This document shows, piece after piece, positions 1 to 64,000 of a stretch of 64,000 nucleotides of DNA (the first letter of the stretch is position 1; each line of letters starts with the position of its first letter). This stretch comes from Rhodocyclaceae bacterium (lineage in GTDB: Bacteria; Pseudomonadota; Gammaproteobacteria; Burkholderiales; Rhodocyclaceae), in NCBI GenBank assembly GCA_006218025.1, contig VBWA01000004.1, positions 62,001 to 126,000 on the forward strand, read 5' to 3'. Position numbers and translations under genes: made by a program. The notes under the pieces are model-generated. The model searched no databases. It was not told where the DNA came from and saw only the letters and a list, made by a program, of their open reading frames with translations.

Positions 1-82
1 GGCCGCCTTGGTCAGTGGGATAGCCAGTGCTCGATTTGCGAATCGAACACGCCGATGGCGATAATTTCCTGTCGTTCGCTTG

Positions 83-577
83 CTATTTATTCAGCGCCTC
101 CACCGCCTTGGTCGCAGCAACGTGATCGGGGTTGAGGCTCGCCATGCCACCCTTGGGAATCCTTACGCCGCTCGACATCATGAATCCCATCAGGTCACCC
201 CGGGTCGTCTGCTCGGCCTTGATCTTGGTGACCAAGTTGTCACCCAGGGCATGTTCCACCTCAAGCCGGGCACGGTTGATATCCGCCGGAAGTGCCTTGG
301 ACTCAATCAGGTTGGCAAGCTTCTGCCAGTGGCGTGCTATTTCGGGGCGGCTGCCGGATGGAACCGTATCGGGGTCGTCCTTGAGTGCCTGCATGACACC
401 CAGTGCCAATTGGGTATGTGGACTCAAGGCGTCCTCATAGCTGGTGTTCCAGCCCGCATCGGACACAACCGGCCCCATCGTTGGCCCCATACAACCGGCT
501 GTCGCCAGAGCCAGCGTGCCGGCCAGTGCCACGGGGAACAGGGTCTTGCGCAACAATTGAAATGTGCGATATTTCAT
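83..577 (-). CDS. Small lipoprotein of unknown function
   Basis: Encodes 164 residues beginning with a basic n-region and a hydrophobic stretch that ends in a lipobox (ATAGC, Cys29), so a membrane-anchored lipoprotein is predicted. The mature part is hydrophilic and mostly helical in character, and I recognise no domain in it. It starts 48 bases downstream of the FadL-like gene stop on the same strand, so the two are probably co-transcribed. A GAGGAG sequence about a dozen bases upstream supports the chosen ATG. The function is unknown; the pairing suggests an accessory role at the outer membrane. Confidence 0.75.
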   Translation of the reverse strand: MKYRTFQLLRKTLFPVALAGTLALATAGCMGPTMGPVVSDAGWNTSYEDALSPHTQLALGVMQALKDDPDTVPSGSRPEIARHWQKLANLIESKALPADINRARLEVEHALGDNLVTKIKAEQTTRGDLMGFMMSSGVRIPKGGMASLNPDHVAATKAVEALNK

Positions 578-625
578 CGTGTTCTTCAGCTCCTCTGGTG
601 ATAAGTGCGCAAGAACTCTTGGTCT

Positions 626-1813
626 TTAGTGGCGGTAGGTAAACTGCATGGTCACGAGATTGGTCTCGAAGCTCACCCTGGTCGGAGCACCGACGCTCGC
701 GGTCATCTCGTTCTTGAGGCCATGACTGAGCGAAAAGGTGAGTGCCGAATTTTTGCTGACCTTGGCTGTTATCCCGGCCGATAGATGATGTTCGACGATG
801 GCGGTGACGCCGGCATTGTTGTTGATGTCTTTTTCGCCGATCGGCGATTTGCCATAGTTGTAGCCGGCCAGCAGCGAGATGTTGTCGGAGAAACGGTACT
901 TGGCGCCCAGCGCCAGTACGTTCTGATCCGTCCAGTTGTAGGCCAGATTCTTGGTTTTTGCAGCGGTCGGGCCAACAAGCGTGGCTGTAGTACGCACATC
1001 GCTGAAATTGAGCCACTTGAGGTCGGCCTCCAGAAGCAGCTTCTCGGTTAGCTGGTGGGAAATGCCGACCGAGACGGTCTGAGGATCCTGAAATGAAAGA
1101 CGCCATTTGCCGTCATCCATGTTCCACTCCAGATCCTCGTTGTATGAACGGCTGGTGTAAGCAGCGCCGAAGTTCGTGCGGTCGTTGATCCGATAGATCG
1201 TCCCAAGCACGAAAGAGCCGCCATAAGCGACATCGTTCGGAAAGTTCATGGATTTTGGCGGCAGGGTTGACGTATCGAAGTTCTTGATCGACATCTGATT
1301 GACCACGAGGCTCAGATTGGCGCCGACCGACAGTCGGTCGTTGACTCTGTACGCGATGGCAGGGCCGATGCGCACCGACACCCGACTGGCAACAACCGCC
1401 GCATTGGCAGGTCCCAACTTGAATGCCTCTGCCGGGAAGTCCACACCGCCGCCGGATATCGGATAGGCGCCGACGCTGACGGTATAGTCCCGTCCGAACA
1501 ATTCACTCTGGAAGGCAAAACCACCGGTTGCCATGATGTATGCGTTGCTGTCGCTATCCACTCCGTTCATGCTGCGCTTCGGGTTAAGTAGCGACAGATT
1601 CATGTCGAAACGGGTATGACTTTCCCCCATGTTCAAATAGGACAGTCCAGCCGGGTTGCTGAGTGCCGTGGTGACATCCTGAGGCATGGCGACAACCGCC
1701 CCTCCCATGGCATTGGCAATGGCGCTATAGCCGACCATCTGGTCGCCGTTGTTGGCCATGGCCCCGCTCGAGATGAGCGCGCTGGCGCAGATTGCTGCGG
1801 CTTTCTGTTTCAT
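626..1813 (-). CDS. OmpP1/FadL-family outer-membrane transport protein
   Basis: Encodes 395 residues: a signal peptide ending near AMA (about residue 20), then an N-terminal NGDQMVGYSAIANAMGGA segment typical of the FadL/OmpP1/TodX family hatch domain, followed by alternating strands of a beta-barrel. The conserved DVTTALSNPAGLS segment is a family hallmark. Members carry long-chain fatty acids or hydrophobic aromatics across the outer membrane; the substrate cannot be read from the sequence. A strong AAAGGAGG ribosome site lies just upstream of the ATG. It is followed closely by the lipoprotein gene on the same strand. Confidence 0.88.
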   Translation of the reverse strand: MKQKAAAICASALISSGAMANNGDQMVGYSAIANAMGGAVVAMPQDVTTALSNPAGLSYLNMGESHTRFDMNLSLLNPKRSMNGVDSDSNAYIMATGGFAFQSELFGRDYTVSVGAYPISGGGVDFPAEAFKLGPANAAVVASRVSVRIGPAIAYRVNDRLSVGANLSLVVNQMSIKNFDTSTLPPKSMNFPNDVAYGGSFVLGTIYRINDRTNFGAAYTSRSYNEDLEWNMDDGKWRLSFQDPQTVSVGISHQLTEKLLLEADLKWLNFSDVRTTATLVGPTAAKTKNLAYNWTDQNVLALGAKYRFSDNISLLAGYNYGKSPIGEKDINNNAGVTAIVEHHLSAGITAKVSKNSALTFSLSHGLKNEMTASVGAPTRVSFETNLVTMQFTYRH

Positions 1814-2399
1814 TGTTTCCCCTCCTTTTGTGGTTGAACAAAACGATGCTTTTTGCCAGCAACCATGCCGGCATAATTCTTATTCTTTGAACTTCGGCAA
1901 AATATATAGCGTGGCAGCCCACCCGTTATTTCCCGGATGAAACTGTTTGGTGACAGTTGGTTACGGTGATCGAGGAAGGCGCTGAGTTCGAAAATCTGAC
2001 GCAGGCGATAGCGGCCCGATGGATGACTGGGAGTCCATTTCGGCAGGAATCGTGCCCCGCGCCGAGACCGGGATCGACATTCGCCGCGTTGCAGCGCCTG
2101 TCAATGGCGTAGTGCGACGAAGCGATGCCAACTTTGCGTGTAGCTTGTCCGGAGGGGCGTCAGCCCAGCATGATCCCAGCATGATCCCAAGATGAACCGA
2201 CCGACCGGATAGGCCTACGTCATTTACCGCCTGGCACTGACCATCGCCGAACCGTTGTTACGGTATTTGCCGGCATCCTTGGGTATCCGGTGACTATCCG
2301 TAACACATCGTCACGAATATCTCGTCCTGGGAAATCTTGCGGAAGCCCGTCGGGCGGATGATGTCAGGCATTCGCATGAGTGAAAGAAGGAGGGTTTAA
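1814..2399. other. Divergent intergenic region, no gene recognised
   Basis: About 590 bases lie between the FadL-like gene (minus strand) and the porin gene (plus strand), so it should hold both promoters. I see an 11-base direct duplication (CAGCATGATCC twice, near 2165-2190) and GTTACGG/CCGTAAC arms separated by roughly 35 bases near 2255-2302. A strong AAGGAGG sits at the right edge, before the porin start. No convincing coding frame or RNA gene is visible. Confidence 0.5.
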
Positions 2400-3866
2400 T
2401 TGAGGACACGAGCCGCGCGAGAGCAGTTGCCGGAATCGGCTGGTCTATTGGCCGATGGGACCGTACATGCTACTCACCCAATGATTTCCGAAGACACGGG
2501 GACCCTCGGTGCTGGCGGCACGGTAGGTAGAAACCTGCTGAACGGGCGACTGCAAGCAGCGGCCGTCGCGCTCCTCGCCGGTCTCGCAATGCCGGCGGCG
2601 GCCGAGCCGGAAGCCGCCCCCGACTATGCCGGGACGACCTTGACTGGCGACTGGAACGGCGCGCGCAGCGAACTCTGGCAGCGCGGCTTGGCGCTCGAAG
2701 CCGGGCTCAAGCTCGATAGCTTGCACAACCGCGGCGGGGCGACGGATGGCGGCCACACGCTCAGCCACCTGGAATTGAAGCTGCGCGCCGACCTGGAAAA
2801 ACTAATGGGCTGGAGCAATGCCGTCGCCTACGTCAACAGCAACACCGACGCCGGGTCCGGCATCAACGCGCGGCACACCGGGAGCCTGATGGGGGTCAGC
2901 AACATCGAGGTGCCGGTGCCGACCACGCGCCTGTTCCATGCCTGGGTACAGAAGGGTTTCCTCGACGATCGCTTCTCCCTGCTGGTCGGCATCTATCCGA
3001 TCGACTCGGAATTCTTCACCATGGATTCGGCGGCGACGCTGCTGCATCCGGCCTATGGCCCGCCCGCCGATCTGGCGCTGACCAATACGCCGTCCGTGTT
3101 CAACAACGCCGCCTTCGGCCTTCGCGCCAAATGGTTTTCCGAAGGTCGCGAGGTCTATGCGATGGCGGCCCTGATGGACGGCATTCCCAACGATCCGGCG
3201 CGACCGAAAGCCACAGCCATCCGCTTCGCCAAAGGCGATGGCGCCTTCGTCATCGGCGAAATCGGCTGGATGCCGCTGGAAACGGGACATAGCTTCGAGC
3301 CTGTCGACCCGGCACAAGTGCGACAAACGCCAGGACTTGTCGCCCATGAAAAGTACGGGGGCCTCAGCAAGTATGCCATCGGCCTCTGGCGCTACGGCAA
3401 TCGCGTCGCCGACCAGCTCGACGTCGACGCCGACAACAACCCGCTGCAGCGTCGCTCGCAGGGGGGCTACCTGCTCGCCGAGCGGACGCTCTTCAGTCTC
3501 GGCGGCGACGCCGGACGGGACGTCACGGCCTTTGGCCGCTACTCGTTCAGTAGCGGCGATTCGACGTCCATCGACCGCATGTGGAATCTTGGCCTGCGCC
3601 TGCGCGGACCGTTCGCCAGCCGGCCGGATGACAGTCTTGCAATCGGCTGGACGCGCAGCCGTCTGGCATCGAAATGGCGCGCGGCTCAGGCGGCTGCCGG
3701 CACCGACACGGCGACCAGCGAAGATGCCATCGAAATCAGTTGGCGCGTGGCGATCACGCCTTGGCTGGCGCTGCAACCCGACCTGCAATACATCCGCCAT
3801 CCGGGCGGCGCAACGGCCGCCCGCCACGCGACGCTCGCGGGCGGGCGTGTCGAGATCGTTTTCTGA
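2400..3866 (+). CDS. OprB-family carbohydrate-type porin
   Basis: Encodes 488 residues from a TTG start placed 7 bases after a strong AAGGAGG. The body contains the OprB pattern: TLTGDWNGARSEL after the signal sequence, a strand-rich barrel, and a terminal aromatic residue (VEIVF). The predicted signal segment (LQAAAVALLAGLAMPAAA) begins about 50 residues in, so either the true start is the internal ATG at 2481 or the protein has an unusual N-terminal extension. That extension includes a degenerate copy of the dispersed repeat (2506-2526). OprB proteins let sugars and similar small solutes through the outer membrane; the substrate is unknown here. Confidence 0.85.
   Translation: MRTRAAREQLPESAGLLADGTVHATHPMISEDTGTLGAGGTVGRNLLNGRLQAAAVALLAGLAMPAAAEPEAAPDYAGTTLTGDWNGARSELWQRGLALEAGLKLDSLHNRGGATDGGHTLSHLELKLRADLEKLMGWSNAVAYVNSNTDAGSGINARHTGSLMGVSNIEVPVPTTRLFHAWVQKGFLDDRFSLLVGIYPIDSEFFTMDSAATLLHPAYGPPADLALTNTPSVFNNAAFGLRAKWFSEGREVYAMAALMDGIPNDPARPKATAIRFAKGDGAFVIGEIGWMPLETGHSFEPVDPAQVRQTPGLVAHEKYGGLSKYAIGLWRYGNRVADQLDVDADNNPLQRRSQGGYLLAERTLFSLGGDAGRDVTAFGRYSFSSGDSTSIDRMWNLGLRLRGPFASRPDDSLAIGWTRSRLASKWRAAQAAAGTDTATSEDAIEISWRVAITPWLALQPDLQYIRHPGGATAARHATLAGGRVEIVF
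2506..2526 (+). repeat. Degenerate copy of the dispersed bipartite repeat
   Basis: Reads TCGGTGCTGGCGGCACGGTA, matching the repeat core at most positions but with changes in both arms. It encodes LGAGGTV, close to the VGAG(D/G)TA read from intact copies in the same orientation. It lies in the extra N-terminal region of the porin frame. It could be a decayed copy or a chance match. Confidence 0.35.
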
Positions 3867-4261
3867 GTTCTGAAAAGTCGGCGCTGATGAAGGCCCTGCG
3901 CTACAAGACGGTCGTGCAAGAAACGCGCTCCTCGCCGTAGCGGATGGCGATACGGCGCGCGGGACGGCAACATCGCTCGATTGCCGCACCGCTTCGAGCA
4001 TGTGTTTACGACGAAACGGTGGCCGAGGCCTGGCTGCGGCTGTTCATGGAGAAGAATTACGCGCTATAGGCGGGCCTTCCGAAGCGACCGCCCATCTTGG
4101 CCGGTGGCTTTCCATTGAAAAACTGGACCAGACCGGTTCGATCCGCGGCAAACAAGCGGGAATAAACGGGGCGGACACGGCCCGCGATTCGACCGCGCCG
4201 CGCCGTCCCGCCGCGACCGACTCCTGGTATTCGAATCGGCAGTCGGTGCCAATGCAGGCGA
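3867..4261. other. Convergent intergenic region with a partial repeat and a small coding remnant
   Basis: About 395 bases separate the porin (plus) and the sensor kinase (minus). The left arm of the dispersed repeat (AAAAGTCGGCGCTG) appears at 3873-3886 without its right arm. A short plus-strand frame at 3944-4069 (41 codons) ends in VYDETVAEAWLRLFMEKNYAL, which looks like genuine protein sequence with no obvious ribosome site, so it may be the tail of a decayed gene. I could not identify its family. No terminator with a T-run is obvious. Confidence 0.4.
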
Positions 4262-5578
4262 TCACTCCGTGGGCAGGGTCAACCAGGCCTCCAGCCCACC
4301 CTCTGAACGGGAACCGATGTCCACTTGCCAGCCATGGGTGTCTGCCAGTTGGCGCGCGATGGCCAGCCCCAATCCGGCGCCTCCGGTGATTTGACTGCGA
4401 GACGTCTCGACCCTATGAAACGGCTGGAACACGGCGCTCATCTGTTCCGCTGGAATGCCCGGCCCACGGTCGAGGACGCCAATGCGGACCTTCTTCGCGG
4501 TCTGCTCGGCAACCAGTTCTACGGGCTGATCAACGCCATAGCGCAGCGCATTGTCGAGCAGGTTGCCAATCACCCGCCGCAGTGCCGATGGCGGCGCCTG
4601 AACCTGGCAGGCTTGCGGCGTGACCCTCACATGCACCCGGCCGTCCGGTGCCCCCGCCGCCATGTCGGCGAGCAAGGCCGGTACGTCGATTTCCGCCGCA
4701 GCTTCACGTTCCATGCCGCGCGCGAGATCGAGTACCTGCCCGATCAGGCTGTCCATTTCCTCGATGTCCTTTTCCATCCGCGCGATCCGCTCCGCTGTCG
4801 GCCGCTCTTCCAGCAGCGCCAGCGCCAGGCGCATGCGTGCCAGCGGCGTGCGCAGGTCGTGCGAAACGCCGGCCAGCAGCGTGGTGCGCGCCGCAAGCAG
4901 CTCGCGGACCTGGCGCGCCATCTGGTTGAAGCGGCGCGCCAGCGTCGCCAGTTCGCGCGGCCCGGTTTCGGGAAGCAGCTCAGGCAACTCGCCGCGGCCG
5001 ACCTCGGTCACCGCCTGTTCGAGACGGGCCAGCGGGCCCACGGTGCGCCGCGCCAGCCAGACCGCGGCCAGCATGGCCAGCAGCACGCCGGCGATGGCGG
5101 AGATCAGCAGGGTGCGAATCGGCTGGGCGCCCAGGCGCGATTCCGGGAAGCCGACCGCGATGCTGGCATCGCCGGAAGGCAGCGCGATCCAGTACCAGGT
5201 TTCTCCCTGAATGATTTCGCGCGACAGATGCCGCGGGCGTCCGGTCTTTTCCGCGAGGACGCTCTCGAGGATGTTCAGGTAGGGGCCATGCCACTCGTCC
5301 GCCCCGGCCGGCGGAAGTTCGGCGCGCAGGGACAGCAGGTGCGCTTGCGCCAGTTCCCGCTCGAAATCCGGCCGGGTCTGCGGCGGCAGCTCGCTCCAGG
5401 TTTGCGCCGCCAGCACCATCAGCCCGGCAAGGTCCTCCGCCGAGCGGCGCGCCACCGGCAGCATCAGGAGCCAGACCACGGCCGCCGCCATCAGCAGTTC
5501 GAAGACGATGAACACGGCGGCCAGCAGCAGGGCGTTTTGGCGCGCCAGACTGGTGGCGCCCGCCGCGTTCCCGCTCAT
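4262..5578 (-). CDS. EnvZ-type sensor histidine kinase
   Basis: Encodes 438 residues: transmembrane helix 1 (about 18-42), a periplasmic sensor region of about 110 residues, transmembrane helix 2 (about 156-177), a HAMP linker, a HisKA dimerisation domain with phosphoacceptor His240 in AGVSHDLRTP, and a C-terminal ATPase domain with an N-box (NLLDNALRYG), G1 box (DRGPGIP) and G2 box (GGAGLGLAIA). It passes phosphate to the response regulator encoded just upstream; the two overlap by ATGA, so they are translationally coupled. The stimulus is unknown. A MipA/OmpV gene lies divergently next to the pair and is a plausible target. Confidence 0.92.
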   Translation of the reverse strand: MSGNAAGATSLARQNALLLAAVFIVFELLMAAAVVWLLMLPVARRSAEDLAGLMVLAAQTWSELPPQTRPDFERELAQAHLLSLRAELPPAGADEWHGPYLNILESVLAEKTGRPRHLSREIIQGETWYWIALPSGDASIAVGFPESRLGAQPIRTLLISAIAGVLLAMLAAVWLARRTVGPLARLEQAVTEVGRGELPELLPETGPRELATLARRFNQMARQVRELLAARTTLLAGVSHDLRTPLARMRLALALLEERPTAERIARMEKDIEEMDSLIGQVLDLARGMEREAAAEIDVPALLADMAAGAPDGRVHVRVTPQACQVQAPPSALRRVIGNLLDNALRYGVDQPVELVAEQTAKKVRIGVLDRGPGIPAEQMSAVFQPFHRVETSRSQITGGAGLGLAIARQLADTHGWQVDIGSRSEGGLEAWLTLPTE

Positions 5579-6315
5579 GTGGCTTCGCCGCGCGGGTTGA
5601 ACAGATAGCCCTCGCCGCGAATGGTGCGGACATAGGCCGGTGCCGCAGGATCGGTCTCGATCTTGCGTCGCAGGCGGGTGACGCGGATGTCGATACTGCG
5701 GTCGAAAGGGTCGCGTGCGAAGCCCTTGAGCCGATCGACCAGGTCGTCGCGCGAGAGCACGCGATTGGGGCGCTCGGTGAATATGCGCAACAAGTCGAAC
5801 TCGGCGCCGGTCAGGCGAACTTCGACGCCCGCGCGCAGCAGGCGATGCGCCTCCAGGTCGAGCACGAAGGGACCGAAGCGGCGTTCGGTCGCCTGCTCAT
5901 CGGCGGACTTTGCGGTGACGGCATTGGAGTGGGCGCTGCCGGAGGCGCGGCGCAGCAAGGCGCGCAGTCGAGCCAGCAATTCGCGCGGGCCGAAGGGCTT
6001 GGCCAGGTAGTCGTCGGCGCCGACTTCGAGGCCGACCACACGGTCGATTTCCTCGCCGCGCGCGGACAGCATCAGGATCGGCACGGCGGAATGCGTCCGC
6101 AGATCGCGGGCGAGGCTCAGGCCGTCCTCGCCGGGCAGCATCAGGTCGAGCACGATGGCATCGGGCATGCCCTGGCCGAGTGCGCGCCGCATTGCCGCGC
6201 CGTCGCCGACGGCTTCCACCGCGAAACCGTTGGCATCGAGGTACTCGGCGAGCAGATCGCGCAACGCGGGATCGTCGTCGACCACCAGGATGCGCGCGGG
6301 TGCGGAAGAACTCAT
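5575..6315 (-). CDS. OmpR-type response regulator
   Basis: Encodes 246 residues: a receiver domain with acidic pair Asp13/Asp14, phosphoacceptor Asp57 in IVLDLMLPGEDG and Lys107 in LAKPF, then a winged-helix DNA-binding domain ending in VRTIRGEGYLF, typical of OmpR/PhoB regulators. The start at 6315 (MSSSAPARILVVDDD) is preferred over an upstream in-frame ATG, because the upstream extension is not family-like and runs into the intergenic region. The stop overlaps the kinase start (ATGA). It is transcribed divergently from the MipA/OmpV-like gene across about 150 bases, which would hold any binding sites for autoregulation or for control of that gene. Confidence 0.92.
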   Translation of the reverse strand: MSSSAPARILVVDDDPALRDLLAEYLDANGFAVEAVGDGAAMRRALGQGMPDAIVLDLMLPGEDGLSLARDLRTHSAVPILMLSARGEEIDRVVGLEVGADDYLAKPFGPRELLARLRALLRRASGSAHSNAVTAKSADEQATERRFGPFVLDLEAHRLLRAGVEVRLTGAEFDLLRIFTERPNRVLSRDDLVDRLKGFARDPFDRSIDIRVTRLRRKIETDPAAPAYVRTIRGEGYLFNPRGEAT

Positions 6316-6464
6316 GTGCGCAGTGTAACGCGCGGCCGCGACCCACCGCGTTGCCGGAAACGCTCTGAAACAAACTGATACGCGCCGATGCGGGCGCGAC
6401 ATGGCGGCGTTACCGGCGGTGCCCATGATGCGTCCATCGAAACCGCCAACCTAGGAGCTTGACA

Positions 6465-7280
6465 ATGAACTTGATACCGATGCCCCATGCCGCCATGCCA
6501 ACCATGGCCCTGCTGATGATGATCGCCGCCGCTCCGGCGGCGGCGGACGGGGACATGCCGCAGCCGGGGCGCGAGGGCTTGCATGGCGCCATCGGTCTTG
6601 GAGTCGGGGTGCGACCCGCTTATGAAGGTTCCGGCGAAAACCAGACGCGACTCACGCCGAACATCAGGCTGTTTTACGGCGATACATGGTTTCTCAGCGG
6701 CATGAGCGCGGGTGCCAATCTGTTCAGGCACCGCACCGCTCAGGACATCAGCATCAGCGCCGGACCGATGCTGGCCTTGCGCCACGGTCGCGAGGAAGGC
6801 GACCACGCCGAATTGAGGGGGCTGGGCGATATCGACCGCAGCCTCGATGCAGGCGGTTTCATCCGCCTGCACAAGGGTGGCTGGCAGGCGCGAGCCGATC
6901 TGCGCAAGGATGTCAGCAATGGCGATGGCGGTACGACGCTGCGGCTTTCGGCCGGTTACGGCATGCCCGTCAGCCAGAAGCTGCGTCTGCGCGCCAATCT
7001 CGACACGGCCTGGGCTTCGTCCGCCTACATGAGCACCTTCTACGGCATCGACGCAACCCAGTCGGCGAACTCGGGCATCGCCCAATACACGGCGGGGGCC
7101 GGCTTCAAGCATGTCGGTGCCAGCCTCATGGCCGATTACGCGATCAGCCGCGAGTGGGGCGGCTTCGCCTCGCTGCGCCACACGCGGCTGATCGGTGACG
7201 CGGCCGACAGCCCCATCGTCGCGACCCTGGGCAGCAGGAACCAGGTGGCGGCAAGCGTCGGCGTGAATTACCGCTTCTGA
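6465..7280 (+). CDS. MipA/OmpV-family outer-membrane protein
   Basis: Encodes 271 residues with a signal peptide (cleavage near APAAA, about residue 25), then GAIGLGVGVRPAYEGSGE, the typical opening of MipA/OmpV barrels, and a terminal NYRF aromatic end for outer-membrane insertion. The ATG at 6465 has AGGAG 7 bases upstream and is preferred over the TTG two codons earlier. MipA was described as a scaffold for murein hydrolases, and relatives are often metal- or antibiotic-induced. Location beside an OmpR/EnvZ pair fits regulated envelope adaptation; this is inference. Confidence 0.85.
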   Translation: MNLIPMPHAAMPTMALLMMIAAAPAAADGDMPQPGREGLHGAIGLGVGVRPAYEGSGENQTRLTPNIRLFYGDTWFLSGMSAGANLFRHRTAQDISISAGPMLALRHGREEGDHAELRGLGDIDRSLDAGGFIRLHKGGWQARADLRKDVSNGDGGTTLRLSAGYGMPVSQKLRLRANLDTAWASSAYMSTFYGIDATQSANSGIAQYTAGAGFKHVGASLMADYAISREWGGFASLRHTRLIGDAADSPIVATLGSRNQVAASVGVNYRF

Positions 7281-7309
7281 CCGGCAACTCTTCACCCAAG
7301 GGAAATCCC

Positions 7310-7714
7310 ATGAACGACACGCTCTCGCGCTATGCACTCTACGCCATCGCCAGCATCGCCCTGGCCTTCGGCCTGCTCACCATCGTCTCCGGCGGCCAGG
7401 TGCTGTTCGGCAGCGAGGCGGCGCGCGAGGCGGCCGGCCACTACCTGCCCTTCGTCGTCTGGTTCAACTTCCTCGCCGGATTCGCCTATGTCGCCGCGGC
7501 GCTCGGCCTGGCGACCCGGCAAGCCTGGGCGGCGCACCTGGCGCTCGTCATCGCGGTCGCCACGGCATTGGTGTTCTTCTATTTCGGCCTGTTCATCCTC
7601 ACCGGCGCGCAGTTTGAAATGCGCACCGTCGGCGCCATGAGCTTGCGCACGGCGCTGTGGGCGGGCATCGCCTGGTTCGCCCGACGCCGGATCGGCCTGC
7701 ACGGCGAACACTGA
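7310..7714 (+). CDS. Small four-helix membrane protein, unknown
   Basis: Encodes 134 residues with four predicted membrane segments (about 8-29, 45-66, 72-96 and 104-124) and almost no soluble part. It follows the MipA/OmpV-like gene by 29 bases on the same strand and is probably co-transcribed. I recognise no catalytic motif. It resembles the many short inner-membrane proteins of unknown function next to envelope stress genes. Confidence 0.75.
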   Translation: MNDTLSRYALYAIASIALAFGLLTIVSGGQVLFGSEAAREAAGHYLPFVVWFNFLAGFAYVAAALGLATRQAWAAHLALVIAVATALVFFYFGLFILTGAQFEMRTVGAMSLRTALWAGIAWFARRRIGLHGEH

Positions 7715-7804
7715 GCGGATATGACGGGCGTCTCGTTTCAGCACACGCAGCAAATCGCCGTCACGACGGCCATCGAAGTCAACGTTCAACCACAGGAGAA
7801 AATC

Positions 7805-8164
7805 ATGAAAGCAGCACGAGTTTTCAGCTTCACCCTCATCGGCATCGGCATGCTGGGTGCCGGCAGTGTTCTTGCGGACGATCTGCCCTTGCCCGCGGAT
7901 CCCGTGCAACAACGCGAGCAGATGCGAGGCATGAGCGCCGAGGATCGCACCGCCTACCGGGATCAGATGCAGGAACGTATGCGCAGCATGACGCCGGAGG
8001 AACAGAAACTGATGCGCGACACGCGCGCCGACGGCCGCGCCCGCGTGGAAAGCTCGGCGGACGAGGGAACACGCCAGCGCAGCCGCGACGGCAGCGGGCA
8101 GGGACGCGGACAAGGCGGTGGCAAAGGTGGCGGCATGGGTGGCGGCGGGCGCGGACGTTCGTGA
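7805..8164 (+). CDS. Small secreted Gly-rich protein (paralog 1)
   Basis: Encodes 119 residues from an ATG with GGAGA 6 bases upstream. It has a signal peptide ending near VLADD, a central charged helical part with MxxMSAEDR and MRSMTPEEQKLMRD repeats rich in Arg, Glu and Met, and a C-terminal tail made almost wholly of Gly, Arg and Ser. It is a clear paralog of the gene at 9712-10032. It resembles the loose group of periplasmic proteins with M-x-PEE repeats (CpxP/Spy-like in composition only), but I cannot assign it. It sits directly before the sulfotransferase gene. Confidence 0.72.
   Translation: MKAARVFSFTLIGIGMLGAGSVLADDLPLPADPVQQREQMRGMSAEDRTAYRDQMQERMRSMTPEEQKLMRDTRADGRARVESSADEGTRQRSRDGSGQGRGQGGGKGGGMGGGGRGRS
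7979..8040 (+). repeat. 62-base direct repeat, copy A
   Basis: This stretch inside the first small secreted protein matches 57 of 62 bases with 9853-9914 in the second. It encodes the shared segment MRSMTPEEQKLMRD followed by ADGRA. The two copies flank the sulfotransferase and APS kinase genes in the same orientation. Confidence 0.85.
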
Positions 8165-8204
8165 TCATGGGCGGACATCGGATCGCGAGCAGTGGATACG
8201 GCAG

Positions 8205-8969
8205 ATGAGACTGGCCAAGGCAATCCGCCTGCTGCCGCGGTGCTGGGGCGACAACTCGCTGCTCAAGCGCCGCGGCTTCATCCTGCTGTGCAGCCACATG
8301 CGCGCGCGCACCACGCTGCTGAGCCACATCGTCGGAAGCCATCCGTCGGTTTGCGGCTATGCGGAACTGCACCAGAAACTGCGCGGCTGGCCGGACCTTC
8401 TCGAACTCAGCGCCAAGGCCGAAGATGCCAGTGGCAAGTTCGCGGCCGGGCGCCACGTGCTGGACAAGATCGTGCATGACCTGCCGATCCGGCGCAAGGT
8501 TCTCGATCGCGACGACATGTCGATCGTGATCATGGTGCGCGATCCTGTGCAAACCATCCGCAGCATTCTGGAGATACAGTCCGGCGGCATCCGCGATCTG
8601 GATGGCGCCTGCGATTACTACGCGTCCCGCCTTGCGTCACTGCGCGATCTGATCGAACGTCGCCAGGGGCGCGTGTTCTATATGGATTCCGAGGCACTGG
8701 TTGCAAGAACGGCTGAAACGCTATCGGTCCTGGGCAGCTATCTGGGCATCGCTCCGGGACTCTCCGAAGACTACCGGTTGTTCAAGCATACGGGGCGGCC
8801 CAAGTACGGCGACATATCAAAGAAGATCATGGCGGGCCGGATCGTTCGTGTCAAGGACTCGGCGCAGCCGACCTTCGCGAATGCCCACCGGTTGCACGAA
8901 ATGCGGAGTATTCATGAATCACTCCGGCAATTTGCCAGAGCAAACACGCAGCATCATGTTTTCGCCTGA
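8205..8969 (+). CDS. Sulfotransferase-family protein
   Basis: Encodes 254 residues. Near the N-terminus SHMRARTTLLSHIVGSHP matches the 5'-phosphosulfate-binding loop of PAPS-dependent sulfotransferases, and IVIMVRDPVQTIRSI (about residues 106-120) matches the 3'-phosphate-binding segment. It should transfer sulfate from PAPS to a hydroxyl or amine on an unknown acceptor. The start at 8205 avoids a long overlap with the upstream gene. Its end overlaps the start of the APS kinase gene by 14 bases, so donor synthesis and use look coupled. The acceptor (glycan, lipid or protein) cannot be told. Confidence 0.8.
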   Translation: MRLAKAIRLLPRCWGDNSLLKRRGFILLCSHMRARTTLLSHIVGSHPSVCGYAELHQKLRGWPDLLELSAKAEDASGKFAAGRHVLDKIVHDLPIRRKVLDRDDMSIVIMVRDPVQTIRSILEIQSGGIRDLDGACDYYASRLASLRDLIERRQGRVFYMDSEALVARTAETLSVLGSYLGIAPGLSEDYRLFKHTGRPKYGDISKKIMAGRIVRVKDSAQPTFANAHRLHEMRSIHESLRQFARANTQHHVFA

Positions 8970-9621
8970 GCACGGACAGGCCGGCGACCATTGTCCAGGG
9001 ACAAGGTTGCCGCGATCGGGGCAGGCGAACATACTTCGCCGCGTTTCCCATCAGGTAGCCGATACCGAGCGGATCGCCCGGTCCGACCATGCGGGCGCGA
9101 TCGTCTGGCTTACGGGGTTGTCCGGGTCGGGGAAATCCACCCTGGCGATGAATCTCGAACGCAAGCTGTTCGATGTGGGCTTCATGGTCTATGTGCTCGA
9201 TGGCGACAATCTTCGACATGGACTGAATTCCGACCTGGATTTCACGCCGCAGTCGCGGCGGGAGAACGTGCGCCGGGTCGGCGAAACGGCGGCGCTTTTT
9301 GCAGATGCCGTTTTCGTGTGCATTGCCGCCTCGATATCGCCTCATGCGATGGATCGCGACCTCGCCCGCTCGGCGGCAAAAGGACGGCCGTTTTTCGAGT
9401 TCTATTTGCAGGCGGAAATCGCGACGTGCGAGCGTCGCGATCCCAAGGGACTTTATTGCCTGGCCCGCAATGGTCTGTTGCGCGACTTCACCGGCATCGA
9501 CGCGCCCTACGACGTGCCTGCCGCGCCGGATCTCGTGGTCGATAGCGCGGACCAGACTCCCGAGGCCTGTATGGAAAGCAGTTTCGACTTCCTTGCCAGG
9601 CGGCTGCGTCCAGTCCGATGA
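8956..9621 (+). CDS. cysC: Adenylylsulfate (APS) kinase
   Basis: Encodes 221 residues. The P-loop GLSGSGKST is at about 54-62, followed by the CysC signature DGDNLRHGLNSDLDF and RRENVRRVGE, and near the end DPKGLY and FTGIDAPYDVP, all diagnostic. It phosphorylates adenosine 5'-phosphosulfate to PAPS, the donor for the adjacent sulfotransferase. The start at 8956 overlaps the sulfotransferase by 14 bases; an earlier in-frame ATG at 8914 is possible. No ATP sulfurylase gene is in the window, so APS must come from elsewhere. The middle (SISPHAMDRDLARSAA) departs somewhat from the usual form. Confidence 0.9.
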   Translation: MFSPEHGQAGDHCPGTRLPRSGQANILRRVSHQVADTERIARSDHAGAIVWLTGLSGSGKSTLAMNLERKLFDVGFMVYVLDGDNLRHGLNSDLDFTPQSRRENVRRVGETAALFADAVFVCIAASISPHAMDRDLARSAAKGRPFFEFYLQAEIATCERRDPKGLYCLARNGLLRDFTGIDAPYDVPAAPDLVVDSADQTPEACMESSFDFLARRLRPVR

Positions 9622-9711
9622 AGAGGCCGCAGCGATACATCAATGAGACTCAAGCACGAAGCGCACTCGAATTCGCTTCGGTCCATCAGCACGCAACAAC
9701 GAGGAACGACG

Positions 9712-10032
9712 ATGAAGGCATCACGGTATAGCGGATTGGCCATGCTCGGCATCGCTTTGCTCGGCGCCGGCACTACCCCTGCGGAAGAATCGCCGTCCGT
9801 CGTGGATCCGGTGCAACAGCGCGAGCAGATTCGCGAACAATTTCTGGAACGAATGCGCAGCATGACGCCGGAGGAACAGAAGCTCATGCGCGACAGCAGC
9901 GCCGACGGCCGCGCTCGAATGGAGAATTCGCAGCGGGGACAAGATGCAGGCATGCACGGCGGCTACGGGCGGGGATACGAGTCGCGACAGGGCGGTAGCG
10001 GACGCGGTATGGGCGGCGGACGCAATCGTTGA
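9712..10032 (+). CDS. Small secreted Gly-rich protein (paralog 2)
   Basis: Encodes 106 residues with a signal peptide, a DPVQQREQIREQ segment, MRSMTPEEQKLMRD, and a Gly/Arg/Ser-rich tail. It shares signal, core and tail with the gene at 7805-8164, with a shorter central part. The ATG has GAGGAA about 6 bases upstream. It follows the APS kinase by 90 bases. Function is unknown; the basic, Gly-rich tail could bind a polyanion, which would fit a sulfated product, but that is speculation. Confidence 0.72.
   Translation: MKASRYSGLAMLGIALLGAGTTPAEESPSVVDPVQQREQIREQFLERMRSMTPEEQKLMRDSSADGRARMENSQRGQDAGMHGGYGRGYESRQGGSGRGMGGGRNR
9853..9914 (+). repeat. 62-base direct repeat, copy B
   Basis: Partner of 7979-8040 with five mismatches, three of them clustered. 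Recombination between the copies would remove the sulfotransferase/APS kinase pair and fuse the two small genes. Confidence 0.85.
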
Positions 10033-10041
10033 ATCAGAGAG

Positions 10042-10051
10042 GTGACGTCAC
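10042..10051. promoter_or_regulatory. Perfect 10-base palindrome before a TetR-like gene
   Basis: GTGACGTCAC lies between the GAGAGG ribosome site and the ATG of the TetR-like gene. Its position could let a bound protein block translation or transcription start. It is short enough to arise by chance. Confidence 0.3.
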
Positions 10052-10054
10052 ATC

Positions 10055-10672
10055 ATGAACGACGACCAAACATGCCGCCTCCGGCCCGAGCATCTGGCGA
10101 AGTGGTTGCAGCGTAGCCGCGAGTATCTGTTCGCCCCGCGCGCGGATTCGGGTAACGTGGAGATGATCGAATCCGCCACGCGCCATCCGGTCTCGCAATT
10201 TCATTGCAGTCGGAGCGTGCTGCTGTCGTGGGCTCAGCGGGCGTTGGCACATGCCTTGAAACGCGGCGTCCAGGGCGAGGAAAATCCGCTGAAGGCGCTC
10301 GAACGCGGGTTCCATTTTCAAGTATCGCTTATGGCGAAACACCCGTCCGTTCCCCTGGCGATTCTGGCCTGGTATTCGCAAACAGGCGATGCGCGAGTTC
10401 GCTCGCGGATTCGGAGTGCCATCGAACGCCATGAAAGGCGCGTGTCCCGCCTGATCGGCCGGGCGCAGCAGCAAGGGCTGGTGAGGCCGAATGTCGACGC
10501 GCAATCCGCGGCCGCCGCTCTGGTCGGACTGATCCAGAACCTGGCGCTGGGAATGAGCGCCGGCACCAGTCGGCCGGAAATGCTTTTGCGCGACGCGGCG
10601 ACCGCGTTCCCCGTCTATCTCGATGGCATCCTCGCGGCGCCGACGTCACGCCGCGATGGCCTATTCAACTGA
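10055..10672 (+). CDS. TetR-like protein lacking the usual N-terminal HTH
   Basis: Encodes 205 residues. From about residue 75 on, the helical pattern (PLKALERGFHFQVSLMAKHP, then RRVSRLIGRAQQQGLVRP and AAALVGLIQNLAL) resembles the ligand-binding C-terminal domain of TetR-family regulators. The first 70 residues do not show the conserved TetR helix-turn-helix. It may be a decayed regulator, a fusion, or a stand-alone ligand-binding protein. It is 22 bases after the second small secreted protein and 27 before the cytochrome gene, so it may belong to the same transcript. Confidence 0.6.
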   Translation: MNDDQTCRLRPEHLAKWLQRSREYLFAPRADSGNVEMIESATRHPVSQFHCSRSVLLSWAQRALAHALKRGVQGEENPLKALERGFHFQVSLMAKHPSVPLAILAWYSQTGDARVRSRIRSAIERHERRVSRLIGRAQQQGLVRPNVDAQSAAAALVGLIQNLALGMSAGTSRPEMLLRDAATAFPVYLDGILAAPTSRRDGLFN

Positions 10673-10699
10673 CCGGATTTTCCGGAGAAGGGCAAGAAA

Positions 10700-11182
10700 A
10701 TGCAGCCTTCGTCGAATGCGATGACCAGTAGCCGCCGCTGGCGCGCCGTGCCGTGGGCGTGGCTGATCGCGCTGGGTTGCGCGGGGCAGCCTCTCGCCAG
10801 CCCCGCGGCCGAGCCGCTGGCCTTGCAGGGCATCATGAAGGAGATGGGCAGGGGCATGCAGGCGATCGTGGACGGCACGTCCCGGGAGGATTACGCGGCA
10901 GTGGAGAAGGCTGCGCTGGCGATCGCCGGCCATCCGCAGCCGCCATTGGGTGAAAAGATGCGCCTCATGGCCTTTGTCGGAACCGACGCGCCTCGCTACA
11001 AGGCCATGGACGGCGCGGCCCACGACAGCGCGACGGCGCTGGCCAAGGCGGCGAAAGGCGGCAATGGGGAAGATGTCATCGCGGCTTTCCACAGGCTACA
11101 GTCGTCCTGTCTCGCCTGCCATCAGACATTCCGCAAGCCTTTCGTCGAGCAGTTCCATGGAAAGGCGGATGGCCGCCGATGA
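10700..11182 (+). CDS. Cytochrome c'-type heme protein
   Basis: Encodes 160 residues with a signal peptide (cleavage near SPAAA, about residue 37), four helical stretches, and a single CLACH heme-binding motif close to the C-terminus (137-141), which is the arrangement of class II (c'-type) cytochromes. It would be exported and given covalent heme in the periplasm. Cytochromes c' bind NO or carry electrons; the role here is unknown. The stop overlaps the ATG of the patatin-like gene (ATGA), so the two are co-translated. Confidence 0.8.
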   Translation: MQPSSNAMTSSRRWRAVPWAWLIALGCAGQPLASPAAEPLALQGIMKEMGRGMQAIVDGTSREDYAAVEKAALAIAGHPQPPLGEKMRLMAFVGTDAPRYKAMDGAAHDSATALAKAAKGGNGEDVIAAFHRLQSSCLACHQTFRKPFVEQFHGKADGRR

Positions 11183-12576
11183 CATTCGCCACGCATCGTC
11201 ACGGGTGGCTCGCCCTGCTGGTTATCGGTTCTGCACTGGCCGGTTGCTCGACGATGCGCCCGCCATTGAACCAGCCCCTGGACCAGACCGCATCTGCCGC
11301 AACCGGCATGACGGAATACCGGCTGCAGAACCTGGCCCCGCAGCGCGGCAACAGCGACGGCCTTGTCGTCATTCTGACCTTCTCCGGCGGAGGCACCCGC
11401 GCCGCGGCGTTTGCCTATGGCGTGCTGAGCGAGCTCGAGAACACGCCGATTGATCGAAAGGGCGAGGCGACCACGCTGCTTGACGAAGTCGACGTCGTCG
11501 CAGGAGTGTCTGGCGGCAGTGTCACGGCGGCCTATTTCGCCGCGTTCGGAAAGGAGATTTTCCGGAGTTTCGAGCCGACGTTTCTCAAGTCCGATTTTCA
11601 GGGCGATCTGATGTCGCGGACGCGCAGCCCCGACAATGCGCTGCAGTTGAGTTCGCCGTGGTTTGGACGCGGGCACCTGCTGGCCGAGCAGCTCGACGAG
11701 ACTCTGTTTCACGGGATCACTTATGGCGACCTGGCGAAACGACGCAGCCGACCGCTTCTTCTTGTCGGCGCTACCGATCTCACCCACGGCACCGGTTTCG
11801 AGTTTTCGCAGGAACAGTTCGACATTCTCTGTTCCCGCCTCGACCGGGTTCCGCTTGCCTTTGCCGTCGCGGCATCGAGCGCGGTGCCGCTGGTTCTGAG
11901 CCCGGTTACGCTGAAGAACTACGCTGGCGAGTGCACCGCATCGCCAGCCAGCCCGCGAGTTGCCGCAACCGCGGGCATCTACCTGGACTCGGCGGAGCGT
12001 CCATTCATTCATCTGGTGGACGGTGGATTGTCGGACAATTTGGCGGTGCGCTGGATCATCGACAACATCGCGCTTTCTGGCGAAATGGCCAGACCGATCG
12101 AGCGCAACGGTTTTCGCGACGTCGAAAAACTGATCATCATCAACGTCGATGCCGAACAAGGTTCGAATGCGTCCCTCGATCGCAGCGACAGGGTTCCGTC
12201 GGCCTACGAGGTGCTTGACGCCGTCTCGTCGGCGAGTCTTGCCAGGCGTTCGCGCGAGACCAGGACGATTCTGGCGGGCAGCATCGATCGATGGCGCGTG
12301 CGGCTGCGCGACGCGGCAGGTGCGGGCAGCCGCGCGCTGTCCCCGTCCGTCGAGTTGTATGTCATTGATGCAAGCCTGCGCGAGCACCCCGAGCCGAAGG
12401 TTCGCAAAAGCCTTCTGGCCATTCCGACAGCGTTCGCGCTGCCCGCGGACGAGGTGGATAAACTGGTCTCCGCCGCCCGCAGGATACTTCGGGGCTCTGC
12501 CGAATTCGATCGGCTGCTGCGCGACCTGTCCGCGACGAGAATCCAGCGGAGTTCTGCGATCGTCAATTCCGACTGA
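11179..12576 (+). CDS. Patatin-like phospholipase lipoprotein
   Basis: Encodes 465 residues. A lipobox (ALAGC, Cys23) predicts a membrane-anchored lipoprotein. The patatin signature is complete: oxyanion-hole loop SGGGTRAAA (about 69-77), nucleophile Ser111 in GVSGGS, and catalytic Asp281 in DGGLSDN. It should hydrolyse acyl esters of phospholipids or other lipids at the membrane. It overlaps the cytochrome gene by four bases and is the last gene of a co-directional run starting at the MipA/OmpV-like gene. Confidence 0.9.
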   Translation: MTFATHRHGWLALLVIGSALAGCSTMRPPLNQPLDQTASAATGMTEYRLQNLAPQRGNSDGLVVILTFSGGGTRAAAFAYGVLSELENTPIDRKGEATTLLDEVDVVAGVSGGSVTAAYFAAFGKEIFRSFEPTFLKSDFQGDLMSRTRSPDNALQLSSPWFGRGHLLAEQLDETLFHGITYGDLAKRRSRPLLLVGATDLTHGTGFEFSQEQFDILCSRLDRVPLAFAVAASSAVPLVLSPVTLKNYAGECTASPASPRVAATAGIYLDSAERPFIHLVDGGLSDNLAVRWIIDNIALSGEMARPIERNGFRDVEKLIIINVDAEQGSNASLDRSDRVPSAYEVLDAVSSASLARRSRETRTILAGSIDRWRVRLRDAAGAGSRALSPSVELYVIDASLREHPEPKVRKSLLAIPTAFALPADEVDKLVSAARRILRGSAEFDRLLRDLSATRIQRSSAIVNSD

Positions 12577-12583
12577 TCGCAGG

Positions 12584-12607
12584 ACGGCAAGCGATCCTGC
12601 TTGCCGT
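12584..12607 (+). terminator. Hairpin after patatin-like gene
   Basis: Perfect 9-base arms ACGGCAAGC and GCTTGCCGT around a 6-base loop start 8 bases after the stop codon. There is no T-run, so it may be an incomplete terminator or a 3'-end stabilising hairpin. Confidence 0.45.
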
Positions 12608-12860
12608 GGCGCCCGCGCCAGTTAGGCGCCTTCCTGCACCGCACTGATCACCGGGACATCGGTGTAATGCTTGTTCACTGCGCGCACCTGCCTGAAGGAT
12701 AGAAGATCCAAGAGGCCTTTGAGGAAGTGAGTCTCGCGCCGTCTGTGACCTTCGCGCGGCATGGCGGCTGAGACTGACTCCGGCCATGAAGCCTTGCGCA
12801 ATTTCACCGGCCAGACTCGCGGCGCATAAAATATCGCGTATCGGTTACGGGATACTTCAC

Positions 12861-13508
12861 ATGTTCTACGGCATCACCGACCTTACGACCTTCGTCCTCG
12901 GCACGATCTTCATCGTTTTGCTGCCCGGCCCGAATTCGCTCTATGTCATGACCGTCGCCTCGCGCTGGGGCATTGCCGCCGGTTATCGTGGTGCGTGCGG
13001 CATTTTTGTCGGCGATTTGATCCTGATGATTCTTTCGGCGACGGGAGTGGCGTCCCTGTTGCAGACCACCCCCGCCTTGTTCATGGTTCTGAAGTACGCC
13101 GGGGCTGCCTACCTGTCCTGGCTGGGGATCGGGCTCATGTACTCCGCGTTGCGGACCTGGCGGAGCCCCGCGGAGACCGCATCCGTGTCGAAGCCCCTCG
13201 ATGCCGCCCGCCCTTTCCGGACGGCTCTGATGATCAGCCTGATGAATCCGAAGGCGATCCTGTTCTTCATTTCCTTCTTCATCCAGTTCGTCTCGCCGGA
13301 GTATCCGCATCCGGAACTGTCCTTCGTGATTCTGGGCATCATCGTCCAGATCTGCAGCGCCCTGTATCTCTCCGCGCTGATTTTCGGCGGCACCCATTTG
13401 GCGGAGCAGGTCCGCCGCCACCGCCGCTTGTCCGCCACCGCGACCGGCAGCGTCGGCGGCCTGTTCATCGGCTTCGGCGTCAAGCTGGCCAACGCGACGC
13501 TGGTCTAG
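12861..13508 (+). CDS. LysE/RhtB-family exporter, LeuE-like
   Basis: Encodes 215 residues with about six membrane helices. FIVLLPGPNSLYVM near the N-terminus and RTALMISLMNPKAILFFISFF in the middle are signatures of the LysE/RhtB amino-acid exporters, and the protein follows E. coli LeuE (leucine efflux) in length and segment order. The ATG at 12861 (MFYGITDLTTF) is chosen over one 25 codons upstream because it matches the family start. The substrate is probably an amino acid, unproven. A copy of the dispersed repeat follows 17 bases after the stop. Confidence 0.85.
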   Translation: MFYGITDLTTFVLGTIFIVLLPGPNSLYVMTVASRWGIAAGYRGACGIFVGDLILMILSATGVASLLQTTPALFMVLKYAGAAYLSWLGIGLMYSALRTWRSPAETASVSKPLDAARPFRTALMISLMNPKAILFFISFFIQFVSPEYPHPELSFVILGIIVQICSALYLSALIFGGTHLAEQVRRHRRLSATATGSVGGLFIGFGVKLANATLV

Positions 13509-13525
13509 CGCCCTGGACGTCTTCC

Positions 13526-13564
13526 GAAAGTCGGCGCTGGCGGTACGGCGCTGGCGGTACGGCG
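13526..13564 (+). repeat. Dispersed bipartite repeat with tandem extension
   Basis: The full core AGTCGGCGCTGG-CGGT-ACGGCG is followed directly by a second CTGGCGGTACGGCG, so a 15-base unit is duplicated in tandem. It lies between the LysE-like gene and an MFS gene, outside any coding frame. It is the only copy with an internal duplication. Confidence 0.9.
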
Positions 13565-13733
13565 ATTGGGCGCGCCGATGGATGCGGCTTTGGCGCGCAG
13601 GCTGTTCACGCGACCGGCGAGTGCTGATTCGAGGAATGACATCAAGTAGAGTACGTCCTTCGCAAACCGTGACACCGCCACCGGCCCCGGAATTTCCTGA
13701 ATTCAAGCGGGCGGGATAGATCAAACAAGACTC

Positions 13734-14939
13734 ATGAGATTCATTCGTATCGCACCTGCGTTCATCGTCATTCTGTCCGGGGTGGTCGCCGCCCTGCATA
13801 TCGGAAAGATGCCGCCGGCGATTCCGGTATTGCGCGAAGCGCTGGGGATGACGCTGGTCGAGGCCGGCTTCCTGCTGTCGATGGTGCAACTGGCCGGGAT
13901 GACGGTGGGCGTGCTGGTCGGCGTCGCCACGGACAGCGTCGGTCGGCGGCGCAGCATCATCGCCGGTCAGCTGATCCTCGCCATCGCCAGCGTCAGCGGC
14001 ATGTGGGCGCAGCACCCGGCCGATTTGCTGCTGCTGCGGGCTTTCGAAGGCCTCGGTTTTCTGCTGGTGGTGCTGCCTGCGCCCAGCGTGATCCGTCAAC
14101 TGGTGCCGCTGACCCAACTGGCATTTCATCTCGGACTCTGGGGCACCTATATGCCCACCGGCACCGCACTGGCGCTGTTCTGCGCACCCGCCATGATGAG
14201 TCTCCTCGACTGGCACGGTTGGTGGGGCCTGCTCGGCGGGTTCTCGGCGGCGATGGCGCTGTGGGTTTTTCTGCAAGTGCCGCCGGAACACAAAGACCGC
14301 GCTGCGGCACCGGCCGCAAGCCCTGCGGCGGCCGGCGATGCCTGGTGGCAGCGCCTGCGCCTGACCCTCAGCAGCTCGGGCCCGTGGCGCGTCGCGATCG
14401 CCTTTCTGTTGTATTCCAGCCAGTGGCTGGCGGTGATCGGTTTCCTGCCTTCGATCTACGCCCAGGCCGGACTGAGCGGCCAGATGGCGGGCTCGCTGAC
14501 CGCCCTGGCTTCCCTGGTCAATATCACGGGCAACATCGCCGCGGGCCGCCTGCTGCATCGCGGCGTTTCGGCCCGGCACCTGTTGTATGTCGGCTTCGGC
14601 ACCATGGGCGTGGCCACGTTTCTCGCCTTCGGCCAACTGACCAGCGAGGCGCCGGCCATCCGCTACCTCGCCGTGCTGATGTTCTCCTCGGTCGGCGGCG
14701 TTATCCCCGGCACACTGTTCTCGTTGGCGGTGCATGTGGCGCCGAGCGAGCGAACGGTGACGACGACGGTCGGCTGGATGCAGCAATGCTCGGCCACCGG
14801 GCAATTCCTCGGCCCGCCGCTGGTGGCATGGCTGGCCAGCCAGACCGGCGGCTGGCACTGGACCTGGGTCGCCACCGGGATCGCCTCGCTGATCGGCTTG
14901 CTGCTGGCGAGGGGCGTCAATTTCACTAGGCATGCTTGA
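13734..14939 (+). CDS. MFS transporter
   Basis: Encodes 401 residues with about twelve hydrophobic helices and a central hydrophilic loop near residues 190-215. The loop-2/3 motif appears as GVATDSVGRRRSI, the major facilitator signature. The overall pattern is closest to the CynX/NimT-type small-anion or drug carriers, but the substrate cannot be told. It stands alone, flanked on both sides by copies of the dispersed repeat. Confidence 0.85.
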   Translation: MRFIRIAPAFIVILSGVVAALHIGKMPPAIPVLREALGMTLVEAGFLLSMVQLAGMTVGVLVGVATDSVGRRRSIIAGQLILAIASVSGMWAQHPADLLLLRAFEGLGFLLVVLPAPSVIRQLVPLTQLAFHLGLWGTYMPTGTALALFCAPAMMSLLDWHGWWGLLGGFSAAMALWVFLQVPPEHKDRAAAPAASPAAAGDAWWQRLRLTLSSSGPWRVAIAFLLYSSQWLAVIGFLPSIYAQAGLSGQMAGSLTALASLVNITGNIAAGRLLHRGVSARHLLYVGFGTMGVATFLAFGQLTSEAPAIRYLAVLMFSSVGGVIPGTLFSLAVHVAPSERTVTTTVGWMQQCSATGQFLGPPLVAWLASQTGGWHWTWVATGIASLIGLLLARGVNFTRHA

Positions 14940-14970
14940 GCCCGTATTGCGCAGGGCGCAGCACTGAGGG

Positions 14971-15010
14971 ACCGGCTTGCCGGTGAAAGTCGGCGCTGGC
15001 AATACGGCGA
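14971..15010 (+). repeat. Dispersed bipartite repeat preceded by a hairpin
   Basis: GAAAGTCGGCGCTGG-CAAT-ACGGCGAC spans 14985-15011, directly after a perfect ACCGGC-TT-GCCGGT hairpin (14971-14984). It begins about 32 bases after the MFS stop. In this copy the ends GTCGGCG and CGGCGAC can pair imperfectly (six of seven), giving a small stem with a 9-base loop. Confidence 0.9.
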
Positions 15011-15103
15011 CCCAGCGACGCAATGTCCGCATGCGCGTAAGATGTCGCCCTTTCCGTGGTCGCCGCCTTGCCGCAATGACCCGGCCCTTGCCGAGAAGCC
15101 ACC

Positions 15104-16120
15104 ATGCCTGATTCCCTCGTTCCACTGCTCGCGAAAGCATTCGATGCCCGCGCCGACCTCCTGCCGCGCCTGCATGCCGAGCAGACCGATGCCTACCGCC
15201 TGTTCCACGGCAGCGTCGAGGGCCATCCCGGCCTGACCATCGACCGCTACGGCGACCTGCTGCTGGTGCAGTGCTTCCACAGCCCGCTGGCGCCGGAAAC
15301 GCTGGCCGCCGTGGAGGGCTTTTACGCCGCCCGGCTGCCGGGCCTGGCGCTGGTCTACAACGATCGCAGCCACGCCAATTCGCGCATCGGCAATCCGCTG
15401 CTGGGCGATCAGCTCGAAGCGGCGATGATGGCGCGCGAGATGCACGAGATGGGCGTCACCTACCGCATCGCCGGACGCCATGCCGGGCAGGACCCCTGGC
15501 TGTTTCTCGACCTGCGCGCCGCACGGCGGCGGGTGATGCAGGAAGCGCCGGGCAAGTCGCTGCTCAACCTGTTCGCCTACACCTGCGGCGTCGGCGTCGC
15601 GGCGGCCAAGGCCGGAGCGCGCTTCGTCGTCAATGTCGATTTCGCCGACTCCAGCATCATGATCGGCAAGGAGAACGCGCGCCTCAACGATCTGCCGGTG
15701 CGCCCGCGCTTCGTCAAGTGCGACGCCTTCGCCGCGATGCGCCAGTACGCGGGCATCGGCCAGCCCGAGCGGGTGCGCGGCAAGGTCATGCCTCCTTTCC
15801 CCAAACTCGACGCGCAGACCTTCGACCTGGTGTTCCTCGATCCGCCGCGCTATGCCAAGAGCGTCTTTGGCGTGGTCGACCTGATCAACGACTACGCCTC
15901 GGTGTTCAAGCCGGCCCTGCTGTGCACCAGCGCAGGCGGCACGCTGATCTGCACCAACAACGTGGCCGACGTGCAGCGCGATGTCTGGCTCGACCAGTTG
16001 CAGCGCAGCGCCGCCAAGGCCGGCCGGCCGATCCGCGAGATGGAATGGATCATGCCGGAGGCCGACTTCCCGAGTTCCGACGGCCAGCCGCCGCTGAAGG
16101 TTGCCCTGTTGCGGGTTTGA
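15104..16120 (+). CDS. Class I SAM-dependent rRNA methyltransferase-like protein
   Basis: Encodes 338 residues. The SAM-binding fold is seen in LLNLFAYTCGVGVAAAKAGA and NVDFADSSI, with the catalytic-type motif FLDPPRYAKS and the later GGTLICTNN strand. It resembles the RlmI/RlmK family of 23S rRNA cytosine or guanine methyltransferases but lacks an evident N-terminal PUA domain; HPGLTIDRYGDLLLVQ near the start matches the family's EEA-like region. The exact target base cannot be stated. The thioredoxin-like gene follows after 17 bases. Confidence 0.8.
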   Translation: MPDSLVPLLAKAFDARADLLPRLHAEQTDAYRLFHGSVEGHPGLTIDRYGDLLLVQCFHSPLAPETLAAVEGFYAARLPGLALVYNDRSHANSRIGNPLLGDQLEAAMMAREMHEMGVTYRIAGRHAGQDPWLFLDLRAARRRVMQEAPGKSLLNLFAYTCGVGVAAAKAGARFVVNVDFADSSIMIGKENARLNDLPVRPRFVKCDAFAAMRQYAGIGQPERVRGKVMPPFPKLDAQTFDLVFLDPPRYAKSVFGVVDLINDYASVFKPALLCTSAGGTLICTNNVADVQRDVWLDQLQRSAAKAGRPIREMEWIMPEADFPSSDGQPPLKVALLRV

Positions 16121-16137
16121 GGCCGGGGAAGTTCGCA

Positions 16138-16518
16138 ATGCACTTGAAGCAGAACGAGCAGAACGATGCAGCGACGGTGTTCGACGTCACCGAGGAGGAT
16201 TTCGACTCGGCCGTGGTCGCCCGCTCGCAGCAGACGCCGGTGCTGGTCGACATCGGCGCCGACTGGTGTGCGCCCTGCGTCGTGCTGGGGCCGCTGCTGC
16301 ACCGCCTGGCGCAGGGCTACGGCGGCGCCTTCCTGCTGGCCAACGTCGATGCCGACGAGAACATGCGCATCGCCGGAAGGCACCAGGTGCGCGGCTTTCC
16401 GACCGTGATCGCCTACAGCCGCGGCGTCGAAATCGACCGCTTCCACAGCGCCCAAACCGAGGGCTTTCTGCGCAAATTCATCGACAGCGTGATCGAACGG
16501 CACGGCGCCGGAGAATAA
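16138..16518 (+). CDS. Thioredoxin-like protein
   Basis: Encodes 126 residues with the classic WCAPC redox active site (about 43-47) and the cis-proline loop GFPTVIAY further on, the full thioredoxin fold. An N-terminal extension of about 20 residues (MHLKQNEQNDAATVFDVTEEDF) precedes the fold, as in many secondary thioredoxins. It would reduce disulfides in the cytoplasm, as no signal peptide is visible. It is probably co-transcribed with the upstream methyltransferase. Confidence 0.88.
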   Translation: MHLKQNEQNDAATVFDVTEEDFDSAVVARSQQTPVLVDIGADWCAPCVVLGPLLHRLAQGYGGAFLLANVDADENMRIAGRHQVRGFPTVIAYSRGVEIDRFHSAQTEGFLRKFIDSVIERHGAGE

Positions 16519-16626
16519 AAGCGGGCTTTTTGGCCCCGATTCTGGGATAATGCGCGGTTCTGCGGCCGAATCGAGCATTTTCAGCCCGCCTTTCCTCCGA
16601 AATTCCCTGCCACCCGCAGGCACGCC

Positions 16627-18522
16627 ATGACCACCTCCCAAGAAAATATCCCCACCGGGTTCGATACCCTCGGGCTCGCAGCGCCATTGCTCGCAGCCCT
16701 CGCCGATGTCGGCTACGAAACCCCGTCCCCGATCCAGGCGGCCTGCATTCCGCCGCTGCTGGCAGGCCACGACCTGCTCGGCGAGGCACAGACCGGCACC
16801 GGCAAGACGGCCGCCTTTGCCCTGCCGCTGCTGCAGAAGATCGACCTGAAGCGTGCCGTGCCGCAGGCGTTGATCCTGACGCCGACGCGCGAACTGGCGA
16901 TCCAGGTCGCCGAGGCGCTGCAGAAGTACGCCAAGCATCTGCCCGGCTTCCATGTGCTGCCGATCTATGGCGGGCAAAGCATGGTGGTGCAGCTGCGCGC
17001 GCTGTCGCGCGGCACCCATGTCATCGTCGGCACCCCGGGGCGCGTCATGGACCACCTCGAGCGCAAGAGCCTGGTACTCAACAACCTGTCGATGCTGGTG
17101 CTGGACGAAGCCGACGAAATGCTGCGCATGGGCTTCATCGACGACGTCAAGTGGATCCTCGAACACACCCCGGCAGAGCGCCAGACGGCTCTGTTCTCGG
17201 CCACCATGCCGGACGTGATCCGCCGCGTAGCGCGCGAGCACCTGCGCGAGCCCCAGGAAATCAAGATCCGCACGGCCACCTCCACCGTGGTCACCACCAG
17301 CCAGTCCTACTGCCAGACGCACAGCGGGCAGAAGCTCGAAGCGCTGACGCGCATCCTCGAAGTGGAAGACGACTTCGACGCCGCCATCGTCTTCGTGCGG
17401 ACCAAGACCGCCACCGTCGAAATCGCCGACAAGCTCGAAGCGCGCGGCTATTCCGTCGCGGCGCTCAACGGCGACCTGACCCAGGGCCTGCGCGAACAGG
17501 TGATAGAACGCCTGAAAGCCGGCACCATCGACATCGTGGTCGCCACCGACGTCGCCGCGCGCGGCCTCGACGTCGCCCGCGTCAGCCACGTCATCAACTA
17601 CGACGTGCCCTATGACACCGAGGCCTACGTGCACCGCATCGGCCGCACCGGCCGCGCCGGCCGCACCGGCCGCGCCATCCTGTTCCTGGCCCCGCGCGAG
17701 ATGTACATGCTCAAGCTCATCGAGCGCGCCACCAAGCAGAAGATCACGGCGCTGACCATGCCGACCCCGGGCGAGGTGGCCAACCGCCGCGTCGCCCAGT
17801 TCACGCAGCAGATCGTCGACATCATCAAGACCGAGAAGCTGGATTTCTTCTTCGACGTGGTGCGCCGCATGGAAGGCGAGCAGGACATCGCCGCCCGCGA
17901 AATCGCCGCCGCGCTGGCCTGGCTGGCAACGCGCGAACGCCCGCTGCAGATGCCCGGCGCCAGCGACCATGCGCCGCGCGAGACGGCCTCGACTCCAGCC
18001 GCCGTGTCACCAGCGCCGACTTTCAGCCGCGACACCGAACGCAAGCCGGACTTCAAGGCCCGCGCCAAGCCGGCCGAAGACTATCCGGCCGCCGAGCCGC
18101 GCCGCGAGCGCCCGGCGAAGGAAGGCCGCAGCGACACGCCGGTCAAGCAGCGCAGCTTCGCCGACGGCGCCACGATGCAACGCTATCGCATCGAGATCGG
18201 TCGCAACCAGGGCGTGCTGCCCAAGGAGATCGTCGGCGCGATCGCCAACGAAGCGGGCATCGCCGGCAAGGACATCGGCCAGATCAACCTGTTCGAAGAC
18301 TACAGCTCGGTGGAACTGCCGGCCAATCTGTCGGACGATCTGATGGACATCCTGCGCCGCATCCGCGTGCGCCAGTTCGCGCTCAAGACCCGCGTCATGG
18401 AGCCGGGCGAGTTTGTCGACACGCGCCCGCCGCGCCGTGCCGCGCCTGCCCGCGACGGCAAGAAGCCGGACTGGAAGAAGCCCGACGGCGCCAAGCCGGC
18501 GTGGAAGAAGCGGGAACGCTGA
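16627..18522 (+). CDS. deaD: DEAD-box RNA helicase with DbpA-type RNA-binding domain
   Basis: Encodes 631 residues. Helicase motifs in order: Q motif (SPIQAACIP), AQTGTGKT (54-61), PTRELA, DEAD (about 160-163), SAT, and HRIGRTGR (about 337). After an acidic/proline linker (about 440-510) comes the DbpA/CsdA-type RNA-binding domain (about 515-590) and a Lys-rich tail. It remodels structured RNA, probably during ribosome assembly or cold growth. The linker carries a reverse copy of the dispersed repeat, read as AVSPAPTF (about 459-466). Length and order match E. coli DeaD (CsdA). Confidence 0.92.
18001..18025 (-). repeat. Dispersed bipartite repeat inside the helicase linker
   Basis: On the minus strand this reads GAAAGTCGGCGCTGG-TGAC-ACGGC, continuing GG. 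It is translated in the gene's frame as AVSPAPTF, the same peptide as in the mnmC copy. It sits in a low-complexity linker where extra residues should be tolerated. Confidence 0.92.
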
Positions 18523-18557
18523 ACCCGCGCCACAGTTCAGAACGAGCAGGAGTTTTC

Positions 18558-19082
18558 ATGGCCATCTACAGCCTTGGTGACCTACAGCCCAGCCTCGGAC
18601 GCGACGTCTGGATCGCACCGAATGCGACCGTGATCGGCGACGTACGGCTCGGCGACTACGCCAGCATCTGGTGGAACGCCGTGCTGCGCGGCGACAACGA
18701 TACGATCAGCATCGGCGCCAACACCAATATTCAGGATGGTTCGGTGCTGCATGCGGATGAAGGCGTGCCGCTCACGCTGGGCGCCAACGTCACCGTCGGC
18801 CACATGGTGATGCTGCACGGCTGCACCATCGGCGATGAAACGCTGATCGGCATCAAGTCGGTGATTCTCAACAAGGCCGTCATCGGCCGCCATTGCATCA
18901 TCGGCGCCAACTCGCTGATCCCGGAAGGCAAGGTGATTCCCGAGCGCTCGCTGGTGATGGGCTCGCCGGGCAAGGTCGTACGCCAATTGAGCGACGCGGA
19001 AGTCGCATTTCTGCATGGCGCCGCCCAGGGCTATGTGGCGAATGCGCTGCGCTACCGCAGCGCGCTGAAACAGGAAGACTGA
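18558..19082 (+). CDS. Gamma-carbonic-anhydrase-like hexapeptide protein
   Basis: Encodes 174 residues built on left-handed beta-helix hexapeptide repeats ([49 protein letters not shown]). His residues in [14 protein letters not shown] fit the three-His metal site of the YrdA/PaaY/gamma-CA family. Activity in this family is uneven, so a carbonic anhydrase role is only likely. CAGGAG lies upstream of the ATG at 18558; the gene follows the helicase by 35 bases. Confidence 0.88.
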
Positions 19083-19083
19083 T

Positions 19084-19437
19084 TCAGCGCGGCACGGCGG
19101 GCTTCGCCGCGGGTTTCAACGTGGACGACGGCGCCGGCGACGGCTGCGACGAAGGCGCGAGCAGTGTCTTCTGCGGCACCTGGACGAAAATCTCGCCTTC
19201 CTTGATCATGCCCAGTTCATAGCGGGCGCGCTCTTCGATCGCTTCGTAACCCGACTTGAGATCGCGCACTTCGGCATCCAGCGCGGCATTGCGCTGTTCC
19301 AGTTTCTGATTGGTGTCGCGCTGCGCCTGCAACTGGCGGTCATAGTCCCAGACGCGGAGCCAGCCGCCCTTGCCCAGCCACAATGGATACTGCAGCAGGG
19401 CGATGAGGACGACCAGCACCAGCGTCGGCCAGTTCAT
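19084..19437 (-). CDS. ftsB: Cell division protein FtsB
   Basis: Encodes 117 residues: a short cytoplasmic start, one transmembrane helix (about 5-20, [17 protein letters not shown]), then a periplasmic coiled coil ([20 protein letters not shown]) and [14 protein letters not shown], all characteristic of FtsB. It forms the FtsQLB complex at the divisome. A Pro/Ala-rich tail of about 30 residues extends the usual length. It follows eno, as is standard in betaproteobacteria. The start at 19437 (MNWPTLVLV) is family-like. Confidence 0.92.
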
Positions 19438-19457
19438 CGCAGTGCGCGCAGGGCCGC

Positions 19458-21887
<2,430 letters not shown>

Positions 21888-21918
21888 GGTGTGGCTTTCC
21901 ATGTTGGGCCGCAGAGCT

Positions 21919-24400
<2,482 letters not shown>

Positions 24401-24498
24401 TTCAATGGGCCCGGAATCCAAAATGGAGAAGCTATCACATCGCCTCCCTGACGGGATTTTGCACAGCAGACGCGCCCGAAGCCGGGGTGCGTAGCGCG

Positions 24499-24504
24499 TA
24501 TAAT
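24499..24504 (+). promoter_or_regulatory. -10 element upstream of prfB
   Basis: A perfect TATAAT preceded by GCG lies 31 bases before the prfB ATG. No good -35 is seen at normal spacing. Confidence 0.5.
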
Positions 24505-24534
24505 TGTCGGCTTTCGCCCCGCGCAGGAACAGTC

Positions 24535-25639
24535 ATGGAAGCCGAACGCATCAACGCCGTTGCCAACCGTATCGCCGACCTTTCCGGTCGCAGCGAGCAA
24601 CTGCGGAGGTATCTTTGACTACGATGGGAAAGCGGAAAAACTCGCCGAACTGAATCAGGTCCTCGAAGACCCGAAGCTCTGGGATGATGCGGAACGCGCC
24701 CAGACCCTGGGACGCGAAAAGAAATCCCTCGAAGCCGTGGTCGGCACGCTGTCCGGCGTCGGTTCAAAACTTGCCGATGGCCGCGACCTGTTCGATCTGG
24801 CCAAGCAGGAAGACGACGAAGACACCATGGTGGCCGTCGAGGCCGATCTCGACGACGCCGAAAAGCTGGTGGCCGACCTCGAGTTCCGCCGCATGTTCAA
24901 CAATCCGGCCGACCCCAACAACTGCTTCATCGACATCCAGGCCGGCGCCGGCGGCACCGAAGCCTGCGACTGGGCCTCGATGCTGCTGCGCCAGTATTTG
25001 AAATACTGCGAACGCAAGGGCTTCAAGACCGAATTGCTGGAGCAGACCGACGGCGACGTGGCCGGGATTCGCAGCGCTTCGATCAAGGTCGAGGGCGACT
25101 ACGCTTACGGCTTCCTGCGCACCGAAACCGGCGTGCACCGGCTGGTGCGCAAATCGCCCTTCGATTCCTCGGGCGGACGCCACACCAGCTTCGCCAGCCT
25201 CTACGTGTATCCCGAAATCGACGATTCGATCGAGGTCGAGATCAATCCCGCCGACCTGCGCACCGACACCTTCCGCGCCTCGGGCGCCGGCGGCCAGCAC
25301 ATCAACAAAACCGACTCGGCGATCCGCATCACCCACGTCCCGACGGGAATCGTAGTGCAGTGCCAGAGCGACCGCTCGCAGCACCGCAACCGCGCCGAGG
25401 CCATGGCGATGCTGAAGTCGCGCCTCTACGAACTCGAACTGCGCAAGCGTCAGGCCGAGGCCGACAAGCTCGAAGCGGGCAAGACCGACGTCGGCTGGGG
25501 CCACCAGATCCGCAGCTATGTGCTCGACAACTCCCGCATCAAGGATCTGCGCACCAACGTCGAAATCTCCGCCACGCAGAAGGTGCTCGACGGCGATCTC
25601 GACCAGTTCATCGAAGCCAGCCTGAAGCAGGGCGTCTAA
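24535..25639 (+). CDS. prfB: Peptide chain release factor 2 (programmed +1 frameshift)
   Basis: Release factor 2, recognising UGA and UAA. The reading frame opens at ATG 24535 and reaches an in-frame TGA at 24616 after 27 codons; the rest of the protein continues in the +1 frame from 24617. The shift site is canonical: GGAGG (internal Shine-Dalgarno) then TATCTTTGAC. The second part carries the GGQ loop ([16 protein letters not shown]) and the [13 protein letters not shown] anticodon-like tripeptide region with SPF. It is autoregulated: low RF2 slows termination at the TGA and favours the shift. lysS follows. Confidence 0.97.
24604..24618 (+). promoter_or_regulatory. prfB: RF2 programmed frameshift site
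   Basis: CGGAGGTATCTTTGA: an internal Shine-Dalgarno-like GGAGG three bases before the slippery CTT, followed directly by the in-frame stop TGA and a C. This is the classic bacterial RF2 recoding signal. Confidence 0.96.
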
Positions 25640-25668
25640 CTTATCAATTCCGCCATCGGACCATCATC

Positions 25669-27180
25669 ATGAGCGAGCAGCCACAGCAACCCGTCGACGA
25701 AAACCGCCTCATAGCCGAGCGTCGCGAAAAGCTCGCCGCCTGGCGCGCCACAGGCAAGGCCTTCCCCAACGATTTCTCGCGCGAAAACCTCGCCGGCAAG
25801 CTCGACGAGCTGTACAGCGCGAAGACGCGCGAAGAACTCGAAGCCACGCCGATCGAGGTCAAGGTTGCCGGCCGCATCATGTTGAAGCGCGTCATGGGCA
25901 AGGCCAGCTTCGCCAGCATCCAGGACGTTTCCGGCCGCATCCAGATCTTCGTCAGCAACGACGGCACGGGCGAGGATGTGCACAAGCAGTTCAAGGGCTG
26001 GGACATGGGCGACATCGTCGGCTGCGTTGGCACGCTGTTCAAGACCAAGACCGGCGAATTGACCGTGAATTGCAGCAGCATCCGCCTGCTCACCAAGTCG
26101 CTGCGGCCGCTGCCCGAAAAGTTCCACGGCCTCACCGACGTGGAGCAAAAATACCGCAGCCGCGAACTGGACCTGATCACCAACGAGCAGACACGCTTCA
26201 CCTTCGTCGCCCGCAGCCGGATGATCCAGTCGATCCGCGGCTACATGATGCATCACGGCTTCCTCGAAGTCGAAACGCCGATGATGCACCCCATCCCCGG
26301 CGGCGCCAGCGCCAAGCCCTTCACCACCCATCACAATGCGCTGGACATGGAATTGTTCCTGCGCATCGCGCCGGAGCTGTATCTGAAACGCCTGGTGGTC
26401 GGCGGCTTCGAGAAGGTGTTCGAGGTCAACCGCAACTTCCGCAACGAGGGACTCAGCCCGCGCCACAATCCCGAATTCACCATGATGGAGTTCTACGAGG
26501 CCTACACGGATTACCGCCGCCTGATGGACTTCACCGAAGGCCTGCTGCGCCACTCGGCGCGCGAGGCGCTGGGCACCGAGGTGTTCGAATACCAGGGACG
26601 CACGCTGGATCTGTCCAAGCCTTTCGCCCGCCTCACCATCGTCGGCGCGATTCACCACTACCACCCCGGCTACAGCTTCGAGCAACTGAACGATGTCGAC
26701 TGGCTTCGGCAAAAGCTCGCCGATCTCAGGGTCGACATGAAGTCACCGCACATGGCGCGCGCTGGCCTCGGCACCCTGCAATTGGCGCTGTTCGAGGAAA
26801 CCACCGAGGCCGAGTTGTGGGATCCGACCTACATCATCGACTACCCCGCCGAAGTCTCGCCGCTGGCGCGCAGCAGCGACGACAACCCGGACATCACCGA
26901 GCGCTTCGAACTGTTCATCGTCGGCCGCGAGATCGCCAACGGCTTCTCCGAGCTCAACGATCCCGAGGACCAGGCGGCGCGCTTCATGGCGCAGGCCAAG
27001 GCCAAGGAAGCCGGCGACGAGGAAGCCATGTACTTCGACGCCGACTACATCCGGGCGCTGGAATACGGCCTGCCGCCGACGGGCGGCTGCGGCATCGGCA
27101 TCGACCGTCTGGTCATGCTGCTGACCAACTCGGCATCGATCCGCGACGTTATCCTCTTCCCGCAGATGCGCCCGGAGTGA
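25669..27180 (+). CDS. lysS: Lysyl-tRNA synthetase, class II
   Basis: Encodes 503 residues. An N-terminal OB-fold anticodon domain ([21 protein letters not shown]) precedes the class II core with motif 2 ([20 protein letters not shown]) and motif 3 ([14 protein letters not shown]). It charges tRNA-Lys. Length is normal. It follows prfB by 29 bases, the usual prfB-lysS order. The last bases are part of an 11-base tandem duplication (CGGAGTGATGC) that runs into the mnmC start. Confidence 0.97.
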
Positions 27181-27190
27181 TGCCGGAGTG

Positions 27191-29134
27191 ATGCCATCTC
27201 CGCTGGTTCCCGCCGAACCGGCGGCAGCCGGCGACGGCACGCTGTATTCAAGCATTTACGGCGATGTCTATCACGCGGCTCACGGGGCTCTGGCGCAGGC
27301 CCGCCACGTCTTCCTCGCCGGTAACGATCTGCTGGGGGAAAATGCGCGCTGGCACGGTACCGACCGATTTGTCATTCTCGAGACCGGTTTCGGCCTCGGC
27401 CTGAATTTCCTCGTCACCTGGCAGGCATGGCGCGAATCGAAGGCAAGCGGCCGGCTGCATTTTGTCTCTGTCGAAAAGCATCCCTTCCGCCGCGATGATC
27501 TGGCCCGTTTGCTGGCACCCTATCCTGAACTTGCATCCCTGTCCGGCGAACTGCTGCGGCAATGGCCGCCGCTTGTACCCGGCTTTCATCGCCTGCATTT
27601 CGACGACGGCAAAGTCACCCTGAACCTGCTCCTGGGCGATGCACAGGCCTTGCTGCCGCAACTGGCCGCCAGCGCCGATGCGGTCTATCTCGACGGCTTC
27701 GCCCCATCAAAGAATCCCGAGTTGTGGTCGCCTGCGCTGATCATGGCAATCACCCGGCTCTCCAAGCCCCGGGCAACACTGGCGACCTGGAGCGTGGTGG
27801 GCGAATTGCGCCGCACGCTGGAGCGTGCCGGCTGGGATTTGGAGCGCCGCCCCGGCTTTGCCCCCAAGCGCGAAATGCTGGTCGGGCGCCTTGAAAACGC
27901 CGTGTCACCAGCGCCGACTTTCCGCCTGTCGCAGCCACCTCGGGAGCGCCGCGCCATAGTCATCGGTGCCGGGCTGGCGGGTACCGCAATCAGCGAACGA
28001 CTGGCCAACCGCGGCTGGCAGGTCGAGCTGTTCGAGCGCCATGCTCAACCTGCACAGGAAGCCTCGGGCAACCCGGCCGGCATACTGCTGCCGCATCTGG
28101 CGAAAGACGATGCGCTGGCGGCGCGGCTGTCACGCGCCTGCTATCTGTATGCACTGCGCCGCTTCGCCGTCCTGGCCGCCGTGCGCTGGTCGCCCTGCGG
28201 CGTGCTGCAAGTCGCGCGCGACGCAGCGCACGAGGAATTGCAGCGTACGACGGTGCAAGAACTCAAGCTGCCCGAAGACTTTTGCGCCTTTCTCGAACAC
28301 GATGCCGCCCAGGCCCTGATCGGCCGTGAACTGGCGCACGGCGGCTGGTGGTTCCGCGGCGGCGGCTGGGTCAATCCGGGCAGCCTCTGTGCCGCCCTGC
28401 TGGCCGCCTGCGGCGCGCACGTCCGTCCGCATTTCAGCACGGAAGTCAGCGCACTGCGGCAGACGACAGACGCCTGGCAGGCGCTGGATGCCAATGGCCA
28501 ACTGCTGGCCAGCGCGCCTCACGTCATTCTGGCGAATGCCCACGCCGCCAACCGGCTGCTGTTCGACGCACTGCCCCTGACATCGATACGCGGCCAGATC
28601 AGCTATCTACCGGATCAGCTTCTGGAAGGCACTGGGCCGCCCCTGCATCACGTCGTTTGCCGCTCCGGCTACATCACGCCGCCGGACGCCGGCACGGTCT
28701 GCGTCGGGGCCAGCTTTGACAGCGGCGACACCGATCTGCGGATTCGCGCCGCCGACCACACCGGCAACTTGCGGCGACTGGACGAACTGCTGCCGGGCAC
28801 CGTCCATGGAATTGACATGCGCATCGATCCGGCACGGCTCGATGGCCGTGTCGGACTGCGCACGGCCGCCCCTGATCGACTGCCGCTGGTCGGGACGCTG
28901 CCCGACACGGAGGCATCCGCCCGAAACGACGCGACGCTCGACAGCCTGCCACGCCGGCACGGTCTGCATGCCCTGCTGGGGCTTTCTGCCCGTGGCCTGG
29001 TCTGGGCGCCGCTGGCGGCAGAACTGCTCGCGAGCCAGTTGGAAGGCGCCCCCCTGCCGATAGAGCGGGAACTCGCCAAGGCGGTTGATCCGGCCCGCTT
29101 CCACCTGCGCGCCCTGCGCCGCGGCCGCAACTAA
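27191..29134 (+). CDS. mnmC: Bifunctional tRNA 5-methylaminomethyl-2-thiouridine biosynthesis protein MnmC
   Basis: Encodes 647 residues in two domains. The N-terminal methyltransferase (about 1-235) has ETGFGLGLNFLVTWQA and VYLDGFAPSKNPELW; the C-terminal FAD-dependent oxidoreductase (from about 250) opens with VIGAGLAGTAISERLANRGW. Together they convert cmnm5s2U to mnm5s2U at the wobble base of several tRNAs. The linker carries a reverse copy of the dispersed repeat, read AVSPAPTF (about 237-244). The start ATG overlaps the second unit of an 11-base duplication beginning in lysS. Confidence 0.93.
   Translation: MPSPLVPAEPAAAGDGTLYSSIYGDVYHAAHGALAQARHVFLAGNDLLGENARWHGTDRFVILETGFGLGLNFLVTWQAWRESKASGRLHFVSVEKHPFRRDDLARLLAPYPELASLSGELLRQWPPLVPGFHRLHFDDGKVTLNLLLGDAQALLPQLAASADAVYLDGFAPSKNPELWSPALIMAITRLSKPRATLATWSVVGELRRTLERAGWDLERRPGFAPKREMLVGRLENAVSPAPTFRLSQPPRERRAIVIGAGLAGTAISERLANRGWQVELFERHAQPAQEASGNPAGILLPHLAKDDALAARLSRACYLYALRRFAVLAAVRWSPCGVLQVARDAAHEELQRTTVQELKLPEDFCAFLEHDAAQALIGRELAHGGWWFRGGGWVNPGSLCAALLAACGAHVRPHFSTEVSALRQTTDAWQALDANGQLLASAPHVILANAHAANRLLFDALPLTSIRGQISYLPDQLLEGTGPPLHHVVCRSGYITPPDAGTVCVGASFDSGDTDLRIRAADHTGNLRRLDELLPGTVHGIDMRIDPARLDGRVGLRTAAPDRLPLVGTLPDTEASARNDATLDSLPRRHGLHALLGLSARGLVWAPLAAELLASQLEGAPLPIERELAKAVDPARFHLRALRRGRN
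27899..27924 (-). repeat. Dispersed bipartite repeat in the mnmC domain linker
   Basis: On the minus strand it reads GGAAAGTCGGCGCTGG-TGAC-ACGGCG. It is in frame and falls exactly between the methyltransferase and oxidoreductase domains. It has the same central four bases and the same peptide as the helicase copy. Confidence 0.93.
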
Positions 29135-30078
29135 TACGGCTTGATGACGATGGGCGGTGGCAGGCCGAAAGGCAGCGCTGGACCGGCCTGACCCAGGCTG
29201 TCCCCAAGCCCGGGATTTTCCGGCAGAACAGGCCCCTGCATCAGACTGGCGATATGTCGCGCCGATTCGCGCAGCTCCTCCGTCCAAGACGGTTCTTCAG
29301 GCAGTGCGGGGCGCAAGGCCTCCAGCTGATCGCTCACCGCGCGGCCATTCCATCCGGCAGCGGCCAGCAATTTCATGGCAATCGCCTCGGCCTCGCGCAC
29401 CTGTTGCGGACGATCGCTGGCGCGCAGCGCGCGTGAACCGGCAAATGACGCGGCCGATGCAACCGCCGTAGTCGCCAGAGTTGAAGTAGCGGCAGTCGAC
29501 GCCGCGGCAGTCGTCGCGGCGCTGCCAGCAAAGAGGGTCCCGATATTCAGCACCGGAAACAGAAGCTGCGCAGCCACCGCCACCAATATGCTGGTGGTCA
29601 CGTTCTCATCGTGGTGGCCTGCAATCACGTGGCTCATTTCCCGCGCCAGAACAAAAGCCAGGGCCGCGTCATCGAGATCGAGTCCGCGCAGGCCGCGATA
29701 GACCACCACCGTCCCTCCCGCACTGGATGCGGCACCTGGATCCGCCTTGTCGGCAACGACGAACTCGAAGCGAGGGAAACGCAAATGCAGATCGGCGTGC
29801 TCGCGAAAGGCGGCGTCGGCGAGGCGCCGTCCAAGCGCGAGAATGCGCTGGTCAAAAGCCCGGTCTGCAGCGCATACCGCCTCCTGGCATGACGGCGCGT
29901 TCGTGGCCGTGACCAGTTGCAGGTGCATGTCGAATTCCGAGTAGACCGCACTGAAGCCCTGCAACGGGGCAGGCGCCAACAACTGCTTGCGCCCCTCGGG
30001 CGAAGTTGCGCAGGCGGTCAGGAAAACGACCGGAAGCAGGCAGCGCAGCAAGCGCTGCCTGAAACCTGACCCGCTCAC
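29131..30078 (-). CDS. M48-type peptidase-like lipoprotein with altered HExxH
   Basis: Encodes 315 residues from a GTG start. A lipobox (LTACA, Cys23) predicts lipidation. The fold resembles M48 (Ste24/BepA-like) metallopeptidases: FVLAREMSHVIAGHHDEN (about 143-159) aligns with the zinc motif but has Arg in place of the first His (REMSH for HExxH), and the downstream EAD motif reads EAI. An Ala/Thr-rich hydrophobic stretch follows. It is therefore probably an inactive relative. The gene stop overlaps the mnmC end by four bases (convergent). Confidence 0.72.
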   Translation of the reverse strand: MSGSGFRQRLLRCLLPVVFLTACATSPEGRKQLLAPAPLQGFSAVYSEFDMHLQLVTATNAPSCQEAVCAADRAFDQRILALGRRLADAAFREHADLHLRFPRFEFVVADKADPGAASSAGGTVVVYRGLRGLDLDDAALAFVLAREMSHVIAGHHDENVTTSILVAVAAQLLFPVLNIGTLFAGSAATTAAASTAATSTLATTAVASAASFAGSRALRASDRPQQVREAEAIAMKLLAAAGWNGRAVSDQLEALRPALPEEPSWTEELRESARHIASLMQGPVLPENPGLGDSLGQAGPALPFGLPPPIVIKPY

Positions 30079-30107
30079 GCCCAGGACCGGGTGATTGCCG
30101 AGCCGCT

Positions 30108-31505
30108 TCAGGCCGGCAGCACCGCGGCCAAGCGCGCCAGCACGCGCTCGCGCCCCAGGACCTCCAGCACCGCATCGATCGAAGGCGACTGGGGCATCCC
30201 CAGCAGGGCCACGCGCAAGGGAATCGCCAACTGCGGCATCTTCAGGCCCGATTCGGCCGCGGTCTGCTTGACGATCTGCCCCAGCTCGGCCGCCTGCCAG
30301 GCGCAGGCCAACAGGCGCTCGCGCAACGCGCCCAGGCCCTTCAGCGCAGCTTCCGTCAGGTGCTGGGCACGCACCTCATCGGTCGGTTTCGGCATCACAA
30401 AGAAAGGATGCACGGCGTCGGCCAGTTCATTCAGGTTGCCGACGCGATCGCGGTACAAAACGACCACTCGCTCCATCTCGGGACCGCCGGTGACGGCCAC
30501 GCCCTGCTGCGCCAGACGGCGGGTGGCCTCGGCGGCGAGGCGCTGCGGATCGGCCAGCTTGAGGTAATGCGTGTTGAGCCAGTTCAGCTTTTCGGTGTTG
30601 AACTGCGCGGCGGAGCCCGTGATGTGATCGAGATCGAACCACTGCACGAACTGCTCCATGCTGAATACTTCTTCGTCGCCATGCGACCAGCCGAGCCGTG
30701 CCAGGTAGTTCAACACCGCCTCCGGCAGATAGCCCTCCTCCTCGTACTGCATCACCGATACCGCACCATGGCGCTTGGACAGCTTCTGCCCATCGTCACC
30801 CAGGATCATCGACAGATGACCGTACCGCGGCACCGGCGCTCCGAGCGCCTGCAGCAGGTTGATCTGGCGCGGCGTGTTGTTCACATGGTCGTCGCCGCGA
30901 ATCACGTGCGTGATCTCCATGTCGCGATCATCGACCACGACGCAGAAATTGTAGGTCGGCGTCCCGTCGGCCCGCGCGATGATGAAATCATCGAGTTCGC
31001 TGTTGGCGAATTCGACGCGACCCTTGACCTGATCGTCCCATGCCACCACACCCTCCTGCGGGTTGCGGAAGCGAACCACGGGAGGCACCCCGGCCGGCGG
31101 CGGCTGCAGCGTTTTGCCCGGCTCGGGCCGCCAGCGGCCGTCGTAGCGAGGCTTCTCTTTCCTGGCTTCCTGCTCGGCACGCAAGGCATCGAGCTCCGCG
31201 ATCGACATGTAGCAGTGATAGGCAGTCCCTGCCGCCAGCATTTCGCCGATCACTTCCTTGTAGCGCGCCATCCGCTGCATCTGATAGAAGGGGCCTTCGT
31301 CATGCGCGAGCCCCAGCCACTGCATGCCGTCGATGATCGCCTGCAACGCCTCCGGCGTCGAGCGCGCCACGTCGGTGTCCTCGATGCGCAGAATGAACGT
31401 GCCGCCATGCCGGCGCGCATAGGCCCACGAAAATAATGCGGTACGGGCACCGCCGATATGCAGAAAACCGGTAGGACTGGGTGCGAAGCGGGTGCGTACC
31501 TTCAT
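30108..31505 (-). CDS. gltX: Glutamyl-tRNA synthetase
   Basis: Encodes 465 residues. The class I motifs are present: [19 protein letters not shown] (HIGH-type) and KLSKRHG (KMSKS-type), with LRIEDTD between them. It charges tRNA-Glu. Length is normal. The M48-type lipoprotein follows on the same strand after 29 bases; tRNA-Val lies upstream in the opposite orientation. Confidence 0.97.
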
Positions 31506-31559
31506 GGGATTTCAGGGCTCGGGGAAAGTTGTGAATTCTACGCCACGCCAACGGTGCCA

Positions 31560-31589
31560 TTGACCGTCGCAGGCCATCTATGGTTAAAT
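31560..31589 (+). promoter_or_regulatory. Promoter of tRNA-Val
   Basis: TTGACC (31560-31565) and TTAAAT (31584-31589) are 18 bases apart and end 15 bases before the tRNA, a good sigma-70 arrangement. Confidence 0.6.
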
Positions 31590-31604
31590 GCGCGCCTCTT
31601 TCGC

Positions 31605-31679
31605 GGGCGGTTAACTCAGCGGTAGAGTGCCACCTTCACACGGTGGAAGCCACTGGTTCGATCCCAGTACCGCCCACCA
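31605..31679 (+). tRNA. tRNA-Val (anticodon CAC)
   Basis: A complete cloverleaf of 75 bases: acceptor GGGCGGT paired with ACCGCCC, D-stem ACTC/GAGT, anticodon stem CCACC/GGTGG around loop TTCACAC (anticodon CAC), T-arm with GGTTCGATCC, and an encoded CCA end. It reads GUG valine codons. Confidence 0.95.
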
Positions 31680-31687
31680 ATTCCATT

Positions 31688-31713
31688 TGCATAACAGCTC
31701 AAGCTGTTATGCA
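31688..31713. terminator. Perfect inverted repeat between tRNA-Val and a convergent gene
   Basis: TGCATAACAGC-TCAA-GCTGTTATGCA is an 11-base perfect stem with a 4-base loop, 9 bases after the tRNA and 21 before the stop of the convergent GGDEF gene. It lacks a long T-run, but its position between converging transcripts suggests a bidirectional transcript end. Confidence 0.6.
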
Positions 31714-31734
31714 TCTTGCGATGCCTGACCGAGG

Positions 31735-32892
31735 CTAGACCTCGACCCGATTCCGGCCACGCTGCTTCGCCCGGTAAAGCGCCGCATCCGCCTCGGCAAT
31801 CAATGCTTCGACATCGGAGGCTTGCCCGACGTCGCCCTGCGCTACCGAGAGACCAAGGCTCACGGTATAAGCCGGCAATGCCTTGTTGTGATGCGTTTCG
31901 ATCTCGCGCCGAATACGCTCCGCGACATTCATGGCTTCGACCATACCGGTATCGGGCAGAAGAATCACGAATTCTTCGCCGCCGAAGCGGGCGAAGATAT
32001 CCGGCAGTCGCAGCATATGCGACGCACGAACAGTGAAATCCTTGATGACAAGGTCGCCCACGTGGTGGCCGTACTTGTCGTTGACCTTCTTGAAGAAATC
32101 GATGTCGGACGTAATTGCGGCCAGTGGTCGATGCGCGCGAGTGCTGCGCGCCCACTCCATCGCTGCCTGGGAGAAAAACGCCCGGCGGTTGAACGCGCCG
32201 GTCATCGGATCACGTGTCGCCATGAACTCAAGTTCGGCCCGCAACCGCTCGTTGGTCAGCAGGATGAATCCGACCGACAAACCCAGGACGCCTAGCGAAA
32301 ACATCCCCAGGTACACCTGCTGAATCAGGTTGCGGTCGAAGATGTCGTCCGTTTGATCCACAGCGATTGACAGCGTGGTGATGCGCCAGACCGCTACGGC
32401 GACGCCAAGCATGAAAAACGCGCAGAGAAAGCGACTTCCAAATCCTGTCGGCTTGGCGCGCCAGGCGAGAACTGCCCCAGCCGAAAACAAGCCTATATGG
32501 GCAAGAGCCATGATGAAGATACGTCCCTGATAATTGTGGCTACCGTACGTAAGCCACACGATCAGGATCACGACCGCGCCTATGCCGTCAAGCGTCGGGC
32601 GCCACTTCGGTTGCTGTCCCGAATAGCGCTGCAATCCGACAACGAGAAGGAGCTGCCCCAACAGGAGCGCGCTGCTCGCGACAACGATGGCAAGAACATC
32701 GGGAAAGATTCCACGCATGGAAGCAAGCCCCGACGCGCTGCCGATCAGTACGACCGCCATCGCCCAATCGTTCAATCCCTCGATATCGTCAGGAAAACTC
32801 CTTGCCTGCACCCACAGCACCAGTGCGCAGAACATCCCCAGCAAGTTGGCGACGAGAAGAAATGTGCGTGGATCGATAAGTTCCGTCATCAT
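31735..32892 (-). CDS. Membrane-bound GGDEF diguanylate cyclase
   Basis: Encodes 385 residues: six or seven N-terminal membrane helices (about 10-215) followed by a GGDEF domain beginning ATRDPMTGAFNRRAF and carrying an intact active site FGGEEF. It should make cyclic di-GMP. No RxxD inhibitory site is obvious five residues before the motif (ASHMLRLPDIFARFGGEEF has RLPD at the right spot, so product inhibition is possible). The start is taken at the first ATG of a run; a TTG one codon earlier is possible. It stands alone. Confidence 0.92.
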   Translation of the reverse strand: MMTELIDPRTFLLVANLLGMFCALVLWVQARSFPDDIEGLNDWAMAVVLIGSASGLASMRGIFPDVLAIVVASSALLLGQLLLVVGLQRYSGQQPKWRPTLDGIGAVVILIVWLTYGSHNYQGRIFIMALAHIGLFSAGAVLAWRAKPTGFGSRFLCAFFMLGVAVAVWRITTLSIAVDQTDDIFDRNLIQQVYLGMFSLGVLGLSVGFILLTNERLRAELEFMATRDPMTGAFNRRAFFSQAAMEWARSTRAHRPLAAITSDIDFFKKVNDKYGHHVGDLVIKDFTVRASHMLRLPDIFARFGGEEFVILLPDTGMVEAMNVAERIRREIETHHNKALPAYTVSLGLSVAQGDVGQASDVEALIAEADAALYRAKQRGRNRVEV

Positions 32893-33005
32893 CAAGGGCG
32901 GAGTTCAATGAAGGTTTCTTGTTTCAGGCAAAGCGCGTAGCGAGGCTGAATCCTACGCGAGGAGCATGGACATGGGTGGACTCGAGGAGTGCATAATTCA
33001 CGACC

Positions 33006-33497
33006 ATGAAAACTCTGCTCGTCGCCTACCACTCGATGACCGGCGGCACCGAACAGATGGTGCGGGCGCTGGCCGCCGGTGCCGCTGCAGAAGATGGCGT
33101 CACAACGCGTCTGCTGCATGCCTCGGACGCGCGAGCCACCGATGTGATCGCCGCCGATGGCTACGTATTTGCCACCCCGGAAAATCTCGCGGCAATCTCG
33201 GGACTGATGAAGGATTTCTTCGACCGCTGCTACTACCCCGCGCTCGACCGGATCAACGGCAGGCCCTACGCGGCTCTGGTCTGTGCCGGCAGCGACGGAC
33301 AGAACGCGGTACGGCAGATCGAGCGCATCGCCACCGGGTGGCGCCTGCGGCGTGTTGCCGAGCCAGTGATCGTATGTACCCAGGCGCAAACGGCGGAAGA
33401 GATTCTCGCGCCGAAAGCCATCGCCCGAATGGACCTCGATCGCTGCAGGGAACTGGGCGCGGCACTGGCGGCCGGACTGGCCATGGGCGCGTTCTAG
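33006..33497 (+). CDS. Flavodoxin-like NAD(P)H-dependent reductase family protein
   Basis: Encodes 163 residues. LLVAYHSMTGGTEQMVRALAAG matches the FMN phosphate-binding loop of flavodoxins, and YVFATPENLAAISGLMKDFFDRCYYP matches the second FMN loop of the WrbA/flavodoxin-reductase class. It probably binds FMN and transfers electrons in the cytoplasm; no partner is encoded nearby. A terminator follows 18 bases after the stop. Confidence 0.82.
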   Translation: MKTLLVAYHSMTGGTEQMVRALAAGAAAEDGVTTRLLHASDARATDVIAADGYVFATPENLAAISGLMKDFFDRCYYPALDRINGRPYAALVCAGSDGQNAVRQIERIATGWRLRRVAEPVIVCTQAQTAEEILAPKAIARMDLDRCRELGAALAAGLAMGAF

Positions 33498-33514
33498 CAG
33501 TCCCCAAACAAGAA

Positions 33515-33541
33515 CCCCGGCGCGCGGCCGGGGCTTTGTCT
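33515..33541 (+). terminator. Rho-independent terminator after the flavodoxin-like gene
   Basis: CCCCGGC-GCGCG-GCCGGGG stem-loop followed by CTTTGTCTT. It lies between the convergent flavodoxin-like and lysC genes and may serve both. Confidence 0.75.
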
Positions 33542-33574
33542 TGCCGCGACGGAAAGATCCGTTTCGAGCCAGCG

Positions 33575-34816
33575 TCAGGCCGGTTGCTGATCCAGTTCAA
33601 AGACCTTGTGCAGAACCCGCACGGCCAGTTCGAGGTACTTCTCGTCGACCACGACCGAAATCTTGATTTCGGAGGTCGAGATCATCTGAATGTTGATACC
33701 TTCCTCGGCCAGGGTGCGGAACATCTTGCTGGCCACGCCCGGATGGGAACGCATGCCGACGCCGACGGCAGAAACCTTGCAAATCTTGTTGTCGCCGGCG
33801 ATGGCGCGCGCGCCAATGTGCGGCTTGATCTGGTCTTCCAGAAGTTTCTTGGTGCGGGCAAATTCACCGCGATTGACCGTGAAGGAAAAATCCGTCGTTC
33901 CGTCGTGACCAACGTTCTGGATGATCATGTCGACGTCGATGTTGGCGTCGGCGATCGGGCCGAGAATCTGGTAGGCGATGCCGGGACGGTCGGGCACGCC
34001 AAGCACCGTGAGCTTGGCCTCGTCGCGATTGAAGGCGATGCCGGAAATGATCGGTTGTTCCATGGTGTTGTCTTCCTCGAAAGTGATGAGCGTGCCGCTG
34101 GTCTCCTGGCCTTCTTCCTCGAAGCTGGAGAGCACACGCAACTTGACCTTGTACTTGCCGGCGAACTCGACAGAGCGTATCTGCAGCACCTTGGAGCCGA
34201 GGCTGGCCATTTCCAGCATTTCCTCGAAAGTGATGCGATCCAGCTTCCTCGCCTCGGGCACGATGCGGGGGTCGGTCGTATAGACGCCATCGACATCGGT
34301 ATAGATCTGGCATTCCTCCGCCGTCAGCGCTGCCGCCAGCGCCACAGCCGAGGTATCCGAGCCGCCGCGCCCCAGCGTGGTGATGTTGCCGTCGGCATCA
34401 ACCCCCTGAAAGCCGGCGACGATGATGACCGTATCGTCGTCGAGATCGCGGCGCATATTGGCATCGTCGATCTGGAGAATGCGCGCCTTGGTGAAGGTGC
34501 TGTCGGTCAGCACCCTGACCTGGCCACCGGTGTAACTCCTGGCCTTGAGGCCGAGATCGCGGATCGCCATCGCCAGCAGGGCGATCGTGACCTGCTCGCC
34601 GGTGGAAATCATCACGTCGAGCTCGCGTGCGTCGGGCTGCGGCGAAACATCCTTGGCCAGGGCGATCAGGCGGTTGGTCTCGCCGCTCATGGCGGATACC
34701 ACGACCACCAGTTGATGCCCCTGCGCCTTCCAGCGCGCGACGCGCTTGGCGACGCTGCGAATGCGGTCCGGTGACCCCATCGATGTGCCGCCGTATTTTT
34801 GAACTATCAAAGCCAT
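33575..34816 (-). CDS. lysC: Aspartate kinase
   Basis: Encodes 413 residues. It starts MALIVQKYGGTSMGSPDRI, with the catalytic VVVVSAMSGETNRL and TLGRGGSDTSAVALAAAL motifs, and two C-terminal ACT domains for feedback control by lysine/threonine. It phosphorylates aspartate, the entry to lysine, threonine and methionine synthesis; dapA is at 46 kb. It is transcribed away from the small HTH regulator across about 240 bases. Confidence 0.96.
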   Translation of the reverse strand: MALIVQKYGGTSMGSPDRIRSVAKRVARWKAQGHQLVVVVSAMSGETNRLIALAKDVSPQPDARELDVMISTGEQVTIALLAMAIRDLGLKARSYTGGQVRVLTDSTFTKARILQIDDANMRRDLDDDTVIIVAGFQGVDADGNITTLGRGGSDTSAVALAAALTAEECQIYTDVDGVYTTDPRIVPEARKLDRITFEEMLEMASLGSKVLQIRSVEFAGKYKVKLRVLSSFEEEGQETSGTLITFEEDNTMEQPIISGIAFNRDEAKLTVLGVPDRPGIAYQILGPIADANIDVDMIIQNVGHDGTTDFSFTVNRGEFARTKKLLEDQIKPHIGARAIAGDNKICKVSAVGVGMRSHPGVASKMFRTLAEEGINIQMISTSEIKISVVVDEKYLELAVRVLHKVFELDQQPA

Positions 34817-34941
34817 TGCCGTGTTTCGCCTTTGGAAAACCACGAATTTTACCCGATAGTTCCCATCGCAAAACCACCCGCTGGCCAACACCCGTTGCAA
34901 CGACTTTTTACTCCTGCGCATTTATGTCGCAACAATTTTCC

Positions 34942-34970
34942 TTGTATGGCAGAGGAATTTGTCCTATAGT
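34942..34970 (+). promoter_or_regulatory. Promoter of the small HTH regulator
   Basis: TTGTAT (34942-34947) and TATAGT (34965-34970) with a 17-base spacer. A start site near 34977 would fall in the first base of the palindrome at 34976-34997. Confidence 0.6.
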
Positions 34971-34975
34971 TTTGG

Positions 34976-34997
34976 ACATATTACTTCAGTAATATGT
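34976..34997. promoter_or_regulatory. Perfect palindromic operator candidate
   Basis: ACATATTAC-TTCA-GTAATATGT: 9-base perfect arms, AT-rich in a GC-rich genome, located at the predicted transcription start of the HTH gene. This is where a repressor, possibly the encoded protein, would bind. It could also fold as a 5' hairpin in the mRNA. Confidence 0.55.
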
Positions 34998-35059
34998 TTT
35001 AGACGTTTGGTGTATCCCAATGTATTCGTTTGACGACCATAAACTCAAGGAGTAGCTAG

Positions 35060-35362
35060 ATGAAAGCCAACGACAAAGTCGATGCCCGGGAAATTCGCCG
35101 CAAGCTGGGCATGAATCAGCAACAGTTCTGGTCCAGGCTGGGTGTCACACAGAGCGGCGGCTCGCGCTACGAGAGCGGCCGCAACATGCCGCGCCCGGTT
35201 CAGCAACTGCTGCGCCTGGTTCACGTAGAGCAAATTGACATCCAGAAGATCAAGCGCGACGACTATGAAGTCGTCGAGTATCTGCGCTCGGCCAAGCCGG
35301 GTCTGTTCAAGGAACTGAAGAAAGACGCCAAGGCCGCCCTCAAGAGCAAGAAGGGCGCCTGA
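35060..35362 (+). CDS. Small XRE-type HTH transcriptional regulator
   Basis: Encodes 100 residues. The helix-turn-helix spans about 11-45: IRRKLGMNQQQFWSRLGVTQ, then SGGSRYESGRNMP, which is the Cro/C1-type recognition region, with MPRPVQQLLRLVHV after it. The tail is Lys-rich (KKDAKAALKSKKGA). AAGGAG precedes the ATG. It resembles solitary antitoxin-like regulators, but no toxin gene is adjacent. A perfect palindrome at its own promoter suggests autoregulation. Confidence 0.85.
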   Translation: MKANDKVDAREIRRKLGMNQQQFWSRLGVTQSGGSRYESGRNMPRPVQQLLRLVHVEQIDIQKIKRDDYEVVEYLRSAKPGLFKELKKDAKAALKSKKGA

Positions 35363-35369
35363 CGCCGGA

Positions 35370-36215
35370 TCAGGGACTGACGCGCACCGCCAGCCCGAGT
35401 TGGCGGATGCGTTCCGCCATTTCCTCCATCCATTCCGCTTCCATGCGCCCCAACCGGGGCGCTTCTTTTTGCAGGGATGGCCGCGCCAGACTGTACAAAT
35501 GCACGCCGGCGAGAGCTGGCGCCAAAGGAGCCAGCAGCCCCAGATAGGCCTGGATGTCCTGCTCGGACGGCAATTCGCCGTCGATGCGGAACAGGCAGGT
35601 CTGCACCCAGGTCGGCGCCAATGCCGCACAAGCGGCCAGGCGCCTTGCCACACGTTCCGGCCGGACACGAGTGCCATTGATGCGAGCCAGGCCCGTCGCG
35701 GTTCCGGCATCGACTTTGAACCAGACCTCGCCTCCTGCCTTGCCGATTCCTGCAATGCCCGTCTGCACGGCTTTGCGGTCGAGCAGGCTCCCGTTTGTGA
35801 TCAGGCGCATGACGAGCTTGCCGGCCAGACCGTGTGCGACCAGCACGCGCTCCGCCAGCGCCACCGCCTGCGCAAATTCGGCAGCGCTGGTCGGCTCGCC
35901 ATTTCCCGAAAACGCCAGGTCGACCAGTCGGCGGGCGCCTGCGGGAACGCGCGTCGCCATGAAGTCGCCTGAGCAGGCCCAGGTCAGAAACTCATTCAGT
36001 TCGCGCTCAAGCAGCGCCAAATCAATCGGTGGCGGCCCGCCACGCGTCAGACCGGGAACCTGACAATAGATGCAGCGCCAGTTGCAGGCATTGTTGGGGT
36101 TCAGATTGATGCCAACCGAAACGCCGCCGGCCCTGCGCGAAATGACCGGATATACATAGCGCATGGCGGCGCTGTCGCGGGAGTGGTCTTCCGTCTTGAG
36201 CAGAATGCGGGACAT
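35370..36215 (-). CDS. Radical SAM protein
   Basis: Encodes 281 residues. CNWRCIYC (about 41-48) supplies the three Cys of a SAM-binding iron-sulfur cluster in CxxxCxxC spacing, and DLAFSGNGEPTSAAEF matches the GGE-type SAM loop. The rest is a partial TIM barrel; there is no clear auxiliary-cluster Cys motif. It is transcribed divergently from queD, and radical SAM enzymes such as QueE act next in the queuosine path, but this sequence is longer than and unlike typical QueE, so I leave the reaction open. Confidence 0.82.
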   Translation of the reverse strand: MSRILLKTEDHSRDSAAMRYVYPVISRRAGGVSVGINLNPNNACNWRCIYCQVPGLTRGGPPPIDLALLERELNEFLTWACSGDFMATRVPAGARRLVDLAFSGNGEPTSAAEFAQAVALAERVLVAHGLAGKLVMRLITNGSLLDRKAVQTGIAGIGKAGGEVWFKVDAGTATGLARINGTRVRPERVARRLAACAALAPTWVQTCLFRIDGELPSEQDIQAYLGLLAPLAPALAGVHLYSLARPSLQKEAPRLGRMEAEWMEEMAERIRQLGLAVRVSP

Positions 36216-36252
36216 GGCAAATCAACAGTGTCGGAAAATTGCGGCAAGGCCA

Positions 36253-36277
36253 GAAGTCGGCGCTGGCAGGACGGCGC
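36253..36277 (+). repeat. Dispersed bipartite repeat in the queD promoter region
   Basis: AGAAGTCGGCGCTGG-CAGG-ACGGCG lies between the divergent radical SAM and queD genes and ends 12 bases before a perfect TATAAT. It therefore covers where the -35 element should be. Confidence 0.9.
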
Positions 36278-36288
36278 GGCGGCACGGC

Positions 36289-36294
36289 TATAAT
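36289..36294 (+). promoter_or_regulatory. -10 element of queD
   Basis: A perfect TATAAT 61 bases before the queD ATG. No -35 is found at normal spacing; that position is occupied by the dispersed repeat. Confidence 0.55.
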
Positions 36295-36355
36295 GCGCGC
36301 CAGACCTGCCACTGGCCTCAGCGACCACTTTGCCACAAACACGGCACTCCCGACC

Positions 36356-36808
36356 ATGCGTATAACCCGCCGCCTCGAATTCGACGCGGGCCACCGAATT
36401 CCGAATCATCTGAGCCAGTGCCGCCACCTGCACGGGCACCGCTACGCGCTTGAAGTCACGCTCGGCGGCAGCGTCATCGACGCGGCAGGACGGCCGGACG
36501 ATGGCATGGTGATGGACTTCTCCGAAGTCAAGGCCATCGCCAAGCAGCACGTGGTGGACGCCTGGGACCATGCTTTTCTGGTCTGGCGCGGCGACGAGGC
36601 GATAGCGAGCTTTCTCGCCGGATTGCCGGACCACAAGACAGTCGTGCTCGACGCCGTCCCGACCGCGGAGAATCTGGCCCGTATCGCCTTTTCGATTCTC
36701 GATCCGCTGTATCGCGACAGTTACGGCAATCATCTGCACCTCGAGCGAATCCGGCTATACGAGACTCCCAACTGCTGGGCCGATGCGACACGCGAAGATC
36801 TCGCCTGA
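36356..36808 (+). CDS. queD: 6-carboxytetrahydropterin synthase family protein
   Basis: Encodes 150 residues. It has the QueD/PTPS pattern: FDAGHRIPNHLSQCRHLHGHRYALEVTL (zinc-binding His and catalytic Cys), DFSEVKAI, WDHAFL and PTAENLARIAF, with the terminal E in LYETPN. It makes 6-carboxy-tetrahydropterin from dihydroneopterin triphosphate in queuosine/deazaguanine synthesis. The other que genes are not in the window. Confidence 0.93.
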   Translation: MRITRRLEFDAGHRIPNHLSQCRHLHGHRYALEVTLGGSVIDAAGRPDDGMVMDFSEVKAIAKQHVVDAWDHAFLVWRGDEAIASFLAGLPDHKTVVLDAVPTAENLARIAFSILDPLYRDSYGNHLHLERIRLYETPNCWADATREDLA

Positions 36809-36881
36809 CGCCTGACGGTCCGCCACCGGTTCCGCTCAGCGGAACAAAATGGCACGACTCGCGTTTCTCTGCAATTGGCAA

Positions 36882-36910
36882 TTGTTTCCCGGGTATTCCA
36901 ATGCTATGGT
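36882..36910 (+). promoter_or_regulatory. Possible promoter of the acyl-CoA ligase gene
   Basis: TTGTTT (36882-36887) and TATGGT (36905-36910) with a 17-base spacer, 47 bases before the ATG. A CAATTGGCAATTG sequence just upstream could be an operator. Confidence 0.4.
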
Positions 36911-36957
36911 TGCCGTCAATTGGCGCACGACCAAGAAAACAGAGAGGAGAACGACAA

Positions 36958-38589
36958 ATGCATGGCTTGATGATGAATCGGCCGCTGATGATTTCAGCGC
37001 TCCTGCAGCACGCCAGCCAGAACCACAGCGATACTGAAATCGTATCCCGCCTGCCCGTCGGGGGAACGCATCGCTATGCCTATCACGATGCCCACCACCG
37101 CTCGCGGCAACTGGTACGCGTCCTGCTGGCCCTGGGCGTCAACGCGGAAGACCGCATCGGCACGCTGGCCTGGAATACCCACCGGCATTTCGAGATCTAC
37201 TATGCCGTCTCGGGCATGGCCGCGATCTGCCACACCATCAACCCGCGCCTGTTCCCCGAGCAGATTGCCTACATCACCAACCACGCCGACGATCGCTTCA
37301 TCTTCTTCGACGTGAACTTCGCCGGTCTGGTCGAGGCGCTGGCGCCGCTTTGTCCCGGCGTCAAGGGCTGGGTCGCAATGTGCAGCCGCGACCAAATGCC
37401 GTCGAATGCGATACCGAGCCTGCTCTGCTACGAAGAGCTGCTGGCAGCGCAGAGCGACGACTACGAATGGCCGGAGTTCGACGAAAACACGGCGTCGTCG
37501 CTGTGCTACACCTCGGGCACCACCGGCAATCCCAAGGGCGTCCTCTACTCGCACCGCTCCACCGTGCTGCACGCATTTGGGTCGAGCCTGCCGGACGGGC
37601 TGGGAGCCTCGGCGCGCGAATGCATCCTGCCGGTGGTGCCGATGTTTCACGTCAATGCATGGGGTCTGCCCTACGCCGCGGCGTTGACCGGCGCGAAGCT
37701 CGTCATGCCGGGGCCGCATCTGGATGGCGCCAGCCTGTATTCACTGTTCGAGGCCGAAGGCGTCACCATGTCGGCCGGTGTGCCGACCATCTGGCTCGGC
37801 CTGCTGCAATACCTGCAAGCCAACAAGCTCAAGCTGTCCACCGTCAAGCGTCTGGTCATCGGCGGCTCGGCGGCGCCACCGGCCATGATCCGCGCCTTCG
37901 ACGAGCAGTTCGACATCACCGTGCTGCATGCCTGGGGCATGACCGAAATGAGTCCGCTGGGCACCGTCAACACCTACAAGAAGAAACATCTGGCACTGTC
38001 GGCGGAAGAACGCGACCGCATCCGCCTCAAGCAGGGCCGCAGCATCTTCGGCGTGGAGATGAAGATCGTCGACGGCAATGGCGATGCGCTGCCAAACGAC
38101 GGCAAGGCTTTTGGCGATCTGCTGGTGCGCGGCCCGTGGATCACCAGCGGCTACTACAAGAGCGAAGGCGGCGACCTGCGCAACGGCTGGTTTCCCACCG
38201 GGGACGTCGCCACCATCGATCCGGATGGCTACATGCAGATCACCGACCGTTCGAAGGATGTCATCAAGTCCGGCGGCGAATGGATTTCCTCGATCGACCT
38301 TGAAAACATCGCCGTGGCCCACCCGGCGGTTACCGAAGCCGCGGTAATCGGCGCACCCCACCCGAAGTGGGACGAACGCCCGCTGCTGGTCGTCATCAGG
38401 AAGGCCGGGCAGGAAGTCAGCCGTGAAGAGCTGATTGCCTTCTACGAAGGCAAGGTGGCGAAGTGGTGGATACCCGACGATGTGGTCTTCGTCGATGACC
38501 TGCCGCACACAGCCACCGGCAAGCTTTCCAAGTTGCAGTTGCGCGAGCGCCTGCGTGATTATCGTTTTAGCGACGGCCGCTCTGCTTAA
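36958..38589 (+). CDS. Acyl-CoA ligase (medium/long-chain fatty acid type)
   Basis: Encodes 543 residues of the AMP-binding (ANL) superfamily: P-loop-like [12 protein letters not shown] (about 181-192), [21 protein letters not shown], and the catalytic Lys near [15 protein letters not shown]. It activates a carboxylic acid to its CoA thioester via an adenylate. Sequence style matches AlkK-type medium/long-chain ligases. It has no signal peptide. A GST and an enoyl-CoA hydratase follow on the same strand, so the set probably works in fatty- or aromatic-acid oxidation. Confidence 0.92.
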
Positions 38590-38644
38590 CGCCGATAAAG
38601 CCGGCGTTAGCCTTTACTGAAACTTCGTTTTCCTGGAGCATGAA

Positions 38645-39310
38645 TTGACGACACCCATTACTCTCTGCGGCTTTGCCGTCAGCAATTACTACAACAAGGT
38701 CAAGCTTTCCCTGCTGGAGAAAGACCTTCCCTTCGCCGAAGCGCTCGTGTTCACGTCACAAAAAGAAGAGATGCTGGCCGAGTCGCCGATGGGCAAGGTA
38801 CCGTTTCTGCGGACCGCCAAAGGCGTACTCAGCGAATCGCAGGTGCTTACCGAGTTCATCGAAGACAGCTGGCCCGAGCCCGCGCTCTATCCGCGTGACG
38901 CCTTTGAGCGGGCGAAATGCCGCGAACTGATCGAACACCTCGAACTGCATGTCGAATTGCCGGCGCGGCGCCTGTATGCGGAAGCTTTTTTTGGCGGCAC
39001 GGTATCCGAGGAAACCAAGAAGGAAGTCGCGTCCCTGCTTGAAAAAGGCCTCAAGAGTCTGGCGCGGCTGGCCCGTTTTTCGCCCTTCATCGGCGGCGAA
39101 AGTTTTACCCACGCCGATTGCGCCGCCTGGGTGCATCTGCCCCTCGTCAGCCAGGCCACGCGCAAGATCTACGGACGTGATTTCATCGATGAATTTCTGC
39201 CGCAAGCCAAGGCTTACCTCAAACTGATTGGTGAACGGCCGCACGCGCAGAAAGTGAACGAAGACCGCAAGGCGGCCATGGAAGCCTTCATGTCGCGACC
39301 AAAAAAATGA
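38645..39310 (+). CDS. Glutathione S-transferase family protein
   Basis: Encodes 221 residues from a TTG start with GGAG 7 bases upstream. The N-terminal thioredoxin-like domain has the conserved SPMGKVPFL and SESQVLTEFIED segments; the C-terminal half is helical. It likely conjugates or isomerises electrophilic intermediates. Its stop overlaps the enoyl-CoA hydratase start by four bases, so the two are translated together after the acyl-CoA ligase. Confidence 0.9.
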   Translation: MTTPITLCGFAVSNYYNKVKLSLLEKDLPFAEALVFTSQKEEMLAESPMGKVPFLRTAKGVLSESQVLTEFIEDSWPEPALYPRDAFERAKCRELIEHLELHVELPARRLYAEAFFGGTVSEETKKEVASLLEKGLKSLARLARFSPFIGGESFTHADCAAWVHLPLVSQATRKIYGRDFIDEFLPQAKAYLKLIGERPHAQKVNEDRKAAMEAFMSRPKK

Positions 39311-40077
39311 GCAAGACAGTCCGTACCGGGCTGACCGATGGCGTATTCCACATTGAAATGGCCCGGCCGGAGAAGAAGAATGCGCTCACCGCAGAGATGT
39401 ACCAGACGATGGCGAATGCACTTGCAGCCGCCGAGGCCGATCCTGCGGTGCTGGTCATCCTGATTTCCGGCGCGGGTGGCAACTTCACTGCCGGAAACGA
39501 TCTGCACGACTTCCTCGACAAGCCGCCGATGGATGAAAACGCGCCGGTATTCCGCTTCATCAATGGCTTCGCCAGGCTGCAGAAGCCCTTCGTCGCCGCC
39601 GTCGAAGGCGTCGCTGTCGGGGTCGGCACCACCATGCTGCTGCATTGCGACCTGGTGTATGCAGGGGCCACCGCACGCTTCGCCCTGCCCTTCGCCAATC
39701 TAGGCCTGACGCCGGAAGCCGCGTCGAGCCTGTTGCTGCCCCTGCGGGCGGGTCACGCGCGGGCCGCGGAGATGCTGATGCTGGGGGAAGCCTTCTCCGC
39801 GCAGCGTGCGCTGGAAGTCGGGATCGTTAACGCGGTGCTGCCCGATGCACAAGTGCTGGAGCATGCGCTCGAGCGCTGTCGCAAATTGACCACCCAGCCG
39901 GCCGCATCGTTACGCCTCACCAAGCAATTGATGAAACGCGCACAACAGGCCTTGATCGGCGAAACCATGAACGTCGAGGCCGAGGTGTTCAAGCAGCGGC
40001 TGGTGTCGCCCGATGCCAGGGAAGCCTTCGCCGCCTTCTTCGAAAAGCGCAGGCCGGATTTCGCGAAATTCAACTAG
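39307..40077 (+). CDS. Enoyl-CoA hydratase/isomerase family protein
   Basis: Encodes 256 residues of the crotonase fold: RPEKKNALTAEMY, the oxyanion-hole strand SGAGGNFTAGNDLHDFL, PFVAAVEGVAVGVGTTMLLHCDLVYA and FALPFANLGLTPEAASSLL. The usual paired catalytic Glu of true hydratases is not evident at the first position (EGVAVGVGTT), so it may be an isomerase-like member. It acts on acyl-CoA intermediates, consistent with the upstream ligase. Confidence 0.9.
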   Translation: MSKTVRTGLTDGVFHIEMARPEKKNALTAEMYQTMANALAAAEADPAVLVILISGAGGNFTAGNDLHDFLDKPPMDENAPVFRFINGFARLQKPFVAAVEGVAVGVGTTMLLHCDLVYAGATARFALPFANLGLTPEAASSLLLPLRAGHARAAEMLMLGEAFSAQRALEVGIVNAVLPDAQVLEHALERCRKLTTQPAASLRLTKQLMKRAQQALIGETMNVEAEVFKQRLVSPDAREAFAAFFEKRRPDFAKFN

Positions 40078-40108
40078 ACCCGGCGGAAAGAGCAGGCGAC
40101 CGCGGTGC

Positions 40109-40114
40109 TAAAAT
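40109..40114 (+). promoter_or_regulatory. Possible -10 element of tRNA-Ser
   Basis: TAAAAT ends 12 bases before the tRNA gene. No clear -35. Confidence 0.35.
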
Positions 40115-40126
40115 CCGCGGCCCGAC

Positions 40127-40216
40127 GGATGGGTGGCAGAGCGGTTGAATGCACCGGTCTTGAAAACCGGCGAAGGTGCAAGCCTTCCGTGAGTTCGAAT
40201 CTCACCCCATCCGCCA
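40127..40216 (+). tRNA. tRNA-Ser (anticodon TGA)
   Basis: A 90-base class II tRNA: acceptor GGATGGG paired with CCCATCC, anticodon stem CCGGT/ACCGG around CTTGAAA (anticodon TGA), a long variable arm (CGAAGGTGCAAGCCTTCC), T-arm with GAGTTCGAATCTC and an encoded CCA. It reads UCA/UCG serine codons. Confidence 0.95.
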
Positions 40217-40237
40217 ATTCCGTGCCGCGAGCGTCAT

Positions 40238-40669
40238 CTACTTGATGGTCCACTCGTCGCCGCATTTGCGGCACTGCGCCCGCAGCCAGACGCCGCCGCC
40301 ATGGTTTTCCAGCGCCGGGTCGCCACCATCCGGCAAGGGCGCGGGTCCCGAGGCCTGAATGCTGAACTTGCCATAGGCTTGGCAGCCGGGGCATGCGGCC
40401 TGTTCGCCGAGGCGTTCCGCGACTTCCATCAACAAGTGGTAGCGCTTCCAGCTGTAAAGGGTGACCGCCAGCCCGCCCAAGAGCAGCAGCGCGCCCGACA
40501 TGCGCGATGCGCCGCCTGCTCCGGCCACTTCGATCCCGCTGACAAGGACGATGACGCCAAGAAACCAGCTCACCAACCATGCATGGCATTCGATCAGCTG
40601 CCGCTCATACCAGCGCCGGAAGCCGTCTGTCCGAATGCGATCGAGGGAAGCCACGACATCTCCTGCCAT
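40238..40669 (-). CDS. Membrane protein with C-terminal zinc ribbon, unknown
   Basis: Encodes 143 residues: two adjacent membrane helices (about 31-50 and 57-72), then a soluble part with CPGC (about 92-95) and CRKC (about 133-136), which together look like a four-Cys zinc ribbon. It faces the convergent tRNA-Ser. I do not recognise the family. Confidence 0.72.
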   Translation of the reverse strand: MAGDVVASLDRIRTDGFRRWYERQLIECHAWLVSWFLGVIVLVSGIEVAGAGGASRMSGALLLLGGLAVTLYSWKRYHLLMEVAERLGEQAACPGCQAYGKFSIQASGPAPLPDGGDPALENHGGGVWLRAQCRKCGDEWTIK

Positions 40670-40785
40670 TCATGTGGGATCAGCTTAGACTCCCATCGGA
40701 ACGCACGCAACCGCTTTCCCGCAAAGGACATATTGGACTCGGCAAGCAGTCGAAGCGGGTATGTCTCCCCGGAATATTTCGCAGT

Positions 40786-40791
40786 TATAAT
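40786..40791 (+). promoter_or_regulatory. -10 element of the Bax-inhibitor-1 family gene
   Basis: A perfect TATAAT about 97 bases before the ATG. No good -35 at normal spacing is seen. Confidence 0.4.
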
Positions 40792-40887
40792 CGCCCGAGC
40801 ACTCGGATGCCTGTCACTGTCAGGAACTTGGCTGCCCGGTGGCTGTCGAATGTGCTGGACTCATCTCACAGGAGGGCTTCAAAAACC

Positions 40888-41580
40888 ATGGAAAACGTCC
40901 ATACCTACCCGCAAGCGGCGACGCAGGATCTCGCGCAAAGGCAAAATCGCGTTCTGCGCAATACCTATGCCCTGCTCGCCCTCTCGATGGCGCCGACCAT
41001 TGCCGGCGCTTTGATCGGTATTCAGTTGAAGTTTTCGTTTTTGGCCGGCAGTCCATTCATTGCTTTCATGCTGTTCCTCGGCGTGGCATTTGGCTTCATG
41101 TGGGGTATCGAGCGCACCAAGAACAGCGGCATGGGCGTGGCCCTGCTGCTCGGCTTCACCTTCTTCATGGGATTGATGCTCTCGCGCATCCTGCAGGTCG
41201 CGCTCGGATTTGCCAACGGCGGCAACTTGATCGCGATGGCAGCGGGCGGGACCGGGGCAATTTTTGTCGCTCTGGCCGGTATCGCCTCGACCACCAAACG
41301 GGATTTCTCCAACATCGGCAAGTTTCTCTTTGCCGGCGTGATCCTGCTGCTGGTGGCGATGGTCGCCAACATCTTCTTCCAGATCCCCGCATTGGCGCTG
41401 GCGATTTCCGCCATCGGCGTGGTCTTGTTCTCCGCTTACATCCTCTACGACATCAACCGCATCATGCAAGGCGGCGAGACCAACTACATCACGGCAACGC
41501 TGGCGGTGTATCTGGACATCTACAACGTCTTCGTCAGCCTGCTCAATCTGCTGATGATGCTCACCGGCGAGCGCGACTGA
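40888..41580 (+). CDS. Bax inhibitor-1/YccA family membrane protein
   Basis: Encodes 230 residues with seven predicted membrane helices, NTYALLALSMAPTIAGA at the start and VYLDIYNVFVSLLNLLMML at the end, matching the BI-1/YccA (UPF0005) family. YccA modulates the FtsH protease in E. coli; other members are calcium-leak channels. AGGAGG lies upstream of the ATG. A dispersed repeat follows 13 bases after the stop, and then a strong terminator. Confidence 0.9.
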   Translation: MENVHTYPQAATQDLAQRQNRVLRNTYALLALSMAPTIAGALIGIQLKFSFLAGSPFIAFMLFLGVAFGFMWGIERTKNSGMGVALLLGFTFFMGLMLSRILQVALGFANGGNLIAMAAGGTGAIFVALAGIASTTKRDFSNIGKFLFAGVILLLVAMVANIFFQIPALALAISAIGVVLFSAYILYDINRIMQGGETNYITATLAVYLDIYNVFVSLLNLLMMLTGERD

Positions 41581-41593
41581 AACCGACGGGAGC

Positions 41594-41619
41594 AAAAGTC
41601 GGCGCTGGTGACACGGCGA
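41594..41619 (+). repeat. Dispersed bipartite repeat after the BI-1 family gene
   Basis: AAAAGTCGGCGCTGG-TGAC-ACGGCGAC. Its ends GTCGGCG and CGGCGAC form an imperfect inverted repeat. It lies between the stop codon and the terminator hairpin, so it is transcribed in the 3' untranslated region. Confidence 0.93.
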
Positions 41620-41632
41620 CACCCAAGAAATA

Positions 41633-41667
41633 CGGCGACGGCAGATATCTGCGGTCGCCGCTTTTTG
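41633..41667 (+). terminator. Rho-independent terminator
   Basis: CGGCGAC then GCAGAT/ATCTGC then GTCGCCG form a 13-base stem with one G-G mismatch, followed by CTTTTTGTT. It ends the BI-1 family transcript; rlmD converges on it. Confidence 0.9.
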
Positions 41668-41722
41668 TTATGTCCCCGCACTTCGCCGGAGACGGTATCC
41701 CCCGGCGGGATGCCAAGATCGG

Positions 41723-43021
41723 TCATTTCTCGAACAGGGCGATCGATTCGAGATGAGATGTATGCGGGAACATGTTGGCGATTCCCGCCCCACACAGGCG
41801 ATAGCCTTTCTCATGCACCAGCACTGCCGCGTCCCGCGCCAGCGTTGCCGGGCTGCATGAGACGTACACGATGCTGCGCGGCCCGCCTTCGGCCGGCAAG
41901 GCCTTGACCAGCGCGATTGCCCCCTCACGCGGCGGGTCGATCAGCAACTTGTCGAAGCGTCCCATAGCGGCAAAACTTTCCTCGGTCGCCTCGAACAGGT
42001 TGGCTACGGCGAATTCGCAGCGCGCCGCCAGCCCGTTGTGCGCAGCGTTTTCCGTCGCGCGCTTGACCAGGGCGGCGCTGCCCTCGACGCCGAGCACGCA
42101 GGCCCCAAGCCGAGCGATCGGCAGGGCGAAATTGCCGAGGCCGCAGAACAGATCGGCAATGCGTTCGCCGGCCTGCGGTCTCAACAGGGCCATGGCGCGA
42201 CGCACCAGCATGCGATTGACGCCGTGATTGACCTGGGTGAATTCGGTCGGATGGAACAGCAACTCGAGGCCGAAATCCGGCAGTTCATAGCTCAGCAGCG
42301 GCGCATCGGCGGGATGAAACAGGATCACGGTCTCCGGCCCTTTGGACTGCAGATACCAGATAATTCCATGTGCATCGGCAAACTGCCGCAAACGATCCAG
42401 ATCGTCGGACGTCAGCGCCTCCAGATGGCGCAACAGAAGCACCGTCCGCAATCCGCCCACGGCAACCTCGATCTGCGGCATGCGATCAGGCTGCGACATG
42501 CCTTCGACCAGGGCCTTGAGCGCGGGTATCAGTACTGAAACATGGGGGGGCAGCACGGGGCAGGAATCCATCACCGCCACATAGCTGCTGTGCTTTTCGC
42601 GAAACCCGATCAGCGCGCCGCCCTTGCTCGCGACGTAGCGCACCGAAAGGCGGGCGCGCAGTCGATAGGCCCAGCCGGTACCGGCGATGGGCGGGAAAAG
42701 CTGCTCGGGCTTGATCCGGCCAACATGCCACAGGGCATCTTCGAGCACGCGCTGCTTGGCGGCAGTCTGCCCGGCAAGATTGAGGTGCTGCATCGAACAA
42801 CCGCCGCAAGTCCCGAAATGCGGGCAAGGCGGCGCAACTCGCTGACTGGAAGCTCGCTGTACTCGAAGGACATGGGCCTTTTCGTAACTCGGTTTCCGCC
42901 GATAGCTTTCGTATTCGACCACTTCGCCAGGCAGTGAGCCTTCGATGAAAACTACCTTGCCGTCAACATGAGCGACGCCGCGTCCTTCGTGATCAAGGGA
43001 TTCGATATGTGCAAGCGGCAT
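41723..43021 (-). CDS. rlmD: 23S rRNA (uracil-1939-C5)-methyltransferase
   Basis: Encodes 432 residues: an N-terminal TRAM domain ([29 protein letters not shown]), an iron-sulfur cluster Cys set ([14 protein letters not shown]), and a SAM methyltransferase with [14 protein letters not shown] and catalytic Cys in [11 protein letters not shown]. It methylates 23S rRNA uracil at C5. The start lies 29 bases from a palindrome shared with the divergent gene. Confidence 0.95.
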
Positions 43022-43050
43022 GGCGAGTTTTGGAGCCCGTTCGACAAAAG

Positions 43051-43070
43051 GGGCCGATTATAATCGGCCC
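43051..43070. promoter_or_regulatory. Perfect 20-base palindrome containing TATAAT
   Basis: GGGCCGATTATAATCGGCCC is its own reverse complement. TATAAT at 43059-43064 can act as a -10 for the plus strand, and by symmetry one exists for the minus strand. It lies between divergent rlmD and a gene of unknown function, with an ATG immediately after it. Confidence 0.7.
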
Positions 43071-43106
43071 ATGAAACTCAGTCGCGCCGCCCATATTCAG
43101 CGATGA
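43071..43106 (+). CDS. Possible 11-residue leader ORF
   Basis: ATG directly follows the TATAAT palindrome and opens an 11-codon frame (MKLSRAAHIQR) whose stop overlaps the ATG of the next gene in ATGA form. The ATG is 7 bases after the -10, close to where transcription should begin, so the mRNA may be leaderless. It could couple translation of the downstream gene, or be chance. Confidence 0.35.
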   Translation: MKLSRAAHIQR

Positions 43107-43585
43107 GTCCTGCCTACACGCTGATTACCAGTGAAGCCGAGTATCGGCAGGCCTGCGATACGATTCTGGCTCTCGCCGAACACGAGATCCTGATTTTCGA
43201 TCGCGATCTGACCGCGCTGCGGCTCGAAGAAAAAGCACGCCTCGAGGCGCTGGCCGACTTTTTGCGGATGGACAGCCTGCGCAGAATCCGCGTCGTGCTG
43301 CACGATCCCGGGCCGTTGGAGCGCAATTCGCCGCGCCTGCTGCAGCTTTTTGGCCGTTTCTCGCATTGCATCGACGTCCGGCAGAGTCCGGGTAACCTGC
43401 GCCATCTGGCGGATACGCACGTGCTCGCGGACGAAACATGCGGCGTGCGGCGTTTCCATGCCGATCAGCCGCGCAGCGCTCTGATTGTGGATGACCCAGC
43501 TTACATTCAGCCATGGCAGCAACGCTTCGAGGAGCTGTGGGAACTATCCCTTCCCTGCTTGAGGTTCAACATGACCGGGCTATGA
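43103..43585 (+). CDS. Conserved protein of unknown function
   Basis: Encodes 160 residues without signal peptide or membrane helix. Segments EAEYRQACDTILALAEHEILIFDRDL and RRIRVVLHDPGPLERNSPRLLQLF look like alternating strands and helices of an alpha/beta domain, somewhat reminiscent of a degenerate phospholipase-D-like half, but no catalytic motif is visible. There is no separate ribosome site; the start overlaps a possible leader ORF. Function not assigned. Confidence 0.7.
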   Translation: MSPAYTLITSEAEYRQACDTILALAEHEILIFDRDLTALRLEEKARLEALADFLRMDSLRRIRVVLHDPGPLERNSPRLLQLFGRFSHCIDVRQSPGNLRHLADTHVLADETCGVRRFHADQPRSALIVDDPAYIQPWQQRFEELWELSLPCLRFNMTGL

Positions 43586-43655
43586 ACAGGAAACTCGGAC
43601 GCCTGCCGCCTCATGTGTTGCACCACAGATGCTGATCGACATGATAAAATATTTA

Positions 43656-43685
43656 GTTGATCGAAATGGAAACGTTCCGATCAAC
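43656..43685. promoter_or_regulatory. Inverted repeat before the Ala-rich lipoprotein gene
   Basis: GTTGATCG and CGATCAAC arms separated by 14 bases, about 40 bases before the gene, just downstream of an AT-rich GATAAAAT stretch that may be its -10. An operator or 5' hairpin are both possible. Confidence 0.4.
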
Positions 43686-43726
43686 CAATTGGCCACGCAA
43701 TTCCATAACGTTAAGGATCTCCAAAA

Positions 43727-43990
43727 ATGAAGCAATCTCTCCTCGTAGCTGCCCTCCTCGCCCTGGCTGTCTCCGCTTGCGGCAAAACCGAAGCCCCGAA
43801 GCCCGCTGAAGCCCCCAAGGTCGAAGCTCCGAAGCCCGCTGCTGAAGCTCCGAAGCCCGCAGACACCGCTGCCGCTGCCGCCGCTGCTCCGGCTGCCGCT
43901 GCCGCCGCTGCTCCGGCTGCCGCCGCTGCCGCTGCTCCGGCTGCCGCTGCTGCTGCTGCCCCGGCTGCTGCCGCTGCCGCAAAGAAGTAA
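43727..43990 (+). CDS. Ala/Pro-repeat lipoprotein
   Basis: Encodes 87 residues. A lipobox (LAVSAC, Cys18) follows a short hydrophobic signal, so the mature protein begins CGKTEAPKP and is tethered to a membrane. It then has Lys-Pro-Glu-Ala repeats and four runs of seven Ala plus Pro before ending in AAKK. The DNA of the Ala runs is a 24-base tandem repeat, two units being identical. It looks like a flexible periplasmic spacer or a Lpp/OsmE-like minor lipoprotein; function unknown. Its own promoter and a strong terminator suggest high independent expression. Confidence 0.78.
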   Translation: MKQSLLVAALLALAVSACGKTEAPKPAEAPKVEAPKPAAEAPKPADTAAAAAAAPAAAAAAAPAAAAAAAPAAAAAAAPAAAAAAKK

Positions 43991-44018
43991 ATTTTCACCC
44001 GCCTTCGGGCAAGAAAAA

Positions 44019-44045
44019 GCCAGCCTTCGGGCTGGTTTTTTTGTT
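44019..44045 (+). terminator. Rho-independent terminator
   Basis: CCAGCC-TTCG-GGCTGG followed by a seven-T run. A smaller CCCG/CGGG hairpin lies just before it. Confidence 0.92.
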
Positions 44046-44066
44046 TTTGATTTCTGCCCTTCCGGT

Positions 44067-44828
44067 TCAGAGATCGCGCCAGCCAAATCCCCCGTTCTGG
44101 GTCGCGATGCCGATCCACTCGGGGTTGCAATCCAGGACTGCCGACAAGGCCTCCTGCGCAAGCGCCGGGCTGTTGTTCTCCTCGGAAAGATGGGCAGCCA
44201 CAACATGGCGCAGACTTGAGCGCCTTAGCTGGGACAGCAAGGTGGCTGCCGCCGCATTGTCCAGATGGCCCCAGAGACCGCCTATCCGGCGCTTCAGGGC
44301 CGGCGGATAACTTCCCATCGCCAGCAATTGCGCATCGTGATTGCATTCAAGCACCAGACCATCGCAGTCATCGAGCATGGCCACCATATGCGGCGTGACA
44401 TGGCCCGCATCGGTCAACACGCCAAGCCGCCTGGTACCGTCAGTGAGGACGAATTGCACCGGCTCGCGGGCATCGTGCGGAACTGGAAAAGGGAGCACGC
44501 ATAGATCGCCGACTGAAAACGGCTGTTGGCTGTCGATGACCGTGCTGCAAGCATTGGCGTCATCGTCACGGCTCGCGGCCCGGGTACCGTGGGTAAGCAG
44601 GACGGTCCAGCCGAGACGCCGCGCACAGGCGAAAACGCCGCCGATATGATCGGAGTGCTCATGCGTGACCAACACTGCGGCGATGTCGTTGGCCGCCAAA
44701 CCCAGCCGTTCGAGCCGCCGCGTCATTTCGCGCGGACCAAATCCGGCATCGATCAGCACGCGGGTATTGCCGGCCTCGACCACCAAGGCATTGCCTCGGC
44801 TGCCGCTGCCGAGCGAAGCGAAACGCAC
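44067..44828 (-). CDS. MBL-fold metallo-hydrolase (YycJ-like)
   Basis: Encodes 253 residues. THEHSDH (55-61) is the HxHxDH metal site, with further ligands in GVLTDAGHV and VAAHLSEEN. GSGSRGNALVVEAG at the start is typical of the YycJ/WalJ-type group. It is likely a cytoplasmic hydrolase or nuclease. dapA-bamC-this gene is a common betaproteobacterial order. Confidence 0.9.
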   Translation of the reverse strand: MRFASLGSGSRGNALVVEAGNTRVLIDAGFGPREMTRRLERLGLAANDIAAVLVTHEHSDHIGGVFACARRLGWTVLLTHGTRAASRDDDANACSTVIDSQQPFSVGDLCVLPFPVPHDAREPVQFVLTDGTRRLGVLTDAGHVTPHMVAMLDDCDGLVLECNHDAQLLAMGSYPPALKRRIGGLWGHLDNAAAATLLSQLRRSSLRHVVAAHLSEENNSPALAQEALSAVLDCNPEWIGIATQNGGFGWRDL

Positions 44829-44849
44829 CTGCGTTCGCCTGTCTGCCGC

Positions 44850-46004
44850 CTACTTTAATTGCTCGTGCAGCAATCCGAGGATGCGCCTGGAGACATCCGA
44901 CCGATCGACGCCTCCTTCGCGGGTAAGCACCTGAACTGTCGTCGATTCACCCGTCGTCTTGACGTGAATGCGGTACTGGGCCTGGCTCGGCTTGTCGGCC
45001 GCGCCACCCTTCCAGAACATCAGCTTGGACAACAGGCCTTTGTCGTCATCCTTTCTCTTGCTGTCGAGCTCGGGATCGACGTAGCGCACAAAGTAGAGTC
45101 CTTGCGACCGGTCGCGGTCTTCCACGGTGAAACCGACCCGATCCAACGCCAGACCGACGCGACGCCAGGCCCGATCGAAGGCCTCTTCCAGCAACAGCGC
45201 GCCGGCGCCATCCTGCGCACGGGACAGCTTTGCGCGCTCCTGCGGTTGCGCGGCGGCAACCATCGTCTTGGCGCGGGATTCCTCGACCCCCAGACGCACC
45301 ATCAGGCGCCGCAGCATCTCGGCTTCAAGTTCGGGGTCCGCCGGGCGAGGTTGCCATCGGGTTTCGCTCTTGCCTTCGTTGATATATGTCTCGTACATGC
45401 CGCGATGGCTGATGTAGATCTCGACCGTACCGGCTTCGGTACCTTTTTCCAGACGGGTGCGGAACTTGTCGCGTTCCGCCGTGGAGTAGAGGCTGTCGAA
45501 GACTTTGCCCAAGGCGCCTCGGATGACATCCTGCGGCAGTTTTGCGCGGTTTTCGGCCCAATCGGTTTCCATGATCCCGGCTTCAGGCACTTCGACGTTC
45601 ACCAGAAAACCCAATTCCTGCCAGAACTCCTTGACGCCGGGCCAGAGTTTTTCAGGAGAACCGCTGACGACCAGCCAGCGTTGCGTTCCGGAACGCTCGA
45701 TGCGCATCTTGTCGACCTGGGGAAGCACATCCTGCGCCGTCGTGGTGCGCGTCTGCCCGGCGCGCTCGCTTGAGTAGGCCGAGTAGGTAGCGGAACCCTT
45801 GCTGGCGGAAACATCCGGCACCGCATAGCGCTCATCGCGGCTCTGCTGCGTCAGGTCGGGCGGAATCTCCAGCGGCGGAAGTTTTCCGGCAGATTTGTAT
45901 TCGATCTTCTTGGATTCGGGGAGGATGTTGCCGCCGCAGCCGGCAAGCAAGCCAATCAGAAGTACGGAAGCGGACCACGACAGCAGCGAGAGTGAACGAT
46001 TCAT
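44850..46004 (-). CDS. bamC: Outer-membrane protein assembly factor BamC
   Basis: Encodes 384 residues with a lipobox (LLAGC, Cys23) and the BamC/NlpB features: an N-terminal unstructured segment (YKSAGKLPPLEIPPDL) that binds BamD, then two helix-grip domains. It is a lipoprotein of the BAM complex that folds barrels into the outer membrane. It follows dapA by 17 bases. Confidence 0.92.
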   Translation of the reverse strand: MNRSLSLLSWSASVLLIGLLAGCGGNILPESKKIEYKSAGKLPPLEIPPDLTQQSRDERYAVPDVSASKGSATYSAYSSERAGQTRTTTAQDVLPQVDKMRIERSGTQRWLVVSGSPEKLWPGVKEFWQELGFLVNVEVPEAGIMETDWAENRAKLPQDVIRGALGKVFDSLYSTAERDKFRTRLEKGTEAGTVEIYISHRGMYETYINEGKSETRWQPRPADPELEAEMLRRLMVRLGVEESRAKTMVAAAQPQERAKLSRAQDGAGALLLEEAFDRAWRRVGLALDRVGFTVEDRDRSQGLYFVRYVDPELDSKRKDDDKGLLSKLMFWKGGAADKPSQAQYRIHVKTTGESTTVQVLTREGGVDRSDVSRRILGLLHEQLK

Positions 46005-46021
46005 TGAATATCAGTTTCCTG

Positions 46022-46906
46022 TTAGAGGGCGATGCCGGCTTCGCGCATGGCGATTCGCACACGCTCGTGGAACTCCGGCGACAAAGGTGTCATCGGCACG
46101 CGGATACCGCCACCGATCAGTCCCATCTGCTGCACGGCCCACTTCACCGGAATCGGATTGGCTTCGTGAAACAGGTTGCGATGCAAGCCCAGCAGCCGGA
46201 AATTCGTCGCCCGCGCCGTCGCCAGGTCACCGCCGATAGCCGCCGCGCACATCTGGTGCATCAGGCGTGGCGCGACATTCGCCGTCACCGAAATGGAACC
46301 TCTGCCGCCCAGCAGCATCAAGGCGATGGCGGTGGCATCGTCACCGCTGTACACACTGAAACTTCCCGGCGCACGCTTCAGCAGATCGGAACCGCGTTCG
46401 ATATTGGCGGTCGCGTCCTTGATGCCGACGATGCCGGGCACCTGCGCCAGGCGCAGGGTCGTGTCGTTCGCCAGGTCGGCTACGGTGCGTCCCGGTACGT
46501 TGTACAGGATCATCGGCAGATCGACCGCCTCGGCAATCGCCTTGAAATGCCTGAAGAGCCCTTCCTGCGTCGGCTTGTTGTAGTAGGGCACCACCGAAAG
46601 GTGTGCATCCGCGCCGGCCTGCCTGGCGAAGCGCGCCAGTTCGATGGCCTCTGCGGTGGAGTTGGCGCCTGTGCCGGCGATCACCGGTATGCGCCCGGCG
46701 ACGTGCTTCACTGTCGTTTCGATCAGCGCGCAATGCTCTTCATAACTCACCGTCGGCGACTCACCCGTGGTGCCGACGATCACCACGCCGTCCGAACCCT
46801 CCGTGATGTGCCAGTCGAGCAGGCGTTGCAGTGCGGGCAGGTCGAGCGAACCGTCGTCCTGCATCGGCGTAAGTATGGCGGGAATGGAACCCTGTATGGT
46901 CTTCAT
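46022..46906 (-). CDS. dapA: 4-hydroxy-tetrahydrodipicolinate synthase
   Basis: Encodes 294 residues. [14 protein letters not shown], the Tyr region YNVPGRT and Schiff-base Lys in [10 protein letters not shown] (about 161) are diagnostic. It condenses pyruvate with aspartate semialdehyde in lysine/meso-DAP synthesis, downstream of lysC. It heads a dapA-bamC-hydrolase operon. Confidence 0.97.
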
Positions 46907-46923
46907 TAACGTATCCGAAACCG

Positions 46924-46955
46924 GCTGCCGCTAGTCGTTAGTCGCTAGTGGCAGC
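46924..46955. promoter_or_regulatory. Inverted repeat upstream of dapA
   Basis: GCTGCCGCTAG and CTAGTGGCAGC (one mismatch) flank a 10-base loop, beginning 17 bases before the dapA start on its upstream side. The loop and arms share CTAGTCG/TTAGTCG repeats. It could be a 5' hairpin or operator of dapA. Confidence 0.4.
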
Positions 46956-47022
46956 GAGATGAGTGCAAAAGAAGCTGAATTCTAACTGATGGCCATGCGG
47001 CGGCACACCCTGCAATCTTGGC

Positions 47023-47949
47023 TTACAAATCAGCCAGCACCTTGATATGCGTGGCAACGCTGCGCGCCAGCGCGGAGAGTGCGTAACCGCCCTCCAGCAG
47101 CGACACGATGCGCCCTTTGGCGCACTCGCCGGCCAGCTGCTTGATCTGTTCCGTGACCCACGCGTAGTCGGACTCCACCAGACCCAGCGAAGCCATGTCA
47201 TCCTCGTAATGCGCATCAAAACCAGCCGAAATGAAGATCATTTCCGGCTGAAACTCCCGCAAGCGCGGCATCCAGATGTCGTAGACCACCTGGCGAAACT
47301 CGTCGCCGCGCGTTCCGGCAGGCATGGGCACGTTGCACATGTTGGGCGCGGGACTTTCGGTTCCGCAATAGGGGTAGAACGGGTGCTGAAAAATACTGGC
47401 CATCAGGACGCGCTGGTCGCCGCCGAAAATTTCCTCGGTGCCATTGCCGTGATGCACGTCGAAATCGATGATCGCGACCCGGGAGAGCCCCCAAGCCTCG
47501 AGCGCATGCCGCGCGGCAACGGCAACATTGTTGAAGAAGCAGAAACCCATCGCCTTTGCGCGCTCCGCATGATGGCCCGGTGGGCGCACCGCGCAGAAGG
47601 CGTTCTGCACCGCTCCCCGCATCACCAGATCGGTGGCAAGACAACCCGCACCGGCCGAGCGCAAAGCTGCCTGAAGAGTGCCCGGCGACATCGCCGTATC
47701 GGGATCAAGATGGACGATACCGTGTGCAGGACTGCTGTTATGCAAGTGGTCGATGTAGTCGCGCGGATGCACGCGAAGCAACTGCTCCAAATCTGCCAGC
47801 GGCGCATCGTGGAACTGGAGGTACATATCGAGTCCTGAAGCAATCAGGCGGTCATTGATGGCCCCAAGTCGGTCTGCGCATTCCGGATGATGGGTTCCCA
47901 TGTCGTGCTGCCAGCAGTCGCGGTGGGTAATGAAGGCGGTGGTTGTCAT
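47023..47949 (-). CDS. Histone-deacetylase-family (acetylpolyamine-type) hydrolase
   Basis: Encodes 308 residues. RPPGHHAERAKAMGFCFFNN, the zinc-binding DFDVHHGNGTEEIF and SAGFDAHYEDD are complete active-site motifs of class II histone deacetylase-like enzymes. Bacterial members deacetylate polyamines or other small molecules. It is monocistronic and divergent from the MoxR operon. Confidence 0.93.
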   Translation of the reverse strand: MTTTAFITHRDCWQHDMGTHHPECADRLGAINDRLIASGLDMYLQFHDAPLADLEQLLRVHPRDYIDHLHNSSPAHGIVHLDPDTAMSPGTLQAALRSAGAGCLATDLVMRGAVQNAFCAVRPPGHHAERAKAMGFCFFNNVAVAARHALEAWGLSRVAIIDFDVHHGNGTEEIFGGDQRVLMASIFQHPFYPYCGTESPAPNMCNVPMPAGTRGDEFRQVVYDIWMPRLREFQPEMIFISAGFDAHYEDDMASLGLVESDYAWVTEQIKQLAGECAKGRIVSLLEGGYALSALARSVATHIKVLADL

Positions 47950-48029
47950 GACGGGTGTCTTGCCTGATGAATTACAATGATGCCCAAAAACATATTATCC
48001 ATCAAAGCCCGGCCAAAACCCCCAGCCCC

Positions 48030-48950
48030 ATGCGACTCCCCGAACTTGACGCCATTCTGGCGGACATCAACCGCATCATCCTCGGCAAGGAGCGCCCCAT
48101 CCGCCTCTCGCTTGCCTGCCTGCTGGCACGCGGGCACCTGCTCATCGAGGATCTGCCCGGCGTCGGCAAGACCACCCTGGCCCATGTCCTGGCCCGCGTG
48201 TTGGGCCTGGATTTTCAGCGCATCCAGTTCACCAGCGACATGCTGCCGGCAGACATCATTGGCGTTTCGATCTTCGACCGGGACAGCGGCGCCTTCCATT
48301 TTCATCCGGGACCGATTTTCACTCAGGTGGTGCTGGCCGACGAGATCAATCGCGCCACGCCCAAGGCGCAAAGCGCCCTGCTCGAAGCGATGGAAGAGCG
48401 ACAGGTGACGGCCGAGGGGAAGACGCGGGTTCTGCCCGAGCCTTTCTTCGTCATTGCCACGCAGAACCCGACGCATCAGATAGGCACCTTCCCGCTGCCT
48501 GAATCCCAGCTTGACCGCTTCCTGGTCAAGATCGAGCTAGGTTATCCCGATCCGGCGGCCGAACGCGAACTGCTCGCCGGAGCCGACCGGCGTCAGTTGG
48601 TCGCCGATCTGGTTCCGCGAATCACGCCGCAGCGTTTGATCGAACTGCAGAACACAGTACGCGCGGTGCATGCCTCACCCGCCCTGATCCACTATGTGCA
48701 AACGCTGGCGGCTTACACGCGGGCTTCACCTGGCTGGCAGGAGGGTCTGTCGCCCCGCGCCTGCCTGGCCTTGCTGGCCGTAGCGCGCGCCTGGGCCCTG
48801 CTGGATGGCCGCGACCATGTATTGCCGGAGGACGTCCAGGCCGTGCTGCACGGCGTCATCGCACATCGCCTGAGGCCGATCGACGATACCGCGCGCAGAG
48901 ATGCGGAGACGGTTGCCGCCGCCTTGATCGAGGCAGTCCCTCTGCCCTGA
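48030..48950 (+). CDS. MoxR-type AAA+ ATPase
   Basis: Encodes 306 residues. Walker A (EDLPGVGKTTLAH), Walker B (VVLADEINRATPKAQSALLEAM) and sensor 1 (ATQNPTHQIGTFPLPESQLDRF) define the MoxR group. The start at 48030 (MRLPELDAIL) is chosen; an in-frame ATG at 47967 would add 21 residues. It is the first of a MoxR-DUF58-transglutaminase set, thought to act as a chaperone unit for envelope or secreted proteins. Confidence 0.92.
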   Translation: MRLPELDAILADINRIILGKERPIRLSLACLLARGHLLIEDLPGVGKTTLAHVLARVLGLDFQRIQFTSDMLPADIIGVSIFDRDSGAFHFHPGPIFTQVVLADEINRATPKAQSALLEAMEERQVTAEGKTRVLPEPFFVIATQNPTHQIGTFPLPESQLDRFLVKIELGYPDPAAERELLAGADRRQLVADLVPRITPQRLIELQNTVRAVHASPALIHYVQTLAAYTRASPGWQEGLSPRACLALLAVARAWALLDGRDHVLPEDVQAVLHGVIAHRLRPIDDTARRDAETVAAALIEAVPLP

Positions 48951-48952
48951 AG

Positions 48953-49933
48953 ATGCTCGGAAAACTGCGCCACCGGCTGCACGAAACATTCGTCCGCTGG
49001 GCCCTGCGCGTACGCCCGCCGGAACCGGCGCCGATCATCCTTACCCAGCGCCGCGTTTATGTCCTGCCGACGCGCGCCGGGCTTGCCTACGGCGCGGCAC
49101 TCGGCGTCATGCTGCTCGGCGCAATGAACTACAACCTCAGTCTGGGGTACGCCCTGGTGTTCCTGCTGGCGGGATTGGGCATCGTCGCCATTTTGCACAC
49201 CTTCCGCAATCTGGTTCTCCTCTCGATTCGCCCGGGCCGCTGCGAACCCGTATTCGCCGGCGGGCGTGCGCAGTTCGGCCTGTTGCTGGAGAACCGCAGA
49301 TCCGATGCCCGGACCAGCCTGCGCCTGTTCATCGACGAAGAAGATCCGATCGAAGTCGACATCGGTCCCCACACAAGCAGGGCGACCCCACTGGGTGTCC
49401 CTGCCGAAAAGCGCGGCTGGCTGCCGATGCCACGTTTTACCATCGAGACCACGTGGCCGCTGGGGCTCATCCGCGCCTGGAGTTATGCCGTTCCCGATCT
49501 CAGTTGCCTGGTCTATCCGACCCCGGCGGCCAAAGCGCCGCCCCTGCCCTGGAGCAGCGACTCGGCGCGTGGGTCGGCCAAGGACGGGCGCGGGGCGGAC
49601 GACTTTTCCGGTTTGCGCAAGCATCAGGTGGCCGATGCCCCGCGCCATGTGGCATGGAAGGCCGTCGCGCGCCAGCAGGATGGCCCGCTCCTGACCAAGC
49701 TGTTCTCGGGCGCGGCTGCGCAACAGCTGTGGCTGGACTGGGCAGCGCTGCCGGACACGATCGACACCGAGCAGCGCCTGTCCATTCTCGCCCGCTGGAT
49801 TCTCGACGCCGACGCGGCGGGACTCGCCTGGGGATTGCGGCTACCGGCGGTTCGCCTTGCCCCCGACAACGGGCCCGCGCAGCGAAGCGCCGGCCTGCAA
49901 GCGCTGGCGCTTTTCAGTCATGGCGCGCACTAA
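48953..49933 (+). CDS. DUF58 membrane-anchored protein
   Basis: Encodes 326 residues with two membrane helices near the start (about 45-80), a beta-rich middle and the DUF58 core DDFSGLRKHQVADAPRHVAWKAVARQQDGPLLTKLF. It belongs with MoxR ATPases in conserved pairs. It begins 2 bases after the MoxR stop and overlaps the TgpA start by 14 bases. Confidence 0.9.
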   Translation: MLGKLRHRLHETFVRWALRVRPPEPAPIILTQRRVYVLPTRAGLAYGAALGVMLLGAMNYNLSLGYALVFLLAGLGIVAILHTFRNLVLLSIRPGRCEPVFAGGRAQFGLLLENRRSDARTSLRLFIDEEDPIEVDIGPHTSRATPLGVPAEKRGWLPMPRFTIETTWPLGLIRAWSYAVPDLSCLVYPTPAAKAPPLPWSSDSARGSAKDGRGADDFSGLRKHQVADAPRHVAWKAVARQQDGPLLTKLFSGAAAQQLWLDWAALPDTIDTEQRLSILARWILDADAAGLAWGLRLPAVRLAPDNGPAQRSAGLQALALFSHGAH

Positions 49934-51872
49934 CCGCCCCGTTAGCCAGCGCCAGGCCTGGTGGCTGCTGGCGACCGCCCTGGCTGCCAGCTTGCCGCTT
50001 GCGCCGCAGGTTCCGCTATGGCTATCGCTTGCCGCCGGAGCGGCGTTCAGTTGGCGCGCGGCACTGACATGGCGGCAGTGGCACTTGCCGCCGCGCTGGC
50101 TGCTGGTCCTGCTGGTCATCGCCGGCACGGTGGGCGTCTTCCTGCAGTACCGGACCATCGTGGGGCGCACGCCGGGAATCGCGTTGCTGGTGGTCTTTCT
50201 CTCGCTCAAGCTGCTTGAACTGCGCGCCGCGCGCGATGCAGTGGCGACGGTACTGCTGTGTTACTTCCTGGTACTCGGCCAGTTCCTGTTTACCCAGACC
50301 ATTCCCACAGCACTGCTGGCGTGCCTCACCGTGCTGATCACCACCGCCACACTGCTGGCAGCCAGCGACGACCGCCCGCAACCGCAACCGCAATTGCGCC
50401 ACGCGGGGTTGATGCTGGCGCAGGCGCTGCCGTTCATGCTGCTGCTGTTCCTGCTGTTTCCCCGGGTGCAGGGGCCGCTGTGGGGCATTCCGCAGGATCG
50501 CTTTTCTGCCGTCTCCGGATTGTCCGACACCATGTCGCCCGGCTCGATCGCGCTGCTCTCGCAATCCGACGCGATCGCGTTCCGCGCGAAGTTCCAGGGT
50601 GAGGTTCCACCACAATCGCAACTCTACTGGCGCGGCCCGGTGATGCCCTCGTTCGACGGACGCACCTGGCGCGTGCGGCAGACTCTTGGCGCCTATGCCG
50701 AAGTTCCATACGACGGACTCGGCGCAGCGGTGGATTACGAAGTGACGCTGGAACCGCATGGAAAATTCTGGCTGTTTGCGCTGGAACTGCCCGCCACATT
50801 GCCGCCCGACAGCGCGTTGACCAGCGACTACCAGCCCATCGCACGCCAGGCCGTGCGCAACCGCATGCGCTATACGCAGCGCGCATGGCCCAATGCGATC
50901 GCCGGCGTGAATGAAGCGCAGGGCGTCTTGCGCGACGCGCTGGCGCTGCCCAGAGATGGCAACCCGCGCACGCGTGCCGTCAGCGCAAGCTGGCGCGCGC
51001 AACACGGCAACGACGGTGCGGCGATCCTCGCTGCCGCAGAGACCTTTTTCAGCCAGCAACTGCTGATCTATACGCTGAACCCGCCGCTGCTGGGTGGCGA
51101 CATCGTAGATGAGTTTCTTTTCGATTCCAAGCGCGGCTTCTGCGAGCACTTTGCCGCGGCCTTTGTCTTCGCCTTGCGCGCCGCCGGCGTGCCGGCGCGC
51201 GTGGTGGCCGGCTATCAGGGCGGCGAGGTGAATCCGGTGGATGGCTATCTGGTGGTGCGCCAGTACGACGCCCATGCCTGGGCCGAAGCCTGGATTGCCG
51301 GACGCGGCTGGGTGCGTATCGATCCGACTGCGATTTCCGCGCCCAGCCGCATCAACAGCAATCTGGCCGCCGCCGTGCCGGCCGGCGAGGAACTGCCTTT
51401 CCTGGCCCGTAGCGATCTGGCCTGGCTGCGGGAGTTGCGCTATCGGCTGGATGCCGTGACCAATGGCTGGAACCAATGGGTGCTGGGCTACAACCCCCAG
51501 CGCCAGCGCGATCTGCTGGCCGGTCTCGGCATGAAAGAGCCTGATTGGCGCAGCATGACCGCCATTCTGTCCGTGCTCTGCGGCGGCGTCATGCTTGGCC
51601 TCACCATCTGGATATTGCGCAATCGCCTGCGCGTGGATCCGGCGTTTGCCGCATGGCGGCGTTTTACAGCCAGACTGGCCAGGCGCGGCATTGTCTGGCA
51701 GCCCTGGGAAGGACCGTTGGCCTTTGCCCAACGGGCCGCCGGGCAGGCCCCACGTCATGCGCAAAGCATCGGTGAAATTGCCGCGCTGTATGCGCGCATG
51801 CGCTACGGGCCCGCCCCGCAGGAGGGCGACCTCGTCCGGCTCAAGCAGATGATCGCCGCCTTCCATCCATGA
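49920..51872 (+). CDS. Transglutaminase-like membrane protein (TgpA/DUF3488 family)
   Basis: Encodes 650 residues: about six N-terminal membrane helices, a periplasmic transglutaminase-like domain with Cys408 in GFCEHFAAAF, His in YDAHAWAEAW and Asp in RIDPT (the Cys-His-Asp triad), and one more helix near residue 560 before a C-terminal cytoplasmic part. TgpA of Pseudomonas is essential, with transglutaminase activity in the periplasm. Its end overlaps the mltB start (ATGA). Confidence 0.92.
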   Translation: MARTNRPVSQRQAWWLLATALAASLPLAPQVPLWLSLAAGAAFSWRAALTWRQWHLPPRWLLVLLVIAGTVGVFLQYRTIVGRTPGIALLVVFLSLKLLELRAARDAVATVLLCYFLVLGQFLFTQTIPTALLACLTVLITTATLLAASDDRPQPQPQLRHAGLMLAQALPFMLLLFLLFPRVQGPLWGIPQDRFSAVSGLSDTMSPGSIALLSQSDAIAFRAKFQGEVPPQSQLYWRGPVMPSFDGRTWRVRQTLGAYAEVPYDGLGAAVDYEVTLEPHGKFWLFALELPATLPPDSALTSDYQPIARQAVRNRMRYTQRAWPNAIAGVNEAQGVLRDALALPRDGNPRTRAVSASWRAQHGNDGAAILAAAETFFSQQLLIYTLNPPLLGGDIVDEFLFDSKRGFCEHFAAAFVFALRAAGVPARVVAGYQGGEVNPVDGYLVVRQYDAHAWAEAWIAGRGWVRIDPTAISAPSRINSNLAAAVPAGEELPFLARSDLAWLRELRYRLDAVTNGWNQWVLGYNPQRQRDLLAGLGMKEPDWRSMTAILSVLCGGVMLGLTIWILRNRLRVDPAFAAWRRFTARLARRGIVWQPWEGPLAFAQRAAGQAPRHAQSIGEIAALYARMRYGPAPQEGDLVRLKQMIAAFHP

Positions 51873-52861
51873 AACGACTGCTCCTGCTTTCAGTGCTGGT
51901 GCTGCTCGGCTCGGGTCCGCGAGCGGAGACTTACGCGCATCGAGATGATGTGCGGGCCTTTGTCCATGAAATGCATGAGAAGCATGGCTTCGATGCAGAG
52001 CATCTGCACGGGCTGTTCGGCCAGACCAAGCCGATCGCCGCGGTGATCAAAGCCATCATGCCACCCAAAGACCCCGCGGTGCGCTCCTGGCAGGCCTACC
52101 GGGGACGCTTTGTCGAGCCGAAGCGCATCGCCGCCGGGCGCCGTTTCATGCACGTCCATGCCGCGAAACTCGCGACGGCCGAGACGAGCTTCGGTGTCCC
52201 GGCCGAGATTATTGCCGCCGTGATCGGCATCGAGACCATCTACGGCAGGCAGATGGGCCGCTTCGGCACCTTTGCCGCGCTGACGACACTGGCCTTCGAC
52301 TATCCGCCACGGGCCGAATTGTTTCGCCGGGAGCTGGAGGAATTGCTGCTGCTGGCCCGCGAGGAACATCGCAGTCCCCTGGCCTACACCGGTTCCTACG
52401 CGGGCGCCCTGGGCTTGCCGCAGTTCCTTCCATCCTCTCGCCGGCGTTTCGCCATCGACTTCGACAATGACGGACGCATCGATCTCACGGCGAGCGCGGT
52501 CGATGCGATCGGCAGCGTGGCCAATTTCATGGCCGCGCACGGCTGGGAAAAAGACGGGCCGATCGCCGTCGCCGTCAATGTTGCCGGCGACGGCGTGCAG
52601 GCGCTGATCGATGAAGGCATCTCGCCGCAACGCACGCCATGGCAACTGGAAGCGGCCAATGTCAGCATTGCGGGAGTCGGCGCTGGCGATACGGCGATTG
52701 CCAACCGGCCGGCCGCCCTGATCGACCTGATCACTCCCGGCGCAGCCACGGAGTTCCGTCTCGGCTACAACAACTTCTACGTCATCACACGCTACAACCG
52801 CAGCAGTTTCTATGCGGCGGCGGTCATGGACCTGGCTGCCGAGCTGCGCGCTTCAAAGTAG
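51869..52861 (+). CDS. mltB: Lytic murein transglycosylase B
   Basis: Encodes 330 residues with a short signal peptide (SGPRAET). Catalytic Glu lies in IGIETIYGRQMGRFGTF, with ALGLPQFLPSSRRRFAIDFD and FYVITRYNRSSFYAAAV, all MltB signature. It cleaves peptidoglycan glycan strands to 1,6-anhydro ends. Unlike E. coli MltB it shows no lipobox, so it may be soluble (SltB1-like). A dispersed repeat is in frame near residue 270 (VGAGDTA). Its last 9 bases overlap the end of rpoS on the other strand. Confidence 0.92.
   Translation: MKRLLLLSVLVLLGSGPRAETYAHRDDVRAFVHEMHEKHGFDAEHLHGLFGQTKPIAAVIKAIMPPKDPAVRSWQAYRGRFVEPKRIAAGRRFMHVHAAKLATAETSFGVPAEIIAAVIGIETIYGRQMGRFGTFAALTTLAFDYPPRAELFRRELEELLLLAREEHRSPLAYTGSYAGALGLPQFLPSSRRRFAIDFDNDGRIDLTASAVDAIGSVANFMAAHGWEKDGPIAVAVNVAGDGVQALIDEGISPQRTPWQLEAANVSIAGVGAGDTAIANRPAALIDLITPGAATEFRLGYNNFYVITRYNRSSFYAAAVMDLAAELRASK
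52675..52698 (+). repeat. Dispersed bipartite repeat inside mltB
   Basis: AGTCGGCGCTGG-CGAT-ACGGCGAT, translated VGAGDTAI. It lies in a region between the catalytic core and the terminal NFYVITRYNRS block, probably a surface loop. Confidence 0.92.
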
Positions 52862-53767
52862 CGCGTCGGGCGTCAGCCCGTCCCGGGCAATGCGCATTCT
52901 GAGTTTGGACAGCGCTTCCATCTGGATCTGGCGCACCCGTTCGCGAGTCAGGCCCAGATTCGTCGCGATGACCTCCAGCGTGGTCGCATCCTGCCCGCCG
53001 AGACCATAGCGGCGTTCGACGACCAGGCGCTGCCGGTCGGTGAGCTGCGTCACCCAGTCGGCGACGAGCAGTTCGGCCTCCTGCTGGGCGAGGTGGGCGG
53101 CGGGATCTTCGGCCCCCTCATCCGCGAGCGAATCGGACATCGACAACTCGGGATCGATGTCGAGCGGAGAATCGAGCGAGGCGGAGCGCTCGTTGAGCAC
53201 CAGCAACTGGCGGATTTCCTCCACCGGACGATCAAGCAGGCGCGCGACATCTTCCAGCATGGCGCCCGGGGGATCGTCTTGCGCGCCGCGCTCGCGGTCC
53301 AGCTGGCGCATCGCGCGCAACACGATATTGAGTTCCTTGATCACATAGATCGGCAGGCGCACGGTACGCGACTGATTCATGATCGCGCGTTCGACATGCT
53401 GGCGAATCCACCAGGTAGCGTAGGTCGAGAAGCGAAAGCCGCGTTCGGGATCGAACTTTTCCAGCGCATGGATCAGGCCGAGATTGCCCTCCTCGATCAA
53501 GTCGTCGAGCGGCAGGCCGCGATGCTGGTAGTGCCGCGCGATGCTGACCACCAGGCGCAAATTGGCCTCGATCATGTGCTGGCGTGCGACGAAGTCGCCC
53601 TTTCGCGCCGCACGCGACAGCTTGATTTCCTCCGCGGCGGTCAGAAGCGGCGTCGCGCCGATCTCATGCAGATAAACCTGGGTGATGTCTTCGATGAAGC
53701 CGGACTCGTGCGAGTCAGGAACAACTTCGGCATCTTCGCGCTCCGGGAGAAAAGCGTCGCCGCCCAT
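52853..53767 (-). CDS. rpoS: RNA polymerase sigma factor RpoS
   Basis: Encodes 304 residues: region 1.2 (ITQVYLHEIGATPLLTAAEE), region 2 (LIEEGNLGLIHALEKFDPERGFRFSTYATWWIRQ), region 3 and region 4 with LGLTRERVRQIQMEALSKLR. RpoS drives the stationary-phase and stress response. It follows nlpD by 6 bases, the standard surE-pcm-nlpD-rpoS order. Its stop falls inside the convergent mltB coding end. Confidence 0.96.
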   Translation of the reverse strand: MGGDAFLPEREDAEVVPDSHESGFIEDITQVYLHEIGATPLLTAAEEIKLSRAARKGDFVARQHMIEANLRLVVSIARHYQHRGLPLDDLIEEGNLGLIHALEKFDPERGFRFSTYATWWIRQHVERAIMNQSRTVRLPIYVIKELNIVLRAMRQLDRERGAQDDPPGAMLEDVARLLDRPVEEIRQLLVLNERSASLDSPLDIDPELSMSDSLADEGAEDPAAHLAQQEAELLVADWVTQLTDRQRLVVERRYGLGGQDATTLEVIATNLGLTRERVRQIQMEALSKLRMRIARDGLTPDALL

Positions 53768-53773
53768 GGCAGA

Positions 53774-54721
53774 TCAGCGGGCGGGAAGAAACTTCTGCGG
53801 GTCGGCCGGTTTGCCCTGACGGCGGATCTCGAAATGCAGGCGCGGACTTTCGGCGTCGGTGCTGCCCATCTCGGCAATCTTCTGGCCCTTGGTGACGGCC
53901 TGCTTTTCCTTGACCAGAATCTTGCTGTTGTGGGCGTAAACGGACAGATACGTCGCGTTGTGACGCAGCACCACCAGATTGCCATAGCCGCGCAGACCGG
54001 CGCCAGCATAGGAGACGACTCCGCCTGCAGCCGCCAGTACCGGGTCTCCTGCCTTGCCGGCGATATCGACGCCCTTGCTGCCGCTCTCGGCGAACGGCGC
54101 GATCAGCTTGCCGTTGGCTGGCCACATCCAGTCAAGCTCGTCGCCGGCAAGCACCGGCCTCTCTGTGGGCACAGATTCCACAGGCCGGGGCTCGGGTTTG
54201 ACTTCTGCCGGCTTCTCGGCTGCGTCTCCCTGCTGTGACTTTGCCAGCGCGTCGTCGGAATAGGCCAGCTTGCCGCCCTTCGGCTCGCGTTTGTGGGTCT
54301 CGGTGTTCGCACTGGGTGGCGCAACCGCATGGGCAGCGGTGGACGCAGAGGCGGGCTTGACCTCCACCGGCCCGCCAAAAGTCACCGGCTTGGCGACGGC
54401 CACCGGAGCGCCGTTGTCAGGCGGCGAGAGGCGCAACTGCTGGCCGACGCGGATCCGATTGGGATTGTCGAGATTATTCCAGGCGGCCACATCCTTGTAG
54501 TCCTGGCCGTTGTCGAGCGCAATGCTGTAGAGGGTCTCGCCCTTCTTGACGGTGTGATAAACGCCGTGGTCAGCTGCCGGCGCCGCTCCCTTCGCCGCCT
54601 CGGCTGCAGGCTTGGCCGCCGCCAGCGCGGCGCCGCGATCCTCCACCGGCGCCGGTGCATGGCTGGCGCAGCCGCCGATGATCGGCAGCAGCAAAGCGAG
54701 AATCAGACGCGCAGCGCTCAT
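53774..54721 (-). CDS. nlpD: Murein hydrolase activator NlpD
   Basis: Encodes 315 residues: lipobox (GGCAS), a LysM domain ([20 protein letters not shown]) and an LytM/M23 domain. The LytM domain lacks catalytic residues: GVDIAG has no metal-binding His before it and RLHFEIR lacks the first His of HxH. NlpD thus activates amidases such as AmiC at division rather than cutting itself. It overlaps pcm by four bases. Confidence 0.94.
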
Positions 54722-55377
54722 TCCACCCCCGGCAACAACGGCACGAAGCGCACCGCATCAAATCGCGTTTCCACAAAACCGCCTTCGCTGCGCTCGACCA
54801 GGCTGATCACCTGTTCCGCACTGCCCAGCGGCATCACCAGCCTGCCGCCCGGCGCCAGCTGCGCCAACAGGGTCTGCGGCACAGCGGCCGCAGCCGCAGC
54901 CAATATGATGGTATCAAATGGCGCCGCCTCCAGCAGGCCAAGATTGCCATCGGCGTGCTTGAGGCGGATATGCGACAGCTTGAGCTGCTTCAGATTGCCC
55001 CGCGCCCGGGCCAGCAAGGGCGCAATGCGCTCGACGGCGAACACCTGCTTCGACAGCACCCCGAGGATCGCCGCCTGGTAACCGCAACCGGCCCCGATCT
55101 CCAGCGTCTTGCCCAGTTCACGCCCGGCGATCAGGATCTCGATCATGCGCGCGACCACATAGGGCTGCGATATGGTCTGGCCGAAGCCGAGTGGCAGGGC
55201 GGTGTCGTCGTAGGCGCGATTCGCCAGCGCCTGCTCGATGAAGATATGGCGCGGCACCAGACCCATCGCATGCAGCACTCGCGTATCGCTGATGCCCTGT
55301 ACGCGCAGGCGCTCGACCATGCGCGTGCGGGTGCGCTGCGAAGTCATGCCGATGCCGGTGAGCGTGGCGGCGTTCAT
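54718..55377 (-). CDS. pcm: Protein-L-isoaspartate O-methyltransferase
   Basis: Encodes 219 residues. [14 protein letters not shown] is the SAM-binding loop, with [15 protein letters not shown] for the isoaspartate site. It repairs damaged proteins. Its start at 55377 overlaps the surE stop by ATGA. Confidence 0.95.
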
Positions 55378-56123
55378 TTGTCCAGCTTGAGCCAACTGCG
55401 TACGCCGGCAAGCTGCGCGGCATGGGTGAGATCGATCTGCAGCGGGGTGACCGACACCCAGCCGTGCTCCACCGCGTGGAAATCCGTGCCTTCGCCGGCA
55501 TCGGCGGCCGGACCGGCGGCGCCGATCCAGTACAGCGTCTCGCCGCGCGGACTGACCGACTTCACTGCCGGCTCCGCCTTGTGGCGGCGTCCCAACCGCG
55601 TGACCTGGATGCCGCGCAATTCCTCATAAGGAACGTCCGGCACGTTGACGTTCAACAGGATCGGCTCGGCGAACGGCGTCTTGCTGAAACGCTGCACGAG
55701 TTCGCGCGCCACGCGGCCGGCGGTGGCGAAATGCTTGCCCTCGAAGCTTCCCAGCGAAATCGCGATCGAAGGTACACCGAGCAGATACCCTTCAGTGGCC
55801 GCCGCGACGGTCCCGGAATAGATCGTGTCGTCGCCCATGTTGGCGCCGAGATTGATGCCCGACACCACCATGTCCGGCTGGTGATCCAGCACGCCGGTTA
55901 CCGCCAGATGCACGCAATCCGACGGCGTGCCGCTGACATACATGTAGCCATTGGCTGCCCGCCGCAAGTGCATCGGACGATCCAGTGTCAATGAATTGCT
56001 GGCGCCGCTGCGGTTCAGCTCCGGCGCCACCACCGAAATATCGCCTAGGTCCGCGAGGCTGGTCGCAAGTTGGGCGAGCCCCGGCGCGAAATAGCCGTCG
56101 TCGTTGCTGAGCAATATGCGCAT
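55374..56123 (-). CDS. surE: 5'/3'-nucleotidase SurE
   Basis: Encodes 249 residues. It starts [16 protein letters not shown], with the metal site [12 protein letters not shown], and [19 protein letters not shown]. It dephosphorylates nucleotides in stationary phase. First gene of the surE-pcm-nlpD-rpoS run. Confidence 0.96.
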
Positions 56124-56273
56124 GGGGGTCTGAGTCGCGAAGATCTGGAAAACCGGTGCTCATTTTAGCCCATCGCAGCCCGCTGCCGATGACCGGAAAA
56201 GAACAGGACTACGCCTCCATCCCGATTCTGACGGCAGGCCAGGACTCCAGGTGCAGCGAACGGCAATCAGGGG

Positions 56274-56308
56274 CTACTCTGCGCTCGGGCGCTCCGGGCG
56301 CAGAGTAG
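56274..56308 (+). promoter_or_regulatory. Perfect hairpin ending at a ribosome-binding site
   Basis: CTACTCTGCGC and GCGCAGAGTAG are perfect 11-base arms around a 13-base loop. The right arm ends at 56308 and shares bases with an AGGA-type ribosome site 10 bases before the next start codon, so folding could hide it. Confidence 0.5.
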
Positions 56309-56319
56309 GATTACGGACA

Positions 56320-57456
56320 ATGGAAATAGTCCTGCACGGCGCAGCCACCGACATCCCCGAAACCGACTGGAACCTCCTCGACCACGGCGAAGATCCTTTC
56401 GTCAGCCGCGCATTCCTGGGCACCGCGGAGAAAGTCGGCGCTGGCGGCACGGCGTTGGGCTGGCAGGCGCAGCATCTGGCCCTGTATGACGGCGATCTGC
56501 TGGCGGGGCTGCTGCCGCTCTACCTGCGCACCCATTCCTTCGGCGACTTCTCGCGGGACTGGAACTGGCCGTCGGCCTGGCAACGCGCCGGACTCGACTA
56601 TTACCCGAAGCTGGTCAGCGGCATACCCTATACGCCCTCGCCGGGGCCGCGTCTGCTGGTGCGGCGGGGCATCCAACGGGAAGCCGTGGCGCCTGCGCTG
56701 ATCGAGTCCGCCCTCGAAGTCACCCGCCAGCTCGGCGCATCCTCGTGGCAATGCCTGTTTGTCGAAGAAGCCGATCGCGGCTTGCTCGCAGCAGCCGGGC
56801 TGCTGATGCGGCGCGGCGTGCAATTCCACTGGTTCAATCGGGCCTACCGCGATTTCGACGACTTCCTCGCCGGCTTCACCGCCGACAAGCGCAAGAAACT
56901 CAAGCGCGAGCGCCGCCTGGTGCGCGAATCCGGCCTGAGGCTGGAAGCCCGGCATGGCGACGAAATTGACGCATCCCTATGGCATGTCATCCACCGCCAG
57001 TATCGCGACACCTTTGCCCGCTATGGCAATCACCCGGCCTTCCCCGTGGAGTTCTTCATTGAAGCGGGCGCCCTGCTCGCCCGGCGGCTGGTGGTCTTCA
57101 TCGCCTTCATGGACGAGACGCCGGTGGCCTCGGCCATCTGCTACCGCGATGCCGGGACGCTCTTTGGCCGGCACTGGGGGACCGAGATCGAGATGCCCGG
57201 GCTGCATTTCGAGCTTTGCTACTACCAGGGTATCGAGTACTGCATCCGCCATGGCCTGCAGACCTTCGAACCCGGCGCGCAAGGCGAACACAAACTCGCC
57301 CGTGGATTCGAACCGGTGCCGACGTGGTCGGCATTCTGGATTGCCCACCCCGGCATGCGCCGCGCCGTGGCCGACTTCATCGTGCGCGAGGATTCGGCGA
57401 TGCAGGACTACGAAGCGGAAACCGCTACCCACCTGCCGTTCAAGGCGACAGACTGA
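56320..57456 (+). CDS. FemAB-like GNAT family protein (DUF482/COG3146 type)
   Basis: Encodes 378 residues of two GNAT-like halves. Segments FHWFNRAYRDFDDFLAGF, KRKKLKRERRLVRESG, GRHWGTEIEMPGLHFELCYYQGIEYC and FEPGAQGEHKLARGFEP match a family annotated as peptidoglycan recognition or biosynthesis. The substrate is unproven. A dispersed repeat is in frame at about 37-45 (KVGAGGTA). The ATG at 56320 is chosen over upstream in-frame codons because a hairpin lies there. Confidence 0.88.
   Translation: MEIVLHGAATDIPETDWNLLDHGEDPFVSRAFLGTAEKVGAGGTALGWQAQHLALYDGDLLAGLLPLYLRTHSFGDFSRDWNWPSAWQRAGLDYYPKLVSGIPYTPSPGPRLLVRRGIQREAVAPALIESALEVTRQLGASSWQCLFVEEADRGLLAAAGLLMRRGVQFHWFNRAYRDFDDFLAGFTADKRKKLKRERRLVRESGLRLEARHGDEIDASLWHVIHRQYRDTFARYGNHPAFPVEFFIEAGALLARRLVVFIAFMDETPVASAICYRDAGTLFGRHWGTEIEMPGLHFELCYYQGIEYCIRHGLQTFEPGAQGEHKLARGFEPVPTWSAFWIAHPGMRRAVADFIVREDSAMQDYEAETATHLPFKATD
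56429..56454 (+). repeat. Dispersed bipartite repeat inside the FemAB-like gene
   Basis: AGAAAGTCGGCGCTGG-CGGC-ACGGCG, translated KVGAGGTA. In the relatives I remember, this spot holds a Gly-rich stretch of the same length, so the repeat appears to replace rather than lengthen. Confidence 0.92.
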
Positions 57457-57477
57457 GCGCCCGTCGCAACCGAATCC

Positions 57478-57696
57478 TCAGTGATTGCCGGAGGCAATGG
57501 CGAACATCCGTTCGTTGCGCTTTTTCCGCGCCTCGTCGACCGTGAGGCCGACCAGGCTCTCCGGCGGCAAGGGCACGTCCCAGTGCTGCTGGAACAGATC
57601 CATGTCCTCGCCGGTATCGAGGTGCGCCCGGTAGACCTTCTCCTGCCACGCCGGTGCATTGGGCAGGGCAACCAGTTCGACGGATTCGATGCGCAT
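57478..57696 (-). CDS. Small hypothetical protein
   Basis: Encodes 72 residues beginning MRIESVELVALPNAP, with GAGGAT 7 bases upstream. It is acidic to neutral with WDVPLPPESLVGLTVDEARKKRN; there is no signal peptide. No family is recognised. It converges on the FemAB-like gene. Confidence 0.6.
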   Translation of the reverse strand: MRIESVELVALPNAPAWQEKVYRAHLDTGEDMDLFQQHWDVPLPPESLVGLTVDEARKKRNERMFAIASGNH

Positions 57697-57865
57697 GGGA
57701 TTATCCTCTTGAGGTCTGTGTTTTCCATCATCCTGCGCCAGGATTTGCCATGCTGTAATCGCGAAATTGGCAGGGAATGTCCTCTTGTTTCCGCTTCCCA
57801 AATGGCCCTGAACACGATCAAGGCCGCGGATCGCCACTCAAGCACCTGCAGTGGCTGTACCGCTT

Positions 57866-58096
57866 TTACTTGTCCTGGCGAAGCTCGCTCATTCGCCGCG
57901 CGTGGCTCCTGGCCTCGGCCGTATTCATTGCGGACACCTGACGGCCGAAGGCATCGCGGGCCTCCGTGGTCTTCTGCGTGGCCTGGATACTGCGGACACA
58001 ACGCCAGCGCTTGCCCGCCTTGGTTTCAATCTGGCGCATCTCCTCGACCGGATGACGTGCGCCGCAGTGGTAGCAGAATTTGGTTTGATTCGTCAT
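57866..58096 (-). CDS. Small zinc-ribbon-like hypothetical protein
   Basis: Encodes 76 residues. CYHCG near the start (8-12) with a later Cys at about 33 suggests a partial zinc ribbon, and the C-terminal half is basic and helical. The family is unknown. It lies downstream of the damaged tRNA-Pro on the same strand. Confidence 0.6.
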   Translation of the reverse strand: MTNQTKFCYHCGARHPVEEMRQIETKAGKRWRCVRSIQATQKTTEARDAFGRQVSAMNTAEARSHARRMSELRQDK

Positions 58097-58148
58097 ACGC
58101 GGAAACGTGAGCGAGAATAGAAACCGGACCGGCTAATGACCCGCCAAG

Positions 58149-58183
58149 GAAAAAGGGCTTCCGGCGATTAACCGGAAACCCTT
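58149..58183 (-). terminator. Terminator downstream of tRNA-Pro
   Basis: On the minus strand AAGGGTTTCCGG and CCGGAAGCCCTT pair with one mismatch around a 7-base loop, followed by TTTCC. It lies just past the CCA end of the tRNA-Pro remnant. Confidence 0.7.
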
Positions 58184-58191
58184 GGTATTGC

Positions 58192-58266
58192 TGGTCGGGG
58201 CGGCGGGATTCGAACTCGCGACCCCTTGCACCCCATGCAAGTGCGCTACCTCTGCGCGCCAGGAAT
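58192..58266 (-). tRNA. tRNA-Pro (GGG) with lost 5' acceptor strand; probable pseudo-tRNA
   Basis: Reading the minus strand, a D-arm (GCGC-AGAGGTA-GCGC), anticodon arm CTTGC-ATGGGGT-GCAAG (anticodon GGG), T-arm with GAGTTCGAATCCC, acceptor 3' strand CGCCCCG and encoded CCA are present. The expected 5' strand CGGGGCG is missing; the bases there (ATTCCTG) do not pair with the 3' strand, and the D-loop is short. It looks like a tRNA that lost its 5' end. A terminator follows. Confidence 0.6.
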
Positions 58267-58352
58267 TCCGCTTTGCCGGCGCGCGTCCCGCCTGACGATG
58301 CCGTCGCTTCGGGACATAAAGCGCAAGCCCCGGTGCAGAGCACGGGCCGATA

Positions 58353-58724
58353 TCAGGCAGCGCTGAGGAATTCGATGATGGCAGCGAGTTCGGCACGCAG
58401 TGATGCCCGGCTTCCCCCAGGCGAAGGCTCCGGCGCGTCATGTATCTTGCCGGGGCCATCCTCGAGACGGTTGCGCGCACCACTGATGGTGAAGCCTTCC
58501 TGATACAGCAGTTCGCGGATACGCCGCACCAGCAGGACTTCATGGTGTTGGTAGTAGCGACGGTTGCCGCGCCGCTTGACGGGCCGCAGTTGCGTGAATT
58601 CCTGCTCCCAGTAACGCAGCACGTGCGGCTTGACACCGCACAGTTCGCTCACTTCGCCGATGGTGAAGTAGCGCTTGGCGGGAATCGACGGAAGTTCGTC
58701 CCGGCTATGACTGGCCGTTGTCAC
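58353..58724 (-). CDS. MerR-family transcriptional regulator
   Basis: Encodes 123 residues from a GTG start. The MerR HTH is clear: [26 protein letters not shown] then [23 protein letters not shown]. The effector part is short, with no conserved metal Cys, so it resembles the ihfA-linked MlrA/CarA-type group. It overlaps the end of ihfA by 20 bases. Confidence 0.92.
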
Positions 58725-59010
58725 GCGGGAAAGCCTCGACCGCCGCCTTCAGCTTCTGGCTGGCGTGAAAGGTGACGACGCGGCGAGCCGTGATCGGTAT
58801 TTCCTCGCCGGTCTTGGGATTGCGTCCGGGGCGTTGCGGCTTCTCGCGCAGCTGGAAATTGCCGAAACCCGAGAGCTTCACGCTGTCGCCCTTCTCCAGC
58901 GCAAGACGCACTTCGTCGAAGAAGGCTTCGACCATATCCTTGGCTTCACGCTTGTTCAGCCCGACTTTTTCGAACAGGAGATCGGCGAGTTCCGCCTTGG
59001 TCAATGTCAT
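58705..59010 (-). CDS. ihfA: Integration host factor alpha subunit
   Basis: Encodes 101 residues. [25 protein letters not shown] is the DNA-binding arm with the prolines that kink DNA. It pairs with IhfB to bend DNA in recombination and transcription. It follows pheT by 17 bases. Confidence 0.96.
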
Positions 59011-59027
59011 ATCAGCTCCGACTGCAT

Positions 59028-61406
59028 TTATCCGCGCAAAGACGCATTGAAGTCGCGACGAGCGACTGCCAGCAGATTGGCGATCACCGCCTCGACTTCG
59101 GCATCCTCGAGAGTACGTTGAGTATCTTGTATAACTATACGAAAGGCAAGGCTCTTTTCGTTTTCGCCGAGCCCCTTTCCCTGATATACGTCGAACAGCG
59201 CAACATCGCGCACGATTACCGGGGCCGCAGCGCGAAGAGCCGTCAACAAGGGGGTCAGGGGCTGGCTTTGAGCCACCACCAGGGCCAGATCGCGGATCAC
59301 GGCCGGGAACCGTGAAACCTCATCATAGCGAGGGAATGGCGTCGCCAGCAGGGCCGCCAATTCCAGTTCGAAAACCACCGGAGCGGTACCCAGTTCGTAC
59401 TTTTGCACCCAGCCCGGATGCAGTTCGCCAAGAATGCCCACCGCTTGGCCATCCAGGCTGACAGTTGCACAACGGCCCGGATGCAGGGCCGGATGCCCGG
59501 CCTTGATGAATTCGAGGCGGCGCGGGGCGAACAAGGCCTCGACATCGGCTTTGATATCGTAGAAATCCACCCGGACGGTCGGTGCGCCCCATTGTTCGGG
59601 CAAGGCCGAGCCGGAGGCGAGACCCGTCAGGCGCAGGGGCTGGGCAAATCCACCAACCGGACCTGCGCCTGGATCTCTATGGAAGCAACGGCCCAGTTCG
59701 AAGATGCGGACCCGCTCCGTTTGCCGCTTGCGATTGGCGCCCAGGATCCCGACCAGGCCGCCGATCAGCGAGGAACGCATGACGCCCATCTGGCTGGCGA
59801 TGGGGTTGGCAAGCACGATGGGAGCGGCGTTGGCGGCGAAATCCGCTTCCCAGGCGGCCTCGACAAAACTGAAGGCCACCACTTCGTGATAGTCGCGCTC
59901 GGCCACCATGCGGCGCAAACTCATCGGCGTGCGGTTCGATTCCGTGGCCGGCATCATCGTCATGCTTGCCACGGGCGGCTGCGAAGGAATGTTGTCGTAG
60001 CCGTGGATGCGGGCGATTTCCTCGATCAGGTCTTCCTCGATTTCAATGTCGAAGCGAAAGGACGGTGGCGTAACGAGAAAATCGTCATTCTGCCGTTCCA
60101 CCATCAGACCCAAGCCTTTAAGCATGCCTTCGATGCGCTCCGCGCCGAGGCTGATGCCCAGCACTCTGGCGGCACGCGCCGTGCGGAGACGCACCGGCTT
60201 GCGCGATGGCAGATGTGCGGCGGAAACCGCTTCCGTCACCGGACCCGACTGGCCGCCGCAGGTCTCGAGGATCAGCTGCGTCGCACGCTCGATGGCCTTG
60301 CGCTGCAGTTCGAAATCGACGCCACGCTCGTAACGGTGCGAAGCGTCCGAGCTGAAGCCCAGCGCCCGGGCCTTGCCGGCGATTGCGGTGGGCGGGAAAA
60401 AGGCGCTTTCGAGGAACAGGTCGCGGGTCGAATCATTGATGCCCGAGTGCTCGCCGCCCATGACGCCGGCCATCGCCAGAGGCTTTTCGTCGTCGGCGAT
60501 CAATGCGGTGTCCGCCGACGGCGTCACGGTCTGTTCGTTCAACAGCAGCAGTTGCTCGCCGGGTTTGGGCTGGCGCACATGGATCGCACCGGAGAGTTCG
60601 GCATCGTCGAAGGCGTGGAGCGGCTGGCCGAGTTCGAGCATCACGTAGTTGGTGACGTCGACCAGGAAGGAAATCGAGCGGATGCCACTGCGTTCGATGC
60701 GCCGCTTCATCCATTCCGGCGTCGCGGCGCGGGCGTTGACGCCGCGGATAATGCGGCCGCAGTAGCGCGAGCACGAAGCGGGGGCATCCAGTACGACCTG
60801 GCGCGTGTCGGCAACCACCGCCTCGACCGGCTTGACCTCTGGCTCCAGGAGCCGCGCACCGGTCAGGGCCGAGAGTTCGCGCGCAATGCCGAGCAGCGAG
60901 AGACAGTCCGCACGGTTCGGCGTGAGCTTGAGGGTGATCAGGTGATCGTCGAGGTCCAGATGGCGGCGGATGTCCTCGCCGACTGTCGCGTCGGCGGCCA
61001 GCGGCAGCAGGCCGCCATGATCGTCGGACAGGCCGAGTTCGCGCGCCGAGCAAAGCATGCCGGAACTCTCGATGCCGCGCACCTTGGCCTTTCTGATCTC
61101 GATGCCCGGCAGCCTGGCGCCGACCCGTGCGCACGGCACCTTCATCCCTGCGGCGACATTCGGTGCACCGCATACGATCTGCAACGGACTGGCTTCGCCG
61201 ACATCGACTGAGCAGAGCTTGAGCTTGTCGGCATCGGGGTGCTTTTCGACGCTGAGCACTTCGGCGACGACGACGTTCGAAAAGTCGGCGCCGGCGGGAC
61301 GGCGTTCCTCGACTTCGAGGCCTGCCATTGTCAGTACATGGCAGAGTTCCTCGCTCGAAAGGGAAGGATTGCAGAGGCTGCGCAGCCAGGATTCGGAGAA
61401 TTGCAT
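59028..61406 (-). CDS. pheT: Phenylalanyl-tRNA synthetase beta subunit
   Basis: Encodes 792 residues with the N-terminal tRNA-binding domain ([21 protein letters not shown]), B3/B4 editing region and C-terminal FDX-ACB anticodon domain. It works with PheS to charge tRNA-Phe. A copy of the dispersed repeat lies in the N-terminal part, read RRPAGADFS, without lengthening the protein. It overlaps little with pheS (3-base gap). Confidence 0.97.
61279..61304 (+). repeat. Dispersed bipartite repeat inside pheT (one change)
   Basis: GAAAAGTCGGCGCCGG-CGGG-ACGGCG on the plus strand, with one base changed in the left arm. It is read in the pheT frame in a different register (RRPAGADFS) from the helicase and mnmC copies. 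Confidence 0.85.
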
Positions 61407-61409
61407 GGA

Positions 61410-62459
<1,050 letters not shown>

Positions 62460-62480
62460 TCAGAACAAAATGACAGCAAT

Positions 62481-62513
62481 AAAAAAGGAGACCCCCAACA
62501 GCCCTGGGCCTCC
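62481..62513 (-). terminator. Terminator between rplT and pheS
   Basis: On the minus strand GGAGGCCC and GGGTCTCC pair with one G-T pair, followed by TTTTTTATT. It separates the ribosomal-protein genes from pheST and could attenuate the latter. Confidence 0.8.
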
Positions 62514-62533
62514 TTCTCCGGTTACAGCCAGCC

Positions 62534-62893
62534 TCAGGCCGTCAGCTTTGCCTTGGCCTGTTCGGCCAGGGCGGCGAATGCCGGCTTGTCGAACACGGCG
62601 AGGTCGGCCAGCACCTTGCGATCAACCTCGATCGAGGCCTTCTTCAGGCCGTTCATGAAGGTGCTGTACTTCATGCCCAGTTCGCGGGCCGCCGCATTGA
62701 TACGGGCGATCCACAGAACACGGAACTGACGCTTGCGCTGACGACGGTCGCGGTAGGCGTATTGGCCGGCCTTCATCACCGCTTCCTTGGCGATGCGGTA
62801 GACCTTGCTGCGACGGCCGCGATAACCCTTGGCCAGGTCGAGAACCTTCTTGTGGCGCGCGCGCGCCGTTACACCACGTTTTACTCTTGGCAT
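62534..62893 (-). CDS. rplT: 50S ribosomal protein L20
   Basis: Encodes 119 residues. It starts [20 protein letters not shown], with [17 protein letters not shown], all L20. It binds 23S rRNA early in assembly and in many bacteria represses its own operon. Confidence 0.98.
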
Positions 62894-62904
62894 GGCGTCT
62901 CTCC

Positions 62905-63102
62905 TTAACCGTTGGGCAGCATGGCGCGGACCGACTTCGCGTCGGATGCATGCACAGTGTGCACGCCGCGCAACTGGCGCTTGCTCTTGGTGGTTTTCTT
63001 TGTCAGGATGTGGCGCTTGAACGCACTCCCGCGCTTGATGCCGCCGGAAGCGCGCACGACAAAGCGCTTCTTGGCACCGCTCTTGGTCTTCATCTTCGGC
63101 AT
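62905..63102 (-). CDS. rpmI: 50S ribosomal protein L35
   Basis: Encodes 65 residues starting [14 protein letters not shown] with the basic KRHILTKK region of L35. It is between infC and rplT. Confidence 0.97.
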
Positions 63103-63215
63103 CGAAGATCTCCCTATTACATGGCTGCCAGGTGTTTCCCGCCTCGGGAATGCTTGGTGACCTGCAACCACTTCTTGTTTCCGCATGCCGGGCATGCGGA
63201 ACAAATTCTAAATAC

Positions 63216-63743
63216 TCAGTGCGGCTTTTTCTTCGAAGCCGCCAGCACCATGATGAGCTGACGTCCTTCCATTTTCGGCCACTGCTCGACCATCGCCTGC
63301 TGCTCGAGATCCAGCTTGATTCGCTCCAGCATGCGCATCCCGATTTCCTGGTGCGCCATTTCACGTCCACGAAAACGCAAGGTAATTTTTGCCTTGTCAC
63401 CTTCGCTCAGAAACTTGATCACGTTGCGCAGCTTGATCTGATAATCGTTCTCGTCCGTACCCGGGCGAAACTTGACTTCCTTCACCACCACCTGCTTCTG
63501 CTTCAGCTTGGCCTCGTGCTGGCGCTTTGCCTCTTGATACTTGAACTTGCCGATGTCCATGATCTTGCAGACAGGCGGCACAGCCGTTGGAGCGATTTCC
63601 ACCAGATCCACACCGGCTTCTTCAGCCAGCGCCAGCGCCTGACGAATCGGGACGATGCCCAGTTGTTCTCCGTCTTCCCCGACCAGTCGAACCTCGGGGG
63701 TGGTGATCTCTTCGTTGAGACGCTGCGATTTATCCTGAGCGAT
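63216..63743 (-). CDS. infC: Translation initiation factor IF-3 (ATC start)
   Basis: Encodes 175 residues. The frame opens with ATC at 63743, followed by [19 protein letters not shown], which matches the IF-3 N-domain; TGA lies in frame just two codons upstream, so no ATG/GTG start can precede it. GGAG is 9 bases upstream. IF-3 discriminates against rare start codons, so this start makes infC self-limiting, as with AUU in E. coli. Further motifs: [19 protein letters not shown] and [13 protein letters not shown]. Confidence 0.96.
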
Positions 63744-63770
63744 GGTTCAAATCTCCAAAAAATTCAAAAA

Positions 63771-64000
63771 TCAGACCGCGACGCTTCTGTTGCATTGTTC
63801 ATGCAGCAGACGTTCGATCAAGGCCTGGGGGGACATCTGCCCGAGATCCTGATTGCCGCGGGCACGTAAAGCGACCAACCCAGCGGCCTTTTCCTTGTCG
63901 CCAACGACAACGATGTAAGGCCGCTTCAACAAGCTATGTTCGCGTATTTTATAGTTTATTTTCTCTCCGCGCAAATCGCTCTCGACGCGCAGGCCGGCTT
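63771..64000 (-). CDS. thrS: Threonyl-tRNA synthetase, C-terminal part (cut by window edge)
   Basis: The last ~76 residues are present: [40 protein letters not shown], the anticodon-binding domain of ThrS. The 5' part lies beyond position 64000. It precedes infC in the usual order. Confidence 0.94.

Follow-up and report, generated by a model that had tools for sequence, protein, structure and literature searches.

Why should one stretch of DNA from a Rhodocyclaceae bacterium carry the same 22-letter sequence again and again, inside genes and between them? In the window, that is the whole stretch of 64 kb that was analysed, the motif core AGTCGGCGCTGG-N4-ACGGCG is found in eight exact copies, and 11 matches are found when up to three mismatches are allowed (shuffle mean 0.33, shuffle maximum 2). 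The dispersed bipartite repeat described in the initial annotation is therefore real, and its one-mismatch copy at 61283 on the plus strand was recovered together with the eight exact ones. The starts on the plus strand had been set there 0 to 4 bases early because a GAAA or AAAA prefix was included. The "weaker relatives" that had been placed at 2506 and 3873 did not hold up, neither being within three mismatches of the motif. The copies of the window are as follows.

13529..13550, plus strand: exact copy, non-coding, 20 bp downstream of a LysE-type gene; the second block of the copy is expanded to a 14-bp tandem (13532-13564)
13543: tandem partial copy, the eleventh match at up to three mismatches
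14988..15009, plus strand: exact copy, non-coding, 48 bp downstream of an MFS transporter gene
18000..18021, minus strand: exact copy in a DEAD-box helicase gene (16627-18522), on the strand opposite to the gene
27898..27919, minus strand: exact copy in a methyltransferase/FAD oxidoreductase gene (27188-29134), on the strand opposite to the gene
36255..36276, plus strand: exact copy adjoining the start of a radical-SAM gene
41597..41618, plus strand: exact copy, non-coding, 16 bp downstream of a Bax1-I gene and ahead of a convergent RNA methyltransferase gene, with a terminator-like hairpin after the copy
52675..52696, plus strand: exact copy in the length-variable linker of a lytic transglycosylase (SLT_2) gene
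56433..56454, plus strand: exact copy in a FemAB-like gene, read as V-G-A-G-G-T-A
61283..61304, plus strand: one-mismatch copy in pheT, on the strand opposite to the gene
62233..62254, minus strand: one-mismatch copy in pheS, on the gene's own strand; absent from the initial annotation

The motif consists of two conserved blocks of 12 bp and 6 bp, whose centres lie about one helical turn apart. Based on 49 copies the consensus can be extended to approximately C-R-A-R-AGTCGGCGCTGG-Y-G-R-N-ACGGCG-A-Y, and the second half forms an imperfect inverted repeat (CGCTG...CGGCG). The window's genome harbors 386 exact copies in 4.44 Mb, one per 11.5 kb, almost evenly divided between the strands (197 plus, 189 minus). 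Base composition predicts about 0.001 copies, and the reversed pattern, used as a control, gives none. The forecast of several hundred copies per genome was thus accurate. In 463 kb of this genome, 49, 22, 15, 10 and 28 copies carry zero to four mismatches, compared to 0, 0, 1, 5 and 33 matches of the reversed pattern. Hence, perfect copies are in excess and the over-representation drops steeply with the mismatch load. An equally steep drop from zero to one mismatch is reported for H. influenzae and N. gonorrhoeae in the data of Bakkali 2007.

According to a simple purpose-made gene caller, 29 of the 49 exact copies in the 463 kb are coding and 20 are non-coding, and the non-coding DNA that holds these 20 makes up 12% of the sequence. 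The coding copies lie on the same strand as the gene in 18 cases and on the opposite strand in 11, in agreement with the earlier statement that both orientations and both kinds of DNA are used. The same-strand copies prefer one reading frame, in which 16 of 18 read V-G-A-G-x-T-A, and eight of the 11 opposite-strand copies also share a frame. A frame preference and a bias towards non-coding DNA are described for uptake sequences by van Passel 2008. Several of the non-coding copies are located less than 50 bp from a stop codon.

A search of the whole genome and of its relatives, a check that the initial annotation had itself proposed, found the motif in all 31 genomes of the genus Sulfuritalea (3 to 386 copies) and not just at the places seen in the window. 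In the other genera of the family, 27 of 372 sampled genomes have at least 20 copies. Low numbers also occur close by: two complete close relatives have three (G016) and 61 copies (G025), and G021 has 36. Among motif-poor genomes, 12 stretches in 10 genomes contain close-set copies; these were chosen for closeness among the matches listed. A de novo repeat search in six other genera, which had low power with 20-80 kb each, did not reveal a comparable motif.

The spelling of the motif changes between clades. In three sister species base 4 has switched from C to T in 261, 292 and 297 copies, while the other 28 genomes of the genus have 0-4 copies of the T spelling, and the three species form one clade (SH-aLRT 100). 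At the shared places 41597, 52675 and 56433 the switched base is present in all three T-dialect species, at 61283 in two of the three. Further variants are found elsewhere: g32 has a T at base 7 in six of seven one-mismatch copies, and of the 26 copies with one or two mismatches in G132, which belongs to another genus, 25 end in ACGGCA.

We consider it likely, judging from sequence data, that the motif serves as a DNA uptake sequence, by which the cells would recognise and favour DNA of their own kind in natural transformation. The reading is based on the copy number, the use of both strands, the excess of perfect copies, the reading frame, the non-coding enrichment and the clade dialects, and the turnover by point mutation in place and the retention of the non-coding copy at 41597 across species, both described below, speak for it as well. 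An uptake-signal-like role was one of several that the initial annotation had offered, and it is the one we favour. In the scheme we propose, both blocks of free double-stranded DNA would be bound by a receptor on the cell surface, probably one of the minor type IV pilins, and binding would start DNA uptake. Pieces with a better copy would be taken up and recombined more often, and copies would build up by point mutation and uptake bias wherever a gene tolerates them. Drift in the preference of the receptor would make all copies follow and so give rise to dialects, and once the drive stops the copies would decay. It follows from such a scheme that the cells would be competent, that DNA with the motif would be preferred and that its reader would be a pilin.

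The strongest competitor is a binding site for a chromosomal protein, such as a nucleoid organiser or a segregation, replication or repair factor, with about one site per 10 kb. Selection for binding would hold the copies in place, and a change in the protein would alter all sites, so that a dialect switch in one clade would be expected here as well. A long, specific motif of two blocks fits such a protein, and so does the non-coding copy at 41597, which is kept with at most two mismatches in 24 of 26 species examined (resampling mean 0.003) while the flanking DNA diverges among species. The spacing of the copies is slightly more even than random, although this effect is weak (P=0.07). However, there is no strand polarity over the stretches compared: among the matches listed for the CGRY subset in the first 1.34 Mb of a complete chromosome, 30 are on the plus and 32 on the minus strand, and a 299-kb contig has 16 and 17. 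On the 1.34 Mb the orientation ignores the replichore, and a polar chromosome motif of the KOPS/Chi kind was rejected on this ground. The near-absence or decay of the motif in G016 and G025 is easier to reconcile with a dispensable trait than with a core chromosomal function, and within the genus g43 the copy number spans 0 to 379, some of the low counts being another dialect. The nucleoid or recombination role raised in the initial annotation is retained as a rival, but we regard it as rather improbable.

Could the copies have been inserted as a small mobile repeat of the REP/RAYT type or as a mini-element, hundreds of times over? REP elements are present in hundreds of copies of 20-30 bp with an imperfect hairpin and are moved by RAYT transposases; the imperfect inverted repeat in the second half of the motif resembles their hairpins, and the non-coding enrichment would also be in line with insertion. 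Alignment of orthologous places speaks against this. Among 206 degraded orthologous pairs (31 sites), 150 show no change in length; of the remaining pairs eight lose 15-45 bp, 18 change by less than 15 bp and 30 by other, large amounts. All eight pairs with a loss of 15-45 bp belong to the linker of mltB. Copies arise and decay mostly through point changes, and the place aligned to 36255 has the T spelling in G027 and a decayed copy in G025. Moreover, unlike REP elements, more than half of the copies reside within genes, in one frame, and insertion cannot account for the exchange of a single base in some 260-300 copies. A mobile repeat, which the initial annotation had also considered, is therefore very unlikely. 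The HIP1 sequence of cyanobacteria, a highly iterated short palindrome, is likewise dispersed, kept in genes and not inserted, whereas the motif described here is long and oriented.

An RNA element, for example a 3'-end or terminator structure, would explain the non-coding copies close to stop codons and the hairpin that follows the copy at 41597. The motif is nevertheless used in both gene orientations, and 10 folds were as a group no better than shuffles (z-scores from -1.75 to +2.43), which does not bear out the likeness to a folded RNA that had been noted; we give this explanation very little weight. A compositional or codon-usage artefact, in which preferred codons spell a peptide rich in Val-Gly-Ala-Gly, could produce the common frame of the same-strand copies, but it is refuted by the non-coding copies. 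The 11 opposite-strand copies, the empty reversed control and the related genomes G034 and G036, which have no match at up to two mismatches in 220 and 80 kb, speak against it as well, and its probability is practically negligible.

How does the motif compare with known uptake sequences? According to Helsem 2025 (PMC12616744), Neisseriaceae and Pasteurellaceae are the sole families known to have them. The Neisseriaceae DUS resembles the motif in several respects. It likewise occurs on both strands in at least hundreds of copies, within genes and outside them, its dialects differ by one base and track the clades (as described for Neisseriaceae by Frye 2013), and its host is a Betaproteobacterium; the ComP_DUS-type pilin matches in 30 of 31 Sulfuritalea genomes add to the likeness. 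There are also clear differences. The DUS has about 12 contiguous bases, whereas here 12 and 6 bp surround four variable bases, and the density of about 0.1 per kb is some ten times below that in Neisseria, where thousands of copies occur per 2-Mb genome. Inverted pairs acting as terminators, which are frequent in the known families but not defining according to PMC12616744, do not characterise this motif; in the 463 kb, neighbouring copies lie less than 300 bp apart in just five pairs, two of them on the same strand. The Pasteurellaceae USS, whose predicted receptor is ComN (PpdA), resembles the motif in being discontinuous and extended (about 30 bp), with a flank that is conserved in part, as outlined in Helsem 2025, and in the reading-frame preference reported by van Passel 2008. 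It is another sequence, however, and its flanks are weakly conserved AT-rich tracts, while the second block is here as fixed as the first.

ComEC is encoded in 30 of the 31 genus genomes. It is also present in each of 36 genomes tested for it, of which 16 are rich and 20 poor in the motif, and therefore does not discriminate between them; competence genes fail to split the two groups. DprA scored above the cut-off in six of eight genomes and was not found above it in G001 and in the window's genome, where its locus coincides with two contig ends and hence with an assembly gap. G016 with its three copies retains ComEC, DprA and a ComP_DUS match, so that its low copy number finds no support for an explanation by lost competence genes. 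ComP_DUS-type pilin matches are found in 30 of 31 genus genomes and in none of 14 control genomes. The DUS is read by the minor pilin ComP, while the pilin match here is not specifically ComP: solved structures matching the pilin of G000 are 17 pilins, none named ComP, and PilE (4noa) covers most of its globular part. This, together with the different two-block sequence, led us to reject the Neisseriaceae DUS proper. The ComP_DUS matches are scattered over several types of pilin and do not visibly track either dialect or copy number; as a route to the receptor they were likewise rejected. No paper came up in a literature search that combined Sulfuritalea with natural transformation or uptake sequences.

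Our best reading, as far as sequence comparison can carry it, is an uptake signal of independent origin with a putative pilus receptor as its reader. With a slight lean in its favour, we further propose a self-recognition code of a third origin, independent of DUS and USS, which would be patchily distributed in a large Betaproteobacterial family, comprise three dialects or more (C, T and final A) and have a two-block receptor unrelated to ComP or ComN. In a bolder variant the code may serve a genome-wide process other than uptake, with a drive of its own. If the uptake-sequence reading is true, preference for self-DNA would have arisen a third time independently, and the trait would thus be one that evolves repeatedly. 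The dialect-bearing case would lie in freshwater, non-pathogenic bacteria and would offer a new system in which the receptor could be found by coevolution, and gene flow could be followed by means of the dialects. Transformation would then be a route of DNA exchange in these bacteria, which are uncultured or slow-growing.

The motif is a repeat of two blocks, 12 bp and 6 bp long, with four variable bases between them. The initial annotation had described eight copies with perfect arms in the window and forecast several hundred per genome, and both statements hold. The window contains 8 exact copies of AGTCGGCGCTGG-N4-ACGGCG and 2 copies with one change (mismatch), and its matches at ≤3 mismatches number 11 versus 0.33 in shuffles. 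The search of the window's own genome (G000; 4.44 Mb in 141 contigs) returned 386 exact copies, 197 on the plus and 189 on the minus strand, where 0.001 are expected for independent bases at 63.9% GC; the pattern read backwards has no match in this whole genome. A 463-kb part of G000 holds 49 exact copies and 22, 15, 10 and 28 at 1, 2, 3 and 4 changes, the reversed control 0, 0, 1, 5 and 33 at 0-4 changes. In falling with mismatch load, the motif of G000 resembles known uptake sequences, for which Bakkali 2007 describes the same drop. At window 13532-13564 a motif copy is expanded to 2.4 tandem units of 14 bp.

The 49 exact copies give an extended consensus of about CRAR-AGTCGGCGCTGG-YGRN-ACGGCG-AY. 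By our own simple gene caller, 29 of them lie in coding DNA, though coding DNA makes up 88% of the bases in the 463 kb. Eighteen of these coding copies follow the strand of the gene and the other 11 run against it; a single frame, translated V-G-A-G-x-T-A, accounts for 16 of the 18. For the distances between copies the coefficient of variation is 0.81, versus 0.96 (sd 0.11) in simulations (P=0.07). Strand alternates freely along the 33 copies of a 299-kb contig, and on the complete G002 chromosome the subset with a CGRY middle has 30 plus and 32 minus copies among the matches listed up to 1.34 Mb, the stretch for which this count is valid, as past it the matches listed are plus-strand only. 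Orientation bias and gene-end bias are reported for uptake sequences by van Passel 2008.

Other repeats were seen as well. In the window, a hairpin-like, GC-rich dispersed repeat with many partial copies across the genus directly follows the 41597 motif copy (41668-41711). Two further dispersed families of ~70 and ~130 bp (window 38567-38632 and L217:10412-10546) have many copies and are common to G002 and G000, and a tandem array lies in coding DNA at window 43868-43980 (24-bp unit, 4.7 copies, 91% matches).

The copies evolve mostly in place. We aligned 31 orthologous sites with one another, taken from 26 named loci, a single G016 contig and a section of the window; the partner has ≤1 change in 228 pairs and ≥2 changes in 206, the pairs not being independent. 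Length is unchanged in 150 of the 206 degraded pairs; it differs by <15 bp in 18, is shortened by 15-45 bp in 8, and 30 pairs show another change. All 8 losses fall at one place, the variable linker of a lytic transglycosylase gene. The non-coding 41597 copy was traced in 26 of the 31 genus genomes; of the remaining five, four gave no orthologous locus within the best matches and one was missing a flank. The surrounding intergenic gap varies from 62 to 142 bp; AGTYGGCGCTGR-N4-ACGGCG is nevertheless exact in 11 of the 26, within one change in 19 and kept within two in 24, and resampled sequences give 0, 0 and 0.003, respectively. Only G008 and G016 lack it at ≤2 changes.

A second spelling, with T for C at base 4 (AGTTGGCGCTGR-N4-ACGGCG), numbers 261 in G001, 292 in G015 and 297 in G027, and 0-4 in the other 28 genus genomes. 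The loci of these three genomes (L033, L036 and L032, respectively) group as a single clade (SH-aLRT 100) in a quick tree built from five proteins and 25 rows; the tree does not fix the clade's exact place among C-spelling species.

Spelling in T-dialect species at places shared with the window
36255 (+): T in the one species seen
41597 (+): T in 3/3 species
52675 (+): T in 3/3 species
56433 (+): T in 3/3 species
61283 (+), one-mismatch copy: T in 2/3 species, C kept in L033
62233 (-), one-mismatch copy: T in 1/3 species

Outside the genus, T stands at base 7 in 6 of 7 one-change copies of genus g32 (80 kb). Frye 2013 gives eight DUS dialects for Neisseriaceae.

Exact copies are present in all 31 genomes of the genus (putatively Sulfuritalea): 93-386 in 25, 27-35 in three, and 3, 36 and 61 in G016, G021 and G025. 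An exact search of 30 genomes of other genera found one copy in 4 and none in 26. In a larger family sample of 395 genomes, 372 of them outside the genus, with C and T spellings allowed, 27 of the 372 have ≥20 copies and the other 345 have 0-13.

Genera with ≥20 copies (sampled genomes; copies)
g32: 1/1; 184
g62: 1/1; 395
g70: 4/4; 23-214
g88: 9/9; 107-210
g43: 12/19; 36-379

Low counts in this sample do not always mean absence, because in a 200-kb sample of G132 (g43), apparently motif-poor with 3 copies, there are 12 copies with one change and 14 with two, of which 25/26 end in ACGGCA; this ending is another dialect. G034 (220 kb) and G036 (80 kb) have no copy at ≤2 changes. Within the genus, the profiles across 0-3 changes of G025 (2, 5, 3 and 5 copies in 147 kb) and G016 (0, 1, 5 and 1 in 186 kb) look like decay of the motif. 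G021 is odd: its 4.4 Mb contain 36 exact copies but few with one change (7, 1, 3 and 3 at 0-3 changes in 193 kb), a mix accounted for by neither decay nor a dialect. The samples of G016 (L111-L113, L180-L187) and G025 (L123-L125, L188-L193), two genomes in which motif copies are few or decayed, are enriched in 12-base words around GAGGCGCAGA. Viral contigs also carry the exact motif, in at least 120 stretches. In motif-poor genomes (L395-L406), copies chosen for closeness have nearby genes that include those for a phage integrase, an AcrB-type efflux protein, a P-type cation ATPase and an ANTAR regulator; such close-set copies may be tracts imported from motif-rich donors.

As for transformation machinery, ComEC (PF03772) is encoded in 30/31 genus genomes and in 36/36 genomes of a mixed set, of which 16 are motif-rich and 20 motif-poor; it thus fits a role in uptake without discriminating. 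ComP_DUS (PF16732) matches, which adjoin other pilin-like genes, occur in 30/31 genus genomes versus 0/14 control genomes. For the G000 pilin there are 17 matches among solved sequences; each is a pilin or pilin-like, and none is a chain named ComP; the match spanning most of its globular part is PilE. Of 8 genomes searched for DprA, 6 gave a score above cut-off. G000 did not, but there the expected dprA place falls in an assembly gap, where contigs C104 and C86 end beside a dispersed repeat, and the gene may have been missed. G016 is nearly without the motif, yet retains ComEC, DprA and a ComP_DUS match.

Judged from sequence, the motif probably works like an uptake sequence. Such motifs number hundreds or thousands, and Neisseriaceae and Pasteurellaceae are the only families known for them, according to Helsem 2025 (PMC12616744). 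In the open-licence literature we found no paper on the motif letters or on uptake sequences in Sulfuritalea, Rhodocyclaceae, Rhodocyclales or Betaproteobacteria. We do not claim membership in the DUS or USS (Pasteurellaceae) families proper, since the motif differs from both in sequence and layout and no receptor for it was found. The main alternative, that the motif is the binding site of a chromosomal protein, is rather unlikely: some close relatives show decay of the motif and its distribution over the family is patchy, which argues instead for a motif that serves a dispensable trait such as competence.
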